DNA from: Planoprotostelium fungivorum | Lineage: Eukaryota; Evosea; Variosea; Cavosteliida; Cavosteliaceae | Assembly: GCA_003024175.1 (NCBI GenBank) | Contig: MDYQ01000157.1 | Coordinates: 1 to 64,000 of the forward strand | Length of the DNA stretch: 64,000 bases | Reading direction: 5' to 3' | Part shown: piece after piece, positions 1 through 64,000 of the stretch | Numbering within the stretch: position 1 is the first letter of the stretch | Layout: each line of letters starts with the position of its first letter | Translations under genes and position numbers: made by a program | Notes under the pieces: model-generated | What the model saw: only the letters and a program-made list of their open reading frames with translations | Database searches by the model: none | What the model was told of the DNA's origin: nothing

Positions 1-302
1 CGGTCATTTTTGAATGCATTCAAACGAGAGAAAGGCATGAACCCAAACATCTCGGTGAAGGGATGTTTCTTTGGGTCTAAAGGTCCCTCGACTTCCGATT
101 GCACCTCTTCTTGGCTGTGAATTGATGATCCATTCTCGACGATGGCTTGACTCCTACGCTTAGATACGTGTATTGACTTTCTTCGGTTCTGTTCCGCGCT
201 CGGTGCTCTGGGTCTACGCGGAGGTGTATGTTGACTCTCTAAGATGCTCTCTTCGTCATTGGGATCAGGTGAGATAGACGAATAGTTGGGAAGACTTGCC
301 AT
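1..302 (-). CDS. Unknown protein, N-terminal 100 residues (runs off the window edge)
   Basis: An ATG at 302 on the minus strand opens a frame with no stop to the window edge, giving about 100 residues. The first 70 are hydrophilic and disordered-looking: an acidic start (SISPDPNDEES), then a basic stretch (PPRRPRAPSAEQNRRKS) and KRRSQ, then another acidic stretch. The last visible part, FTEMFGFMPFSRLNAF, is more hydrophobic and could lead into a folded or membrane domain. The start lies about 107 bases beyond the stop of the next minus-strand gene, the usual spacing here. I do not recognise a family, and the rest is outside the window. Confidence 0.55.
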   Translation of the reverse strand, partial: MASLPNYSSISPDPNDEESILESQHTPPRRPRAPSAEQNRRKSIHVSKRRSQAIVENGSSIHSQEEVQSEVEGPLDPKKHPFTEMFGFMPFSRLNAFKND

Positions 303-366
303 CTGCTATGGACACAGATGTTGTTGTCGGGTCTACCGCCCGATGTGTTAGAAGATTCGTTCTCCT

Positions 367-372
367 TTTATT
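367..372 (-). terminator. Candidate AATAAA polyadenylation signal
   Basis: AATAAA on the minus strand about 40 bases after the stop codon of the gene ending at 410. Position and sequence fit a canonical poly(A) signal; there is no transcript evidence. Confidence 0.4.
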
Positions 373-409
373 CTTGCTCAACTACAACGCAATTTGTAAC
401 GATTATCGT

Positions 410-840
410 TCACACAGGATAGCCATCGAGATGCATGAAGATAGATAGATAATGGAAGACTTCGAACTTTGTGTAGTACACGGTACACGTCGGAAAGAGA
501 TGATCGGGAAGGCGTACGACATCGTCGAACTCATCTGAAGCAATTTGAAAACAGTCGATATGTTCAGACAGGAGAATGCGGTTTATTCTGTTATGTCCAA
601 TCCTCAATCTTTCTTAGTTACAGTCGCAATCCTTGCATTCGTTAATCGATGAGATGATCAGAATGTCACTCACAATTTAGTACCGATTCGAGTATATAAT
701 TCAGGATAGAACTCTGACCACAAGAGGGCCACCGTCAAATAACCCAGACTGTTTGAAACGCCCATGAAGAACTGTCCTAAGAATCTGGTGAACGTAGAGA
801 AGTGAGTCTTTGGGTATTGAGGTGCGTCAGAACCCTTCAT
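410..840 (-). CDS. Small single-TM protein of unknown function
   Basis: Two exons joined across a GTGAGT...AAAG intron (about 609-673) encode about 121 residues. The chosen ATG at 840 is the first one after the stop of the upstream ABC transporter gene. Residues 15-40 hold one hydrophobic segment (FFMGVSNSLGYLTVALLW) that could be a membrane helix. The rest is mixed polar, with the downstream exon reading HNRINRILLSEHIDCF and onward without repeats. An AATAAA lies about 40 bases downstream. I recognise no family. The frame continuing cleanly through the splice is the main support; a membrane-organelle protein is possible but not shown. Confidence 0.5.
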
Positions 841-957
841 TGTGATTCGTCTGTATGATGCAGGTGATGTGGGATCTTTGGTGATGTGTTTCGTTTGTAG
901 ATTGCTAAATTTATCGATTTTCTGCATTTTTACAATTTCATCAAAACGTACGACTCT

Positions 958-3479
958 TTATAGTTGCAGTAAGATCTGTTCGTCTTCCACGGTCGTCTCC
1001 GGTGCAAAAGCCTTCCTTGCCTCCCTCGCTTGAATATCCCACAACTGCTTGTATACACCATTGAGAGTTAGGAGCTGACTGTGAGTCCCCCTCTCCACGG
1101 CCACACCCTTATCCAACACGAGGATCTCATCCGCATCCACCACTGTGGACAATCTGTGTGCCACCACCAGTGTCGTTCTTCCCTTGCTCACTTCCATCAG
1201 TGAATTCTGCCTTGAGTGAGACAAAAGTTGAACTCGCACACATCTCACCTGGATCTCCCTCTCAGTGATCGAATCGAGAGCAGAGGTGGCTTCGTCTAAG
1301 ATGAGAATCTGTGGATCTTTCAAGATGGTCCTGGCGATGGCAACCCTCTGCTTCTCTCCTCCACTCAGCCTCAGTCCTCTCTCCCCCACCAACGTCTTGT
1401 ACTTGTTCGGTGTGCTCATGACAAAATCGTGTAACTGTGCTTCCTTCGCAGCTTGCTCCACCGTCATACTGACCTGCCGTACGTGAGTTAATATCTCGTG
1501 GAAGTCATTTCACGTCATCGGAGGGTCTCGATATTCTACCGTAGTAGATGTTGTACTCTATCGTGTCGTTGAACAGCACGGTGTCCTGGGGTACGACACC
1601 GATGTGCCTTCTGAGTGACCTCTGCTTGATGTCTCTCACGTCTTGTCCATCGACCATGACGTGTCCACTGTCTACGTCGTAGAAGCGGCAGAGCAGCCTC
1701 GATAAGGTCGTCTTGCCTGATGACGTGTGAACCAACGTTGATTTTCCTCTCTGATCGTTTCTCTCACCTGAGCCAGAGTGACCCACTACGGCTAATGTCT
1801 TTCCGGGTGGAATCTTGAAGGAGACGCCTCGAATGGTGGGTTCAGATTTACCCTCAGGAACTTCATCCTTCTTATTGGCGGTCATGTTGGCCCGGCTATT
1901 GCGTGTGAGATCGATGATTCGGTTCACATCTTCACCTCGGATAGCTAAAGTAGACGTCTCTGAATTCAACTTCACCACCCTTCATGACCAGATCCCTCGC
2001 GTTCTCTATCGACAGATGAGTGGAGAACGAATGAGGAAAACGAACCGTAATCGGGTGCATCCGGTTTCTCTTGCATCAATTCGAACAATTGTTCGATATC
2101 CGTGAAGGCATTGGTGATCATTCTAACAATAAGAAATGAGCGACGCGAATCGATAGAGGAAGAGGAGAGATCTCACCTGTAAGAGATACCCAGACGTCCC
2201 AGAGGAGCGTAGACTTGTCCGACGTAGGCGACGACGGCGACGATGTCTCCCACGGTCAATTCTCCCTTTGTCACTTTGTACGCTCCCACTGCCAAGGCCA
2301 CACCGGTGCCCGCCTTCGATGATGAGATGATGAGACGTGATGGATGATGAGATGATGAGACGTGTTGGATGATGAGCTCACGATGATCATGAAGTTCTGA
2401 CCGCAATTGAGGATTGCCATGGAGTATTGTGTCTTCACACTGGCGTCGAAATAATCCGTGAGTGCCTTCTCGTATCTCTTCGTCTCATGCTCTTCCGTCG
2501 TGAAATATTTCACCGTCTACAACGCGTCAGGCCGTGATGAAGGGGCTCACGTTTTTCCCACCTCGAAATTGAGCAGACAATCCAAGGCAGACTGACTGGT
2601 CTCGTTGTTCTTCTGGTTCATCAACTTTCTGAATTTCGTTCTCCACTGGGGATGGTGAGACGTTTTCATGTTGTGAAGACTCACACTGGTGAGGAGATAA
2701 GTGTACGTGGCATAGATGAGAACGGAGATCAGCACGATGACAGCGAATGAGCCTCCGAAGTTTGTGATCAAGATGATACAAGTCAAGAAGATCTCTATGA
2801 ATGCGGGTAGGAGGGTGAATCCGATGGTCTCCAGTAGAGTTGTGATGGCATCTTTTCCTCTGTCCATGATGCGCAACAGCGATCCTCCAAGCAGATCAGC
2901 TGATACGTGTGATGACAGACTGAATACCCGTGTTTCGTGTGAGATGGAATCCTAAACTGAGATTTTGGAGGTGTGCGAAAGCATCGATTGCGACTGATTG
3001 TGTGGCATAGTTCTCAACTCTAACCCAGATGGAGTTTCTGATGTCACCCAGAGAAGAGGCAACGAACCTTCGCTGAGTGAGTGACAGATGTCTTCATAGT
3101 ATGACCATCACTTGAGGAGAGAATAGAGGATGAGTGCAGCAACAGGAAGATTGCCAGGTAGAGCATCTATGACAGCCTTGTATAGAAGAGGTATGGCCAA
3201 ATTGACCTGAAGAAGTTGGATCAGAAGGGATTTTGAAATAATATCACTCACGACCCTGCCCATCACGAGGAGCAGTAGACAAAGAACAACTCTTATCCTC
3301 AGACCTATCATATTCTTCGGCCAAAAATAAGGTACAGTCAATCTCATTGTCTTCAATCCTGTCTTCCATGTTGAATCCCAATCCTAAAGTGAGTCACGTC
3401 AGCTGACCTTCTATTCGCATAAAATCACCCTCTTCTTTCCTTCCTCTAAAGAGGGACCTGCCCTGTGCGCTCTCAACAT
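958..3479 (-). CDS. ABC transporter half-molecule, ABCB6/ABCB7/HMT1 type
   Basis: An ATP-driven exporter subunit of subfamily B that should work as a dimer in an organelle membrane. The first exon ([17 protein letters not shown]) joins a membrane domain that opens with PYFWPKN and includes LLNFE, WRTKFR and VGDI, all typical of the mitochondrial/vacuolar half-transporters (Fe-S/glutathione conjugate or heavy-metal-phytochelatin export). The nucleotide-binding domain is complete: Walker A GHSGSGKTT restored by removing a 51-nt intron, [13 protein letters not shown], signature [10 protein letters not shown], Walker [14 protein letters not shown] and H-loop VVAHRLS. There are several very short introns: 45 nt at 3207-3251, 51 nt inside Walker A and 42 nt at 1207-1248. 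The start at 3479 is inferred from a phase-compatible first intron. ABCB6/HMT1 and ABCB7/ATM1 cannot be separated with certainty; no extended N-terminal TMD0 is visible, so the substrate is left open. Confidence 0.88.
2318..2376. repeat. Intronic tandem repeat, 25 nt x about 2.4
   Basis: Two near-identical 25-nt units built of GATGATGAG, plus a partial third, lie inside an intron of the ABC transporter gene. The coding frame resumes after a CGAAG acceptor. Confidence 0.7.
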
Positions 3480-3662
3480 GTCTGTGTTGTTGCGTTTACG
3501 GGGACCCGAAAAATCACGTGACGGGAATTCCTGATCATTGAAAGAAAATGCAGTTTTGTGGTCCAAATGATTGAGACTCATAAAATGTGATGTGCCTTCA
3601 CCACCTGGCATGTCAGTCACGTCAACTGCCTATCCACATTTCTTCGAGTGTATTTCAAAGAC

Positions 3663-6600
3663 ATGGCCGACAAGGTCAGCCGCTGCGGATGGCGGGTGGT
3701 TCCTGTTCTCTGCCTCCTCATTGCCTCCTTATCTTTGTGTGAAGCGGCCAGTTATACTGTATCATCTTCGGGAGATCTCACAACAGGTGAGAGCGCTCTT
3801 CTGTTTGAGAGAGACTGAACCGCTCAGCGTGGAATAACGCCCTCACAAATAATGACGCGACCCCCACATTCTACTTCAACAGCATTATCCTCGGAACCCC
3901 CTTCATTGTGAATCTGACGGGGCAAACGAACCAAATCGTCACCTTCAGAGGTAATCAGGGGTCAGTCATTTCCAATCTGGGTTTCAATCTCACCTCCATC
4001 AACACGGTGAACATGTATGGTCTAAGCCTCATCAATTATTCGTTTGGAACGAAGAGTGTCTTTCGATACTCCGTTTCGGCCCGCACGGGGGTATATGGAT
4101 GTCAGTTCACCAACATCACGGCTGGTGCCGGTAAGACCGTCGCTGAAGGATCTTAGTCTCATCCCATTACAGTTCTCGATTATGATCAATCCGCCACAAT
4201 AGTCGTGAACAACAGCACCTTCAGACAGATTCAACTGCAGATCGATCATCCCGTGATTGATGCTCTGGGCGATGTGACGGTCTCTCAATCATCTTTCTTC
4301 TCAAACGTAGGGAATGGTCTTGTTTATGTTTTCGGCTCGTTGAACATGTCACAATGCACCATCTCAGACAACGCAGTCGGTGAGCCAACGACCTAATAGT
4401 ACCCTCCTGACACACAAACAGACAGCATCAATGCGGGTATTTTCAGCTCGATCTTCCTTACGAATACTCTCTTCACCAACAGCATCATCGGCGATAACCT
4501 GCTGATGGGACTGCACGCGAATAGTCTGATGATGAGCGGTAACAACTTCACCAACAACCGAGTCAAAAATAACCTGGTGAACATTCCACAACTGGGCTCC
4601 TTCACGGCTTCTACAAATTATTTGGATCGAAATATTCTCGGTGGTGCGCTGGTGTTAGTGGATCAAACAATGGACGTCACGTGGACAGACACCATCATCA
4701 TCGGAGGTAGCAACGGAGGATTCTTCCTCGCCAACAAAGTCCAATCTACAAATCTCACCGTCAGGAATGTCACTTTCGAGAATGCCATAGGCCCTGTCAT
4801 GTGAGGCATCAGACACCATGGCATCATCCATCATGACATCACAACATCAGCACATCCATCGTTTGAGCTTTACACTTCTCACTCTTCACCAGATACACAC
4901 CATCCGTGTCTAGCGTCGTTCTACAGCATTCTTCCTTCCGCAATATCACCGCAGTGATCGCCTTCTCCTTCAGCGGTCCCGCCCTGATGTCCATCTACAA
5001 CACCACCTTCCGTGACATCTCTTGCACCGGCACCTCTATCATCTATTTCAACGGATCTCAACTGTCAGTGGATCGTTCCACCTTCCAAGGGATGTCGTCC
5101 AGCTATGTAGATGGAGAATCTGGATGCATCGGTGAGATCTCATTCACGTAGACTTTGCTGACATGACAAGACATCGATCGATCTATGGTGCGCCTCAACG
5201 TGTCCAACACTCAGTTTGTACAATTGAATCAGATGTATTCTGTTCTGATGGATCCCTCCATTCAGACGGCAGATTTCACCAATATCACCTTCTCTTCTGT
5301 CTGTGAGTCAATTCTTCTTTCATTCGGTCCATTCATACATCGATTGACATCCATCAGACGGCGGTGTGTTCGTCTACAGAGAGGGATTTTTTGGTGGGGC
5401 TCTCGCCCTGAACGTCTACAACTGTACCTTCTTTAACGTGTCCAATCCAATCTCTCTCGGCCTACTCAACGCGATCAGCTCGGTGACCATTCGACACGTG
5501 TCGTTCTTCAATTGTCTCTACGGTGGTCTCAACTTGGCATCTGTGACCGATTACACCACCATCACCGATGTGACCTTCTACAATAGCACCTTGGCAACGA
5601 TGATATCCGTCAGAATCGCCAAACAACTGATCATCAGTGACGTTGATGCCCGAGACAACACCAACATCGGCACTTACATCCTCTGCACCTTCTACTCGGG
5701 AGCAACTGGGTCGCTGACCCACATCTTCTCCAAGAACAACACGGGGGACCACTTCATCAGAGTGTCAACGGATCTCGGATCTTTCAGTTCGATTCCACAC
5801 TCTCTCCTGTTGAGAAACATCTCCATCGATGGATTCACTGGCATCTATCCCACATCGTCTGCCGTATCCCTCTCCACCACCGGAATCGATCAGCTGGTCA
5901 TCGAAGACAGCAGTTTCACCAACTTGGAGTTTGGGGGAGGCCTCGTCATCAGCAGTATCATGCGAAATCTCACCATCACAAATACATTATGGAGGGTGAG
6001 AGTCGATCACATCGTCGATGCATCACGATCACATCACGCATCTCATCGAATCACATCTCGATTGACGTGAGGCACAGAGATGTTCTTCTGTCCAGGGTGC
6101 GGCGATCAGTCTCACAAACACCATTGATCAGGTCAGTCTCCCTCCACCACCCAACTGAAAGAATTCAGATGTACCTGTCCAACAGTACCTTCCTCGAAAA
6201 CAGCGCGGACCAGAGCGGTGGTGCCATCTACATCGGTGGATACATGTCCACAATCTCCATCAGCGATGTCCTCTTTGAAGGCAATTCAGTGTTAGATACT
6301 GGTGGTGCATTCTACTACGGAGGCTTCGGTCTCGGCATCGTCACCCAGATGCACTTCCAAGGGGTCAGATTCCTCGGAAATTCCGCGGAGTCTTCCGGAG
6401 GAGCAGCCTTCTTTGGAGGTGCCGCGGACAATTACACCTTCAATGACTTTGAAGTGTCCCACCATCAGGGAGGGCAGCAGGGGGCGTTCGTATTCGGTGG
6501 ACTCTCTCGTAAAGTGATACTGTCCAACGGCAAGTTCTTCAACAACTCTGGTGAAGTTTTTTATGAGATGAATGAATGACGAGAAAAGCTTCCGGAGGTG

Positions 6601-9600
6601 CAGGAGGTGCGTTGATGTTGAGTCCCGCTTGTTCTGTAGAGCATTTCAACATCACGGATTGTGATTTCAGTGGCAACGATGCATTCTACGGTGATGATCG
6701 ATGTGTTGGCATCGGCTGATGTGAGACAGGTGGTGGAATCTACATACAGGGTGCAGTCTCGATCGCCATGACATTAGAGAGCACCACGATGGAGGGTAAC
6801 AATGCCACGGGTAACGGTGGATCTATCATGATCAAATCGTCCAGGGTGAGATTCCATCGAAATTTCGATCTGACGTGAACAGGTGCAACAATTTTCCGTG
6901 AAGAATAGTACCATATCTGGGAGCGCTGACCTGTCGGGGGGAGCCATCTACATCGACTCTGCAAAGAGATTGGGACAATTGAATCTCATCGACAGCTCCA
7001 TCCTCGGATCTGCACAATTGAACGGCGGTGGAATTTACCTCACTGGATATCTGTCCCAAATCTGTTGGGAAGGGACGACCGTGACAGACTCTTCGGCTTC
7101 CCAGGGAGGTACGTACGTACGTACGGATGAGATTTGACTCGGAAAGGTGGTCTCTACATCGACCCTCGCTTCTCTTTCGATCAATGGAATTCATCCAATG
7201 TCGTTTATTCCTATAATGCTGCAGTCAAGTCGGGAGGGGCCATCTACAACGGACGAGCGGGAGCGTTCTTGTTGAACGGCACTTCTTTCATTTCCAACAC
7301 TGGAGGTACCCTGGGTGCGGCCTATTTCTCTCCTAACCCTTCCAATCTGACCGTCGCATCTTCTTCTTTCGTCAACAACAGGTGATCCATCTTTCATCTC
7401 ACGATTAACACTCTTCAGCGCGGCATCTGGAGGGGCCATCTATTTAACCAATTCGAATCGTCTATCTGTACAAAATTCTATATTTCAAGGTAAAGAATAT
7501 CAACGGATGGATGAGTGATGAACGAAACAGGTAACAAAGCTGCCGTCGGTGATGGTGGATCGTTGTACGTGGGAAACAACAATCTCGCACAACTCTTCCA
7601 AGTGAACATATCAGACGGCTCATCCAACAACAATGGAGGTGCATTGATCGTACAAGGAGGCACCCTCGTCATCGATGAATGCTCCGTGTACGATAACACG
7701 GCCACCAACGGAGGAGGTCTGTATGTTGGACTTTCCACTGTGATCAGCATGTACAACACAACGTGGAGGGGAAACAGAGCAAGTTCTCAAGGAGGAGGAG
7801 TTTATTCGTACAGAAGCATTATCGATCTACAACGGAACGATTTCATGAGCAATGTTGCGAGTGATGGAGCTGGAATGAGCGCAATTGAATGCAGAGTCGA
7901 GGTCGACGATTCAGTTTTCATCGAAAATTCTGCCACTTCTCTGGGAGGGGGTATCTATGCTCTCTCTACGACGAGTGAGCTGTCTTATCTTTCATTTTCG
8001 TTCTGAAAAATTTCAGGCCAGAAGAGGGATGATTTTTTCGCGATGAACGTGACTCGAACCACTCTGAACAAAAATCGAGCCGATACTGGTGGAGCCGTCA
8101 TGATGGTGAACAACCAAACCGTCTGGTACTCCATCTCCTCTTGCATCGTCAGAGAAAACAACGCCACGAGAGGTGCTGCGTTCGGTCTGGCCGGCAACGT
8201 ACAGGTGAGAGAAATAGTATGAAATTGTTTTGACACATCCAACAGATCTACAATACGATCGTGTCAGACGGAACTTCGGATAACGGTCAGTTGCTGTACG
8301 CATCGGCCGACTCCAACGTGAGGGGCGAAGGGAATTCACTGAACGGACAGGCTTTATCCACCGCAACTTCGGTCTCTCTAACGACCACCGGAGATTTCTC
8401 TTCTTCCACCTTGGTCTGTCCCAACGGTAAGATATCTCACGACAATTATCATCTGATTCCACCAGGGGTCGTCCAGGCAACCAACGTGACGAAGTCTTGT
8501 CTGGTGAAAACAGATAAGGGTATTCATTTATCCAACACGTCCATCGTTGCCATCGCAATTGGTGCCGGAGGAGGACTCCTCCTCTTGATCGTATTGATCA
8601 TGGCCATCATCATCTTCAAGAGAAAGTGAGTCATCCTTTCATCCTATCGGTCATTACAACGTTAACGTACATCAGCTCCATGAGGAGAAGGGGAATGAAT
8701 GGCATACGATTGGAGAGATTGAACGTGGGCGAAGAGATGAAGAAGACGACCATTCCTTATTCTGACTTGAGAAACTTCGTCAAGGTGAGTGGAAGGATGA
8801 GACGTCCGTTGATGGGATGACAGATCGGTGCGGGAGCATTTGGTATCGTCTACTCTGCCGATTGGAGTGAGTGGACGAACGTGAAGCGTGATATTCAAGC
8901 GTGCAGGAAATCTGACGGTGGCCGTGAAGCAATTGCAGAACCAGGAATCCATCACACAGAAGCAATTTGATGAATTCATACAGGAGGTGAGATGAAAGAG
9001 GTGGTAGTGATCATGACGATGAGAACAGGTAGATATCATCAGGAAGTTGAGATCACATCCGAATGTTGGTGAGAATGATCACGAAGAAGAGATGAAAAGT
9101 AACATGTTTGAAAGTTTTATTCATTGGCATCACCATCAGACCCGATCCCATCAGTCTGATCACGTGGGTTGGATATCTCTGTGAAAACTCATCGAAAACT
9201 CAGTGAATTCTGCGGTGGTGGAGACCTCTTCAATTATCTGAGGAAGAACGAAGTTGACGTGGGTCTACCTCAAGATCATCAGAAACTCATCTTCTCAGAT
9301 GACAACGAAGAGGAAGTTTATCCTGCAGATTGCATTAGGCCTGCAGCATCTCCACTCTGAGAAGGTCATTCATCGTGATCTCGCGGCGAGGAACATCTTG
9401 CTGACATCCGATCTGGTCTGCAAGGTGGGGAACGGCGATGATGAGACGCTGACGTCGATGAGGTGTCTGACTTTGGACTGTCGCGAGAGCAGAAGCAGGG
9501 AGTGGAAGAGAGCAAGACGGAATCGAACGTGGGCCCTCTCAAGTGGATGGCGCCGGAAGGTGATGACATCTACACTTCATCTGTGACTGATCGATCTCAT

Positions 9601-10111
9601 CAGCCATCCACAATCAACTCTATTCCATCCAATCAGACGTGAGATGATCATTCATCTCGTTCGATTGAATCACAATCTATCAGGTCTATTCTTACGGCAT
9701 CGTCGTCTGGTGAGTGTTGAGAGAAGAAAATCGTTATCACATTCCGCTGAACGTGAAACAGGGAGATTCTGAACACGAGTGAGCCATATCCTGGCATATC
9801 ACCAGTCGAGGCCGCAGTAACAGTTCTGAATGGACTCCGACCTCCCATCGATCATCTCGACGTGGGATTGAAGGACTTGAACGACATCATGTCAGGTACA
9901 TCACATGTCCAAAGATCATGAGAATGACATGGATACAGCGTGTTGGCAGTTAGAGGCGAATAAGAGGCCGCACATGTCTACGATATGTTGCTTGTTGAAG
10001 GGTGAAGCTGCTCCAGAGGCATTTGAACTGCCAAAGGATGAATCGCCCAGACCAGATGGAACTCAATATCGTCACATACAACTGGACAATCAATACGGTG
10101 CTCTGATGTAA
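3663..10111 (+). CDS. Receptor tyrosine-kinase-like protein with beta-helix/Pmp-repeat ectodomain
   Basis: A type I membrane receptor. The ATG at 3663 starts a signal peptide (VVPVLCLLIASLSLCEA). The ectodomain, about 3800-8500, is a long right-handed beta-helix (pectin-lyase-like) rich in N-x-S/T sites, with GGAIY/GGAFY/GGGIY polymorphic-outer-membrane-type repeats in its second half. One TM helix (AIAIGAGGGLLLLIVLIMA) near 8551-8620 is followed by a basic stop-transfer and a kinase domain: IGAGAFGIVYSADW glycine loop, VAVKQL lysine, EFCGGGDLFNYL hinge, HRDLAARN catalytic loop, DFGLSRE and KWMAPE, then SYGIVVWEIL. HRDLAARN is the tyrosine-kinase form, so Tyr phosphorylation is likely, though a TKL enzyme is possible. 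The stop TAA at 10109-10111 overlaps an AATAAA. About 20 short introns; ectodomain exon limits are approximate. Ligand unknown. Confidence 0.85.
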
Positions 10112-10116
10112 ATAAA
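10111..10116 (+). terminator. AATAAA overlapping the stop codon of the receptor kinase gene
   Basis: The last base of the TAA stop is also the first A of AATAAA, so the 3' UTR would be only some 10-30 bases. Unproven without transcripts. Confidence 0.35.
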
Positions 10117-10259
10117 GAGTTCAGCGTCGTCAGCAGTGCGTGATGTTGTTAGCCAACAACGACAGACACGGTCACGTGATTTCCTGAAATTGGAAGGAAT
10201 TTCAAATCTCACCGCATGAGGTTGTGAAGTCAATCACGCAACAAGAACGAAACACGAAC

Positions 10260-11666
10260 ATGGCCGAAGCAGTATTATCCATAATCGGACAGGTCACCGA
10301 CGCCATCTATTCAAAGAGCTACAAGGATGTCCCTCTCGCCGAGGGTCTGCAGGTGATTTGGAATGAGTCTAAACCAGCTGACGTAAGTAGGTCGCAGTGA
10401 AAGGAAATGAACAGAATCCGCTCGTCGTTTTGGGAGAGGGACCAGCGTGGGATGACCAGAAGAAGGTGAGGAGGAATCGATGATACACGCGATTCATAGT
10501 GACAGGTCTTGTATTGGGTTGGTATGTCAGGATCCATTCACACATTCTCTGACCATTTTAGACACGAAGAGTAAAGTGATTCACGTCTATAATCCTTTTG
10601 ATAAGAGTGACAAGTCCATACCTATTCCAGGAGGAAAACAGGTTTCAGCAGGTGAGACGTCATTTCACCATCAACGTCACATTGTCTATCGTCGCCTCTT
10701 TGGACAAGTCCTCACTTGAGACAGTCATACCTCGAAAGAAGAACAGAGACGAAGTCGTCGTGACACTAGAAGATGGAGTTTACATCTTGAACCTCACCTC
10801 TCAGACTCTCACCTTCTTAGACCACCCAGAAGTCACCAAGCCAGGTGATCATCGTTCCTCCCTCGACGCCATCTCACCACCTCAGGCAACCGATTCAACG
10901 ATGCCAAGTGCGATCCAAAGGGAAGACTCTTCGCAGGCACCATGGAAGATGCGGAATCGGGAAAGGTGATGGTCGTCTCACACGATGTCCATCATGTTGA
11001 TGGTGTCCATCACAGGTGACGGGAGGTCTATACGTGATGAACCCCGAGAGTCACCGTTGTCACATCGTCGTGCCCGAGTCCGGCATGTCCAACGGCCAAG
11101 CTTGGTCCCCCGATCACAGTACTTACTATTGGATCGACACCCCCACCGGCACCGTCTTCTCCTTTGACTACGACTTGGTGCATCCTCTTCTACGTCATTC
11201 TCATTCTGAATCCAATAGGAATCTGGGGCCATCGCGAATAAGAAGGAGCTGATCAAGATCAAAGAGGGAAATCCTGACGGGATGACCATCGATAGTGAAG
11301 GTGAGAAGAGAGAGGGAGAGGAGAGTGAAGATGGATAGGTAACCTGTGGGTGTGCCACTTTGGTGGTGGATGCGTCACGCGTTGGAATCCTCACACGAAG
11401 GAACAACTGTTCAAGTTGGATCTTCCCGTCAGCCAGCCTTCCTCTTGTTGTTTCGGTGGTGAGCTCTTTCATCTATCATCATCATCGATCAGCGTGATCG
11501 TTCTCCATCGTTTGATGCTGATGAGATGGCAGGAGATGACATGAGAGATCTCTACATCACGAGTGCCTCGAAGGGTTTAGAATTAGACAGCGAACCTCTC
11601 GCGGGAAGTCTCTTCGTCTACCGAACCAACGTCACCGGTGCACCCAGCCATCCCTTCTCAGGATAA
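10260..11666 (+). CDS. SMP-30/gluconolactonase/regucalcin family protein
   Basis: A six-bladed beta-propeller, metal-dependent lactonase family member. The frame, joined across about eight short introns, gives the family landmarks in order: LGEGPAWDDQ (first metal-binding Glu), VLYWVDTKSKVIHVYNP, VVVTLEDGVYILNL, the key NRFNDAKCDPKGRLFAGTM block (metal-binding Asn), MSNGQAWSPDHSTYYWIDT (catalytic-site Asn/Asp region), GNLWVCHFGGGCVTRWNP and a C-terminal LYITSAS. All expected ligand positions (Glu, Asn, Asn, Asp) look present, so an active enzyme is plausible. Substrate (sugar lactone, other ester or Ca2+ role) cannot be assigned. A roughly 38-residue N-terminal lead before the propeller (MAEAVLSIIGQVTDAIYS) is extra to the usual family length. 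One intron (10383-10414) is only 32 nt. Confidence 0.9.
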
Positions 11667-11681
11667 ACCATCATTCATGAT

Positions 11682-11775
11682 TCTCTTCTTTGTCATCATC
11701 ATCCACACGGAACATCCTCTCTTCTTTGTCATCATCATTCACACAGAACATCCTCTCTTCTTTGTCATCATAACC
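11682..11775. repeat. 36-nt tandem repeat between convergent genes
   Basis: About 2.6 copies of a 36-nt unit starting TCTCTTCTTTGTCATCATC occupy most of the 149-bp gap between the regucalcin-like gene and the DOT1-like gene, whose 3' ends face each other. Confidence 0.8.
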
Positions 11776-11815
11776 GATGAGAGAGAGTGATAAGAAGAGA
11801 CAATCGATGCACCAT

Positions 11816-14057
11816 TTATTGATCCCACCAGTTGGGAAGAGCTCTCTTGGTCACAGTGTAGATGAATACGGTGCAGGATTCGGCCCAAGTGCATTCGATC
11901 TTGTCTTGTCTGGCCAGTGACATGTAACAGCAAGGTTCGTTCTTTGTGATGCACAATGCACTGTGTCTCCTGCACAGTTTCCTGCTGCATAAAACTCTTG
12001 TGCCTTCTGGTAGTTCCTTGAACATCAGCAGGATCTGATTGGGTTAAGAGTCGATCACACGATAGAGTATAATGAATTACCTTGTGGGAGGCTTGTGCGT
12101 TGAAACAGATGTTATTCCAGTAGATGCACGTGGCATCACTGATGTCGATGTCTAAAATGTCACTGTTGAGGAAGCAGATGGTCTTCTGCAATTCATCGAT
12201 GTCCTCCCGAACGGTGACCAACTTTCTCTCTTCTGGACTAAAATCTCTCACTGCTTCCCACGTGTCTTTCGCTGCCACCTGATTCAATCCGTCAGCAAGA
12301 TCGTCACATCATCTCATCCGATCGTGACATCGATGAGGGATGGACATCGATGCGATGGTTTCGTTGCACTCACCAGACTGAGATTGTACCTCGTCTCAGA
12401 TAACTCCACCCCCACTGACCTCTTCACGTTTGTCTGCAGTGCAATCTGAATCACGGCCTTTCCGATTCCACTACCCAAGTCATAGAAAACGTCTCGCTCT
12501 ATTCATCATCAGATTCAGATACAAGAGATATGAGAGATACAAGAGATAGAAAAGAATAAGGTGAGAGATAGAAGAGAATAAGGCGAGAGATAGAAGAGAA
12601 TAAGGTGATAGATAGATTCACCGGTGATCTCGAGTAGTTTGATGAGATGCATGACTGCAGCAGGTACGATCTCTCCGTAGGTGGCACTTCCAAAACCATC
12701 CAGATTTCCACCGGATCGATTGGTGGTGGACTCTTCCTTCTTTGTGATTCTGTGTCCGTCTGGCATTTCCTCATATATACATTCGATCAAGGACACAATC
12801 CTCGTATCTGTCCATCATTCAGTTCAAATTCAATGGATCGAACCGTCCATTCTCTCGTGAAGGAGAGACTCACTCATCAATTCTTCCTTGGTGAGCTTCG
12901 CCTTGACACCGAAGAGACTGCGGTCCACGATGAGTGGTGTGTGCCTGAGATTCAGCTCTGGAGGGTAACTGTGACGTGGATTCATCGTCTCTCTCTTCTG
13001 ACGGACCGACTTGGGAGGTGAGATCTTCTCTTCCTTTTCTTTTGTCTTGTTCGGTGGAGATATCTTCTGTGGTGGACTAGCCTTCTTCGAAGGAGCTGGC
13101 TTTGTACTCTATTGGTATCGACATCAGCAAGGACGATGGATGATATTGTCATACCTTGACTTCACCTCTGGCAGCGAGGGCACGTTGAAGCGATTCAGTC
13201 TGTCTGGAATGGCGAGTTGTTCTCCTGTTTCCTTCACTCTCTGCTACGTCTTTGAGGAGGAGATCTTCCACTTCATACACGAGGGTACGGTCTGATCGAT
13301 TCCTCTTTCTTGGAGCGGATACAGGTGCTAAGGTAGAATGAGCACATGTGCTTCGCGTGTCATATCGACATACCTGAAGATACCTTCTGTTCTACCTTCT
13401 GTTCTCCTTTTATATCCTTCTCATCGTCTTCTTCCTGCTCTTCTCCCTCCTCTGACTCAGAATGTTCTCTTAGTCTCTTCGGTGAAGAATCGTTTGAAGC
13501 AGCCGGGCTAGTTGGAATGGAAGACTCTTCGAGGTTGATTATCTGGGCAGGCGATAGGCCACCTGTGGCTCCTCGGATGATATTCGTGGGAGGTGATTCA
13601 GGTGGAAAGACAGGTACACTATGTGGGCTCTGATCCTCTTTCGGCTCCTCTGTCTCATGTTTGACTTCTTCTATATCCGCTGTATCTGGAATTTGAAGTG
13701 GCTGTACAGGAGAAACGTCGGGAGAATCCGTGAGGTCTATGAGAGTGCTCGTCCTCTTTGATTTCGGGCCGGTCTGGATGGTAACACCGCCTTCATTCTT
13801 GAAGATGTTGCATTTCGAACGTGAAGTGCCTGTTACAACAATCGGACTGTAGCTGGTGACATAGACTCTGCCAGTCATCTGAGTTGGTCGCGCCTCTCTT
13901 CTCTTTCCCCGCCAAGCAACATCTGTCAACTCTGCGATTGGCTCATTGTAATTGCTCTCGTCATTAAAATTTGAATAAGAGATTTCTGGTTCTCATTTTG
14001 CTGTATCAGTGATTCTGCCTTACCTACGATAGATCCAACTTTTATGTTCCATAACAT
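11816..14057 (-). CDS. DOT1-like SAM-dependent methyltransferase with long disordered N-terminus
   Basis: The C-terminal half is a class I methyltransferase: TYGEIVPAAVMHLIKLL, then motif I DVFYDLGSGIGKAVIQIAL, acidic motif II SVGVELSETRYNLSL, ILDIDISDATCIYWNNICF and FKELPEGTRVLCSRKLC. The YGE...DLGSGxGxxV...NNxxF layout is that of DOT1 histone H3 Lys79 methyltransferases, so a chromatin role is likely, though specificity is inference. The N-terminal half is low complexity: IDLTDSPDVSPVQP, a run of Glu/Asp before KDIKGEQKVEQK, then a Lys/Pro-rich patch (KKASPPQKISPPNK). The ATG at 14057 is the furthest in-frame start; one at 13878 is an alternative. One intron (about 12500-12620) contains a 22-nt tandem repeat. 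The last residues are ALPNWWDQ before the stop at 11816. Confidence 0.72.
12553..12612. repeat. Intronic 22-nt tandem repeat, about 2.7 copies
   Basis: Unit AGAATAAGGTGAGAGATAGA-AG repeated at 12553, 12575 and 12597 with one substitution, within an intron of the DOT1-like gene immediately before motif I. Confidence 0.8.
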
Positions 14058-14153
14058 GTGCAGACGCCGCTGTGTTTGGTGTCTGAGCTTGACAGCTGTT
14101 TGAATTTAAAATTTCTACGAGCTGCGAATCCAAGATCGAGGGGTGAGCCAGGT

Positions 14154-16170
14154 ATGCTCAGATACTTAAAGCCGATACAAAAGGATCCGTTCGATGCTCA
14201 ATCCAAGTATGGTGCTCGTGTGAACTTCATTCTGAATCGCAATTTTCACCATCAGGCTTTCAGAACTGGCCAGAGAGAGGTCGTGATGTCCATATTGAAT
14301 AGTGTCGACACTCTTGTTCTCATGCCGACAGGAGGTGAGAACATGTGTGATCAGCAGGGCGATGTGTGATATAGGACGCAGGAGGAAAATCACTTTGCTT
14401 TCAGTTACCATCTCTTGTTTTTTCTGGATTGACTTTGGTCGTATGTCCTCTGATATCTCTGATGCAATCTCAACTGAAAGAGGTGCCACATGGTCCTTCT
14501 TTCGATCTTCGCTGATGCAAGACATAGGCACAATCGAGAGGGATCAGAACAAGTATGGTCAATTCCACCGTATCATTCAAGACAAGAAGAGAAATCTTTC
14601 GCTCATTGACATCAGAAGACAAGAATCACACTCAATTGTTGTACATCACACCAGAGACACTATCCGATGATGCCTTGCAGACGGCCCTTGGGCAATTGTA
14701 TCAACATGGAAGATTGAGCCTCTTTGTGGTGGACGAAGCACATTGCATCTCCTCCTGGGGCCACGATTTTCGACCATCTCTCTTAGAGCTGTCTTCCTTC
14801 CGTCACAATTACCCAAAAGTTCCCATCATGGCCTTGACCGCAACAGCCACAGAGAAGGTGAAGATGATCGAGAAGATGATCAAACACGAGATGTCTTGGC
14901 CGTTCTGAAATTGATTTGTTCAGGTTCAGAATGACATCATCACCACACTTGCAATGCGCTCACCTTTCACCTATCGCTCCAGTTTCGACCGCCCAAACAT
15001 CCATTATCAGGTGATGATGATTGTGCCGATGTAGTGTTCAAACTGGATAGGTCAAGATGAAAGAAGAACTGAAGGATTTGTACGAAGACGTGTATCAGTT
15101 CATCACCCAACATCATGATCCACCATCGGCCTCATCACCCTTGTGTGGTATCATCTATTGTCAGAAGAGAGAGTCCTGCGAGCAGACCACCTCACATGTC
15201 AGTCATATCACACATCATCATCATCACAATCCATCGTCCATCACGCTCTCCAAATTTTCCTCTTACAACTGACGCACCTCTAGTTGACGGAGAAGGGTCT
15301 TTCCATCTCTAGCTACCACGGAGGGATGACCGATCAAGAGAGAACGGAAGTTCAGAATCAATGGCTGGACGGAAAGATTCACATCATGGCCGCCACCATC
15401 GCGTTCGGCATGGGAATCGATAAACCAAATGGTGAGACGATCGAATTGAAATCAGACCTGAGGCATGCCAGTGCGGTTTGTCGTTCACTTGTGCCTACCG
15501 AAATCACTGGAGGGATATTACCAAGAGACAGGGAGGGCTGGACGAGATCAGCTGCCGGCGAAGAGCCTCCTCTATTTCAGCCAAGAGGACGCGGCTTCGC
15601 TGCGGTATCTGTCGGAGAGACAAGAGGAGAGTAAGGAGAGGGCCACGATCGCCTTGGAAGCCGTCGTGAGATATTGTATGGGGAGACTGTGCAGGAGGTC
15701 TATGCTGTTGAAACATTTCGATCAGGTGATGATGATCAGGTGATGGGGCTGATGTGATGACAGGAACACAAGGGAGATTGTGATCGATGTGATGTATGTG
15801 ACACCCACAAGAGATACCGTGTGAATGTTGTCGTCGATGATAAATTAGAATGTAAAACGAAGACTCAGCCGAGAGCATTTGGAACCGATTTGAGGTGATG
15901 ATCATCGATCGGAAGGAGAGGAACTGAGAGTGAGACAGTAATGTAATGAAAAAGAGAGGACGGGAAGAGACTGCAGAGGAAGAGTCTTATTCCGAAAGAT
16001 TGTATCGAATGAAGCAGTCCTTTATGGCGGCAAAGAAAGCGGTAGGCTTCGAATCGTCGAGTTGGAAGACTGATGCACAATAGGGAATCCAAAAGAGTGT
16101 TAAGAAGGTGATTGAGCCAACGAGGGCCACATTACCGAAAAAGGAGAAGATCTACATTGACCTCAGTTGA
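14154..16170 (+). CDS. RecQ-family ATP-dependent DNA helicase
   Basis: A 3'-5' DNA helicase for replication and recombination repair. Motifs in order: FRTGQREVV (motif 0), [14 protein letters not shown] (I, completed across a 47-nt intron), [16 protein letters not shown] (II), MALTATAT (III), [21 protein letters not shown] (IV), [14 protein letters not shown] (V) and [14 protein letters not shown] (VI). After the core comes a RecQ-Ct zinc module with cysteines in CMGRLCRR and CDRCDVC. The 3' end is inferred through two short introns (44 and 42 nt) into a basic tail ending [10 protein letters not shown]; without them the frame would stop at 15898 or 16083. No HRDC domain is seen, so it resembles the short RECQ1/RECQ5 class. 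It is divergent from the DOT1-like gene with only about 96 bp between starts, so a shared promoter is likely. Confidence 0.9.
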
Positions 16171-16278
16171 TCACCAGCCCGATAGGTTGAACTGTAGATA
16201 AAAGCATCGAATTGTATATCAACCTTCGGATAACAAAAAGAAGCATTTGATTGAGTGAATCTATTGATGTTTCCATCC

Positions 16279-19200
16279 TTATGGCTTCATGTACCAAGCA
16301 ACAGCGGGGTTGTTGATGACAAAGAAGACGATGATGGCTCCAATGATCAGCAGCCACAAGAGGAGAAGTCCTCCCAGGATACCACCTACGATGGCTCCCA
16401 CGTTGGTCTTCTTCGATGTACCGACGGTGCCTCTGCCTGCGAGCGATCCTGAACCACCGACGTCTGCGGCGATGGAAGGAGAGGCCTGACCGTCCACAGA
16501 TGCGGCGACTGAGGCATCTGAGGGTACTGCTCCTTGGACTTGGCAGGTGATGTTGTCGTCGCTGATGATGACCACGTTTCCACACTCTTGGCCACCCACA
16601 GTGATGTGGATGAGAGAAGGATTGTTACCAAAGTTGCTGCCGTGGATGGAGACAGTGGTGTATCCGTTGGGATCCAGGGAAGAGATGGTCACAGAGTCCA
16701 CGGAAGGTGGCAGATAAGCCGCTGCGGTGTCGTTGGCAAACTTTTGTCCACCGACGATGACAGAGACATCCTTGCCCTTTCCTGAAAGAGAGCGTCAGTC
16801 TCTTCCTCTCATTTCATTCGCAACTCACCAGTACCAGGGGTGACTGAACAAGAGAGGTAAGTGTCGGGGATGATGACCTGGATGTTCGTACAGGGTTGTC
16901 CGTTGACAGTGACGTTGAGGAGAGAGCCATCACCAAGGTTGGTACCGTTGATGTAGGCAATACCTCCTGCCGTGGGTACGGGTGTCACAGATGAGATGTC
17001 TGGGGGATAGTACGAGAAGTTTCCAGGGGCATTCTGATTGGCTACACCCAACATGAGGGGAAGCTCTGTATACGGTCAATTACATCTCAAGCTTGTCCTC
17101 ACCTTTACCAACACCTCTGCCGACGACACAGTAGATGTGATGATCTGCTTCGCTGATGACGATGTCTGTGCAATGGCTGGCCCATTGTCTCTTTCTCAGT
17201 CCACTGAGAGCGCTGAGTGGGTTGAATCCAACTCCGAGGACGCTGGACACTCTTCCAAAGTTGTCTCCGATGATCTGCAAGACTCCTCCCGAGGTGGGAA
17301 CCAAGGTCGTCATGGTGATGACGGGTGCCTTGTAGCTGTACAGATAAGTGACGATCTGTCCTCCGATCGAGATCTCCAGGGTCAGATTGGCTCCTGTACC
17401 GGGGGGGATGTTGAAGGTGATGCTTCCATCAGATGAAGTGATCACAGTGAGAGGAACACCAGCCAGAGTGGCCACGATGGCTGATTTGCTCAGTCCAAAG
17501 TTGGCACCCGAGATGGTGATGTTTCCTCCTTCTGTGGCTGCATTGGGTACCACACTGATGGTCGGTGCGGTGTACGAGTAGCCGAAACTCTTCGTGTAAT
17601 TTCCGACGGAGACAGAGGCGGTCAAGTCCTTTCCAATGCCAGGAGCTGCGGTACAGGTGGCGGATGTTCCATCAGCAGAAGCTTGTACGTTGAAGCAAGG
17701 AACGTTGTTGAATGCCACAACCATTCCGGAGCTCAAGTTGGTACCATTGATGGTGACGATGCCTCCCGCTGGAGGTACGTTGGATACACTTGTGATCTAT
17801 TGCGAGTCAATTTCATTCGAATGGATAGGAATTTTACCTTTGGGAAATCATAATCGAAGGTGGTTGTTACCGTGGCACCCAGGATGGAGACTGTGACAGG
17901 CACACTCGAGAGGGGTGTACCCAATTCAGGTGCGGTGACTTGTACCACGAGAGAGGAGGCAGAGGAAGAGAGGACAGAGCATGTCACTCCATCGCAGACC
18001 TTTCCTCCGATCGCTACCGTGGGAACAGTTCCGTTACCTCCCAAGAAGTTTCCGGTAATGTTCAAGAGTCCACCCTTGAGGGGGACGACCGTTGTAGATG
18101 AGATGGTGGGGGGCGAGTAGACCAGGGGCACGCTGACGGATGAAATTCCGTTGACAGACACAGAGATGGTAGCGGGGGCAGTTGTCATGGCCGGTGGAAG
18201 AGTCAGGCTGATGGTACCTTGGCTGAGGCTATCGATCTTGACGGGGTTTCCGTTGACAGTGACACGGATGAGAGAGGCATCCGAGCCTAGGTAGTTTCCT
18301 GTGAGGGTGATGACACCTCCAGCGAGACCGACAGGGCTGATGGCTGTGATCGTGGGTGGCAGGTAATTGATGGGAGCGTAAGTGCTCTGTGCGGCACTTC
18401 CACTTCCAATAGATACCTGTGAATGTCATGATCACCATCCACGATCGACTCTCTTCTCACCTTGATGACATCAGAAGGTCCAGAGGATGAGATGGCTGAG
18501 GGAGGAATGTAACACTGGATCGTGTTGTTTCCGATCAGTGTTACCTCCAAGCACGAGATGTGAGCGGCCGTCAGTGTGACCTTGATGTTGCTGACATCAC
18601 TGCCAAACTGATCTCCCATGATGGTAACAAGTCCACCTGTCACAAAATGAACAGAAGACAGAAAGATGAACCTACCAGAAGCGGGAAGAGAGGAAGTGTT
18701 GTAGACGGTGGGCGGCAGATATCCGTAGGTGAAAGCTGTGGTCTGTCCGTTGACCGTGACTGTTCCTGGAAGGTTCTGACCGGTTCCAGCGGGTGCGTTG
18801 ACTGTGATACCACCGGCGACGAGAGCGACACCTGTGGCATCGACACCATTGAGCGTCACACGGATCACACTCTGGTCATTTCCAAAGTTTGAGCCGAGGA
18901 CGTACAATGTGTCTCCGTTGGTATACAATACATTGGTAGAGACCACGATGGGTGCAGTGTAGACCAAGTCGAGGGTGACGTTGGACGAGGTGGACAGCTG
19001 CTGTACGGTGACGGATGTGTTCACACCGGTACCGGCTGGAGCTGGGAAGGCGATCGAGCCGTCTGCTTGCAGAGTGAGGTTGCTGCCAGTGTAGATGATG
19101 CCGCTGACGTTGACCACGAGATCAGAGGTGTTCGTTCCCAGGTTAGATCCCGCCAAGGTGACGAGACCACCTGCGGTAGAGACAGCGGAGACACTGTTGA

Positions 19201-22200
19201 TGGAGATCGCTCCGTAGACATACGTGAAGCCGATGGTCTGATTGCCGACAGTGACGTTTCCGCTCTGTAGGCCAGATCCAGCGGGAACAGAGAAGGTGAT
19301 GTTGTTGCCCAGGGGTCCCACTTGTGCTGTAGTGTTCTGTCCGTTGATGGTGACTGTCACTGGGACTCCATCACCTCCCAAATTTGAACCGTACAGTGTC
19401 ACTTGTCCTCCTGATACGGGAGGATTGGCCACTGAGGCCAGTGTGGGAGCAGCGTACGAGGTGACGTACGTTACGTTCTGTCCGTTGACTGACACGGTGA
19501 CGGTGACGTTGGATGATGAGCCGGCCAAAGAGTTGAAGGTGATGCTTCCGTCGTTGATCAAGGTAGCGGGCACTTGTTGTCCGTTGACATACACTTGTAC
19601 CTGTGAGCTGTTCGTTCCAAAGGAGCTACCGCTGATGGTTGCGACGCCTCCAGCTGTGGGGAGAGCAGAGATCTGCTGCACAGTAGGTGCGGCGTAGTCG
19701 ACCGAGGTGGCAATGGTACTGCCTCTGACTGTGACGGCCAGAGTGTGGTTGAGACCCGTACCCGATGGCAGAGTGAAGGTGATCTGCGAGTCGTTGACAG
19801 AGACCACGTTCAGCACTTGTCCATCCAGTGTGATCGTCACGCCTGCGAAGCTGCTGCCGAAAGAAGATCCACTGATGGTCATGTCTCCTCCTGTGGTCTT
19901 CAGAGCGGATGTGATCTGTACCACTGGGGTGGCGAACTGCAGGCTGTATGCGGATGATGTCTGTCCGGAGATCGTCACGGTGACTGTGGCATTGGCTGAA
20001 GTGATGGGAGAGATGGAAGCCACGATGACAGTGTCGTTGACACTCACGACCGTTGCGTTCTGTCCGTTCACTTGGATCATCACGTTCCCGTTGGCTGTGA
20101 GAGAGTTAATAGATGAAAGGAGGAAGAATGACTGACCTGAAGAGAAGTTGTTTCCGTAGAGGATGACAGTGGTACTGGATGCAGTGATGGGATCAGCACC
20201 AGTGACTACAGGTGGCATGTAGGACACATTGAAGTGGAAGGTCTGTCCGTTGACATTGATCGTGTAGTCCTTGTTGGCTCCACTGCCTGCGTTGATGTTG
20301 AACGTGGCGCTGGTGTCGTTGACTGAGATGGCGTTCGTTGTAGTTGAGCCATCAGAGATGGTGACCACAGAGGCATCGCTACCAAAGTTGCTACCGGTGA
20401 TGGTCACAGTCTGTCCCGTTGTAGATACCACCGGTGCCGATGTGACGGTAGGTGGAACGTAAGAGAAGACAGAGGTTGTGGAAGAGACTGCGTTTCCGTT
20501 GACGTCGGACAACTGCAAGGTGAAGCCGTTGTTCAGACCAGTTCCTGCGGGTGCAGTGAAGGTGAGGACGCTGTGTGCGACAGTGACCGTGGCCGTGATA
20601 GGCACACCGTTGACGATGACCGTGACAGTGGTGCCCAGGGGACCGAAGTTGTTTCCGTTGACCGTCACTTGCGATCCAGCCGTGGGAGACAAGGTCACGT
20701 TGTTGACGACCGGTGGCAGGTAAGTGTAGGTGGACGTCGTGGCTTGATCTCCACTGATGAGTTGTACATCGAGAGGGTTGATTCCTTCGGGTACGAGGGC
20801 GGTGACGTAAGAGTAGTTGTAAGACACTACGGGGCAGGCCACTCCTCCTACGACCACGAAGGGCTGGCTCGTTGCAGTTGCCAAGTTCGATCCTCGGATG
20901 ACCACGAGACCACCTGAGGTGGAAGCAGATGACACACTGGTGATGAGAGGGGCCTCGTAACTGAAGGTGGATGTCACAGACACTCCTCCCAACGTGTATG
21001 TGAAGGGCACTGACGATCCAACACCCGATGTGACCTATCCGTGTCATTCATCTCATTCATCTTCTATTTCTCACATTGAAGGTCATCGACACGTTGTCTC
21101 CTGATACGGGAGTGAAGGTCATGTTACCGATCGTGATGGTTCCGAGAGAACCATCAGCGGCATACAGACGATCACCGTAGATGGTCAATAGTCCTCCCTT
21201 GGTAGACACGACGTTGGCGTCGGTAAGCTGAGGTCCGTTGAGAGAGAAGAGTAGGCTGACTGACTGTCCGTTCACTGTGACAGTGACCTGTTCCGTGTTA
21301 GATGATGTCGGTTAAGATAATCTTACCGTGATCGTCTGGTTTCCTAAGGCAGGAGGGTTGCAGGCGATCAGGTTGTGAGGTGTTGAGAGAGTGACGTTAG
21401 TGGCAGGAACGTTGTCGAATGACACTGTGATCAACGACTCGTTGTTACCAAAAGATCTTCCACTGATGTAGGCAGTGGTACCGTCGCTCGATACCTTTTC
21501 ATTCTCAGTCTTTGTTCTTATTGTGTGACTCACCTGAACGCTGAAGACGATGGGAGGGATGTAGCTGAAGTTCCAGGCGTTGGAAGCTTGATTCAGTGCC
21601 ACCAATGTACCTACAGAGTGTTCAGTGAAAGAGAAGAAGAAATGTTTCTGTCTGACCTGGAATGTTCACTCCTGAACCAGCAGGCACTCGGACGATGGCG
21701 TAGCTATCTGAGAGACTGACTAGCTGCAGAGAGCCAATCTGGTCTAAAGAGATGAGCAGAGTAGCCGCTGACGGTCCGAAGCCACTCCCCGTGATGTTGA
21801 CGAATCCTCCGGCAGTAGTTACACTCTCCACGCTGCTGACCGTGGGAGCTGCGTAGCTGTACAGTGTTGTGACTGTCTGACTTCCCACAGAGAGAGTCAA
21901 GTTGAGATCCTTTCCTGTGCCTGCAGGTGCTCTGAACAGGATGCTTCCATCACTTGTGTTCATGATGGAGGCAAGAGGAACCTGAGGGGATGATCCGATC
22001 GTGATGAAGATCTGAGTGGGATCGGTTCCCAAGTTGGCGCCAGAGATGGTGAGAAGATCTCCCAGGGTAGAGTTGCTTCCTGTCACGTTGTAGATGATGG
22101 GCGACAGGTAAGAGAAGGTCGAGCTGACGTTCTGACCTCCGGCTGAGAAGGTGACAGTGTGGTTGACACCTGTTCCACTGGGTACGTTGATGCCGACTTG

Positions 22201-25200
22201 TGTGTCCGTTCGGCTGATCAGACCACCGTACAACTTTCCGTCGATGTAGACACTGAAGGGTCCAGTGGATCCAAAGTTGAGTCCAGTGAAGTTGATGGTT
22301 GCACCTGAGGTGCTGACGGTGGGTGGTGCCGATGTAATGATGGGAGCTGCGTAAGATGCAGTGACAGTGACCTGTCTGTTTCCAACCTGGATGGTAGTGG
22401 GAATGTTGAAACCTGTACCGGCAGGGAAGGAGAGAGTGATGAAAGACTGGTTGACTGCTGACACTGTGAGGGCTTGTCCACCGAAGACGGCGACGATCTG
22501 AGAGGTCTGAGCACCCAAGTTGGCTCCGTAGAGGGTGGCGTAGCTCCATCCAGATGTGGGGATGATGATGGACACATTATTGATAGTGGGTGCGGCGTAA
22601 GAGAGCATGGTGGTGGCGTTGTTGGAAGCGCCAGCGACCGTGACAGTGAGAGGGATGTTGGATCCCACACCAGCGGGGATAGACAAGGACAGAGTGGTGA
22701 GGTCGAGTGAGACAGATAAGACGCTGACGGTAGATCCAGCCAGATAAGCGTTGACCAGTCCAGCTCCAAAGTTGTTTCCGTTCACCGTCACTGAGTCACC
22801 CGTTGTGGACACGTTGTAGATGACGTTAGAGATGACAGGGCCTGGGAAGGTGTATGTGGAAGAAGTGGTCTGACCTCCCACAGAAAGAACGATGGGCTGC
22901 TTTCCAGTGTTGGCTGCGACTGTGAAGGACAACTGAGCGTGAGGGCTGTTGAGTACCAGCTGAGTGGCCGTGGTAGATCCGACAGTCACGTTGATGGCGT
23001 TGACGTTGGCTCCAAAGTTGAGACCGTACAGAGTCATCCATCCACCGGCGGCTGATGGGCCAGAGACAGAGAGGATGACGGGTGGTCTGTAGGAGATGTT
23101 GAAGCTGTTGGATGTCTGTCCGTCGACTGTGACTACCAGGGGAACACCAATTCCATATCCGGGTGGTACAAAGACGTTGAGCTGCTTGTCTGCAACAGAG
23201 TAGGTGACCTTGCTGCACAGCACGTTGCCGATAGAGACGCTGAGGAGTCCAACGTCTTGACCGAATCCGACACCAAAGACGGAGATGAAGCCTCCTTCTG
23301 TGGGTGGCTGACCCGTCACGCTCAGCACTGTGGGTCCAAAGTATCCCACTGTGAAGGTGTTGTTGACCAATCCATCTACGTCGATCAGAAGGATGTCATT
23401 GGCTCCTGTTCCCTTGGGCGCATTGAAGCCGATCAGGTTCTGGGGGGACAGGACGCTGATGTTGGTGACTGGAATACCCGCGATGCTGATGCTGATCTTG
23501 CTGGCGTCCGTTCCAAAGTTGATACCTGAGGCGATGACGTAGCTACCGGTGGTAGAGATCTTTCCAGTGACGTTGAGAACCGCAGGGAAGTTGTAGACGA
23601 AGGGTATGGTAGTGCTCTGTCCGTCTACAAGGAGGTAGATAACCTTTCTTCCAGTTCCGGCGGGAATGGTCAGTTGTAGAGATGTGTCGTCGGATGAGAT
23701 GTTGAAAGGCACAACTTGACTGTTGAGAGTGACAGAGATGACAGATGCAACTCTTCCAAAGTTGGAACCTGACAGAATGGACAGACCTCCAGCAGTGGGT
23801 GTGGAGATGACTGATGCAATCTGAGGTGCCTGGTAGGAGACAGTGGTGTTGACAGACTGTCCACGAACGTTGAGAGAGATGACACGGTTGACACCAGTGC
23901 CGGCTGGGATGCTGACGGTGACTGACGTGTGGTTCGAGCTGACGATCGTCAAGGCTGTGGCAGCAGAAGAAGAGCCAAAGAGGGTGGCCGTGACGAAGGA
24001 AGGGTTGGGCCCAAAGTTGGATCCGATGATGTTGATGACATCACCCGTTGTGGACACAGGTGATACAAGACCGGTGATGTTGGGAGCCACGTATGTGAAA
24101 GTGAAGTAGCCAAGGTAGCCGTCTACGTTGAGGATAAGGGGCAGGTTGATGCCAGCGCCCTCGGGCACGATGAAGTCGATGCGAGTGTAGTTGTAGACGG
24201 TCACGATGTTCTGCGCTGAGACTCCGTTGATAGTGATGGTCACCACAGAGGATGTAGTTCCCAAGTTGAGACCTGTCAGAGTTGCTTGTCCTCCCACTGT
24301 GGGTAGAAGCTGAGTCACAGAGGTGATGGTAGGCAGTCCGTACGAGAATAGAGCTGTTGTTGTCTGTCCTCCCACTGTCATCACGATGCTGATGTTGCTG
24401 CCCACTCCTGGTCCGTATGCCACTGACACTCCTGTGTCGCTCTGCGTCACTGCCACTTGGCTGCTCTGCGTGCCGCCCACTGTCACTGTGATGTAGCTGC
24501 TGTTGCTGCCAAAGTTTGTGCCGCTCAGCGTCAGCACGCCTCCTGCTGTGCTGTTGTCGCCGCCGACCACGTTGATGACAGGTGGCAGGTAGCTGAAGAC
24601 AGCGTTGGCAGATTGGCCACCGAGAGTGACGAGGAGAGAGATGTTCTGTCCGACGCCAGGTGGAGCGTTGAAGGTGATGTTGTTCTGTTGTACACTGTAG
24701 TTGTAGATCTGGACACCTCCGGCGATGATGGAAGCAGGAGTGTTGATGGGTCCAAACTGATCACCGACGATCGTGAGGGCACCTCCTGAGGTAGGTACAA
24801 TTCCCTTGACAATGTAGATGACGGGTGGTTTGTACGACAGAGTCGACACTGCTGTCTGTCCGCCCACAGTGACGGAGAGCGAGAGAGCTGCTCCCACACC
24901 AGCAGGTACAGTGACTGTGATGGTGCTGTGGTTGGAAAAGGTGATCGTGCTGTTCTTTCCGTTGATCTGTACGCTCAGGGCAGACTGCAGAGGACCAAAG
25001 TTGTCTCCAAAGAGGTCGACGGTGTCGCCAGAGGTGGAGACGTTGTAGACGGGAGACACAGTGGGTGCGGTGTAACTGTATGTGGTAGAGATGGTAGTTG
25101 ATCCCACGACAAAAGTGAGGGGTAAGTTCGTTCCGTAGCCTGCAGGGACTGCAAACTGGAATTCGAACTGCGGCACAGTGACGTTGATGACAGTGCAGGC

Positions 25201-28200
25201 CACACCGTTGAGCTGAACAGTGATGTTGGACGTGATGTTACCGAGGCTGTAGCCGCTGACCGTGGCGACTGATCCTCTTGTCGATCCACTGCTCACCACC
25301 TGAGTGATGATGGGTGTACCAAAGTTGACCAGCTGCGTGTTGCTCTGTCCGTCGACGACGATGGTGACGTTGGCCCGAGAAGTGACCATGGGACTAACCA
25401 CGATCTGCAGAGCGGTGTTGTTCTGAATCAGAGAGATGTTGTTGACGGTGTAGTTGGCCACAGAGAGGGAGATGAGCGACAAGTTGGAGCCAAAGTTGAT
25501 GCCCAACAGAGTCACGAGGGATGCGTTGTTCTGTATCTGAGCTCCTGCCGTGAAGATGAGAGGAACGCCGTAGCTGTAGGTCAGGCTGTTCGACTGTTGG
25601 TTTCCGGCAGTGAAGGACAGAGTGTGGTTGGCTCCAGTTCCTGCTGGTACCATGAAGCGGACGGCATGGTGATCGTTGACCACGGCGAGTGCTGGGTAAA
25701 CCACACCGTCCAAGGTGAAAGACAAGCTGGACAGAGAAGAGGCTGCACCCAGGTTGTCTCCGTAGACCGTGACAGAACCTCCAGAAGTCAGAGTAGAACC
25801 GTTGACGACGTCGATGGTTGGTGTCTGGTACGAGAGCAGCTGATTGGTCGTCTGTCCTCCAACAGTGATGGTCACGATGTCGTTGACTCCGACTCCAGGG
25901 GGTGCGATGAAGGTCAGGGACGTGTCAGATGTCACGTAGGTGATGTTCGTGGCTGATAAACCTGCCACAGCGATGGAGATGGCGTTGAGAGTCGATCCCA
26001 AGTTGGCACCCAGAACAGAGACGAGACCTCCTGAGGTGGGGGGTAGGCCTGTCAGGCTGCTGACGGTAGGTGGCTGGTAAGAGAAGCTGTTGTAGATGGC
26101 GATCTGTCCGTCGACGTTGACCGTGATCGTGTTGTTGCTTCCCGTTCCGGCAGGGACAGTCAGTTGTAAGACATCATGACTGCTGCTGACGTTGGCGACC
26201 GATAGCTGCACAGGCTGAGAGAAGAAGGGTCCACTGAGAGTGACGGTGATGGCAGATGTGTTGCCACCAAAGTTGAGACCCGTCAAATTGGTCATGGCAC
26301 CTGATGTGGGTACCAGATAGGTGGACGATATCGTGGGGGCCTTGTATGCGTAAGCAGTGGTGACACTCTGTCCTCCAACAGTGATGGTGATGGGAACAGA
26401 TGCTCCAGTGCCCGTGGGAACGGTCATAGTGAGAACTGTGTCGCTGTTGAAGATGGCCAGAGATGTGATGGGTGAGATACCACTCTTGCCTACAGCCACA
26501 CTGACAGCGGAGAGATTGTTGCCAAAGTTGTTACCGTAGATGACGATGTTTCCGCCGAGGGTAGAGACGGGGGCAGAGACGTTGGTCACTGTTGGTGGGG
26601 CATAGGAGAAGAGACTGTTGGCGAAGATGTTGGGGCTACCAACGATCAACTGGACGGTCTTGTTCGTTCCCACTCCAGGAGGAATCTGGAAGGAGAGAGC
26701 AGTGTCGTTGTAGATGAAGGCGACCTTGCTGCAGACCACTGAGTCGAGAGTGATGGTCAGCAGACCTGTGTCTCTTCCAAAGTTGATTCCGTTGATGTAC
26801 GCTTGACCTCCGCTGGTGGGTAGAAGCTGAGTCACAGAGGTGATGGTAGGCAGTCCGTACGAGAACAGAGCTGTTGTCGTCTGTCCTCCCACTGTCATCA
26901 CGATGCTGATGTTGCTGCCCACTCCTGGTCCGTATGCCACTGACACTCCTGTGTCGCTCTGCGTCACTGTCACTTGGCTGCTCTGCGTGCCGCCCACTGC
27001 GACTGTGATGTAGCTGCTGTTGCTGCCAAAGTTTGTGCCGCTCAGCGTCAGCACACCTCCTGCTGTGCTGTTGTCGCCACCGACCACGTTGATGACAGGT
27101 GGCAGATAGCTGAAGACAGTGCTGGCAGACTGACCGTTGACGGACACGGTGAGAGGAAGGTTGGCACCTACGCCAGCTGGAACAGTGACGTTGAGAAGGG
27201 TGTGGGGGTTAACTAAGTTGAAGCTGACGACAGTTCCGTTCAGCTTGACCGTGATCGACGAGGCTACTGCGCCAAAGTTGGCGCCAGAGAGTTGCAGAAG
27301 ACCTCCAGATGTTCCCAGGGGTGTAGTGCTGTTGACGACAGGAGGAAGGTAAGAGAAGGGGAAGGGCGAGCTCTGTTGTCCTCCGACTGTCAAGATGATG
27401 GGTACATTTGTTCCACTTCCTGCTGGAATCTGCACGCTCAGCTGTGTCTGGCTGACATAGGTGAAGAGCAGGGGGGTAGAACCCGCAACCAGCGAGATGG
27501 AGTTGGCAGCGGGTCCAAAGTTTGTACCAGTGAGGGTCAAGTTACCTCCGCTAGTGGGCAGGCTTCCTGTGGAAGCAGTGATGAGAGGTGCACTATAGCT
27601 GTAGTTGAAGGTGGCTGTAACACCATCTACGTTGATGATGAGGGGCAAGTTGGCTCCCACACCAGCAGGGATCTGCACAGAGATAGTAGTTCTGTTGGTC
27701 ACCATGGTCACTGATCCGCAGTCGACACCGTTGAGAGTGACATTGATGCGTTGAGCCTGAGTGCCAAAGTTGCCACCAGAGATGGTGGATGTTGATCCGG
27801 CTGTCGATCCAGAAGAGCTAACCAAGCTGACGAATGGAATACCGAAAGCGATGGTCGTCATGGTAGTCTGTCCATCTACAACGAGAGTGACGTTGTTACG
27901 CAGACCCGTAGAGACGGATGTGTTGAAGGCGATGACGCTGTTGGGGCTGGTGATCTTGACGTCAGTGCTGACGATGCCGTTGATGGACACTGTGACGACA
28001 GCCAAGTTGTTTCCAAAGTTGGAACCGGACAGGATGACCAGACCTCCCTGATCCAAAGCCTGACCTCCGGCCGTAGCGATGATGGGTGCAGCGTAGCCAA
28101 AGTTGATGGTGTTCGACGTCAGACCGTCGACTGTGATGGACAGGACGTGGTTGAGACCCGTACCAGGTGGTAGTAAGACGCTCAGCTGAGTGTGAGGCGA

Positions 28201-31200
28201 CACGATGGTGGCGTTACCCAGCTTCGTGCCATCAAAGAAGACGGACACGAGAGAGGCATTGTTACCGAAGCTGATACCAGAGAGGGTGATGGGACTACCG
28301 GCCGTGGAAGCGACACTGGACGAGGCGCTGATGTTGGGTGGCAGGTAAGAGAAGCCACTCAGAGACGTCGTCAGTCCGTTGACCGTGACAGTGATGATGT
28401 TGTCAGATCCTGAGCCAGAGGGAGCGGTGAAAGTGAATAGAAAGTGGTTTTGTACCAAGCTGATATTGCCACCAGCAAGTCCGTTGATGGACGCAGAGAT
28501 GCTGTTGACGTTGGTACCAAAGTTGGCTCCTGAGATCTGCAGGATAGCTCCTCCAGCGGTAGTGGATGTGCCCACAACAGAAGTGATGGCAGGTGAGGCG
28601 TAGCTGAAGGGCACGCTGGTCGAAGACTGTCCATTTACGACAACAGTGAGAGTGGTCACTCCACTTCCGGCAGGTGCTTGGAAGGAGAGTGCAGTGTCTG
28701 AGGATGTGATGGTCACGTTACCACAGACAGTGCTTCCCAGGTAGACTACGACCGAGGTGACGTTGTTGCCATAGTTGCCACCAATGAAAGAGACCATGCC
28801 TCCTGTAGTGTTGACGGTGGGCACACTGCTGGCAGTGATGGTAGGTGCGTCGTAGCTGTATGTGGTGTTGACGGTCTGTCCAGCCACCGTGATGATCATG
28901 GGACGGTTGGCGCCAGAGCCACGAGGAGCAGTGAAGGTGACAGTCTGTCCCACGAGAGAGACGTTGGTGGCGGGAACTCCATTGATCATCACGGAGATGA
29001 CGTTGCTGTCGTTTCCAAAGTTGACACCAGAGAATGAGTCCACGCTGCCAGAGGTAGCCTTGAGTCCACTGATGCCAGTGGTCAGGACAGGTGGGTTGTA
29101 GGAGAACAAGCCGCTGACAGACTGTCCACCGACAGTAAGGACCAGAGGGTTGTTGGTACCCACGCCAGGTGGAGAGTTGAAGGTGATGCTGTTGGATGCA
29201 GCGACCACGCTGATGTTGCTCACACTCGATCCTGCGATGGTGACTGACATCTGGGAGGCAAGGGCGCCGAGGTTGTTACCCGTGAGAGTGACAAGACCGC
29301 CGACTGTGTTGAAGTCACCAGTGACAGCGGTGATGGTGGGTGGCAGGTAAGAGAAGATACCGTAGCCCGTCTGGTTGTTGACCGTCACAGAGATGTTGTA
29401 GTTGGTGCCCACGCCGGCGGGTGCTGTGATGTTCAAGATGACGTGGCTGTTGACCAGACTGACGGGCACAGATGTAGATGCGACGGAGGCTGAGAGCAGA
29501 GTGGCGTTCGCACCGAAGTTGCTTCCGTTGAACGTGACGTAACCTCCAGAAGTGGGTGACAGGACGGTGAAGGGGATGATAGGGATACCGTAGCTGTACA
29601 GGAAGCTAGTGGACTGTCCGTCTACCGTCAGAGTGATCGTCTGATTGGTTCCGCTTCCAGCTGGTACGTTGTAGTTGACAGATCCATCGACTGTGATACC
29701 AGCCAGAGCAGCAGAGGTGGCTCCTTGGCTGTTGAAGCTGATCTTCGTGTCGTCTGTTCCAAAGTTGGTTCCGACCACCTTGATGACTCCTCCGGCTGTG
29801 CTCGTGCTTCCACTGTAGCCAGTGACCGTAGGTGCAGCATAAGAGAGTGCGTAGATGTTGCTGTTCTGTCCTCCCACAGTCAAAATCAGTGGCTTGTTCA
29901 GTCCAGTGCCAGATCCAACTGTGATCGTGGCTGACGTCTGGCTGACGCTCTGTACAGTAGCAGCTCTTTCATTGTATGAGGCTGTCATGGTCGCAGCGGC
30001 CGAACCAAAGTCGGTACCAGTCACAGTCACAGTGCTGCCTGTGGTGTTGGGAAGGGAGCTGACTGAGCTGATGACGGGTAGAGCGTAAGCCAGGTTGGTG
30101 GATGCTGACTGACCGTCGACGACGACAGTGAGGTTGTGTGTGCCTCCCACTCCTTGTCCGATCTGGAAGGTGAGGACTGAGTGGTTGCGAACGAAAGCTA
30201 CTGCGCTCTGTGCAGTTCCGTCGACCAGGACTGAGAGGAGAGCAGCGCTGTTGCCAAAGTTCGTTCCGTTCACCGTCACTGTGGCTCCTGCAGTCGATGG
30301 CTGAGTAACCAGTGTGATGGTAGGTGCCGCGTAGGCGAAGCTGAAAGGAATGGAAGCTTGTCCGTTGACAGTCACAACGAGGTTGTTGTTTCGTCCTGTG
30401 CCTGCTGGTAGCTGCAAGCTCAGTCCAGTATGTGCTGTGGTCACTACGACAGACTGGGCGCTCTTGAATCCCACCGATACTGTGATCACGCTGGCGTCTG
30501 TGCCATAGTTGTTTCCACTGATGGTCACGACTCCTCCTGATGTCGAGAAGTCACCAGTGACAGCAGAGATGGTGGGAGCAGTGTATGACAAGAAGCCAGA
30601 AGATGACTGTCCGTTCACTGTCACTACAACTGGGATGTTCGCTCCAGTTCCAGCAGGTGCTGTGATGTTGGCCTGAGTGTGAGGGGTCACGATGCTGATG
30701 GCAGCTGCAGCCCCACTGATGGTGGCAGACAGAAGAGAACCGTTACCCAGACTGCTGCCATTGAATGTCATGACAGATCCGGTGGTAGGGACGTTGTAGA
30801 TAGAGGAGAAGGTGGGGGGCAGGTAGTTGTAGAGGAACGAGGTGGACTGTCCATCTACCGTCAGGGTGACCGTTTGATTCGTGCCACTTCCAGCTGGCAC
30901 GTTGTAGTTGACCAGTCCATCGACTGTGATACCAGCCAGGGCGGTAGAGACAACTCCTTGGTTGTTGAAGCTGATCTTCGTGTTGTCCGTACCAAAGTTC
31001 GTTCCGTTGACTGTGATGACTCCTCCGGCTGTGGTCGTGCTGGTTCTGTAGCTGGTCACGGTAGGAGCAGCGTACGAGAGAGCGTAAGTGTTGCTGCTCC
31101 GTCCTCCCACTGAGACGACCAGAGTGCGAGCCACACCTGTGCCTGCGGATACAGAGACGGTGGCTGATGTCTGACTGACGTTCTGAACGGTAACAGGCTG

Positions 31201-34200
31201 TCCGTTGAAGGTGGCGGTGATGTTGAGCAGAGAAGAGCCAAAGTTGGTACCAGTCAGAATGACGCTGCTTCCAGATGTGCTGGGAAGAGGGCTGGCATTC
31301 GTGATGGTAGGTGCGGCGTAAGCGAATGTTCCAGCATTGCTGGTCTGACCAGAGACCGTGACAATGATGTTGTTTGTAGCTCCAACACCGGCTGGGACTG
31401 TGATGTCGACGTGATCGTCGATGACATAGTTGACCAGGGCGCTCTGTCCGTTGACGAGGACGCTAACGGCACTAGTGACTTGTCCAAAGTTGCTACCGGA
31501 CACAGTGACACTGCCTCCAGCCGTCGATGGCGTGCCGCTCACTGATGTGATCGAAGGCGCTGCATAGCTGTAGCTGCCTGTGACGTTCTGGTTGCCCACT
31601 GTCAGAAGCAGAGGCAAGTTGGCTCCTGATCCTGGCGGTGCTACGAACTGGATCTGTCCGTGGGGAATGTTGATCTGAATACCTTGTGCTGCGTATCCTC
31701 CCACAGTCACACCAATTTGACCGACGATGTTGCCCAGGTTCGTACCGTTGAGTGTGGTCAGAGTGCCATCTGTTGCGAACGAACCAGAAAGGGCAGAGAT
31801 GGTGGGTCTGTTGTACGAGAAGAGAGCAGAGGCTGACTGACCGTTGACACTGACAGTCAAAAGGTGACCAGATCCGATACCACTGGGGATCTGTACTTGA
31901 ATGGCTGTCTGGGCGGCAGTCATGATGACAGGCAGCGAAGTGTGATCTAGAGATACTGTGATCACAGCTGAGGTGTTACCAAAGTTGTCTCCGTTGATCG
32001 CCACTTGTCCTCCTGCTGTGTCTGTGTTGCTAGGAGTGGCAAGGACGGGAGCATCGTAGGTGTAGACGTACATTCCAATGGCGTTGACCACCTGCACGAT
32101 CATTGGCAAGTTGATACCTGTGCCAGCTGGGGCTGTAAAGCTGAAGCGAGTATCGTTTGATAGAATGGTATAGTTGGATCCAGCCACTCCGTTGATCAGA
32201 ACCTTGATAGCCGAGGCACTGCTTCCGAAATATTGTCCGTTGACGATGATTACGCCTCCTCTTGTTGACGTGCTGCCGTTCAGATACGTCACAAACGGCT
32301 GGTTCATCGTGTAGTTGAACATCGTTGCCTGTCCTCCCACCACCAGCGTCACGTTGGCAAAAGCGCCTCCAGTGTAAGCAGCTGTCAGCTGAGTGTCGTT
32401 GGTCAGCACTGCAGCTGATGTGAGAGTGCCGTTGATGTACAGAGCGATGCTGCTGTTCTGTCTGCCAAAGTTGACTCCATTGAGTGTCAGCACTCCGGCG
32501 CCTCCAGTGATGTTGGATGTCTGGATTCCAAAGATTGAGGGAGGAGGGTATACATATGAGAAGCTTGTTGATGTCTGACCATCCACTGTGACGGAGAGAG
32601 TGTGGGTTCCCACGCCAGGAGGGGCTGAGAAGGTAAGCTGACGGTCGGCGATGGAGATGGCCGAGGTTGGGATGGCTGCACCATCGAAGCTGACGTTGGC
32701 CAAAGATGAGATGGTACCAAAGTTGTTACCCAGAAGTGTAGCCACTCCTCCGGCTGTCGTCGCTGATGGTGTGACCTGGGCAACTGAAGGAGAAGCGTAG
32801 CTGAAGGTCGTGCTGACGTTCTGTCCGTCTACACTGACCAGCAGAGGCTTGTTAGCGCCAGTACCAGCAGGGAAGGGGAAGATGGCCTGGGTGTGATTGA
32901 CCGATGAGACAGATGGAATCTGAGATCCAGCCAGATAGACCGAGAGCACGGACAGATCGTTACCCAAGTTGGTTCCAGTCAGGGTCAAGATGCCTCCAGC
33001 TGTGCTGCCGTTGGTTGATGTGGTCAGTCCGCTGATGGTGGGTGCAGCGTAGGCAAAGTTGGCCACAGAGGTGAGCTGACCGTTGACGTTCACTTGCAAG
33101 TCGTTCTTCAATCCTGTGCCGGCCTGAGCGGTGAACTGGATGGTAGAGAATGCTGTGGACACAGAGACGCCGCTCTGCTGTACTCCGTTGATCGTCACTT
33201 GGATAACTGAGCTGTCGTTTCCAAAGTTCGTTCCGCTGATCGTCACTGCTCCTCCTGTCGTCGGGCAGCCGCTGTATGACTGTACGGTAGGTGCAGCGTA
33301 TGTGAGTGTGTATGTGTTTGACACTTGTCCGTTCACTGTCACTACCACTGCTTGACTGCCTGTGCCTGCTGGCAGGCGCACGCTCACTCCTGTGTGTGCT
33401 GTGGCTACTGTCACGTTGCTTGCGCTGACGCCTCCCACGCTGACAGAGATGACACTCTTGTCAGTTCCGTAGTTGCTTCCAGTGATGGTCACAAGTCCGC
33501 CAGATGTGGACAAGTCGCCAGTCAGAGCGAGGATTGTGGGGGCAGCGTAGGAGAGATAGCTGGTAGCTGACTGTCCGTTGACCGTGACCGTGTAAGGAAT
33601 GTTGACTCCTGTTCCAGCAGGTGCTGTGATGTTGGCCAGTGTGTGAGCAGTAATGATGCTCATCGCAGCAGACGAACCACCGACTGTGGCTGAGAGAAGA
33701 CTGCCATCACCAAGGCTGCTTCCGGCTACATTGACAAATCCACCGGATGTCGAGACGTTGTAGATGGGGAAGATGGTGGGGGGCAGGTAGTTGTACATGA
33801 ACGTTGTAGACTGACCATCTACCGTCAGAGCGATCGCCTGATTGGCTCCGCTTCCAGCTGGTACGTTGTAGTTGACCGATCCATCGACTGTGATACCAGC
33901 CAGAGCAGCAGAGGTGGCTCCTTGTTTGGTAAAGCTGATCTTTGTGCTGTCGACACCAAAGTTGGTTCCATTGATGGTGATGACTCCTCCGGCTGTGCTC
34001 GTGCTAGTGCTGCTAGTCACTGTGGGGGCACCGTAGGAGAGAGAGAAGGTGTTACTGTTCTGTCCTCCCACAGTCAAGATCAGTGGCTTGTTCAGTCCAG
34101 TGCCAGATCCAACTGTGATAGTGGCTGACGTCTGGCTGACGCTCTGTACAGTTGCTGTCTTGCCGTTGTAGACGGCCGTCATAGTAGCTGCGGTTGCGCC

Positions 34201-37200
34201 AAAGTTGGTACCAGTCACAGTGACAGTGCTGCCTGTTGTGCTGGGAAGTGAGCCGACAGAGTTGATGATGGGCAGAGCATAAGCCAGGTTGCTGGATGCT
34301 GACTGACCATTGACGACAACAGTGATGTTGTGTGTGCCTCCCACTCCTTGTCCGATCTGGAAGGTGAGAGTCGTGTAGTTGGATGTGATGGCCACGTTGG
34401 ACTGAGCGGCTCCGTCGACCAACACTGTGATGACTGCAGCGTTGCTTCCAAAGTTTGTTCCGTTGACCGAAACCACAGCTCCAGACGTAGATGGCTGAGA
34501 AACGCTGTTGATCGATGGAGAGGAGTAGCTGAAGCTGAAAGGGGCCGAAGACTGCCCGTTGACTGTCACAGTTACATCGCTTCTTCCAGTGCCAGGTGGC
34601 AGCTTGACGCTGAGAGCGGTGTGGCTGGATGTGACTGTGACGTTGCTGGCGCTCGATCCTCCGACAGAGACAGAGACCAGATGGTAATCTGACCCAAAGT
34701 TGTTTCCGCTGATCGTCACGATGCCTCCGGATGTAGATAGATCTCCAGAGAGGGCAGAAATGGAAGGAGCAGCGTAAGAGAGAGAGCTGGATGCAGATTG
34801 TCCGTTGACTGTCACAACGACTGGGATGTTGACTCCTGTTCCAGCAGGTGCAGCAATGTTGGCCTGTGTGTGAGCAGTGGCGATGCTGATCGTTGCTGCC
34901 ATTCCCCCGATCGTTGCTGACAGTGATGTTCCGTTGCCCAGACTGCTGCCGCTCACAGCGACTACTCCTCCGGCTGTCGACACGTTTGTGATGGCAGAGA
35001 CAGAGGGCGCAGAGTAAGAGTACAGGAATGATGTCGTCTGTCCATCTACTACCATCGTTACAGTCTGATTGGCTCCACTGCCGACAGGTACGTTGTACTG
35101 GACTGTTCCATCGACTGTGATACCAGAGGATGCAAGGGTAGAGGCACCTTGCGTGTTGAAGCTGATCTTGCTGTAGTCGGTACCAAAGTTGATGCCGTTG
35201 ACTGTGATCTGTCCTCCAGCAGTAGTCGTGCTACCAGTGTAACCAGTGACAATAGGGGCAGCGTAGGACAGAGAAAAGGTGTTGCTAGTCTGTCCACCAA
35301 CCGTAAAGATCAAAGGTCTGTTCAGTCCAGTACCGGATCCAAGTGTGACAGTTGCAGATGTCTGACTGACGCTCTGTACAGTTGCTGTCTTGCCGTTGTA
35401 CACCACAGAGATAGTTGCTGTAGATGCGCCCAAGTTGGACCCAGTCACTGTCACTGTGCTGCCTGTTGTGTTGGGAAGCAAGCTGACCGTGCTGATCACA
35501 GGCACAGTGTAAGCCAGATTAGAGGCTGTAGCTTGGCCATCGACGACTACAGTGAGGTTGTGTGTGACTCCCACTCCTTGTCCAATTTGGAAGGTGAGGA
35601 TGCTGTGATTCGATAATATGGATACTGCCGTCTGGGTGACTCCATCGACGGAGACAGAGATGACTGCAGCACTGTTGCCAAAGTTCGTTCCGTTCACTGT
35701 CACTGTTGCTCCTCCTGTCGATGGCTGACTGACTGCTGTTATTGTAGGTGCTGCGTAGCTGAAGCTGTAGGCTGTCGACGTCTGACCGTTCACTGTCACT
35801 GTCATGCTCTTTCTGCCTGTGCCTGCTGGCAGCTGTACGCTCAGTCCTGTGTGTGCTGTGGTCACAGCGACGTTGCTGCCGCTGCTCGATCCCACTGACA
35901 CTGTGATCACGCTGGCGTCTGTGCCATAGTTGCTGCCACTGATCGTGACAACTCCTCCTGATGTCGAGAAGTCGCCAGTGACAGCAGAGATGGTAGGCAG
36001 GGCATAAGACAACAAGCCAGAGGATGTCTGTCCATTCACTGTGATCGTCACTGGAATGTTGGCTCCAGTTCCAGCAGGTGCTGTGATGTTGGCCTGGGTG
36101 TGAGGAGTCACGATAACGATGGGAGCTGCAGTGCCCTTGACTATGGCGGAGAGTGCGGTTCCGTTGCCCAGACTGCTACCACTGACAGTGACAGCGCCAC
36201 CAGATGTGGGGACATTGGTAATGGCTGCGAAGGTAGGAGGCAGATAGCTGTACAGAAAGCTTGTTGTCTGTCCATCGACAACCAATGTCACATTTTGACC
36301 TGTGCCGCTTCCGGCAGGCACGTTGTATCTGACTGCTCCGTCCACTGTGATACCGGCTGCTGCGTTGGACGTCACTCCTAGTGTTGTAAAGCTGATCTTT
36401 GTGTTGTCCACGCCAAAGTTCGTTCCGTTCACTGTGATCTGCCCTCCTGCTGTTGTTGTGCTGCCACTGTAGCTCGTCACGGTAGGTGCTGCGTACGACA
36501 GAGAGTAGCTGTTGCTGTTCTGTCCAGCCACAGTCACTGTCAGAGGATGACTGACTCCACTGCCTGCTCCGATCGCAACTGTCACTGCTGTCTGCGACAC
36601 GCTCTGCACTGCCACTGCCTGTCCGTTGTATGTGGCTGAGATGTTGGACACAGATGTACCAAAGTTGGATCCTGACAGAGTGACCGTGCTGCCTACTGTG
36701 TTGGGCAGAGTGCTCGTCGAAGTGATCACAGGTGCGGCATAAGCGAACGTTCCTGCGTTGCTCTTCTGACCAGACACTGTCACCACGATGTTATTTGTGG
36801 CTCCTACTCCAGCGGGCACGTTGATGTTGACTGAGCTGTCGGTCACTGATGTCACAACTGCACTCTGTCCGTTGACAGTGGCAGAGACAGATGCTGTCAC
36901 TTGTCCAAAGTTGCTTCCAGCCACTGTCACGCTGCCTCCAGCTGTTGATGGCGTGCCACTTACTGATGTGATCGAAGGCGCTGCATAGCTGTAGCTGCCT
37001 GTCACGTTCTGGTTGCCCACTGTCAGAAGCAGAGGTAAGTTGGCTCCTGATCCTGGCGGCGCCACAAACTGGATCTGGCTGTGCGGGATGTTGATGGCCA
37101 CGCTCTGTGCTGCGTATCCTCCCACAGTCACACTGACTTGACCAGTGATGTTGCCCAGGTTTGTACCGTTGAGTGTGGTCAGAGTGCCGACGGTAGAGAA

Positions 37201-40200
37201 AGAGCCAGACAAGGCGGAGATGGTAGGTGCGTTGTACGAGAAGCTGGTGGTGGCTGACTGTCCGCTGACCACGACATTGAGGAGGTGGTTGGATCCTACA
37301 CCACTGGGAATTTGTACCTGTAGTGATGTCTGACCAGACAAGATGGTCACTGGGAGTGGTGTGCCCTCCATAGATGCGGAGATGGCACTGACGTTGGTTC
37401 CAAAGTTGTCACCGTTGATCGTCACTTGTCCTCCCGCCGTTCCCGTGTTGCCAGGGGGTGAACTGATCACAGGTGCATCGTAGGTGTAGACGTACGTTCC
37501 AATGGCGTTGACCACTTGCACGATCATGGGTAGGTTCACACCAGTTCCAGCCGGGGCTGTGAAGCTGAATTGGGTGTTGTTCGTCAGGATAGCATAGTCG
37601 GTTCCCGCGATTCCATTGATCGTGACAGATAGAGCAGACGAGTTGGTTCCAAAGTATTGTCCGTTGACGGTAACAATCCCTCCTCTTGTTGATGTGCTTC
37701 CAGAGATGGAGGTGACTGTGGGCTGGTATAGAGAGTAGCTGAAGTAGACAGGCTGTCCTCCCACAACCAAAGTGATATTGGCAACAGGCCCACCAAGGTA
37801 GGGTGCTGTGAGAGCAGAGTCGTTGGTCAACACAGAGGTGGATGTGAGAGTGCCGTTGATGTACAGAGCGATGCTGCTGTTCTGTCTGCCAAAGTTAACT
37901 CCGCTGATCGTAATCGTTCCAGCGCCTCCAGTCTTATTGTTGGTCTGAACGTTGTAGATAATCGGTGCAGGGAAGACGTAAGGGAAGCTCGTTGATGTCT
38001 GACCATCCACTGTGACTGAAAGAGTGTGCGTTCCCACGCCAGGGGGGGCTGAGAAGGTGAGCAGACGGTCAGCTGTAGTGACGGCTGTGGCTGCGATGGG
38101 AGAACCGTCGAAGTTGACACTGACCAGAGATGCAGTGTTACCAAAGTTTGTACCCAAAATTGTGGACACTCCTCCGGCTGTAGTGGCTGATGGCGTGGCT
38201 TGGCTGACTGTGGGCGCAGCGTAGCTAAAGGTAGTGCTGGCGTTCTGTCCGTCCACACTCAGCAGCAGCACCTTGTTCGTTCCTGTGCCTGCTGGAATGC
38301 TGAACACGGCTGTCGTCTGGTTCACTGACGTCACTGGCGTGATCTGACTGCCGGCCAGGTACACGCTTGTCTTGCTCAGCACGTTGCCAAAGTTGTTGCC
38401 GTTCAGTGTCATCACTCCTCCAGCTGTGCTTCCGCTTGTCGATGTGCTAAAGCTACTGATCGTAGGTGCTGCATAGCCAAAGCTGGTGATAGGGGATGAC
38501 TGTCCATCTACTGTGACTTGCAGGCTGTTCGACAGACCAGTGCCCGACTGAGCTGTAAAGCTGATGCCTGTGTTGGCTGTAGACACAGAGATGCCGCTCT
38601 GCTGTACTCCGTTGNGCTGGAATGCTGAACACGGCTGTCGTCTGGTTCACTGACGTCACTGGCGTGATCTGACTGCCGGCCAGGTACACGCTTGTCTTGC
38701 TCAGCACGTTGCCAAAGTTGTTGCCGTTCAGTGTCATCACTCCTCCAGCTGTGCTTCCGCTTGTCGATGTGCTAAAGCTACTGATCGTAGGTGCTGCATA
38801 GCCAAAAGTGACGGTGGAAGATGTCTGACCATCTACTGTGACTTGCAGGCTGTTCGACAGACCAGTGCCTGACTGAGCTGTAAAGCTGATGCCTGTGTTG
38901 GCTGTAGACACAGAGATGCCGCTCTGTTGTACTCCGTTGATCGTCACGCTGACCTTGCTAGCACTGCTGCCAAAGTTTGTTCCGCTGATCGTCACTGCTC
39001 CTCCTGTTGTCGGGCAGCCACTGTATGACTGTACGGTGGGCGCAGCGTATGTGAGTGTGTATGTGTTTGACACTTGTCCGTTCACTGTCACTACCACTGC
39101 CTGACTGCCTGTGCCTGCTGGCAGGCGCACGCTCACTCCTGTGTGTGCACTGGCTACTGTCACGTTGCTTGCGCTGACGCCTCCCACACTGACAGAGATG
39201 ACGCTCTTGTCGGTTCCGTAGTTGCTTCCAGTGATGGTCACAAGTCCGCCAGATGTGGACAAGTCGCCGGTCACTGTGGAAACGATGGGTGCGGCGTAGG
39301 AAAGAGTCGAAGTAGCGGATTGACCATTCACAGTGATGATCACCGGGATGTTTGTTCCAGTTCCCACAGGTACAGTGATGTTCGCTTGGGTGTGAGCTTG
39401 AGTGATGATGATCGGTGCGGCTACTCCATTGATCGTGGCAGAGAGCGAGGTACCGTTACCGAGGTTACTGCCGCTGATCGTGTATACACTTCCAGTGGTG
39501 GGGATGCTGGTAAGAGTGGACAAGGAAGGGCGGGGATAGCTGAAGAGGAAGGTGGTTGGCTGTCCATTCACAGTCATGGTAACAGTCTGGTTGGCTCCGC
39601 TGCCTGCGGGCACGTTGTAGTTGACCAATCCATCGACTGTGATGCCAGAGGATGCTTGAGTGGTGATACCCTGAAGAGTGAAGCTGATCTTCGTGTTGTC
39701 TGTTCCAAAGTTTGTACCGTTGACCGTAATCTGTCCTCCTGCTGTTGTTGGGCTCCCCGTGAAACCAACGACGGTGGGAGCGGCGTAAGAGAGGGGATAG
39801 TTGTTGCTAATCTGTCCTCCTACGGTCAAGATGAGGTACAAGTTGAGACCTGTTCCGGAGGGAATAGCGATGGTAGCAGATGTCTGACCGACACTTTGTA
39901 CCGTCACTGAGTTTCCGTTGTACATGGCTGAGATGGTCGAAGTGGATGCTCCAAAATTGGTTCCCGTTACAGTTACTGTTGCGCCTGTAGTGATGGGAAG
40001 TGGGGATACTGAGGTGATGGTAGGTACGGCGTAAGCCAAGTTGGCCTGGACAGATTGACCGTCAATAACCAGAGTGAGGTTGTGTGTGGCTCCCACTCCT
40101 TGTCCGATGCTAAAGCTCATGGCCACAAAGTTGGCCACCACAGCCACGCCTGTCTGTGTGACTCCGTCTACGGAGACAGAGATGACTGCAGCGCTGTTGC

Positions 40201-43200
40201 CAAAGTTCGTTCCGTTCACTGTCACTGTTGCTCCTCCTGTCGCTGGCTGACTGACTGCTGTTATCGTAGGTGCTGCATAGCTGAAGCTGTAGGCTGTAGA
40301 CGTCTGACCGTTCACTGTCACTGTCATGCTCTTTCTGCCTGTGCCTGCTGGCAGCTGTACGCTCAGTCCTGTGTGTGCTGTCGTCACAGCGATGTTGCTG
40401 CCGCTGCTCGATCCCACTGACACTGTGATCACGCTGGCGTCTGTGCCATAGTTGCTTCCACTGATCGTCACTACTCCTCCTGATGTCGAGAAGTCGCCGG
40501 AAACGGCAGAGATGGTAGGCAGGGCATAAGACAACAAGCCAGAGGACGTCTGTCCATTCACTGTAATGACCACTGCTACATTCGTTCCAGTACCGACAGG
40601 TGCGGTAAGACTGGCCTGAGTGTGAGGCGTCGAAATGCTGATGGCAGCTGCACTTCCCTTGACTGTTGCTGACAGTGCAGTTCCGTTACCCAGACTGCTG
40701 CCACTCACAGTGACAGCGCCACCAGATGTAGGGACGTTGGTAATGGCTGTGAAGGTAGGAGGCAGGTAGCTGTACGGGAAGGTGGTCGTCTGTCCATTGA
40801 TGTTCACGAGTACATTCTGGCTGGCTCCTCCAGTTCCAGCCGGCACGTTGTAGTTGACCAATCCATCGACCGTGATGCCAGAGGATGCTTGAGTGGTGAT
40901 ACCCTGAAGAGTAAAGCTGATCTTCGTGTTGTCCACGCCAAAGTTCGTTCCGTTCACTGTGATCTGCCCTCCTGCCGTTGTTGTGCTGCCGCTGTAGCTC
41001 GTCACTGTGGGCGCTGCGTACGACAGAGAGTAGCTGTTGCTGTTCTGTCCGGCCACAGTCACTGTCAGGGGAAGGTTGGCGCCCGTTCCGGCGGGAATGG
41101 TTACTACGGCAGATGTCTGAGTGACACTCTGTACCGTCACGGGGCTTCCATTGTACGTGGCTGTGATCGACCCAAGCTGAGCACCCAAGTTGGTACCCGT
41201 GATCGTCACACTGCCTCCAACTGTGGCGGGGAGAGTTGATACCGAGGTGATGGCAGGTGCGGCGTAGGTGAAGGGTGTTGTCACGGACTGACCGGCCACA
41301 GTGACGTTGAGAGTTTGAGCTCCCACACCAGCGGGGATCTTGACGTTGATGAGGGTGTTTGGAGTCAGAAGAGAAGTGACCAGGGCGACACCGTTCAGTG
41401 TCACGGACAGCCCACTTCCAGATCCAAAGTTGGTACCAGTGATGTTCACCGAACCACCAGCGGTAGGTGTCTGTCCGTTGGGAGGCGACAGAGATGAGAT
41501 CGTGGGAGGCTGGTAAGAGAACGAGGTAGTCCCCGTCTGGCCCAAGTACGTCACGATGAGGGCTAAGCCAGCTCCGACACCGGCTGGGACGTTGACCGTC
41601 ATCCAGTTGGCCGTCACGGTCCCAGTGGTGAGGGAAGCACCGTTGAGGGTGACTGTGGCGCCCGAGCCAAAGTAGTTACCGGTGATGTTGAGGATGCCCC
41701 CCGAGGTGGAGATGCCCGGTGAGACCTGAGTGATCTGGGGGGGAGGGACGTAAGTGAAGGTGGCGGCGTTGGTACTGTTGATGCCGTTGATGTTGACCAC
41801 AAGGGGCACGGTGTAAGGTGCAGAGCCGAAGGGAACGGTGAAGTTGATGGCAGTGGGGCTAGTGAAGGTGGGTGTGTAAGCCGTTCCACCGACGTAGACG
41901 GTAGCCGAGGTGATCGTACCGAAGACTCCACTGAGAGCCACAGGGTAAGTGGGGTAGCCACTGACCGAGTTGACTGAGGGTACGGCCGTGTAAGTGTAAA
42001 CGGTCGACTGAGTGCTCGAAGAGTTGACGATGACCGTGTAGGTACCCACAGCCGACAGCGTGGGCTTCTTGGTGGTCAGATGGGTCTGAGATGCATCTAC
42101 CGATCCGAGGGCGAGAGTGCCGGCCCAGTTGACCGTACAGTTGTAAGTGGCAGTACAGGGTCCAAAGTTGAGACCAGTGAGAACGACAGAGCCACCCGTG
42201 AGAGTCTGATCTGAGATGGAGTAGATGGAGGGGTTGGGGTACGCCACGGTGAGGGGAGTTCCGTAGACTCCATCGATGACGAAACGGATGTTGTTGACAC
42301 CCATGCCTGGGAAGTTGGTGACGGAGATGTTGGTGAAGGGGCTGATGATGGCGTAGGTTCCCGAGGCGAAGGTGGCACCGTTGAGGTACATAACGATGGA
42401 AGAGGCCTGGTTACCCCAACTGGTACCGCTGAAGTAGGCAGTGCCTCCTGCGGTGTTGACGATGTAGGAGGTCACCGTGACGGGGGCGAAGTAGACGCTG
42501 ATGATCTGAGAGGCAGTTCCCGCTAAAAAGTATTGTACCGTGAAGTTGGCCTGAGGGGGTGCGATGAAAGTGACGGCCGAACTGGGAGTGGAGACGTTAT
42601 AGGTGGCGTTGTAGACTCCAGTCTGGTTCGTGACACGGACGATCTGGCCGAAAGAGTTGTTGAAACCCAAATTGCTACCCAACAGAATCATGGGGGTTCC
42701 ATCAACTCTTTGGGAGGGACCTCCAGTCAATGCGTTACCACTGGTGGGAGACATGTTATTCACGGCCAGCAAGCCATAACTCAGCGTGGAAGTGGTCAAC
42801 ACGTTGGACTGTCAGATGATCAGAGGCCATTGGAACGAAAGAATTAGATTAAGTGGATGAAGGAAAGGGGAAACTCACCAAGAAGAGATAAGGAGTCATC
42901 TGAGTTTGGTTGAACGTCCAAGGACCGTCTCTGTACAGAATGAGAGATGTTTCAGATGATGAAGGAGAGACTGTGAAAAGAGAAAAACGATGGATACGCA
43001 CCGCTGGGCCATGGTGTGTCGATAGTTGTAAAACTGATTGGGAGTGGCAGCGTAGGACTTGAAAGTACCACCACCGGCCTGCCAAGTGACACGTCCAGAC
43101 CACGAGTTGGTGGTGTTGGGTGCCAAGGCGGGGGGACCGATGTAAGAGAAGGCCACATCGTCGACAGAGAAGGTCAGCGGAATGGTGGTGGTGGTCGACA

Positions 43201-44337
43201 TCACGTAACCCGTCATGACGATACTGAAGTTGCTCGAACTGGCTGTGTACGTAGAGAACCCGTTGGGGTCACCATTGGTATTGCTTCCGAAATAGGATGT
43301 GGCGATACCGGTCGCTACATGGAGTCAGAGCTGGTTTCTACAAAAACAAGAGGTGATCGACGCATCATGAGAAAAGGACCCAGATGATAGTTTGATAGGA
43401 TTTACCTTTCAGGCTGATGGTCGGATCACTACTGGTGGGGACTAGCTTAGCGGGGTCCATGGCTGTATTCGCGGTATCGAAGTAGGGGTTCGTTAAAACC
43501 TGTCATTCAAGTCAATGAGGACCAGATGGGGGGGTCTTACGAAGTAACGTTGACCCAGGATGGCGTAAAGTCCGGCCAAGCCATCGACGGTGACGATCAA
43601 AGGAAAGTCAAAACCGACATTAGGAGGCACAATGCAGGAGAATGAGGTGTGATTGGTGACGATGGCCAGGCCTGAGCAGGGGACACCACCGACAGTCGCA
43701 CTGAGAAGCGAAACGTTCGCTCCAAAGTTCGTTCCAGTGAATGTCATTGGGCCACCGGAAGTACCCACATTCTGGTAGAAGTTGGAGCTCAATGTGGGGG
43801 GAAGGTATCGGTATAAATAACTGGCTGAGCCTTTGGTGCAGGTAAGAACGAAGTTGTGATCTGAGCAATCGGTCAATCTCAAATGCAACATTAACCATTG
43901 AAATGATCAAGATTGCACAACCACGAGATAGATTGAATGAAGACGCATATTCTCGGTGAGAGAAGGACTTACTGATTCCGGTTCCTGCAAATATTGTAAC
44001 ATTAACCTGGGTAGTGCTTATATATTTGACTGCTGTGCTTACAGAGTCTAAACTTGATGTACATGTGCTATCGAAGTTTGTTCCTGTGACGACGATAACT
44101 CTGAATGATACGTTTAGTGCTTTTTCTTATTTCCTTCAAACTTCTCACCCTCCGCTTGTAGGGGAAGCTCCGACGGCAGAGATCGTTGTTGACTGGGATA
44201 TGGCCCCGACCAACAAGCTGAGAAGAAGAGGGAAGATGAAGCTATAATCCCGTTAGCAATGCAAAGATTCTCTCAGGTATACGATTCTATCCGAAAGACA
44301 ACAAAGAAATGAACTATACATACATGAGCTTAGCCAT
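16279..44337 (-). CDS. Giant cell-surface IPT/TIG-repeat protein (about 9,000 residues)
   Basis: A huge type I membrane protein, likely an adhesion or recognition fibre. Exon 1 (14 nt from the ATG at 44337) splices across 44242-44323 to give a signal peptide, MAKLIFIFPLLLSLLVGA. Nearly all the rest is tandem IPT/TIG immunoglobulin-like modules of about 80-87 residues, each with a T-x-GG-x-hydrophobic-x-G-x-NFG core, a PAGTG/PPGVG turn and VNGQ/VDGQ followed by YAPPT. On the order of 100 modules fit, dense in N-x-S/T sites. Around 42850-43350 is a non-IPT insert (FSVDDVAFSYIGPPAL; WSGRVTWQAGGG) that may be a GLEYA/PA14-like fold. The protein ends in one TM helix (VGGILGGLLLLWLLIIGAI) and a tail of about 12 residues, NNPAVAWYMKP. 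Introns cluster at the two ends; the central frame runs about 17 kb unbroken. The frame breaks at an N (38615), read as an assembly join. Dictyostelium Tgr adhesion proteins share the module type, not this scale. Confidence 0.87.
24301..24602 (-). repeat. IPT segment nearly identical to 26818-27119 (copy 1)
   Basis: About 302 bp matching 26818-27119 with roughly eight differences seen by eye. It encodes the module pair around VINVVGGDNSTAGGVLTL and LPTITSVTQLLPT. Neighbouring modules on either side do not match, so this is a local recent duplication or gene-conversion tract. Confidence 0.85.
26818..27119 (-). repeat. IPT segment nearly identical to 24301-24602 (copy 2)
   Basis: Second copy, offset 2517 bp (839 codons, so frame-preserving). 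Most differences from copy 1 are silent or conservative (for example TVTV versus AVGG-type changes at single codons). Confidence 0.85.
29700..41230 (-). repeat. Higher-order IPT array: 1.23-kb cassette within a 5.4-kb block
   Basis: Five module types recur in a fixed order, named here by their opening words: A (SGSTTTAGGQ/KISF), B (NVPTSGGAVTV/SSLG), C (GDFSTSGGVVTI/SNYGTD), D (QPSTGGATVTV/SAAVISV) and E (LPNTTGSTVTV). A modules begin near 40.99, 39.75, 36.45, 35.22, 33.99, 31.03 and 29.81 kb; adjacent cassettes are spaced about 1230 bp. Between cassette runs lies an eight-module segment F-M (SGCPTTGG, STSGSTAGG, SATTAGG, NNKTGG, GSTSTRGG, NTGTAGG, GSFSTVGT, SGTPSTAGG) present near 39.0-36.9 and 33.3-31.5 kb. 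Subtracting the suspect 324-bp join, the block period is about 5.4 kb. Confidence 0.82.
38291..38939. repeat. 324-bp direct duplication flanking a single N (contig join)
   Basis: 38291-38614 and 38616-38939 start with the same sequence (GCTGGAATGCTGAACACGGC) and stay alike to TGTACTCCGTTG, with one short cluster of differences near 38480-38500. A lone N at 38615 lies between them and the reading frame differs on its two sides. Best read as two overlapping contig or haplotype ends placed side by side. Confidence 0.8.
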
Positions 44338-44797
44338 CCTCCTGCTTCGTCGTCAAGTTTTTCTAAAACACCAGAGGCAACGGTTAAAGGCGGGCCAAGG
44401 CGTGACCAAATCTGAGATGTCCTGCCATCCGATAACATGAGCCCACAAAAAAACAGATCATCTGTCGATATAAGGTTACATGCAGATCCAGAGGTGCCAG
44501 TTGAGCTGCCTAAGAGTATTAATCCCACGAAAGGTGAGAAAGCATGATCTCCCACTCATGCCAAACCACAGCAACAGCAAACGGAAAACTCAACGGCTTT
44601 TGCGTCGGTTGTGTGACGAATCACTCAATCCACAGCCTATCACTTCAACCTGACCTGGGGTATCATTCCATTTTAGCCTCCTTCATCCAATAAAGCGCGC
44701 AATCCTCGAGAGAGGACACGGTCAATGGACTTCCACGCGAAAAAGCAAACACAAACACCGATCCACATGGAGACGAATAAAAGAGTCGATTCAAAGT
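44338..44797. other. Intergenic gap between tandem minus-strand genes
   Basis: 460 bp between the stop of the kinase gene and the start of the IPT giant. Short open frames exist on both strands but have no splice-compatible continuation or recognisable protein. Presumably the kinase 3' UTR plus the promoter of the giant; no clear TATA element picked out. Confidence 0.5.
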
Positions 44798-47700
44798 TTA
44801 ACCGAAATGCGTCAGGTGGGGGGACTGTTGGGGGGACAGCCCGAACCGCAGCTGCTCTTCCACCTCCCTCTGTCGGATTCTCCTCGACAGCACCAGAGCC
44901 AAGAACTTGTAGAACTTTCCTCCCATCATCGGAATCCTCTCGAATAGCCCCAGGATGTACTCTCGGTCGATGGTGTACACGTCCACGTTGTTCTCGTCCG
45001 CAATGATCGTCACCGACGCACCCTGACCCGACAGGAAGGAGATCTCTCCTGCTTCTCGTCAGCTCCTCTCTCTCTTTCTCTCGTCTCACCAAACATCTCC
45101 GGTGACGTCATCGTTCCCACGACTTCTCCACCCTCCTTCTCCACCCGGAGGACTCCGTTTCCGATCTGGTAGATCTTCCCACTGGTCTCGCCCTGAGGTA
45201 GAACCTTCATGTCCTTCATGTACGTGTTGTACTCGCTGCCCTGCAGAATGAGATCCCAGTCCTCTTGCGACAGGGTCAGCTCTTGGGCCAGCGATTCTTC
45301 CACCGATTTCGTGGGGTCCTCCACCGACCCCGACAGTTGGAGTGATCGGTTGCTGTTCTTTCGGTTGATCATGCTTCCCCTCGGTGTGTACTGATCGAGG
45401 TCGTCCGCCGAGTCTCTCAGGTCCTCCAGAGAGATGTTACCCAGCAGTGACTTACCCCCCGATATCTTCTTGATGTCGACCGCTGTGTGTGTCAGAGATG
45501 ATTCAATGTTCATTCTCAGGTGTAGAGAGGATGATTCAATGTTCATTCTCAGATGTAGAGAGGATGAAAGAAGGACACATATAAATCGAACTCACCCGAC
45601 AGTCGCTTGTACTCTGAACGGTTTCGGGTAGCGTCGTAGATGGTTTCGATGACGGAGATGATTTCATCAGAGGTGACGTTCTCGTCTGTACCCTGAAAGA
45701 GGTGAACGGTCTCTTCTTTCGAGGTGCTGTGCTCCTCGTGGATGGTGAATCGATGTTCGTCCGTCTTTTCCATTCGGGTGATGTTGCAGATGCGTATCGT
45801 GAATTTGACTTTCCTTCCAAAGATCTTTCCAAAGAATCCAATGTCTCGACGTCCTTTTCCCTCTCAGATGAATTCCTTACGTATCTGTCTCTCACCAATG
45901 AAGAGTGTTCCATGGTATCGATTTCTCTTTCCTTGTATATACAAACAATTGAATTCTGCGATGACAAATTCTGTGGTGGGGAGCTTGAATCTCTTCTGAA
46001 ACTTGAGATTCTTTCTCGCCGTCTCCTCTTTCGTTTCCGTCTGAACTGGTGGTGATGGAAATGATTCCTATTCAATCGTCACTCTTCATGATTCAATGGA
46101 TGAAAGGTATTCATCGATGACTCGAATGGATGGACATATGATTCGAACGAAAGAACTCACGATTCGTGTGATGTTGACTGTGACATCCACACCTCTGAGG
46201 CGGTCGACTTCCCTCTTGTAGGGGAGATTGACGCACCTCTCGGCCAGCATCAGGGCCACAATCTTGTAAAACTTGTCAAAGAGGATGTTGTTCGAGCGGA
46301 AGAGTTGGAACATAAATAGTCGATCGATTCTGTACAGCTCTACTTCTGTCTCTGCCACCACTCCCGCACTCAGGTTCCCCGTGTTGTCGTCTTCGTCTTC
46401 TGTCCTCCACGATTCCTCCAGGAAGGACATCTCTCCAAACACCTGTTCTCTTTCACTCTCTCCTTCTTTTCACAAACGATAGCACATCTGAACATCTGAA
46501 CCCTTCTCTCACCTTGTTTCGATCCAATCGAGCAAGAACAACCTTCTCTGACTGAGAAGCATTCATCTGCACCTCCTTCTCCACTCGAACTGTTCCCTTC
46601 TTGATGCGGTATAGACTTCGATTCCATTCCCCTGTTCCCTTTCAGCTCGATCCTCTGTAATAACGTACCTTCTTTCAGGATGGGTGTGTCCTTGGGATGC
46701 ACCACAATGTGAGCGCCTGAGAGAATCATCTTCCAGTCTTGTATGGACAAGGATCCCAACGAGGCTGGATCGATCACGGAAGACTTTCTCGCCGGTCGAT
46801 TTCCTCTGTTCCAGGTCATTCTCTCATTACGAGGGGAGGAAAAGAGATAAAAAATCATGTGGATTGAAAGAGATAAAAAATCATGTGGATTGAAAGAGAT
46901 AAAAAATCGTATGGAGGTGAGCTCTACCTGGAATAACGATTGACGAGGTGACCAAAGGTCTCGATGGAGGACACTTTCTTCAGGACCGCATTTCCCACGG
47001 AAGAGGATTTTCTCAATTTCCTGGAGGCGACGATATTGGAGGCACCCCCCGATAGCCTCTTACCACTGAGAGCCAAACCAGCAAAGGGTGAATCCAGTTC
47101 CTCTGAAGGCCTGGGAGAGTTGTTACCACTCCCACCGCTGTCTCCATCGCTGAACATTCCACGGAAAGGAAAGGCGAACTCGTTGAGGGCACCGACGGAG
47201 GTGTGGGGGATACTCGAAAACTTCTCGGCAAAGGTGTTGCTCGACTCACGATCGATGGTCACGGGCTCCGCTCGGTCAAAGTATGAAGTGTCATCATCAC
47301 TCGATAACTGTTCTGCGTTAATTCTCTCCTTGGTTGTCCACCCAACGGACGAGAATTCGAGTGGATGTTTCACCTGAGGGACGAAGGGAGGCTTGGTGGT
47401 GCCGATGGTCTCCCAAGGAATACCCTCGAAGAAGGAATGTCTCTTGATCTCCTCGATTCCTTTGGCTCCCAAACGTTCCTCCGGTTCCGTGATCAGACTG
47501 GAAGATGTCATCACAAGATATCCTACGAGATCACACTCTACAAGATGGAGATGGTTCTTGACGTGATGGTTGAGAAGAATGATGGGTTGAGTGATTCAGA
47601 GATAGATGGATGACTCACTGGGTGATGAGATTCCAAGCGGGGGAAGATATGTACAGTTCACCGTTACCGCAGTCGGGGTTCTCAAGGGTGCTCTTGTAGT

Positions 47701-49818
47701 TCATGACATTCGAGAAGACATCGTGGGGGGTATCGGCGCAGAAGGGCGGGAAACCGACCAACATCTCGAACAAGATGCAACCCAGACTCCACCAGTCACA
47801 GTCAAAGTCATATCCCTTTCCTCTCAACAGCTCCACGGCCATGTAATCAGGTGATCCCACCTGTCCCTTCAGTCAGTGTCTCCCAAAGATCGACCGACGA
47901 AGAAGAGTAAGATGAGGGCACACACCAATGAATAAGCCTTCTGTCGGATGATCTGGTACGATTTCCTTCGACTGACAGCAGAAGCGGTGAAGAGCTTAGC
48001 TGTTGGCATCTGGCCCTTGAACGGCTCACGATACGATTCCACGACACCCTTCTTGCTCAGCCCAAAATCGGCCAACTTGAGATGTCCATCTCGGTTGATG
48101 AGAAAGTTGTCTGGCTTCAGGTCTCTGTGGATGTACCCCAATCGGTGGAGGGCATCGACGGCCAGCAACATCTCCGCCATGTAGAACTGTGCGTCTCTCT
48201 CTGGCAGTGACTCTCTCTTCTCGAAGAAGGATCTCAGATCACCTCCGGGGATGAATTCCTGTGGAGGTCAGATCGATCCTCTATGGAGATTCACCATGGC
48301 AAAGAAGATGTATTCTGAGTCGACAAAGGTGTAGAGGAGGTGGACCAACCACTGACTCGATTGATCTGCCACCAATACGTCTTGCTCCGTGATGACGTGG
48401 GCGATCTGTTCGAGTCAGCTCGTTGTAGATCGGTGGACCCTCACTTGATTCTTCAACTGAAGATTCTGCTTGGATAATTTCTTCAAGGCGAGTGGTTCTT
48501 TCGTGTTGGTTTTGATGGCCAGATAGACCTCACCGTAAGCTCCCTTTCCGATTCTCTTGATCAGCTGGTAGTCAGACAGTCTCCCACACAGCCTCCGTGA
48601 TCTCAGCCACGTCGTCTCCCTGACAGCTTGTGTTCTCTTGATGTTCTCCACCTCAAAATTCGTTCGATGGGCCGATTCCACCAGCAGTTCTTCCAGTTTC
48701 AGACGCCTGTCTCGTTCAGTGGCTATTTCTCACGTTTTATTCTATTTTATTGTCTTCCGTCTCGTCTCACCTCTTCTGGCGTTGGTAGAGATAACTGAAG
48801 AATTCCCAATAGTACTCTTCGATGTAGTGTTGCATCTTTTCCACCTTCTCTCTCGTTTCCTTTAGAGGAGGCGTGTCCATGGGTGGTCTGCCCATGTCGG
48901 CTATAGACATCTGATCAGTCATCTCTTCAAGAATGGTGATAGGAGTGTCAAAGATCATGGAAAATTATCAAGAGACATACCGTCGGTGTTCCTTCTCATA
49001 CGTTCAATCAGACGTCCAGACTCTGAAAGAATGGGGCTCGGGGCAGAGTCACTGCTGGTTCTTCTGAGATTTCTTAGACTGTTACTCTCTTCCATGGAAT
49101 CAAAGTTGAGATATGGAGATCTGACTCGATCGGGGGCAGGGTTGCTGACGTAAAAAACTTCTTGTGGTTCATCTTTCGTCAACGTGTTGCTTCTTGATCT
49201 CGGTCTCTCTTCCACAGGAGGGGCTATCTCTACCTCTAACCCTGCTGTGGGTGTGACCAAGATGGGCGGGACTGGACTATTGCCAACGGGGCTGTTGCCT
49301 GTTGCAGGACTATTGAAGGCCGGTGAGATGGCTTGCGTGATGGTGATTGGTGATTCGTCAGAATTGGTCTTGAAAAGGTCTCTTGCTGATGGTAACCGAG
49401 AGGTCGTCCGTGATACTACTCTGAGAGAAGATGGCTTTCTTTCCATGATGGGGGAGTCCACAGGAGTGCCAGCAGGGGAGGCCGAAGATGATCTCGAAGG
49501 AGAGCCGCCAGAAGAGGACCCTCTACTTCCACTACTTGAACTGAGGAGACTCAAGTGCTTGACGTCGTCGAAAATCGTGCGAAGGTACCGTTCGTTCGTG
49601 ATGTAAAAGCTGTCCCCTTTCAATCCGTATCCAACAGGGGAATACGCCCTTCTCATATCTGAAGGATGCTTTGCTACCTCGAGCGCTCTCATTTTCAGAT
49701 CGTGTGCCATTTGTCGAAGTTCGCTCGTCATCCTTCCAGAGCTATAAGAGCCCGTATGTGGTCTATCGTGACTGTTCGTAAGGGGTGAATCATTGTCTGA
49801 CCCCTCCTTGTTGCTCAT
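44798..49818 (-). CDS. NDR/LATS-type AGC kinase with C-terminal cNB-GRAM-cNB region
   Basis: ATG at 49818. About 290 Ser/Pro-rich disordered residues lead to an NDR-type MOB-binding helix ([19 protein letters not shown]), then the kinase: [47 protein letters not shown], the long NDR activation insert, [11 protein letters not shown] (AVE instead of APE) and [16 protein letters not shown] Ser-rich linker follows. The tail holds a cyclic-nucleotide-binding fold ([21 protein letters not shown]), a GRAM-like domain ([36 protein letters not shown]) and a second cNB ([30 protein letters not shown]) to HLTHFG at 44798. cNB-GRAM-cNB is the C-terminal order of Dictyostelium GbpC/GbpD. Caveat: the kinase frame reaches TAG at 46924. 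Fusion needs a 119-nt intron (GTAGAG...GAACAG) that restores frame; otherwise these are two genes, 46924-49818 and 44798-46819 (ATG 46819). Confidence 0.68.
45497..45565. repeat. 33-nt tandem duplication between GRAM and second cNB exons
   Basis: Two copies of a 33-nt unit (GATGATTCAATGTTCATTCT..., one substitution) in non-coding sequence separating the GRAM and second cNB coding parts. Confidence 0.8.
46841..46912. repeat. 26-nt tandem repeat, about 2.8 copies
   Basis: Unit AAAGAGATAAAAAATCATGT-GGATTG at 46841, 46867 and 46893, filling the putative intron (or intergenic gap) that separates kinase and cNB-GRAM-cNB coding regions. Confidence 0.8.
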
Positions 49819-50090
49819 CTCCCATCCGTTTTGATGTGATCTCTGCTCGCAAAAACCCGATTTCGGAGAAATATCCAGATGTGATTGTGCTTTTCTCTCC
49901 TCTCTCCCATTACTCTCCTTTTCATCCTCCCTTCCTCAACATCGAACATTACTTATCCTCTCTTTATTAGAATCTCTCAGAGAGTGTTTCAGCTGAGGAA
50001 TTACTTCGACAAATGGGCTAAATTGAAATCGTGGAAGGCGCTTTGTAATTCCAGCAGAATCATGAGATCAGATCACATTTCGAAACCTCG

Positions 50091-51285
50091 ATGTCAAGTG
50101 AGACGCACTCCACGAATAACGTCCATTTACCATTCTAGTTCGAGGACTGATTAGGAAAGCAACCGCAGCGGCCACCGCCTACAGTGTGGTCGCAGGGTAT
50201 TTCTTCTATAAAGGCTTCCCAGATGTCAGTATTTCACCAACAGGTGAATCACATGATGAGACATCCAAAGTTTGATTTCGTGTTCTATAGGGCGATGGCG
50301 TCTCATCACCACACCAGAACATGTGGAGAAGCAGAGAGCTGATGTGTTTTGGGAGAGGTATGAAATCTGATCATACCATCGATTCACCCTAATCTGTGAG
50401 AAGATTGATGGAGAAAGAGGGAGTGGCTGTTCTACCAGACCATACGCACGTGAGTTCACTCCCGCCACAGATCTCGATCCCATCTCGACACTGTACCGAT
50501 TTCATGAAAAGGAAACGAAGGCCGTCAGACAGGTCGGAGAGAAGTTGGTCAGCTCGAGCAATGTCAATTCTCTACAAAGATTGAACTGGAGGTGGACAGT
50601 TGTAGATTCGAGTACCGCCATGGCATTCCTGCTCCCCAGTGAGTCTCATCATCATGGAGAAACCCCTGGAATGTAACGAATGCAGACGGGAGAGCTTACT
50701 TCACCACTGGCTTCTTGAGTCGATTAGATAATGAGCATCATCTGGCCACTGTCATCTCGCATGAGATGTCACACTTGTACGCCAGACACCACGCAGAGAG
50801 GACTGGCTTCCGTCCGAGGTGGGAGAATGCACGAGGAGTCAACTGATGGATGGGCAGGATGTCAGCATTGTGGGACATGATGAACAGTCTCCCACTCAGC
50901 GTGGCTCTGATACCACCGGTGAGAAGAGAGAGAGACGATGGCTGACCCATTCAGTTCTTCATGAAATCGAGGATGAAGCCGTACAGTCGAGTGATGGAAG
51001 AAGAGGCAGATCAGATCAGGTGAAGAAGAGATGGAGGTGGTGGTGTGATGATGTGTAGTCTGGTGTTCATGCAGAGAGCCGGGTATCGAGTTTGGAACTG
51101 CTCTCACGATTGGAGCAAATTGGAGAGACAACAGCAGTACGGGTTCAGAATGGAGTATTTAGAGAAGCATCCTCTGTACCAAGACAGACTGTCCAAGTTT
51201 GATCAGTCCAAGTTTCTACAGGTAAGAGGATGGAAAGTGATTCTTTGTTCATTCGCCTCAGCCACCAGAGAATTCCAGTCAATAA
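50091..51285 (+). CDS. M48-family zinc metallopeptidase, OMA1-like
   Basis: A membrane-associated metalloprotease of the type that performs mitochondrial inner-membrane quality control. The ATG at 50091 followed by a short intron gives MSIRGLIRKATAAATAYSVV, a basic/hydrophobic leader with a TM-like stretch suited to mitochondrial targeting. Then comes GRWRLITTPEHVEKQRADVF, LNWRWTVVDSSTAMAFLLP, NGRAYFTTGFLSRL and the catalytic HEMSHLYARHH (HExxH). MEEEADQ supplies the third zinc ligand Glu in a later exon. The C-terminal region has tetratrico-like HPLYQDRLSKFDQ and ends about LQPPENSSQ. Joins near 50350-50480 are unresolved because two frames are plausible there. OMA1 is the closest family by motif order; another M48C member is possible. 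Confidence 0.78.
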
Positions 51286-51726
51286 AATCGACGGAAATGA
51301 TAGGAATATATGATCCATATTCTTCACTCGCGTTGTGTGCCGGAGATATATTCATCTATCACCCGATAATTTCCCGACATCGCACACAGTCAGTGAAAGC
51401 GGCGAGAAGTTGAATTCGACTGTTAAATGTCGAGCAGTTCTCTTGTCCACCGAGCTTGTTCTTTGGTTCACTGAGCGATTCAAGTGATGAGAGGGGAAGA
51501 AATGGTTCTCTCCCCTACTGCTGATTGACACCTTTCTTCCAAAAACAAAACACCTAGGACGCAAAGATGCGATCTTAACGAATCAGATGAAATATCCACG
51601 GTGTTTCATCCTCACTGTGACACACCCGGGAATCCTCACAAAAGTGGAGGAATCTTCACAGACCTTCACTCTGCAGTCCCTCCACGATCAGCAACACACT
51701 CCTCAACACGCAACGTACGCTACGGG
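51286..51726. other. Intergenic, nothing recognised
   Basis: About 440 bp between two plus-strand genes. No coding frame of substance, repeat or RNA gene seen; presumably 3' UTR of the protease gene and promoter of the HHIP-like gene. Confidence 0.5.
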
Positions 51727-53978
51727 ATGATAAGACAAATACTATTCCTATCCCTACTCTTGGGCTCGGCCATTTCGCATGAGGCCTGCCTTGACCTTTC
51801 AGGTTACATTTTTGATGTGAGTGCTGAATCTCAGTCCTCTCACCCATCCTGACAACCCTCAAAGACAAACAACTTTTGTTCGGACTATTCTGGCAAGACA
51901 TGCTGTACCACTGAGGCCGATTCTCAAATCCAAAATCTTTATGATGGTCTGACCATTCCTGACGCCTCCTGCTCTGCCTTCATCAAAGCAACACTCTGTT
52001 CGAGGTGTGATCCTTGGGGAGCCCATCTTTTTGGTGTCGAGGAACTGGAAGCCAGAACATTCCCTGTGGTATGTACTCATCATATAATCGAAACAACATG
52101 ACTGACGCTCTTTGTAGCTGTGCGATGATTACTGCACCTCTTTCTACAGTGCCTGCGCCAATGTCAACATCAACTGGCCATCTGGACAGAATCCATTCAA
52201 TTCTTCGAACACCCTTTCAGAAACCTTCACCACCAGGGACAGTTTTTGCAGCAACTATGGCCCCATCTCTGCAGATGTCGCCTGTTATAACGGTACTGTT
52301 TTCGTCCCCAGACCTGCCCCAGAGCCAGCAGCTGGGAGCAGCGAGATATGCATCGAACAGATTGCCAAATCGGACTCAGTCAACAAGGCCCTCAAATTGG
52401 TCGACCCCAACGATGGTACCAACCGCCTCTTCATCGCTTTCCAGGTGTGTACTTCTTTCGATTTTATTGTACTTTAATGTTATTTCTCCATTTCCATCGA
52501 TCCGATGTTCATCCTTCTTCAGAGCGGAAGCGTTCAAGTCCTCAACCGAACATCTGGTGCCTTCATCTCCAACCTGTTGACCGTTCCAACCTTCAACAAC
52601 GGAGAGGCCGGTCTCATCGGAATAGCCACTCACCCTCACTTCTCCGTCAATGGACTCGTATACATCTTTTGGTCCTCCAGAAGCGTTCCCACTACCTGTG
52701 AGGACGACGACTGGTGCAACGGAGGAACTTGCAACAACGGTGTCTGCGGAGGAAGCTTCTACATGACCAACATCGTCGACGAATACTTTGTCGCCAACGG
52801 CAGCAACACCGCCACTCCGGCCAGAAGAATCATGACCATCGCCAAGCCCTTCAACAACCACAACGTGAGTCATCTCTATCGCATCCCACCCCATCTGACC
52901 TCATCAGGGAGGTGATCTCACCTTCGGTCCCGACGGCTACCTCTACTTTGGTACCGGTGACGGAGGCGATGCCAACGATCCGTTCAACAACGCTCTCAAC
53001 CTCAACCGCCGTCTGGGAAAGATCCTCCGCATTGACGTGGACGGCAGCCCCCTCAGCGGTAGAAACTACACCGTCCCCAGCTCCAACCCCTTCCTGTCCT
53101 CCAAATTCCCAGAGATCTACGCTTACGGTCTGAGAAACCCTTGGAGAATGTCTTTCGACCCCTTCAACCCCGCCTACCTCCTCGTCGGTGACGTCGGTCA
53201 GGATTTCGTGGAGGAGATCGATCTGGTGGTCAGGGGAGGCAACTACGGTTGGCCCAAGTACGAAGGTACTGCCATCACTCGCACCAAGACCGGAGCCTCG
53301 GCCATCAACGTGACGAAGCCTCTGGACCCCATCATTCAATATTTCCACAATCAGACGGGATCGCAAGGCCCCGCCGTCATCGGTGGTTACGTCTACGCTG
53401 GATCTCGTGATCCCTGCAGCTACGGAAAGTACATCTTTGCCGATTGGACCAACATCATGTGGTCCTCTTCTCAGAGCTCAGCCGGCAGTGGAAGCTTCCC
53501 CTTCAACGTCAACTCGAGATACATCAGCCGATGCACCGGTGACAACTGCAACGGCTACGGAGCCATCGCTGCTTTCTCCGTGGACGCCAACCAAGATCTG
53601 TACGTCCTCTCCATCAACGGTGTCTACCGTCTCGTGGAGCCCTCTCGATGTGGTATCACCTGCACTGCCCAGCCTCAGACCTCTCAGACCTACTCCACCG
53701 TGTCTGACCTCGGTGGCCTGCCTTCTCTTCCCCCCTCCGGTGGTGCTTCGAGTACAACAGGATCGGGTTCGTCTCCCTCATCACCGACCGCGACCGTCTC
53801 TTCATCGAGCAATGGTGGTAGCGTAGAAGGCACCTCGGTGGTGGATAATGGACCTGAGGCCTCCACTGTAGCCTCTCCCACCACCACGACGGGAGACAGA
53901 GACGAGTCGACCAGTTCGGCTTCTGTAACAATTTTCTCAGCTGCAGTCTTGGCTGCAATTTTGGCTATGTTGTCATAA
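51727..53978 (+). CDS. HHIP-like secreted protein: folate-receptor-like plus quinoprotein beta-propeller domain
   Basis: ATG 51727 starts a signal peptide (MIRQILFLSLLLGSAIS). A Cys-rich folate-receptor-like region follows (FCSDYSGKTCCTTEADSQI; CDDYCTSFYSAC), then a glucose/sorbosone-dehydrogenase six-bladed propeller: GTNRLFIAFQSGSVQVL, GEAGLIGIATHP, GGDLTFGPDGYLYFGTGDGG, GKILRIDVDG, AYGLRNPWRMSFDP, VGDVGQDFVEEID and GGNYGWPKYEG. This order is that of the HHIP/HHIPL family. The end is Ser/Thr-rich followed by a hydrophobic terminus (TIFSAAVLAAILAMLS) with no basic tail, typical of GPI-anchor signals, so the protein is probably surface-anchored and O-glycosylated. Four or five exons; the last is long. 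Whether it is an active PQQ-type dehydrogenase or only a binding protein cannot be told. Confidence 0.87.
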
Positions 53979-54201
53979 ACGAAATGATTGAGTTCGAGTG
54001 GTCTCTTCTCTGTTGGTGTCTGCTCATACAATATTGATACATTCATAGAAATAGATGAGAAATGAAATGTTAGAAAAGGGCGTGACACAAATATCGGTTG
54101 TGTCTCTACAATGTGTCATCTGTATTCCACATTTTGCGCTGAGGAGAGTCCATCAGGGCTCCCTCTTTCTTCCTCACTCGGTCTCCTGTTACCTCACCAC
54201 C

Positions 54202-56925
54202 ATGGGTGAGCCCCCTCGATCGAAAATCCCGCCGATTCTGTCTGCTTCTGCACCTCTCGGTACAGCTCAGAGAGGTGACAAGAGTCGAATCCTCCTCGGA
54301 AGGAGTGGCAATTCGAATTGACTCTTCCGAACCTTCCTGACCGATTGATGTAGATGACAGCTGGAATCTATATGCCCTTAAGAAGGCACGAGCGGCACCC
54401 ACTACCGCCGATAAGTCGGCCACCATGAACGCTTCTCTGAGAGGAGTGAGTTCCATCTTCTCCTCCCCGCTGAGACACATCAGGTTGACATCCACAATAC
54501 CATCAAGTCAGCATCAGAGAGAACAGTCACGCTCTCGGGTTGGCTGGAGAAGAAAGGTCAAGTTCGCTGGTTTGTTCTGAAGGAGCCAGCCCCGACTGCC
54601 AGAGGAGTGCAACTTCCAGCATCCCTCGACTGGTATAGAAAACAGGGCGTGAGTATTCAAGTCGAACGAAATGACATTGATGTGTCGATGATGTTCGATG
54701 CAAGTTTTGAAATGACGATTGACCAAATGAAGGACGGACTACCACGTGGATCGATCGAGCGTCTGCCTGATTGGGAGTTACAAATCATCGGGCCTCTCCA
54801 CAATACAAATGTCTTTAAACTGAGCACAGCAAACAACACCAATCAGATCTTCAAGACACAATCCGCCAGGTGATGATGAGATTTGAGAAAGAATAGAGGA
54901 GATGAAACACGTGATGATCGAGGAGAGATGGCTGACAGAGAACAGATCCTACCTTCTTAAAACGAAGAATCATACAGAGCTGAGAGAGTGGGTCAATCGG
55001 ATCTGTGCCGCAAAGAAGTGAGTGATGTAGATCCGAAGAAGGAATGACAAGAGAAGAGTCCCCTCCCCCTTTCTCATGTCTACCGCATCCCCTCTCAGAC
55101 GCACCATGATCTCCCCCAGTTTGCCCATTCAGTTCCCATCCAGCATCACTCTACAGATGTGAGAATCTCCTCTCTTCTCTCCTCCACTCTTCTCTTCTCC
55201 TTCACTCTTCTCTTCTCCTTCACTCTTCTCTTCTCCTTCACTCTTCTCTTCTCCTTCACTCTTCTCTCCTCCTCCACTCTTCTCCTCCCCTCTTGTCTCT
55301 TCTAATTGAAACAGGATGCCCGAGGAAGTGTTGTTTGTGATCTTCACTCATCTGAATCTCGTGGCTCTTCACAATCTCGGCGTCACTTCCAAATTGATGT
55401 GGCAGGTGAGTTCTCTATCTCTCCCATCCCTCACTCCATCCACTCTATTCGTGGGATATGAACTGAAGTGAGAGCAGAGACTAAAGCGGTACACTCTCCA
55501 TCGCCACTTGACGAACAAACAGTCGATCCTCATTCTCCCCGCCAACACAGACATCGACTCTTACATCAAATGGGAAGAGGTAAGCCCTTTTGAATGAACG
55601 AACGCTGATCGATCAGGTGTTACAAAGGGGAGCGGGGTGGATGTCAGCCAATGCATCGAGGGTGAGTGAGTGAGAAGGAGAAGAGACTGAGGAGAACAGA
55701 TCACAAAGATGATGTTGGAGCATGGATTACCCGATGATCTACGAGGAAGGATGTGGATGACACTCGCTCACGTTCACTTTCTCAAAGCACAGGATCCTCG
55801 ATTGTACGATGTGAGTTACCGTGACGAAGATTGAATCATTGATTCGAGATAGAATTGCTTGTCCAAGAAGTTGGAGGAAGAGCAAGAGATACAGATCGAG
55901 CTGGATCTCCCCAGAACATTTCCAGAGCATCCCGATTTCATCACAGAGAGCGGGTGAGCCCAATCATCATCCATTTCCACATCTTCTCATGCTTTCCCCT
56001 CAATCGATGTCCCATCTTTTCATGTCTTCGACTCAATCGATGTCCCATCTTTTCGTGTCTTCTCACCTCTTCATTCAGAACCAAGAGTCTTGGAAATGTA
56101 CTCAGAGCCTTCTGTGCCTACAACGATATGGTCGAATACGCTCAAGGTTGCAATTTTCTAGCCGGAATCATGATCACAGTACTGGATGATCAGGTGTCGA
56201 TTTATTCCTTCATTCTCTCTGAATCCCCTTCTCACGTGTTAACTCATGGTAGAGCGCTTTCTACCTTCTCATCCAATTGATGAACAATTACGATTTTGAA
56301 GGTGAAGAGGAGAGAGTGAGAGATGAACTGAATGGATTAGGCATGTACAGCAGGGGATTTCCGGGACTGAAGAAGAAGATCTACATATTCGATCGTCTCT
56401 TTGAGAAATTAGATCCCGTCCTGTATCATCATTTCGTGAGTGATACCACGATGAACGATCTAATCCCATCAGAAAGCAGAAGGCATCGAGGCCACCATGT
56501 TTGGGCCCCAATGGTGAGAGAGAAGGAGATACTCGAGTTGATCATCATCCAGGTTCTTGACTTTATTCTCGACGTCCCTTCCGATGCCTCTGATCAAGCG
56601 GATATGGGATCTCTTCTTTCTTCAGGGATGGAGGATGATCATGAGCGCTGCCTTTTGTATCTTCCGCATCGATCGAGGTGAAGAGAAGAGAGAAGGAGAG
56701 ACATTGAAAGAGACAGAATCTCTGCTGAAGAAAAACTTTGAGGGCATCATGACCCACATTCGGGAGATGGAGAAGACCTACGAGGACGTGGAAAAGTGTG
56801 ATGCACTCCTGAGAATGATCCCCAACGTGTCCATCAAGGACAAGGACGTCATCGCCATCAGAAGGGCCTGGGAGCTAGACAACAATGTCTTTGCAACCAT
56901 GCTCGGAAACGGAAAGAAGAAGTAA
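54202..56925 (+). CDS. PH - F-box-like - TBC domain Rab GTPase-activating protein
   Basis: ATG 54202 in a strong ACCACCATGG context; exon 1 (to 54274) and exon 2 (54354-54445) join in phase. N-terminal PH domain: VTLSGWLEKKGQVRWFVL ... YLLKTKNHTELREWVNRIC. Next a short F-box-like motif (PEEVLFVIFTHLNLVALHNL), then a TBC domain: GLPDDLRGRMWMTLAH, DLPRTFPEHPDF (arginine finger), YAQGCNFLAGIM (glutamine finger), FPGLKKKIYIFDRLF and IKRIWDLFFLQGWRM. Both catalytic fingers are present, so an active Rab-GAP is likely. The protein ends with a Glu/Lys-rich helical stretch, TMLGNGKKK. PH suggests membrane phosphoinositide binding; the F-box-like part could recruit an SCF ligase. About twelve short introns, two with tandem repeats. 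Confidence 0.85.
55183..55272. repeat. 18-nt pyrimidine minisatellite, five copies, intronic
   Basis: Five consecutive units of TTCACTCTTCTCTTCTCC (first and last slightly changed) in an intron of the TBC gene, just before the F-box-like exon. It lengthens the polypyrimidine region upstream of the acceptor. Confidence 0.9.
55999..56058. repeat. 33-nt intronic tandem duplication
   Basis: Nearly two copies of CTCAATCGATGTCCCATCTT... (period 33) within an intron of the TBC gene upstream of the exon encoding KSLGNVLRAFCAYND. Confidence 0.8.
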
Positions 56926-57037
56926 TGTGTATCGTGTAGAATTGTTTCTAGAATACAATCTGATTTTGTACTCTTTCTTTCATTCTCTTTCTATCGTTCC
57001 CTTTCTGTCATCCAATTCTTTCCTTCACATCTTTGAT

Positions 57038-58171
57038 CTACTCTTTCTTCTCGTGTGTCTGTAATGCCACCAACCACATTGCGGCACCCACACTATTCGA
57101 AACCTAAACAGTGATCAACGATCATCAACCAGAAATAAATACCTGAAAGATGAAGCCCAGGACGGGAATGGCTCTGAGTAAACCGGCCACCGCTCCGAAA
57201 GCCTTCAGAGACCACGAGTGATGGTTCTTCAGATGTCTCGACATCTCTGGATCCAATGCAGAGATCAGTTCGTGTCCCACATAGTCTCCCGTACTGTAGG
57301 CGTAGAGGATCTGTGTCTGTCAACATCCTTCCACTCTTCTCTTCACCTGTCCAAACAAGGGAACGGAGTAGAGGGGGAACAAGAGGATTCTCTTGATGAT
57401 TCCTCTCGTGATCCGATACGTCCATCCAGTTTGGTAGATCTGCTCTCTTATCAGCTGCATCTCTCGAGGTGCTTCACCTCCTCTGGCTTCTCTTCTATTC
57501 TGTCCTTCGTTTCGTTCGATGATCGGATGGCATCGCCTACCTTCCGTCGTTCCTCTCTCAATATCACCTGTTTGATGTTAGGCTGAGAGGTGAGAGGAAG
57601 GTACCTCAGATATACGGCGAGCGTCAGCTCTGATCCTCCAACCGAGGATGAAGTTGGTGAACATGGCTCCTTGGATCATCACGAGAAGCAGAGCAAACCA
57701 CCAATCGGTGTCGATCTTCTCAATGTGTGCGACTACATCGGGCAGATTGATGGATTCCTTGGTCAGATGAGATTCGGATCGCGTGGGGTACTCACAGTGA
57801 GAATTCGAAGGAGAGACGCGGACAGGCGTAAGATGGCCTTGGCATACGATTTGAAAGGAACCAACCAAGAGAGCCAGGGGGAGCGAACGATGTAAAGTGT
57901 TGGAGCGAACGAAAAGAAGATATATCCTGATGCTAGCGCTGTGGACAGGAGAATGTTTCTGCCCATCTGAAGGAGTAGGTGTCCCTTACTCAACAATCTC
58001 AACAACCCTGTCGAATCTCAGTTCTATGTAATTACATCTATCGATGATCTCATCACCTAAGAAGGGGTATAGAGGAGCCGCAACATGTGGCCAACTGGAA
58101 AGATACGTCGGGATATTCGAGAGTAATTCCTTCAGTTTGTACAACACATCTTCTTGTAGGCTGGGCATCAT
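57038..58171 (-). CDS. Multipass membrane protein, possibly EI24-like
   Basis: ATG 58171 (MMPSLQEDVLYKLKELL). Several hydrophobic segments follow in separate exons: ILLSTALASGYIFFSFAPTL, SWLVPFKSYAKAIL, WWFALLLVMIQGAMFTNFIL and a late one, VAGLLRAIPVLGFIFQVSNS. Between them is a charged helical linker (about 57480-57590) and ITRGIIKRILLFPLYSVPLF. The protein ends LVALQTHEKKE before the stop at 57038-57040. The conserved-looking YAYSTGDYVGHELIS block and the four-helix layout with a GLLRAIPVLGF-type helix recall EI24/CysZ-like proteins, but I could not confirm this, so the name is tentative. Internal splice sites are partly unresolved; one intron may be as short as 28 nt. Confidence 0.55.
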
Positions 58172-58350
58172 GCCAGACGGTCTGGGCTCCTTTGCATGCG
58201 TTGGGTTGTAGAGGATTCGATTTTCAGCTCATTTCTCCATTCTTTAAAAAGGAGTGATAAAGAGACTACCGCAAGCATTTGAACAACACATGACTCAATC
58301 GCTTTCCTCCATTCATTCAGTACCGGCGTGTTGCTTTATCTGTTAATATA

Positions 58351-58640
58351 TCAAGCACGGAAATGTAAATGAGAATAACACCGAAAATCGCCTATGACCC
58401 CGGTGACAAAAGTGCCATCCTTCTGAAGCCTAATAGATGTCACGATCTCCACGAAGCTAGCCAGGTGTACAGCTTCTGGGCGATGTCGACTCTGGTGCAG
58501 AAGGGATAGCCTTTCGGGACCAAAAAGGATGTGCAACAAGAAGAAAACGACCTATAGCATCGAAACGATTATAGAATTTGTCAAAGGGAATCTAGGTGCC
58601 TCACCTTATATCTGTAAATAAAAAAGCAAAACACCATCAT
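58351..58640 (-). CDS. Possible small protein gene in the divergent intergenic gap
   Basis: On the minus strand, MMVFCFFIYRYK followed by a clean GTGAGG...CTATAG intron (58552-58604, 53 nt) joins in frame to VVFFLLHILFG and about 60 further residues (SFVEIVTSIRLQKDGTFVTG). It would make a protein of about 75 residues with one N-terminal signal anchor. The ATG overlaps the ATG of the plus-strand gene at 58639, which argues against both starts being used as drawn. No family recognised; it may be chance. Confidence 0.25.
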
Positions 58641-60441
58641 GAAGCGGCAGAGGACGGAGTTCAAAGAGGACGAATGCACACCTGAGAGTACGGCACTAAG
58701 TGTTTTATTGTCTTCGGACAAGGCCATGGTCGTCGTTGGATTCCAGGGATCAGATCCATACATTAGATTGATTAACGATTCTGCACGAGAGCTGTTATCG
58801 CACTTCTGGAGGAACATGGAGTGAGAATTATAGAAAAGTAGAGGATGACATCCTTCAGAACACATAGTGAACCAGCTCGGAGATTTTGGGCATCTGTGAA
58901 GGCCACAGCAAGAGGACAAAGAGGAATCGTGGATGAGATCATTCTTGAACATCATTTGCGCGTGAAGTACACCTTCCATTACGATCTATCCTGATTGGAA
59001 TGAATAGGTACCGAAGAACCGAAGTGAATGGAGAGACCATCGTGATAGTGACCGCAAAGAAGATTAAATGGAGGCAACCCTTCGATCTGAGCACCACTGC
59101 AAATGCAATCGAGGAAGACCTCATCGGAAGGATGCTCGGTATGTTCAAGGTCAATGTCTCCCTGATCAAGGTAAATTCTCATTCTGCACTGGAAGATTGA
59201 CCAGCGGATAGATGGTAGAACGAGGGAAACATGAATACATCACTGCTAACAAAAACGTCGCGAACATCTTTAACCTCCCTGAAGCCTACCAACTCAGAGG
59301 AAGGAAGTCCGGTGCGTATCACTCGACATCATCTTCTCATCCCCTCAGACACACTGGGATGTTTCGAGTCAGACAGTGCCTCGATATACGACCAGTTTCG
59401 AGATTTTAATAACTCAGAAAACAAGACGGCCACCTTCTACATGGAATTAGAGCAATTCCCCAATTTGACCTTCTTCACATCCTCTCGCGAGGTGAGCATC
59501 TGAGAGGCCCTTAAGTTAAGTTCATTTAGCTCACGATGTGTACCTAGGTCATGCCCGGCATCTTCTTATGCCTGTGCATCGAGCACGATCGCCTGACCTT
59601 CCCCGAACCTCGTCCACACAGACCACCCAAGCTGAACAGAATATCGAGGGTCAGTTCCCCCAAGGTCTGGTCCAGGATCCGGTGGGATCAGTTCATGGAA
59701 GAATGCATCTTGCACCTCAATCACAACCGCCAGCATGCCTCCAACACCCGAATCAAGCTGCCCGGTGGGTTGCTTTCCCTCGATCAATCCTGATCCTTCC
59801 AGATCATTTCATGGACAACACCGAGAACGTGTTCTGTTACGCTTACGCATCCGATCAACGTGAGTGATTCTTAAAGAGTGTGTGACGATCATCACGCGAT
59901 GAAATGTGTGCACGGTGATGATCGCCGCCTGATCGCTTCTCAGCCTTTCTTCCTGCAGGTCATGGAGACGGCCACACGTGGAAGTCTAGCCGTGGTATCG
60001 TCTGTGCCGGTGAGGCCCACCTTCTCCACAACGAAACTGACTGGTGCAGGGAATCTACAGAGGAAATACCATTACACGGAGCTGCCCGACGGCAGGAAGC
60101 TGAGGAGAAGGGTCATGTGGCTGGAAGATGTGAAAGGCCTGTGGATGGTGGAGTATCGACATTTCGAGAACAACTGCAACACGGAGGCCTCCCATCTGAT
60201 GGGGACGGAATTGCTGGACTGGAACTTCCTCACCTCTGAGATCTACACTCAATCCACTTCGAAGCTTGATAATGAGATGGAGCAGATGGTGAGTCTGAAT
60301 GGATGAGAAGCACACCTAACACAGACACAGTCGTCACTCTTTCAGATGGCTGAAACGCGGACGCCACAGATGGGGTCAGAGAATGTGACGAGTTATGTAA
60401 ACAGTATCCTGCACAATTGGGCTTCTGTGTATGGCATGTAA
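58639..60441 (+). CDS. PAS-like protein of unknown function
   Basis: ATG 58639 (MKRQRTEFKEDECTPES). Exon 1 contains VVVGFQGSDPYIRLINDSA. With phase-matched introns the frame continues EPARRFWASVKATARGQRG, HLRVKYRR and TEVNGETIVIVTAKKIKW, which has the beta-strand pattern of a PAS domain. A second similar unit begins YITANKNVANIFNLPEAY. Later parts are LNRISRVSSPKVWSRIRW, HLNHNRQHASNTRIKLP, HYTELPDGRKLRRRVMWLED and a last exon MAETRTPQMGSENVTSYV ending at 60441. The first residues are basic and could be a nuclear signal. PAS assignment is from pattern only. No catalytic output domain is visible, so a sensor, scaffold or transcription co-regulator is possible. Confidence 0.55.
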
Positions 60442-60563
60442 ATAGATTGATCGCTGGTGCTCTCTGTTCTTTTATTCAAGAACTTGTCTTTGGTTCTTTC
60501 ACTTTTGATGGGCTCTTCGTTACATTATTCTTTCCTGCCCCCTCGTTAATCGATGATATACTC

Positions 60564-63013
60564 CTATCTTGTGTAGTGCAGACCCTCACCTCTTGGTGAT
60601 GCTGGTGAAGATGGCGATCTGGACAGTGATTCCTTCTTGTCTGTCTCTGTGACCTCAGGCAGCTCCACGGCCTCTTTGGGGAAGGGTGGGAATCTCATGA
60701 CAACCTGTCCTCGTCAGTCTCTCTCTTCGTGTGACGAACCTACCGCAGTGATGTTGTCCTCACTTCCTCGTGATAGAGCGTAATCACGCAGTGTCTTGGC
60801 TGCCTTCTCGGGGTCGTACAAGTTTGCGATGAGATCGACAGCTTCCTGGTCTCCCACTCTGTCCCACACTCCATCACAAGCCATGATCAAGAATTCAACC
60901 TGGAATCGTCAGTCACACAAAAAACAAAGAGGAAGCAGAGAAGGAAGAGAACAGCAGGGGGAGAAGAATAGAAGGAGAAGAAAGAGGATTACCTTCTTTT
61001 CTGAATCCAATAGGATGGGCCCGATGACTTCGGGCTCGGGCGTAACGTACGGTTGTAGAGAGAAATCACCCAACGCTCTCGCAACTGTACTCATTAGAAA
61101 TGGATGAAAGAAGGATGATAGGAGAATCGAAGTTGAATGATAGAGTGATGGGTCACCTGACAGGACACCGCAGACTCTGGCCAACACATTACCCCATCGA
61201 TCTACGGCAGTGGTGATCTTTCCTCCCATCTTTGTGATTCTGGAGTATTCGCTGGCCAATCCGGGTTTGTGATCCGTGCTGCATCGTACGGCCCTGTCTC
61301 CCTCAGTCTCGTTCACTCTTCCTCACTCACTTTCCCTGGGTGCTCACTACCGCCCTGCAGTCTCCCGCGTTGGCCACGTAGAATTTGTTTCCCAAGAAGA
61401 GAGCGGAGATCGCCGTGGTGCCCCCTCTGATTCCAGCCTCTTTCATCTTCTCGTTCGTGGTCAGGTACGCCGCCTGTCTCTCCGTCACTCTCTTTCAGAG
61501 ACAAAGTCCACCTTGAGAGATCTCTTGGCCGAACCACTGTTGTTCAACTCTTCTTCCACCGCCTCGTGCAGTCTCTGAGCGGCAAAGTGGGAGGCCTCGC
61601 TTCCACCGTGTCTGCTCGCCTCTCAGTTGATCGTTTCATCTTTCAACCTCACCCATCGTAGACGCCCACAAACTCCTCGTCGGCGTTTCCTCGAAAGTGA
61701 CCGATGATGACCAAATTATCTTCCATGGTGGGCCTCTTACCGATGGTGTCTGCGTAGGCGATGCGATATCTTCTCCTCTTCAGCTTTCGTCATGTCGTGA
61801 GATGGAGATCACCTGCTCGAGTCGGCACGGACTTTGCCTTCGGTGATGAAACGGGGCTTCTTGCTCGGCCTCGACACACCCGAGGAGGACAGAGAGTGCA
61901 GATTCAATGCATCTTCGATCTTGGTGTCCTTGTTCGCCTCTTCTTCTGTTTCTCCTTCAGTCGTATGTCATGAGAGGTGAAGGTGAGAACATGGGTGATG
62001 AAGAGATGATGAAGAGATGATGGAGTGATACGCACTTCCTTCATTGTAGAAGGCACCCCTTCGGATGCGAGAGTTTCTCATGGCCTCCATCTCCTCCTCC
62101 TCTTGGTGACTCATCGTTCTACCCCTCTGGTATCCTCTGTTCGTTCTCTCTCCCTCCACTTTCTCCCAGAAATCGACAGACAAAGTGGGCATGGAGGTCT
62201 TCTTCTCCGACAGGGACACAGTGGCCATGGCATAGAGGGCTAAGACGTATCCCTCTTCGTCTAATCTCTCGTCGCCTCTTCGGTCGATCAATTTCCTGTT
62301 CTCTCATCACTCTCGATCCCTCTTCCAGCAGATGTGACTCACCAGATGTGTCTCTTGATGGGCTCTTCCAATGTAAAATCGTTGAATAGCTTATCCAAAT
62401 CGTACACTGGAATGGATCAGCGTCAGACGGATGAGAGGTCGGCTCACAATTGACAAAGCCATCTTCATCATCATCTGCTGACTTGAATTTATCTTTGTAT
62501 TTTTGTTTCTCTTCTGCTGTCAATCCGTACTCTATACAATATCCTTCGTTTCGTCAGAAGATGCATTGAGAGATTCGTGTATCATACATATCATATCTTT
62601 AGCAAATCACCTTCGGATGTATTATTCGTCGATACAATCTCGTTTGTTTCAGAGGTCTCTGTTGATCCTGCCTCCGCTTCCTGTTTTTCCTCTGATAATT
62701 GCCGAACACAACTAGGGTCTATCAAATGCTTATCACCCTCTATATTCTGTATCTTCAATCGAATTCCTTGTTCAACTGTCAAGTGCAAATTAGAAGACCA
62801 TATGAGGGATGACTGACTGAACTAATAAAGAATATATTTAGACATACCCTTATCGATTGACTCAAGAGGCGTTGAATCCGCCAGTAATATCTTATACCGC
62901 GAGGGGTCAATTAGAAGTAATTGATAAAGTTGTTCTAATGTCTCAGGTGGGTTGCTGAGGACTACCTCTTCTATCTTCTTGTCTCTCTCCACCGAGAGAG
63001 CGAGGCCGCTCAT
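60564..63013 (-). CDS. PP2C-family Ser/Thr phosphatase with N-terminal EF-hand/EH-like module
   Basis: ATG 63013 (MSGLALSVERDKKIEEVV). Three acidic N-terminal exons lead to a calcium-binding-like helix-loop-helix: EEKQKYKDKFKSADDDEDGF then LYDLDKLFNDFTLEEPIKR, HIW and LIDRRGDERLDEEGYVLAL. That resembles paired EF-hands of EH type. After a Glu/Arg-rich linker the PP2C catalytic domain starts: YRIAYADTIGKRPTMED, VGVYDGHGG, RAYLTTNEKMKEAGIRGGTT, NAGDCRAVV, STDHKPG, VARALGDFSLQPYV, MACDGVWDR and EDNI near the end. Metal-binding Asp/Gly residues of RPTMED, DGHGG, CDGVWD and DN are present, so it should be active with Mn/Mg. The C-terminal tail is Ser/Pro-rich (SLSRSPSSPASPR). About a dozen short introns; the in-frame join between module and phosphatase supports one gene. 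Confidence 0.82.
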
Positions 63014-63480
63014 CGATGAAGAAGGAAAGGTTGTCTGGTCGGTTCGCTCTGCGGTTGAGCTTTCCGATTGGCACTCGTCTTCTGAACGGTTAAACAAAAC
63101 TTTTCTTCAACGGCTATCCTCTCTGACTCACTCCGGAGTGGCCACGAAAGACAACACAGCACACCAGCTCTCTAATTCTCACTCTTTCGCTCCTCTTTCG
63201 AATGGTATCATCTTTACATCACCAATATTATTAGTTAACGAGTGAGGAGCAATGGTGTCATTCAAGATGAAGAGCGATGAGACATCCATAAGAGAACGAG
63301 AAGACTACAGCATGATGAGGGGTTTCAACTAGAAAATACCTGCCGTCAGGCAGGTGCCTGAATTTGGAATTTCTTTGCGTTCCGAGGCATGCAAACGACA
63401 TCAACATGAAGGTGGACGATCACACCTTTCAAAGGTGAGACCCGCACGCAATCAAGTCTTGATATAAACGTGATCTCACG
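63014..63480. other. Divergent intergenic region with a short inverted repeat
   Basis: Promoter-sized gap between the PP2C gene (minus) and the LisH gene (plus). Open frames here are weak and lack homology. A perfect 7-bp stem with a 4-nt loop (ACCTGCC GTCA GGCAGGT) sits at 63337-63354. No RNA gene seen. Confidence 0.5.
63337..63354. promoter_or_regulatory. Short perfect inverted repeat
   Basis: ACCTGCC-GTCA-GGCAGGT, about 130 bases upstream of the LisH/zinc-finger gene start. It could be a dimeric transcription-factor site; no proof. Confidence 0.2.
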
Positions 63481-64000
63481 ATGTACATCGAGAAAAGATG
63501 TCTGATGGAAAACAGTATGATGCTTCACTTTCACGAACAGATATACGAACATCTTACACATTGTGGTATGATTCAAACCGCCAAGATATTTGTAGAAGAA
63601 TCACAGTTTTACCCCACACCGAAAAGCACGATTACAGCGAGCCAAACGATACTGTCTGACGACCTATTGAGAACGTGGTCGTCTGAATGGTTGGATAAAC
63701 AGATGGATTCCATTCCCAAGGTGGTGGGCATTCGCAACCGATCCCCTACCTAACGTGCCCGAAGCTGAAGAAATTATTGAATTCCCACGAGAGCGAAGAA
63801 TCCAAGAGTATGGAATCATCTACGTCGAGGAAACAACAGGTGGATGTCATCATTGAAAAAGTTCATTGCCATTCAGAATGGATCCAATTGAAATGAACGT
63901 AGAATGAGAAACCGTTCGTGTGTCCGCACTGCGACAAATCGTTCATGAGAAAGTACGACATGAAGGTGCGAGTTCTGTGACGATCGTTCATCATCCTCAT
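63481..64000 (+). CDS. LisH-motif plus C2H2 zinc-finger protein, 5' part
   Basis: ATG 63481 (a second at 63505 is possible). Residues about 10-45 form a LisH dimerisation motif (LHFHEQIYEHLTHCGMIQTA, KIFVEESQF), followed by DDLLRTWSSEWLDKQ, like the LLxxW segment after LisH in LUFS-type co-regulators. A 44-nt intron (GTGGTG...CCGAAG) joins to LKKLLNSHESEESKSMESS, then another intron leads to NEKPFVCPHCDKSFMRKYD, the first half of a C2H2 zinc finger with the usual linker; the gene leaves the window in the next intron. Likely a DNA-binding transcription regulator that oligomerises through LisH. The remaining fingers are outside the window. Confidence 0.65.

Follow-up and report, generated by a model that had tools for sequence, protein, structure and literature searches.

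A giant IPT/TIG-module gene in Planoprotostelium fungivorum: a candidate lectin-tipped surface tether

The window considered here is a 64,000-nucleotide stretch (positions 1 to 64,000) of contig MDYQ01000157.1 of Planoprotostelium fungivorum, set in a 36.86-Mb assembly of 471 contigs (GCA_003024175.1). Its most conspicuous feature is a minus-strand gene whose translation runs from an ATG at 44337 to an in-frame stop at 16279, the same limits as were given in a preliminary description of this DNA, and whose product combines a spliced signal peptide, a long array of IPT/TIG modules, a single C-terminal hydrophobic helix and a tiny tail, as that description had proposed (Table 1). The giant gene is adjoined by a β-helix/Chlam_PMP repeat protein (5647-6579 and 7515-8006, plus strand); the window further holds ABC transporter pieces (958-1981, minus strand) and a glucose/sorbosone dehydrogenase (52899-53978, plus strand).

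Table 1. Features of the giant IPT/TIG gene (window positions; residues count from the N-terminus)
Feature	Position	Strand	Basis or detail
Whole gene	16279..44337	-	exons by GT-AG sites and frame continuity
Exons upstream of the N	44337-44324, 44241-44149, 44100-43973, 43830-43541, 43499-43406, 43314-43002, 42930-42879, 42808-38616	-	
Exons downstream of the N	38614-21657, 21610-21327, 21287-21075, 21034-18461, 18416-17838, 17796-17103, 17041-16829, 16781-16279	-	
Signal peptide MAKLIFIFPLLLSLLVGAISQS, intron-split	44179..44337	-	hydropathy peak 2.36
Two N-terminal IPT/TIG modules (residues 21-84, 87-169), spliced	43559..44195	-	own HMM, 26.4 and 72.0 bits; Pfam TIG
Non-IPT insert (residues ~170-345; GLEYA-like 236-319; DD 258-259)	42758..43558	-	PF10528 match
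Main IPT/TIG array, ~102 of ~104 distinct modules	16465..42493	-	Pfam TIG and own HMM
Repeated block duplications, modules 7-54 (0-based order)	29593..41266	-	blocks of 5, 17, 19, 22 and 24 modules
Unmerged contig overlap around the N at 38615	38291..38939	-	324 bp each side, 96.3% identical
Transmembrane helix VGAIVGGILGGLLLLWLLIIGAIIVFFVI	16315..16401	-	hydropathy 3.13, the protein's highest
11-residue tail NNPAVAWYMKP	16282..16314	-	translation

The splice sites of the gene were inferred solely from GT-AG sites and frame continuity. For the exon borders at 44241, 43405/43314 with 43001/42930, and 17837 a manual choice replaced that of the script, since it improved the signal peptide, the donor or the module border; for the signal-peptide intron the script had favoured an acceptor at 44217. 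The roughly 28 kb of minus-strand coding sequence, described earlier as lying mainly in one frame, is dominated by two stop-to-stop frames of 5,674 (21622-38646) and 1,452 amino acids (38453-42811), and the core of the array (42808-21657) is essentially intron-free. Between 21658 and 38613 the coding frame contains no stops, as against 220 and 60 in the other two frames, and a run of 5,652 stop-free codons has a chance probability of about 10^-89.5 given this composition.

The sole non-ACGT base of the window, an N at 38615, separates a piece of 1,725 amino acids lacking stops from one of 7,338 amino acids that ends in the stop codon. Both 38939-38616 and 38614-38291 abut this N and are identical at 96.3% of their 324 bp in an ungapped alignment: what looks like a shift of frame at about 38.6 kb results from a contig overlap left unmerged, a point that had escaped the preliminary description. 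As each copy begins on a third codon base, the frame is unbroken once the overlap is merged. A programmed frameshift or an intron at this point is thus ruled out, the overlap flanking the N with the same frame on either side. About 10 of the 12 mismatches between the copies lie clustered, and the sequences may therefore represent two alleles or two copies of a repeat. After merging, the protein comprises about 8,955 residues (894 kDa), close to the ~9,000 first estimated; the figure drops to about 8,930 should two candidate 39-nt in-frame introns, spotted by eye (~18675-18637 and ~21533-21495), prove real.

Only two segments of the protein are strongly hydrophobic, namely the signal peptide and the C-terminal helix. 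Three others are marginal (1.69-1.73), one of them falling inside a suspected intron. Two lysines lie just outside the C-terminal helix, and on its inner side the only lysine is the last-but-one residue; GPI anchoring or another topology is therefore possible.

The assignment of the repeats to the IPT/TIG family is borne out by PF01833, the scan originally put forward as a check, which at E ≤ 0.01 picks out 85 distinct stretches across seven exon pieces (13+44+15+9+1+2+1), a count that excludes exons 1-7, 10, 11 and 15; scores on the three largest pieces range from 275.8 to 943.6 bits against a gathering cut-off of 20.9. A later scan covering exons 1-8 in part added two TIG stretches at a looser cut-off of 5. 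With a custom HMM made from modules of the window itself we recovered 106 modules above 10 bits at a spacing of about 82 residues, plus one at 5.8 bits; as two of the 106 are duplicates created by the contig overlap, there are about 104 distinct modules, an estimate rather than a maximum, as near-identical repeats could have been collapsed. The modules span 95.8% of the joined 8,955 residues. An AlphaFold model of three modules (alignment of 21 stretches) reached a pLDDT of 95.5 and a pTM of 0.85, and its best PDB match by Foldseek was plexin A1 IPT3-6 (E 5.9e-9), with a whole-chain TM-score of only 0.32, the expected outcome if inter-module angles differ. A profile search of the PDB returned plexin A2 (2.5e-11), followed by plexin A1, SGBP-B and Met. 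The modules are thus predicted to adopt the IPT β-sandwich fold. The whole protein carries 215 N-glycosylation sequons, compared with 168.8 ± 10.7 in shuffles, 26 cysteines and 27% Ser/Thr; the excess of sequons and the cysteine count would be as expected for a secreted glycoprotein. Acidic residues are scarce in the modules (D 2.2%, E 0.2%), rendering stiffening by calcium unlikely.

Pairwise identity between modules averages 33%. While modules 7-54 are related by repeated block duplications, modules 55-105 have diverged from each other, bar one pair at 98%. Across 86 module pairs of more than 55% identity (two of them an artefact of the overlap), dN/dS pooled per lag is 0.21-0.26 with a dS of 0.73-1.07, and a column test on 33 pairs found no column with pN above 0.5. 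The duplicated modules, with a dN/dS of about 0.2, are therefore old and under purifying selection, and the array as a whole is old, functional and conserved. A recent hypervariable expansion is ruled out by the dS of ~0.7-1.1 together with this dN/dS. Separately, 27135-26801 and 24618-24284, in modules ten apart, share 95.2% DNA identity over 336 bp, their neighbours showing about 47% protein identity; this is either a conversion-like patch or a repeat-assembly error.

Two modules from the N-terminus the array is interrupted by a non-IPT insert, overlooked in the preliminary description. In a 161-residue piece, PF10528 (GLEYA) matches residues 236-319 with E 1.3e-4 and 22.6 bits, below the Pfam cut-off of 26.2; in a 460-residue N-terminal piece the match falls to E 0.002 and 18.8 bits against the same cut-off. 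The match spans positions 1-87 of the 91 in the model. None of nine reversed or shuffled controls matched GLEYA, and two matched other families at E 0.0097 and 0.027, from which it follows that values near 0.01 are meaningless. The matched stretch includes one of the five DD pairs of the protein, a candidate for the adjacent Asp pair (DcisD) that holds calcium in GLEYA/PA14 lectins. The G(M/L)(E/A/N/Q)YA motif, as given in PMC8621652, was not seen in the insert on inspection by eye. Sequence searches of the PDB with the insert brought up neither PA14 nor GLEYA structures, and a fold prediction for exon 6 by itself was uninformative (pLDDT 39.9). On balance, we lean towards the insert being a lectin of the PA14/GLEYA type.

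Eight other IPT genes counted in the genome have at least 6, 14, 16, 25, 25, 25, 28 and 28 modules, the giant thus exceeding the largest of them about fourfold. The N-terminal insert region and the C-terminal end of the giant have no close second copy in the genome. A genome-wide GLEYA search matched C124, another IPT gene, once and below the cut-off; it missed the giant, in which an intron cuts the domain. The C124 insert (GLEYA E 1.9e-4) occupies the same place as that of the giant, and the two align with a score of 85 as against 42.8 ± 8.0 in shuffles, one of 1,000 shuffles reaching 85. For the insert of C362, a close paralogue of C124, the alignment score is 64, reached by 12 of 1,000 shuffles, and its GLEYA E of 0.0075 is no better than the chance matches of shuffled controls. 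The identities to the giant's insert are 27% and 25%, respectively, the DD pair is missing from both, and a two-sequence profile of the C124 and C362 inserts failed to recover the giant's insert (-1.7 bits, equalled by about 10 of 1,000 shuffles). In the C124 gene (C124:51001-67000) the order is IPT, GLEYA-like domain, IPT array and GPS (9.5e-11), then a segment judged hydrophobic by eye, and lastly kinase pieces (1.8e-8). We infer that these exons form one receptor-kinase-like gene with a cleavage motif of the adhesion-GPCR type; its GPS and kinase pieces indicate that an ectodomain of this arrangement is in use at the cell surface.

What the sequence establishes is the array of modules with its signal peptide, the hydrophobic helix at the C-terminus and purifying selection. 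Building on these, we propose, with about even confidence, that the giant is a surface adhesin of about 0.9 MDa which crosses the membrane once and acts as a lectin-tipped tether. The C-terminal helix, followed by hardly any cytoplasmic tail, would anchor a rod of about 104 IPT/TIG β-sandwich modules, and the GLEYA/PA14-like domain, two modules from the free end, would bind glycans, whether on prey, on the substrate or on other cells. The stalk would serve as a spacer that carries this domain past the glycocalyx by a few tenths of a micrometre; contact would amount to passive tethering, and any signal would come from other proteins, for example the related receptor kinase found at another locus of the genome. 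Sugar binding by the insert, expression and target are what we infer here, as is the length of the rod: if each 82-residue module is assumed to add 3.5-4 nm, 104 of them would reach about 0.36-0.42 μm, and the former label of micrometre-scale was an overstatement.

Cell-cell adhesion or allorecognition, in which IPT modules would pair among themselves or with a sister-cell partner in the manner of the dictyostelid Tgr proteins, is in our judgement unlikely. Pfam Ig_TgrO1 does match the array, for instance at 5.7e-51 over one 4,000-residue piece, but these stretches overlap the TIG stretches, so that both may be one fold seen twice; moreover, the duplicated modules evolve at the low dN/dS given above, and in the column test pS exceeded pN in all of the 20 fastest among the columns listed. 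Nothing in these sequence-derived data favours self/non-self recognition. We are likewise doubtful that the giant has a structural role, as a coat or spacer forming an extended fibre of the glycocalyx or matrix and lacking a specific ligand. Such a role would suit its Ser/Thr content and excess sequons, and has a precedent in colossin A, which PMC3188802 describes as a structural protein of Dictyostelium slugs with hundreds of Cna_B repeats, likewise a giant repeat protein in an amoebozoan. However, the Pfam matches of seven pieces of the giant include no Cna_B repeat, and a coat would leave the tip insert and its relative in a kinase gene unexplained.

That relative raises the further idea that the giant is a co-receptor or decoy for the IPT-GLEYA receptor kinases, sharing their ligand and presenting or withholding it. 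That C124, a gene with GPS and kinase, carries a homologous insert in the matching position speaks for this, but given the low insert identities and the absence of the giant's DD pair from both relatives we regard it as very unlikely. Least credible of all is that the locus represents several genes or an assembly artefact: although a lone N with an overlap artefact sits mid-gene, and the gene model derives from DNA only, the two sides of the overlap share one frame, an uninterrupted open frame extends for 16.96 kb, no strong internal hydrophobic segment marks a further start or end, and the N- and C-terminal parts are single-copy. Repeat collapse, for its part, could mean that the real array is longer.

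The tethering reading can be set against several known systems. With the dictyostelid Tgr (Tiger) proteins the giant has in common a signal peptide, IPT/TIG modules, one transmembrane segment and an amoebozoan surface, but it differs in its ~104 modules, near-absent tail and GLEYA-like insert, and no Tgr-specific part was identified; a ComC_SSD search gave no match, its controls being unmatched too. IPT/TIG proteins are common in Amoebozoa, with 55, 76, 110, 42 and 5 in five genomes according to PMC4931340, and a literature search reaching few subscription journals found no many-IPT amoebozoan protein. The IPT fold is also common to plexins and Met, in which the modules are few, and occurs in fibrocystin; Sema, kinase and G8 domains are absent from the scanned pieces of the giant. 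Yeast Flo/Epa adhesins, as portrayed in PMC8621652, likewise have a GLEYA/PA14 lectin domain at the N-terminus, followed by a long stalk of repeats; the giant differs in its IPT stalk, TM-like anchor and a GLEYA score under the cut-off, and the likeness proposed is one of working.

A similar likeness extends to the giant RTX adhesins of bacteria. In MpAFP about 120 Ig-like repeats of ~45 Å each (104 residues) hold a ligand domain off the cell over ~0.6 μm (PMC4083281). The giant would work alike without established membership of that family, being eukaryotic, spliced and TM-anchored, with IPT modules low in acidic residues, and Pfam matches of the seven pieces included no RTX repeat or family. 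A prokaryotic origin was considered and rejected: a four-module query of genome contigs gave 130 pattern stretches and two weak relatives (31% over 122 residues, 46% over 50 residues), none close. Tentatively, we posit that the giant is a eukaryotic counterpart of these adhesins, a tether of ~0.4 μm whose lectin-plus-IPT front end also sits on receptor kinases of the same genome; one kind of sensor would then serve as a signalling receptor in one form and as a silent grappling line in the other. If so, a free-living amoeba would have found a convergent answer to the problem of reach that bacteria met with RTX adhesins, the IPT-lectin front end would shift between adhesin and kinase, and there would be a testable gene for how amoebae catch particles.

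Other genes in the assembly add some minor observations. The IPT genes C28, C33, C250 and C471 run into a stretch that looks leucine-rich by eye; in C33 (C33:40001-58000) the IPT array and this stretch are followed by a right-handed β-helix (3.5e-15). Pfam gave no leucine-rich support in C33, and a C33 stretch scanned for GLEYA gave no match. A small gene at C39:134001-144000 encodes two IPT modules, a TM segment and a basic tail. A 180-residue myosin II exon (one gene piece) scores 256 bits against Dictyostelium-type PDB entries, which we take to be from Dictyostelium, and about 205 bits against animal myosins, a difference that points to Amoebozoa. Myosin exons at C35:8350-10676 and C112:49496-51822 have identical scores in mirrored order and are probably a duplicated contig end or haplotig.
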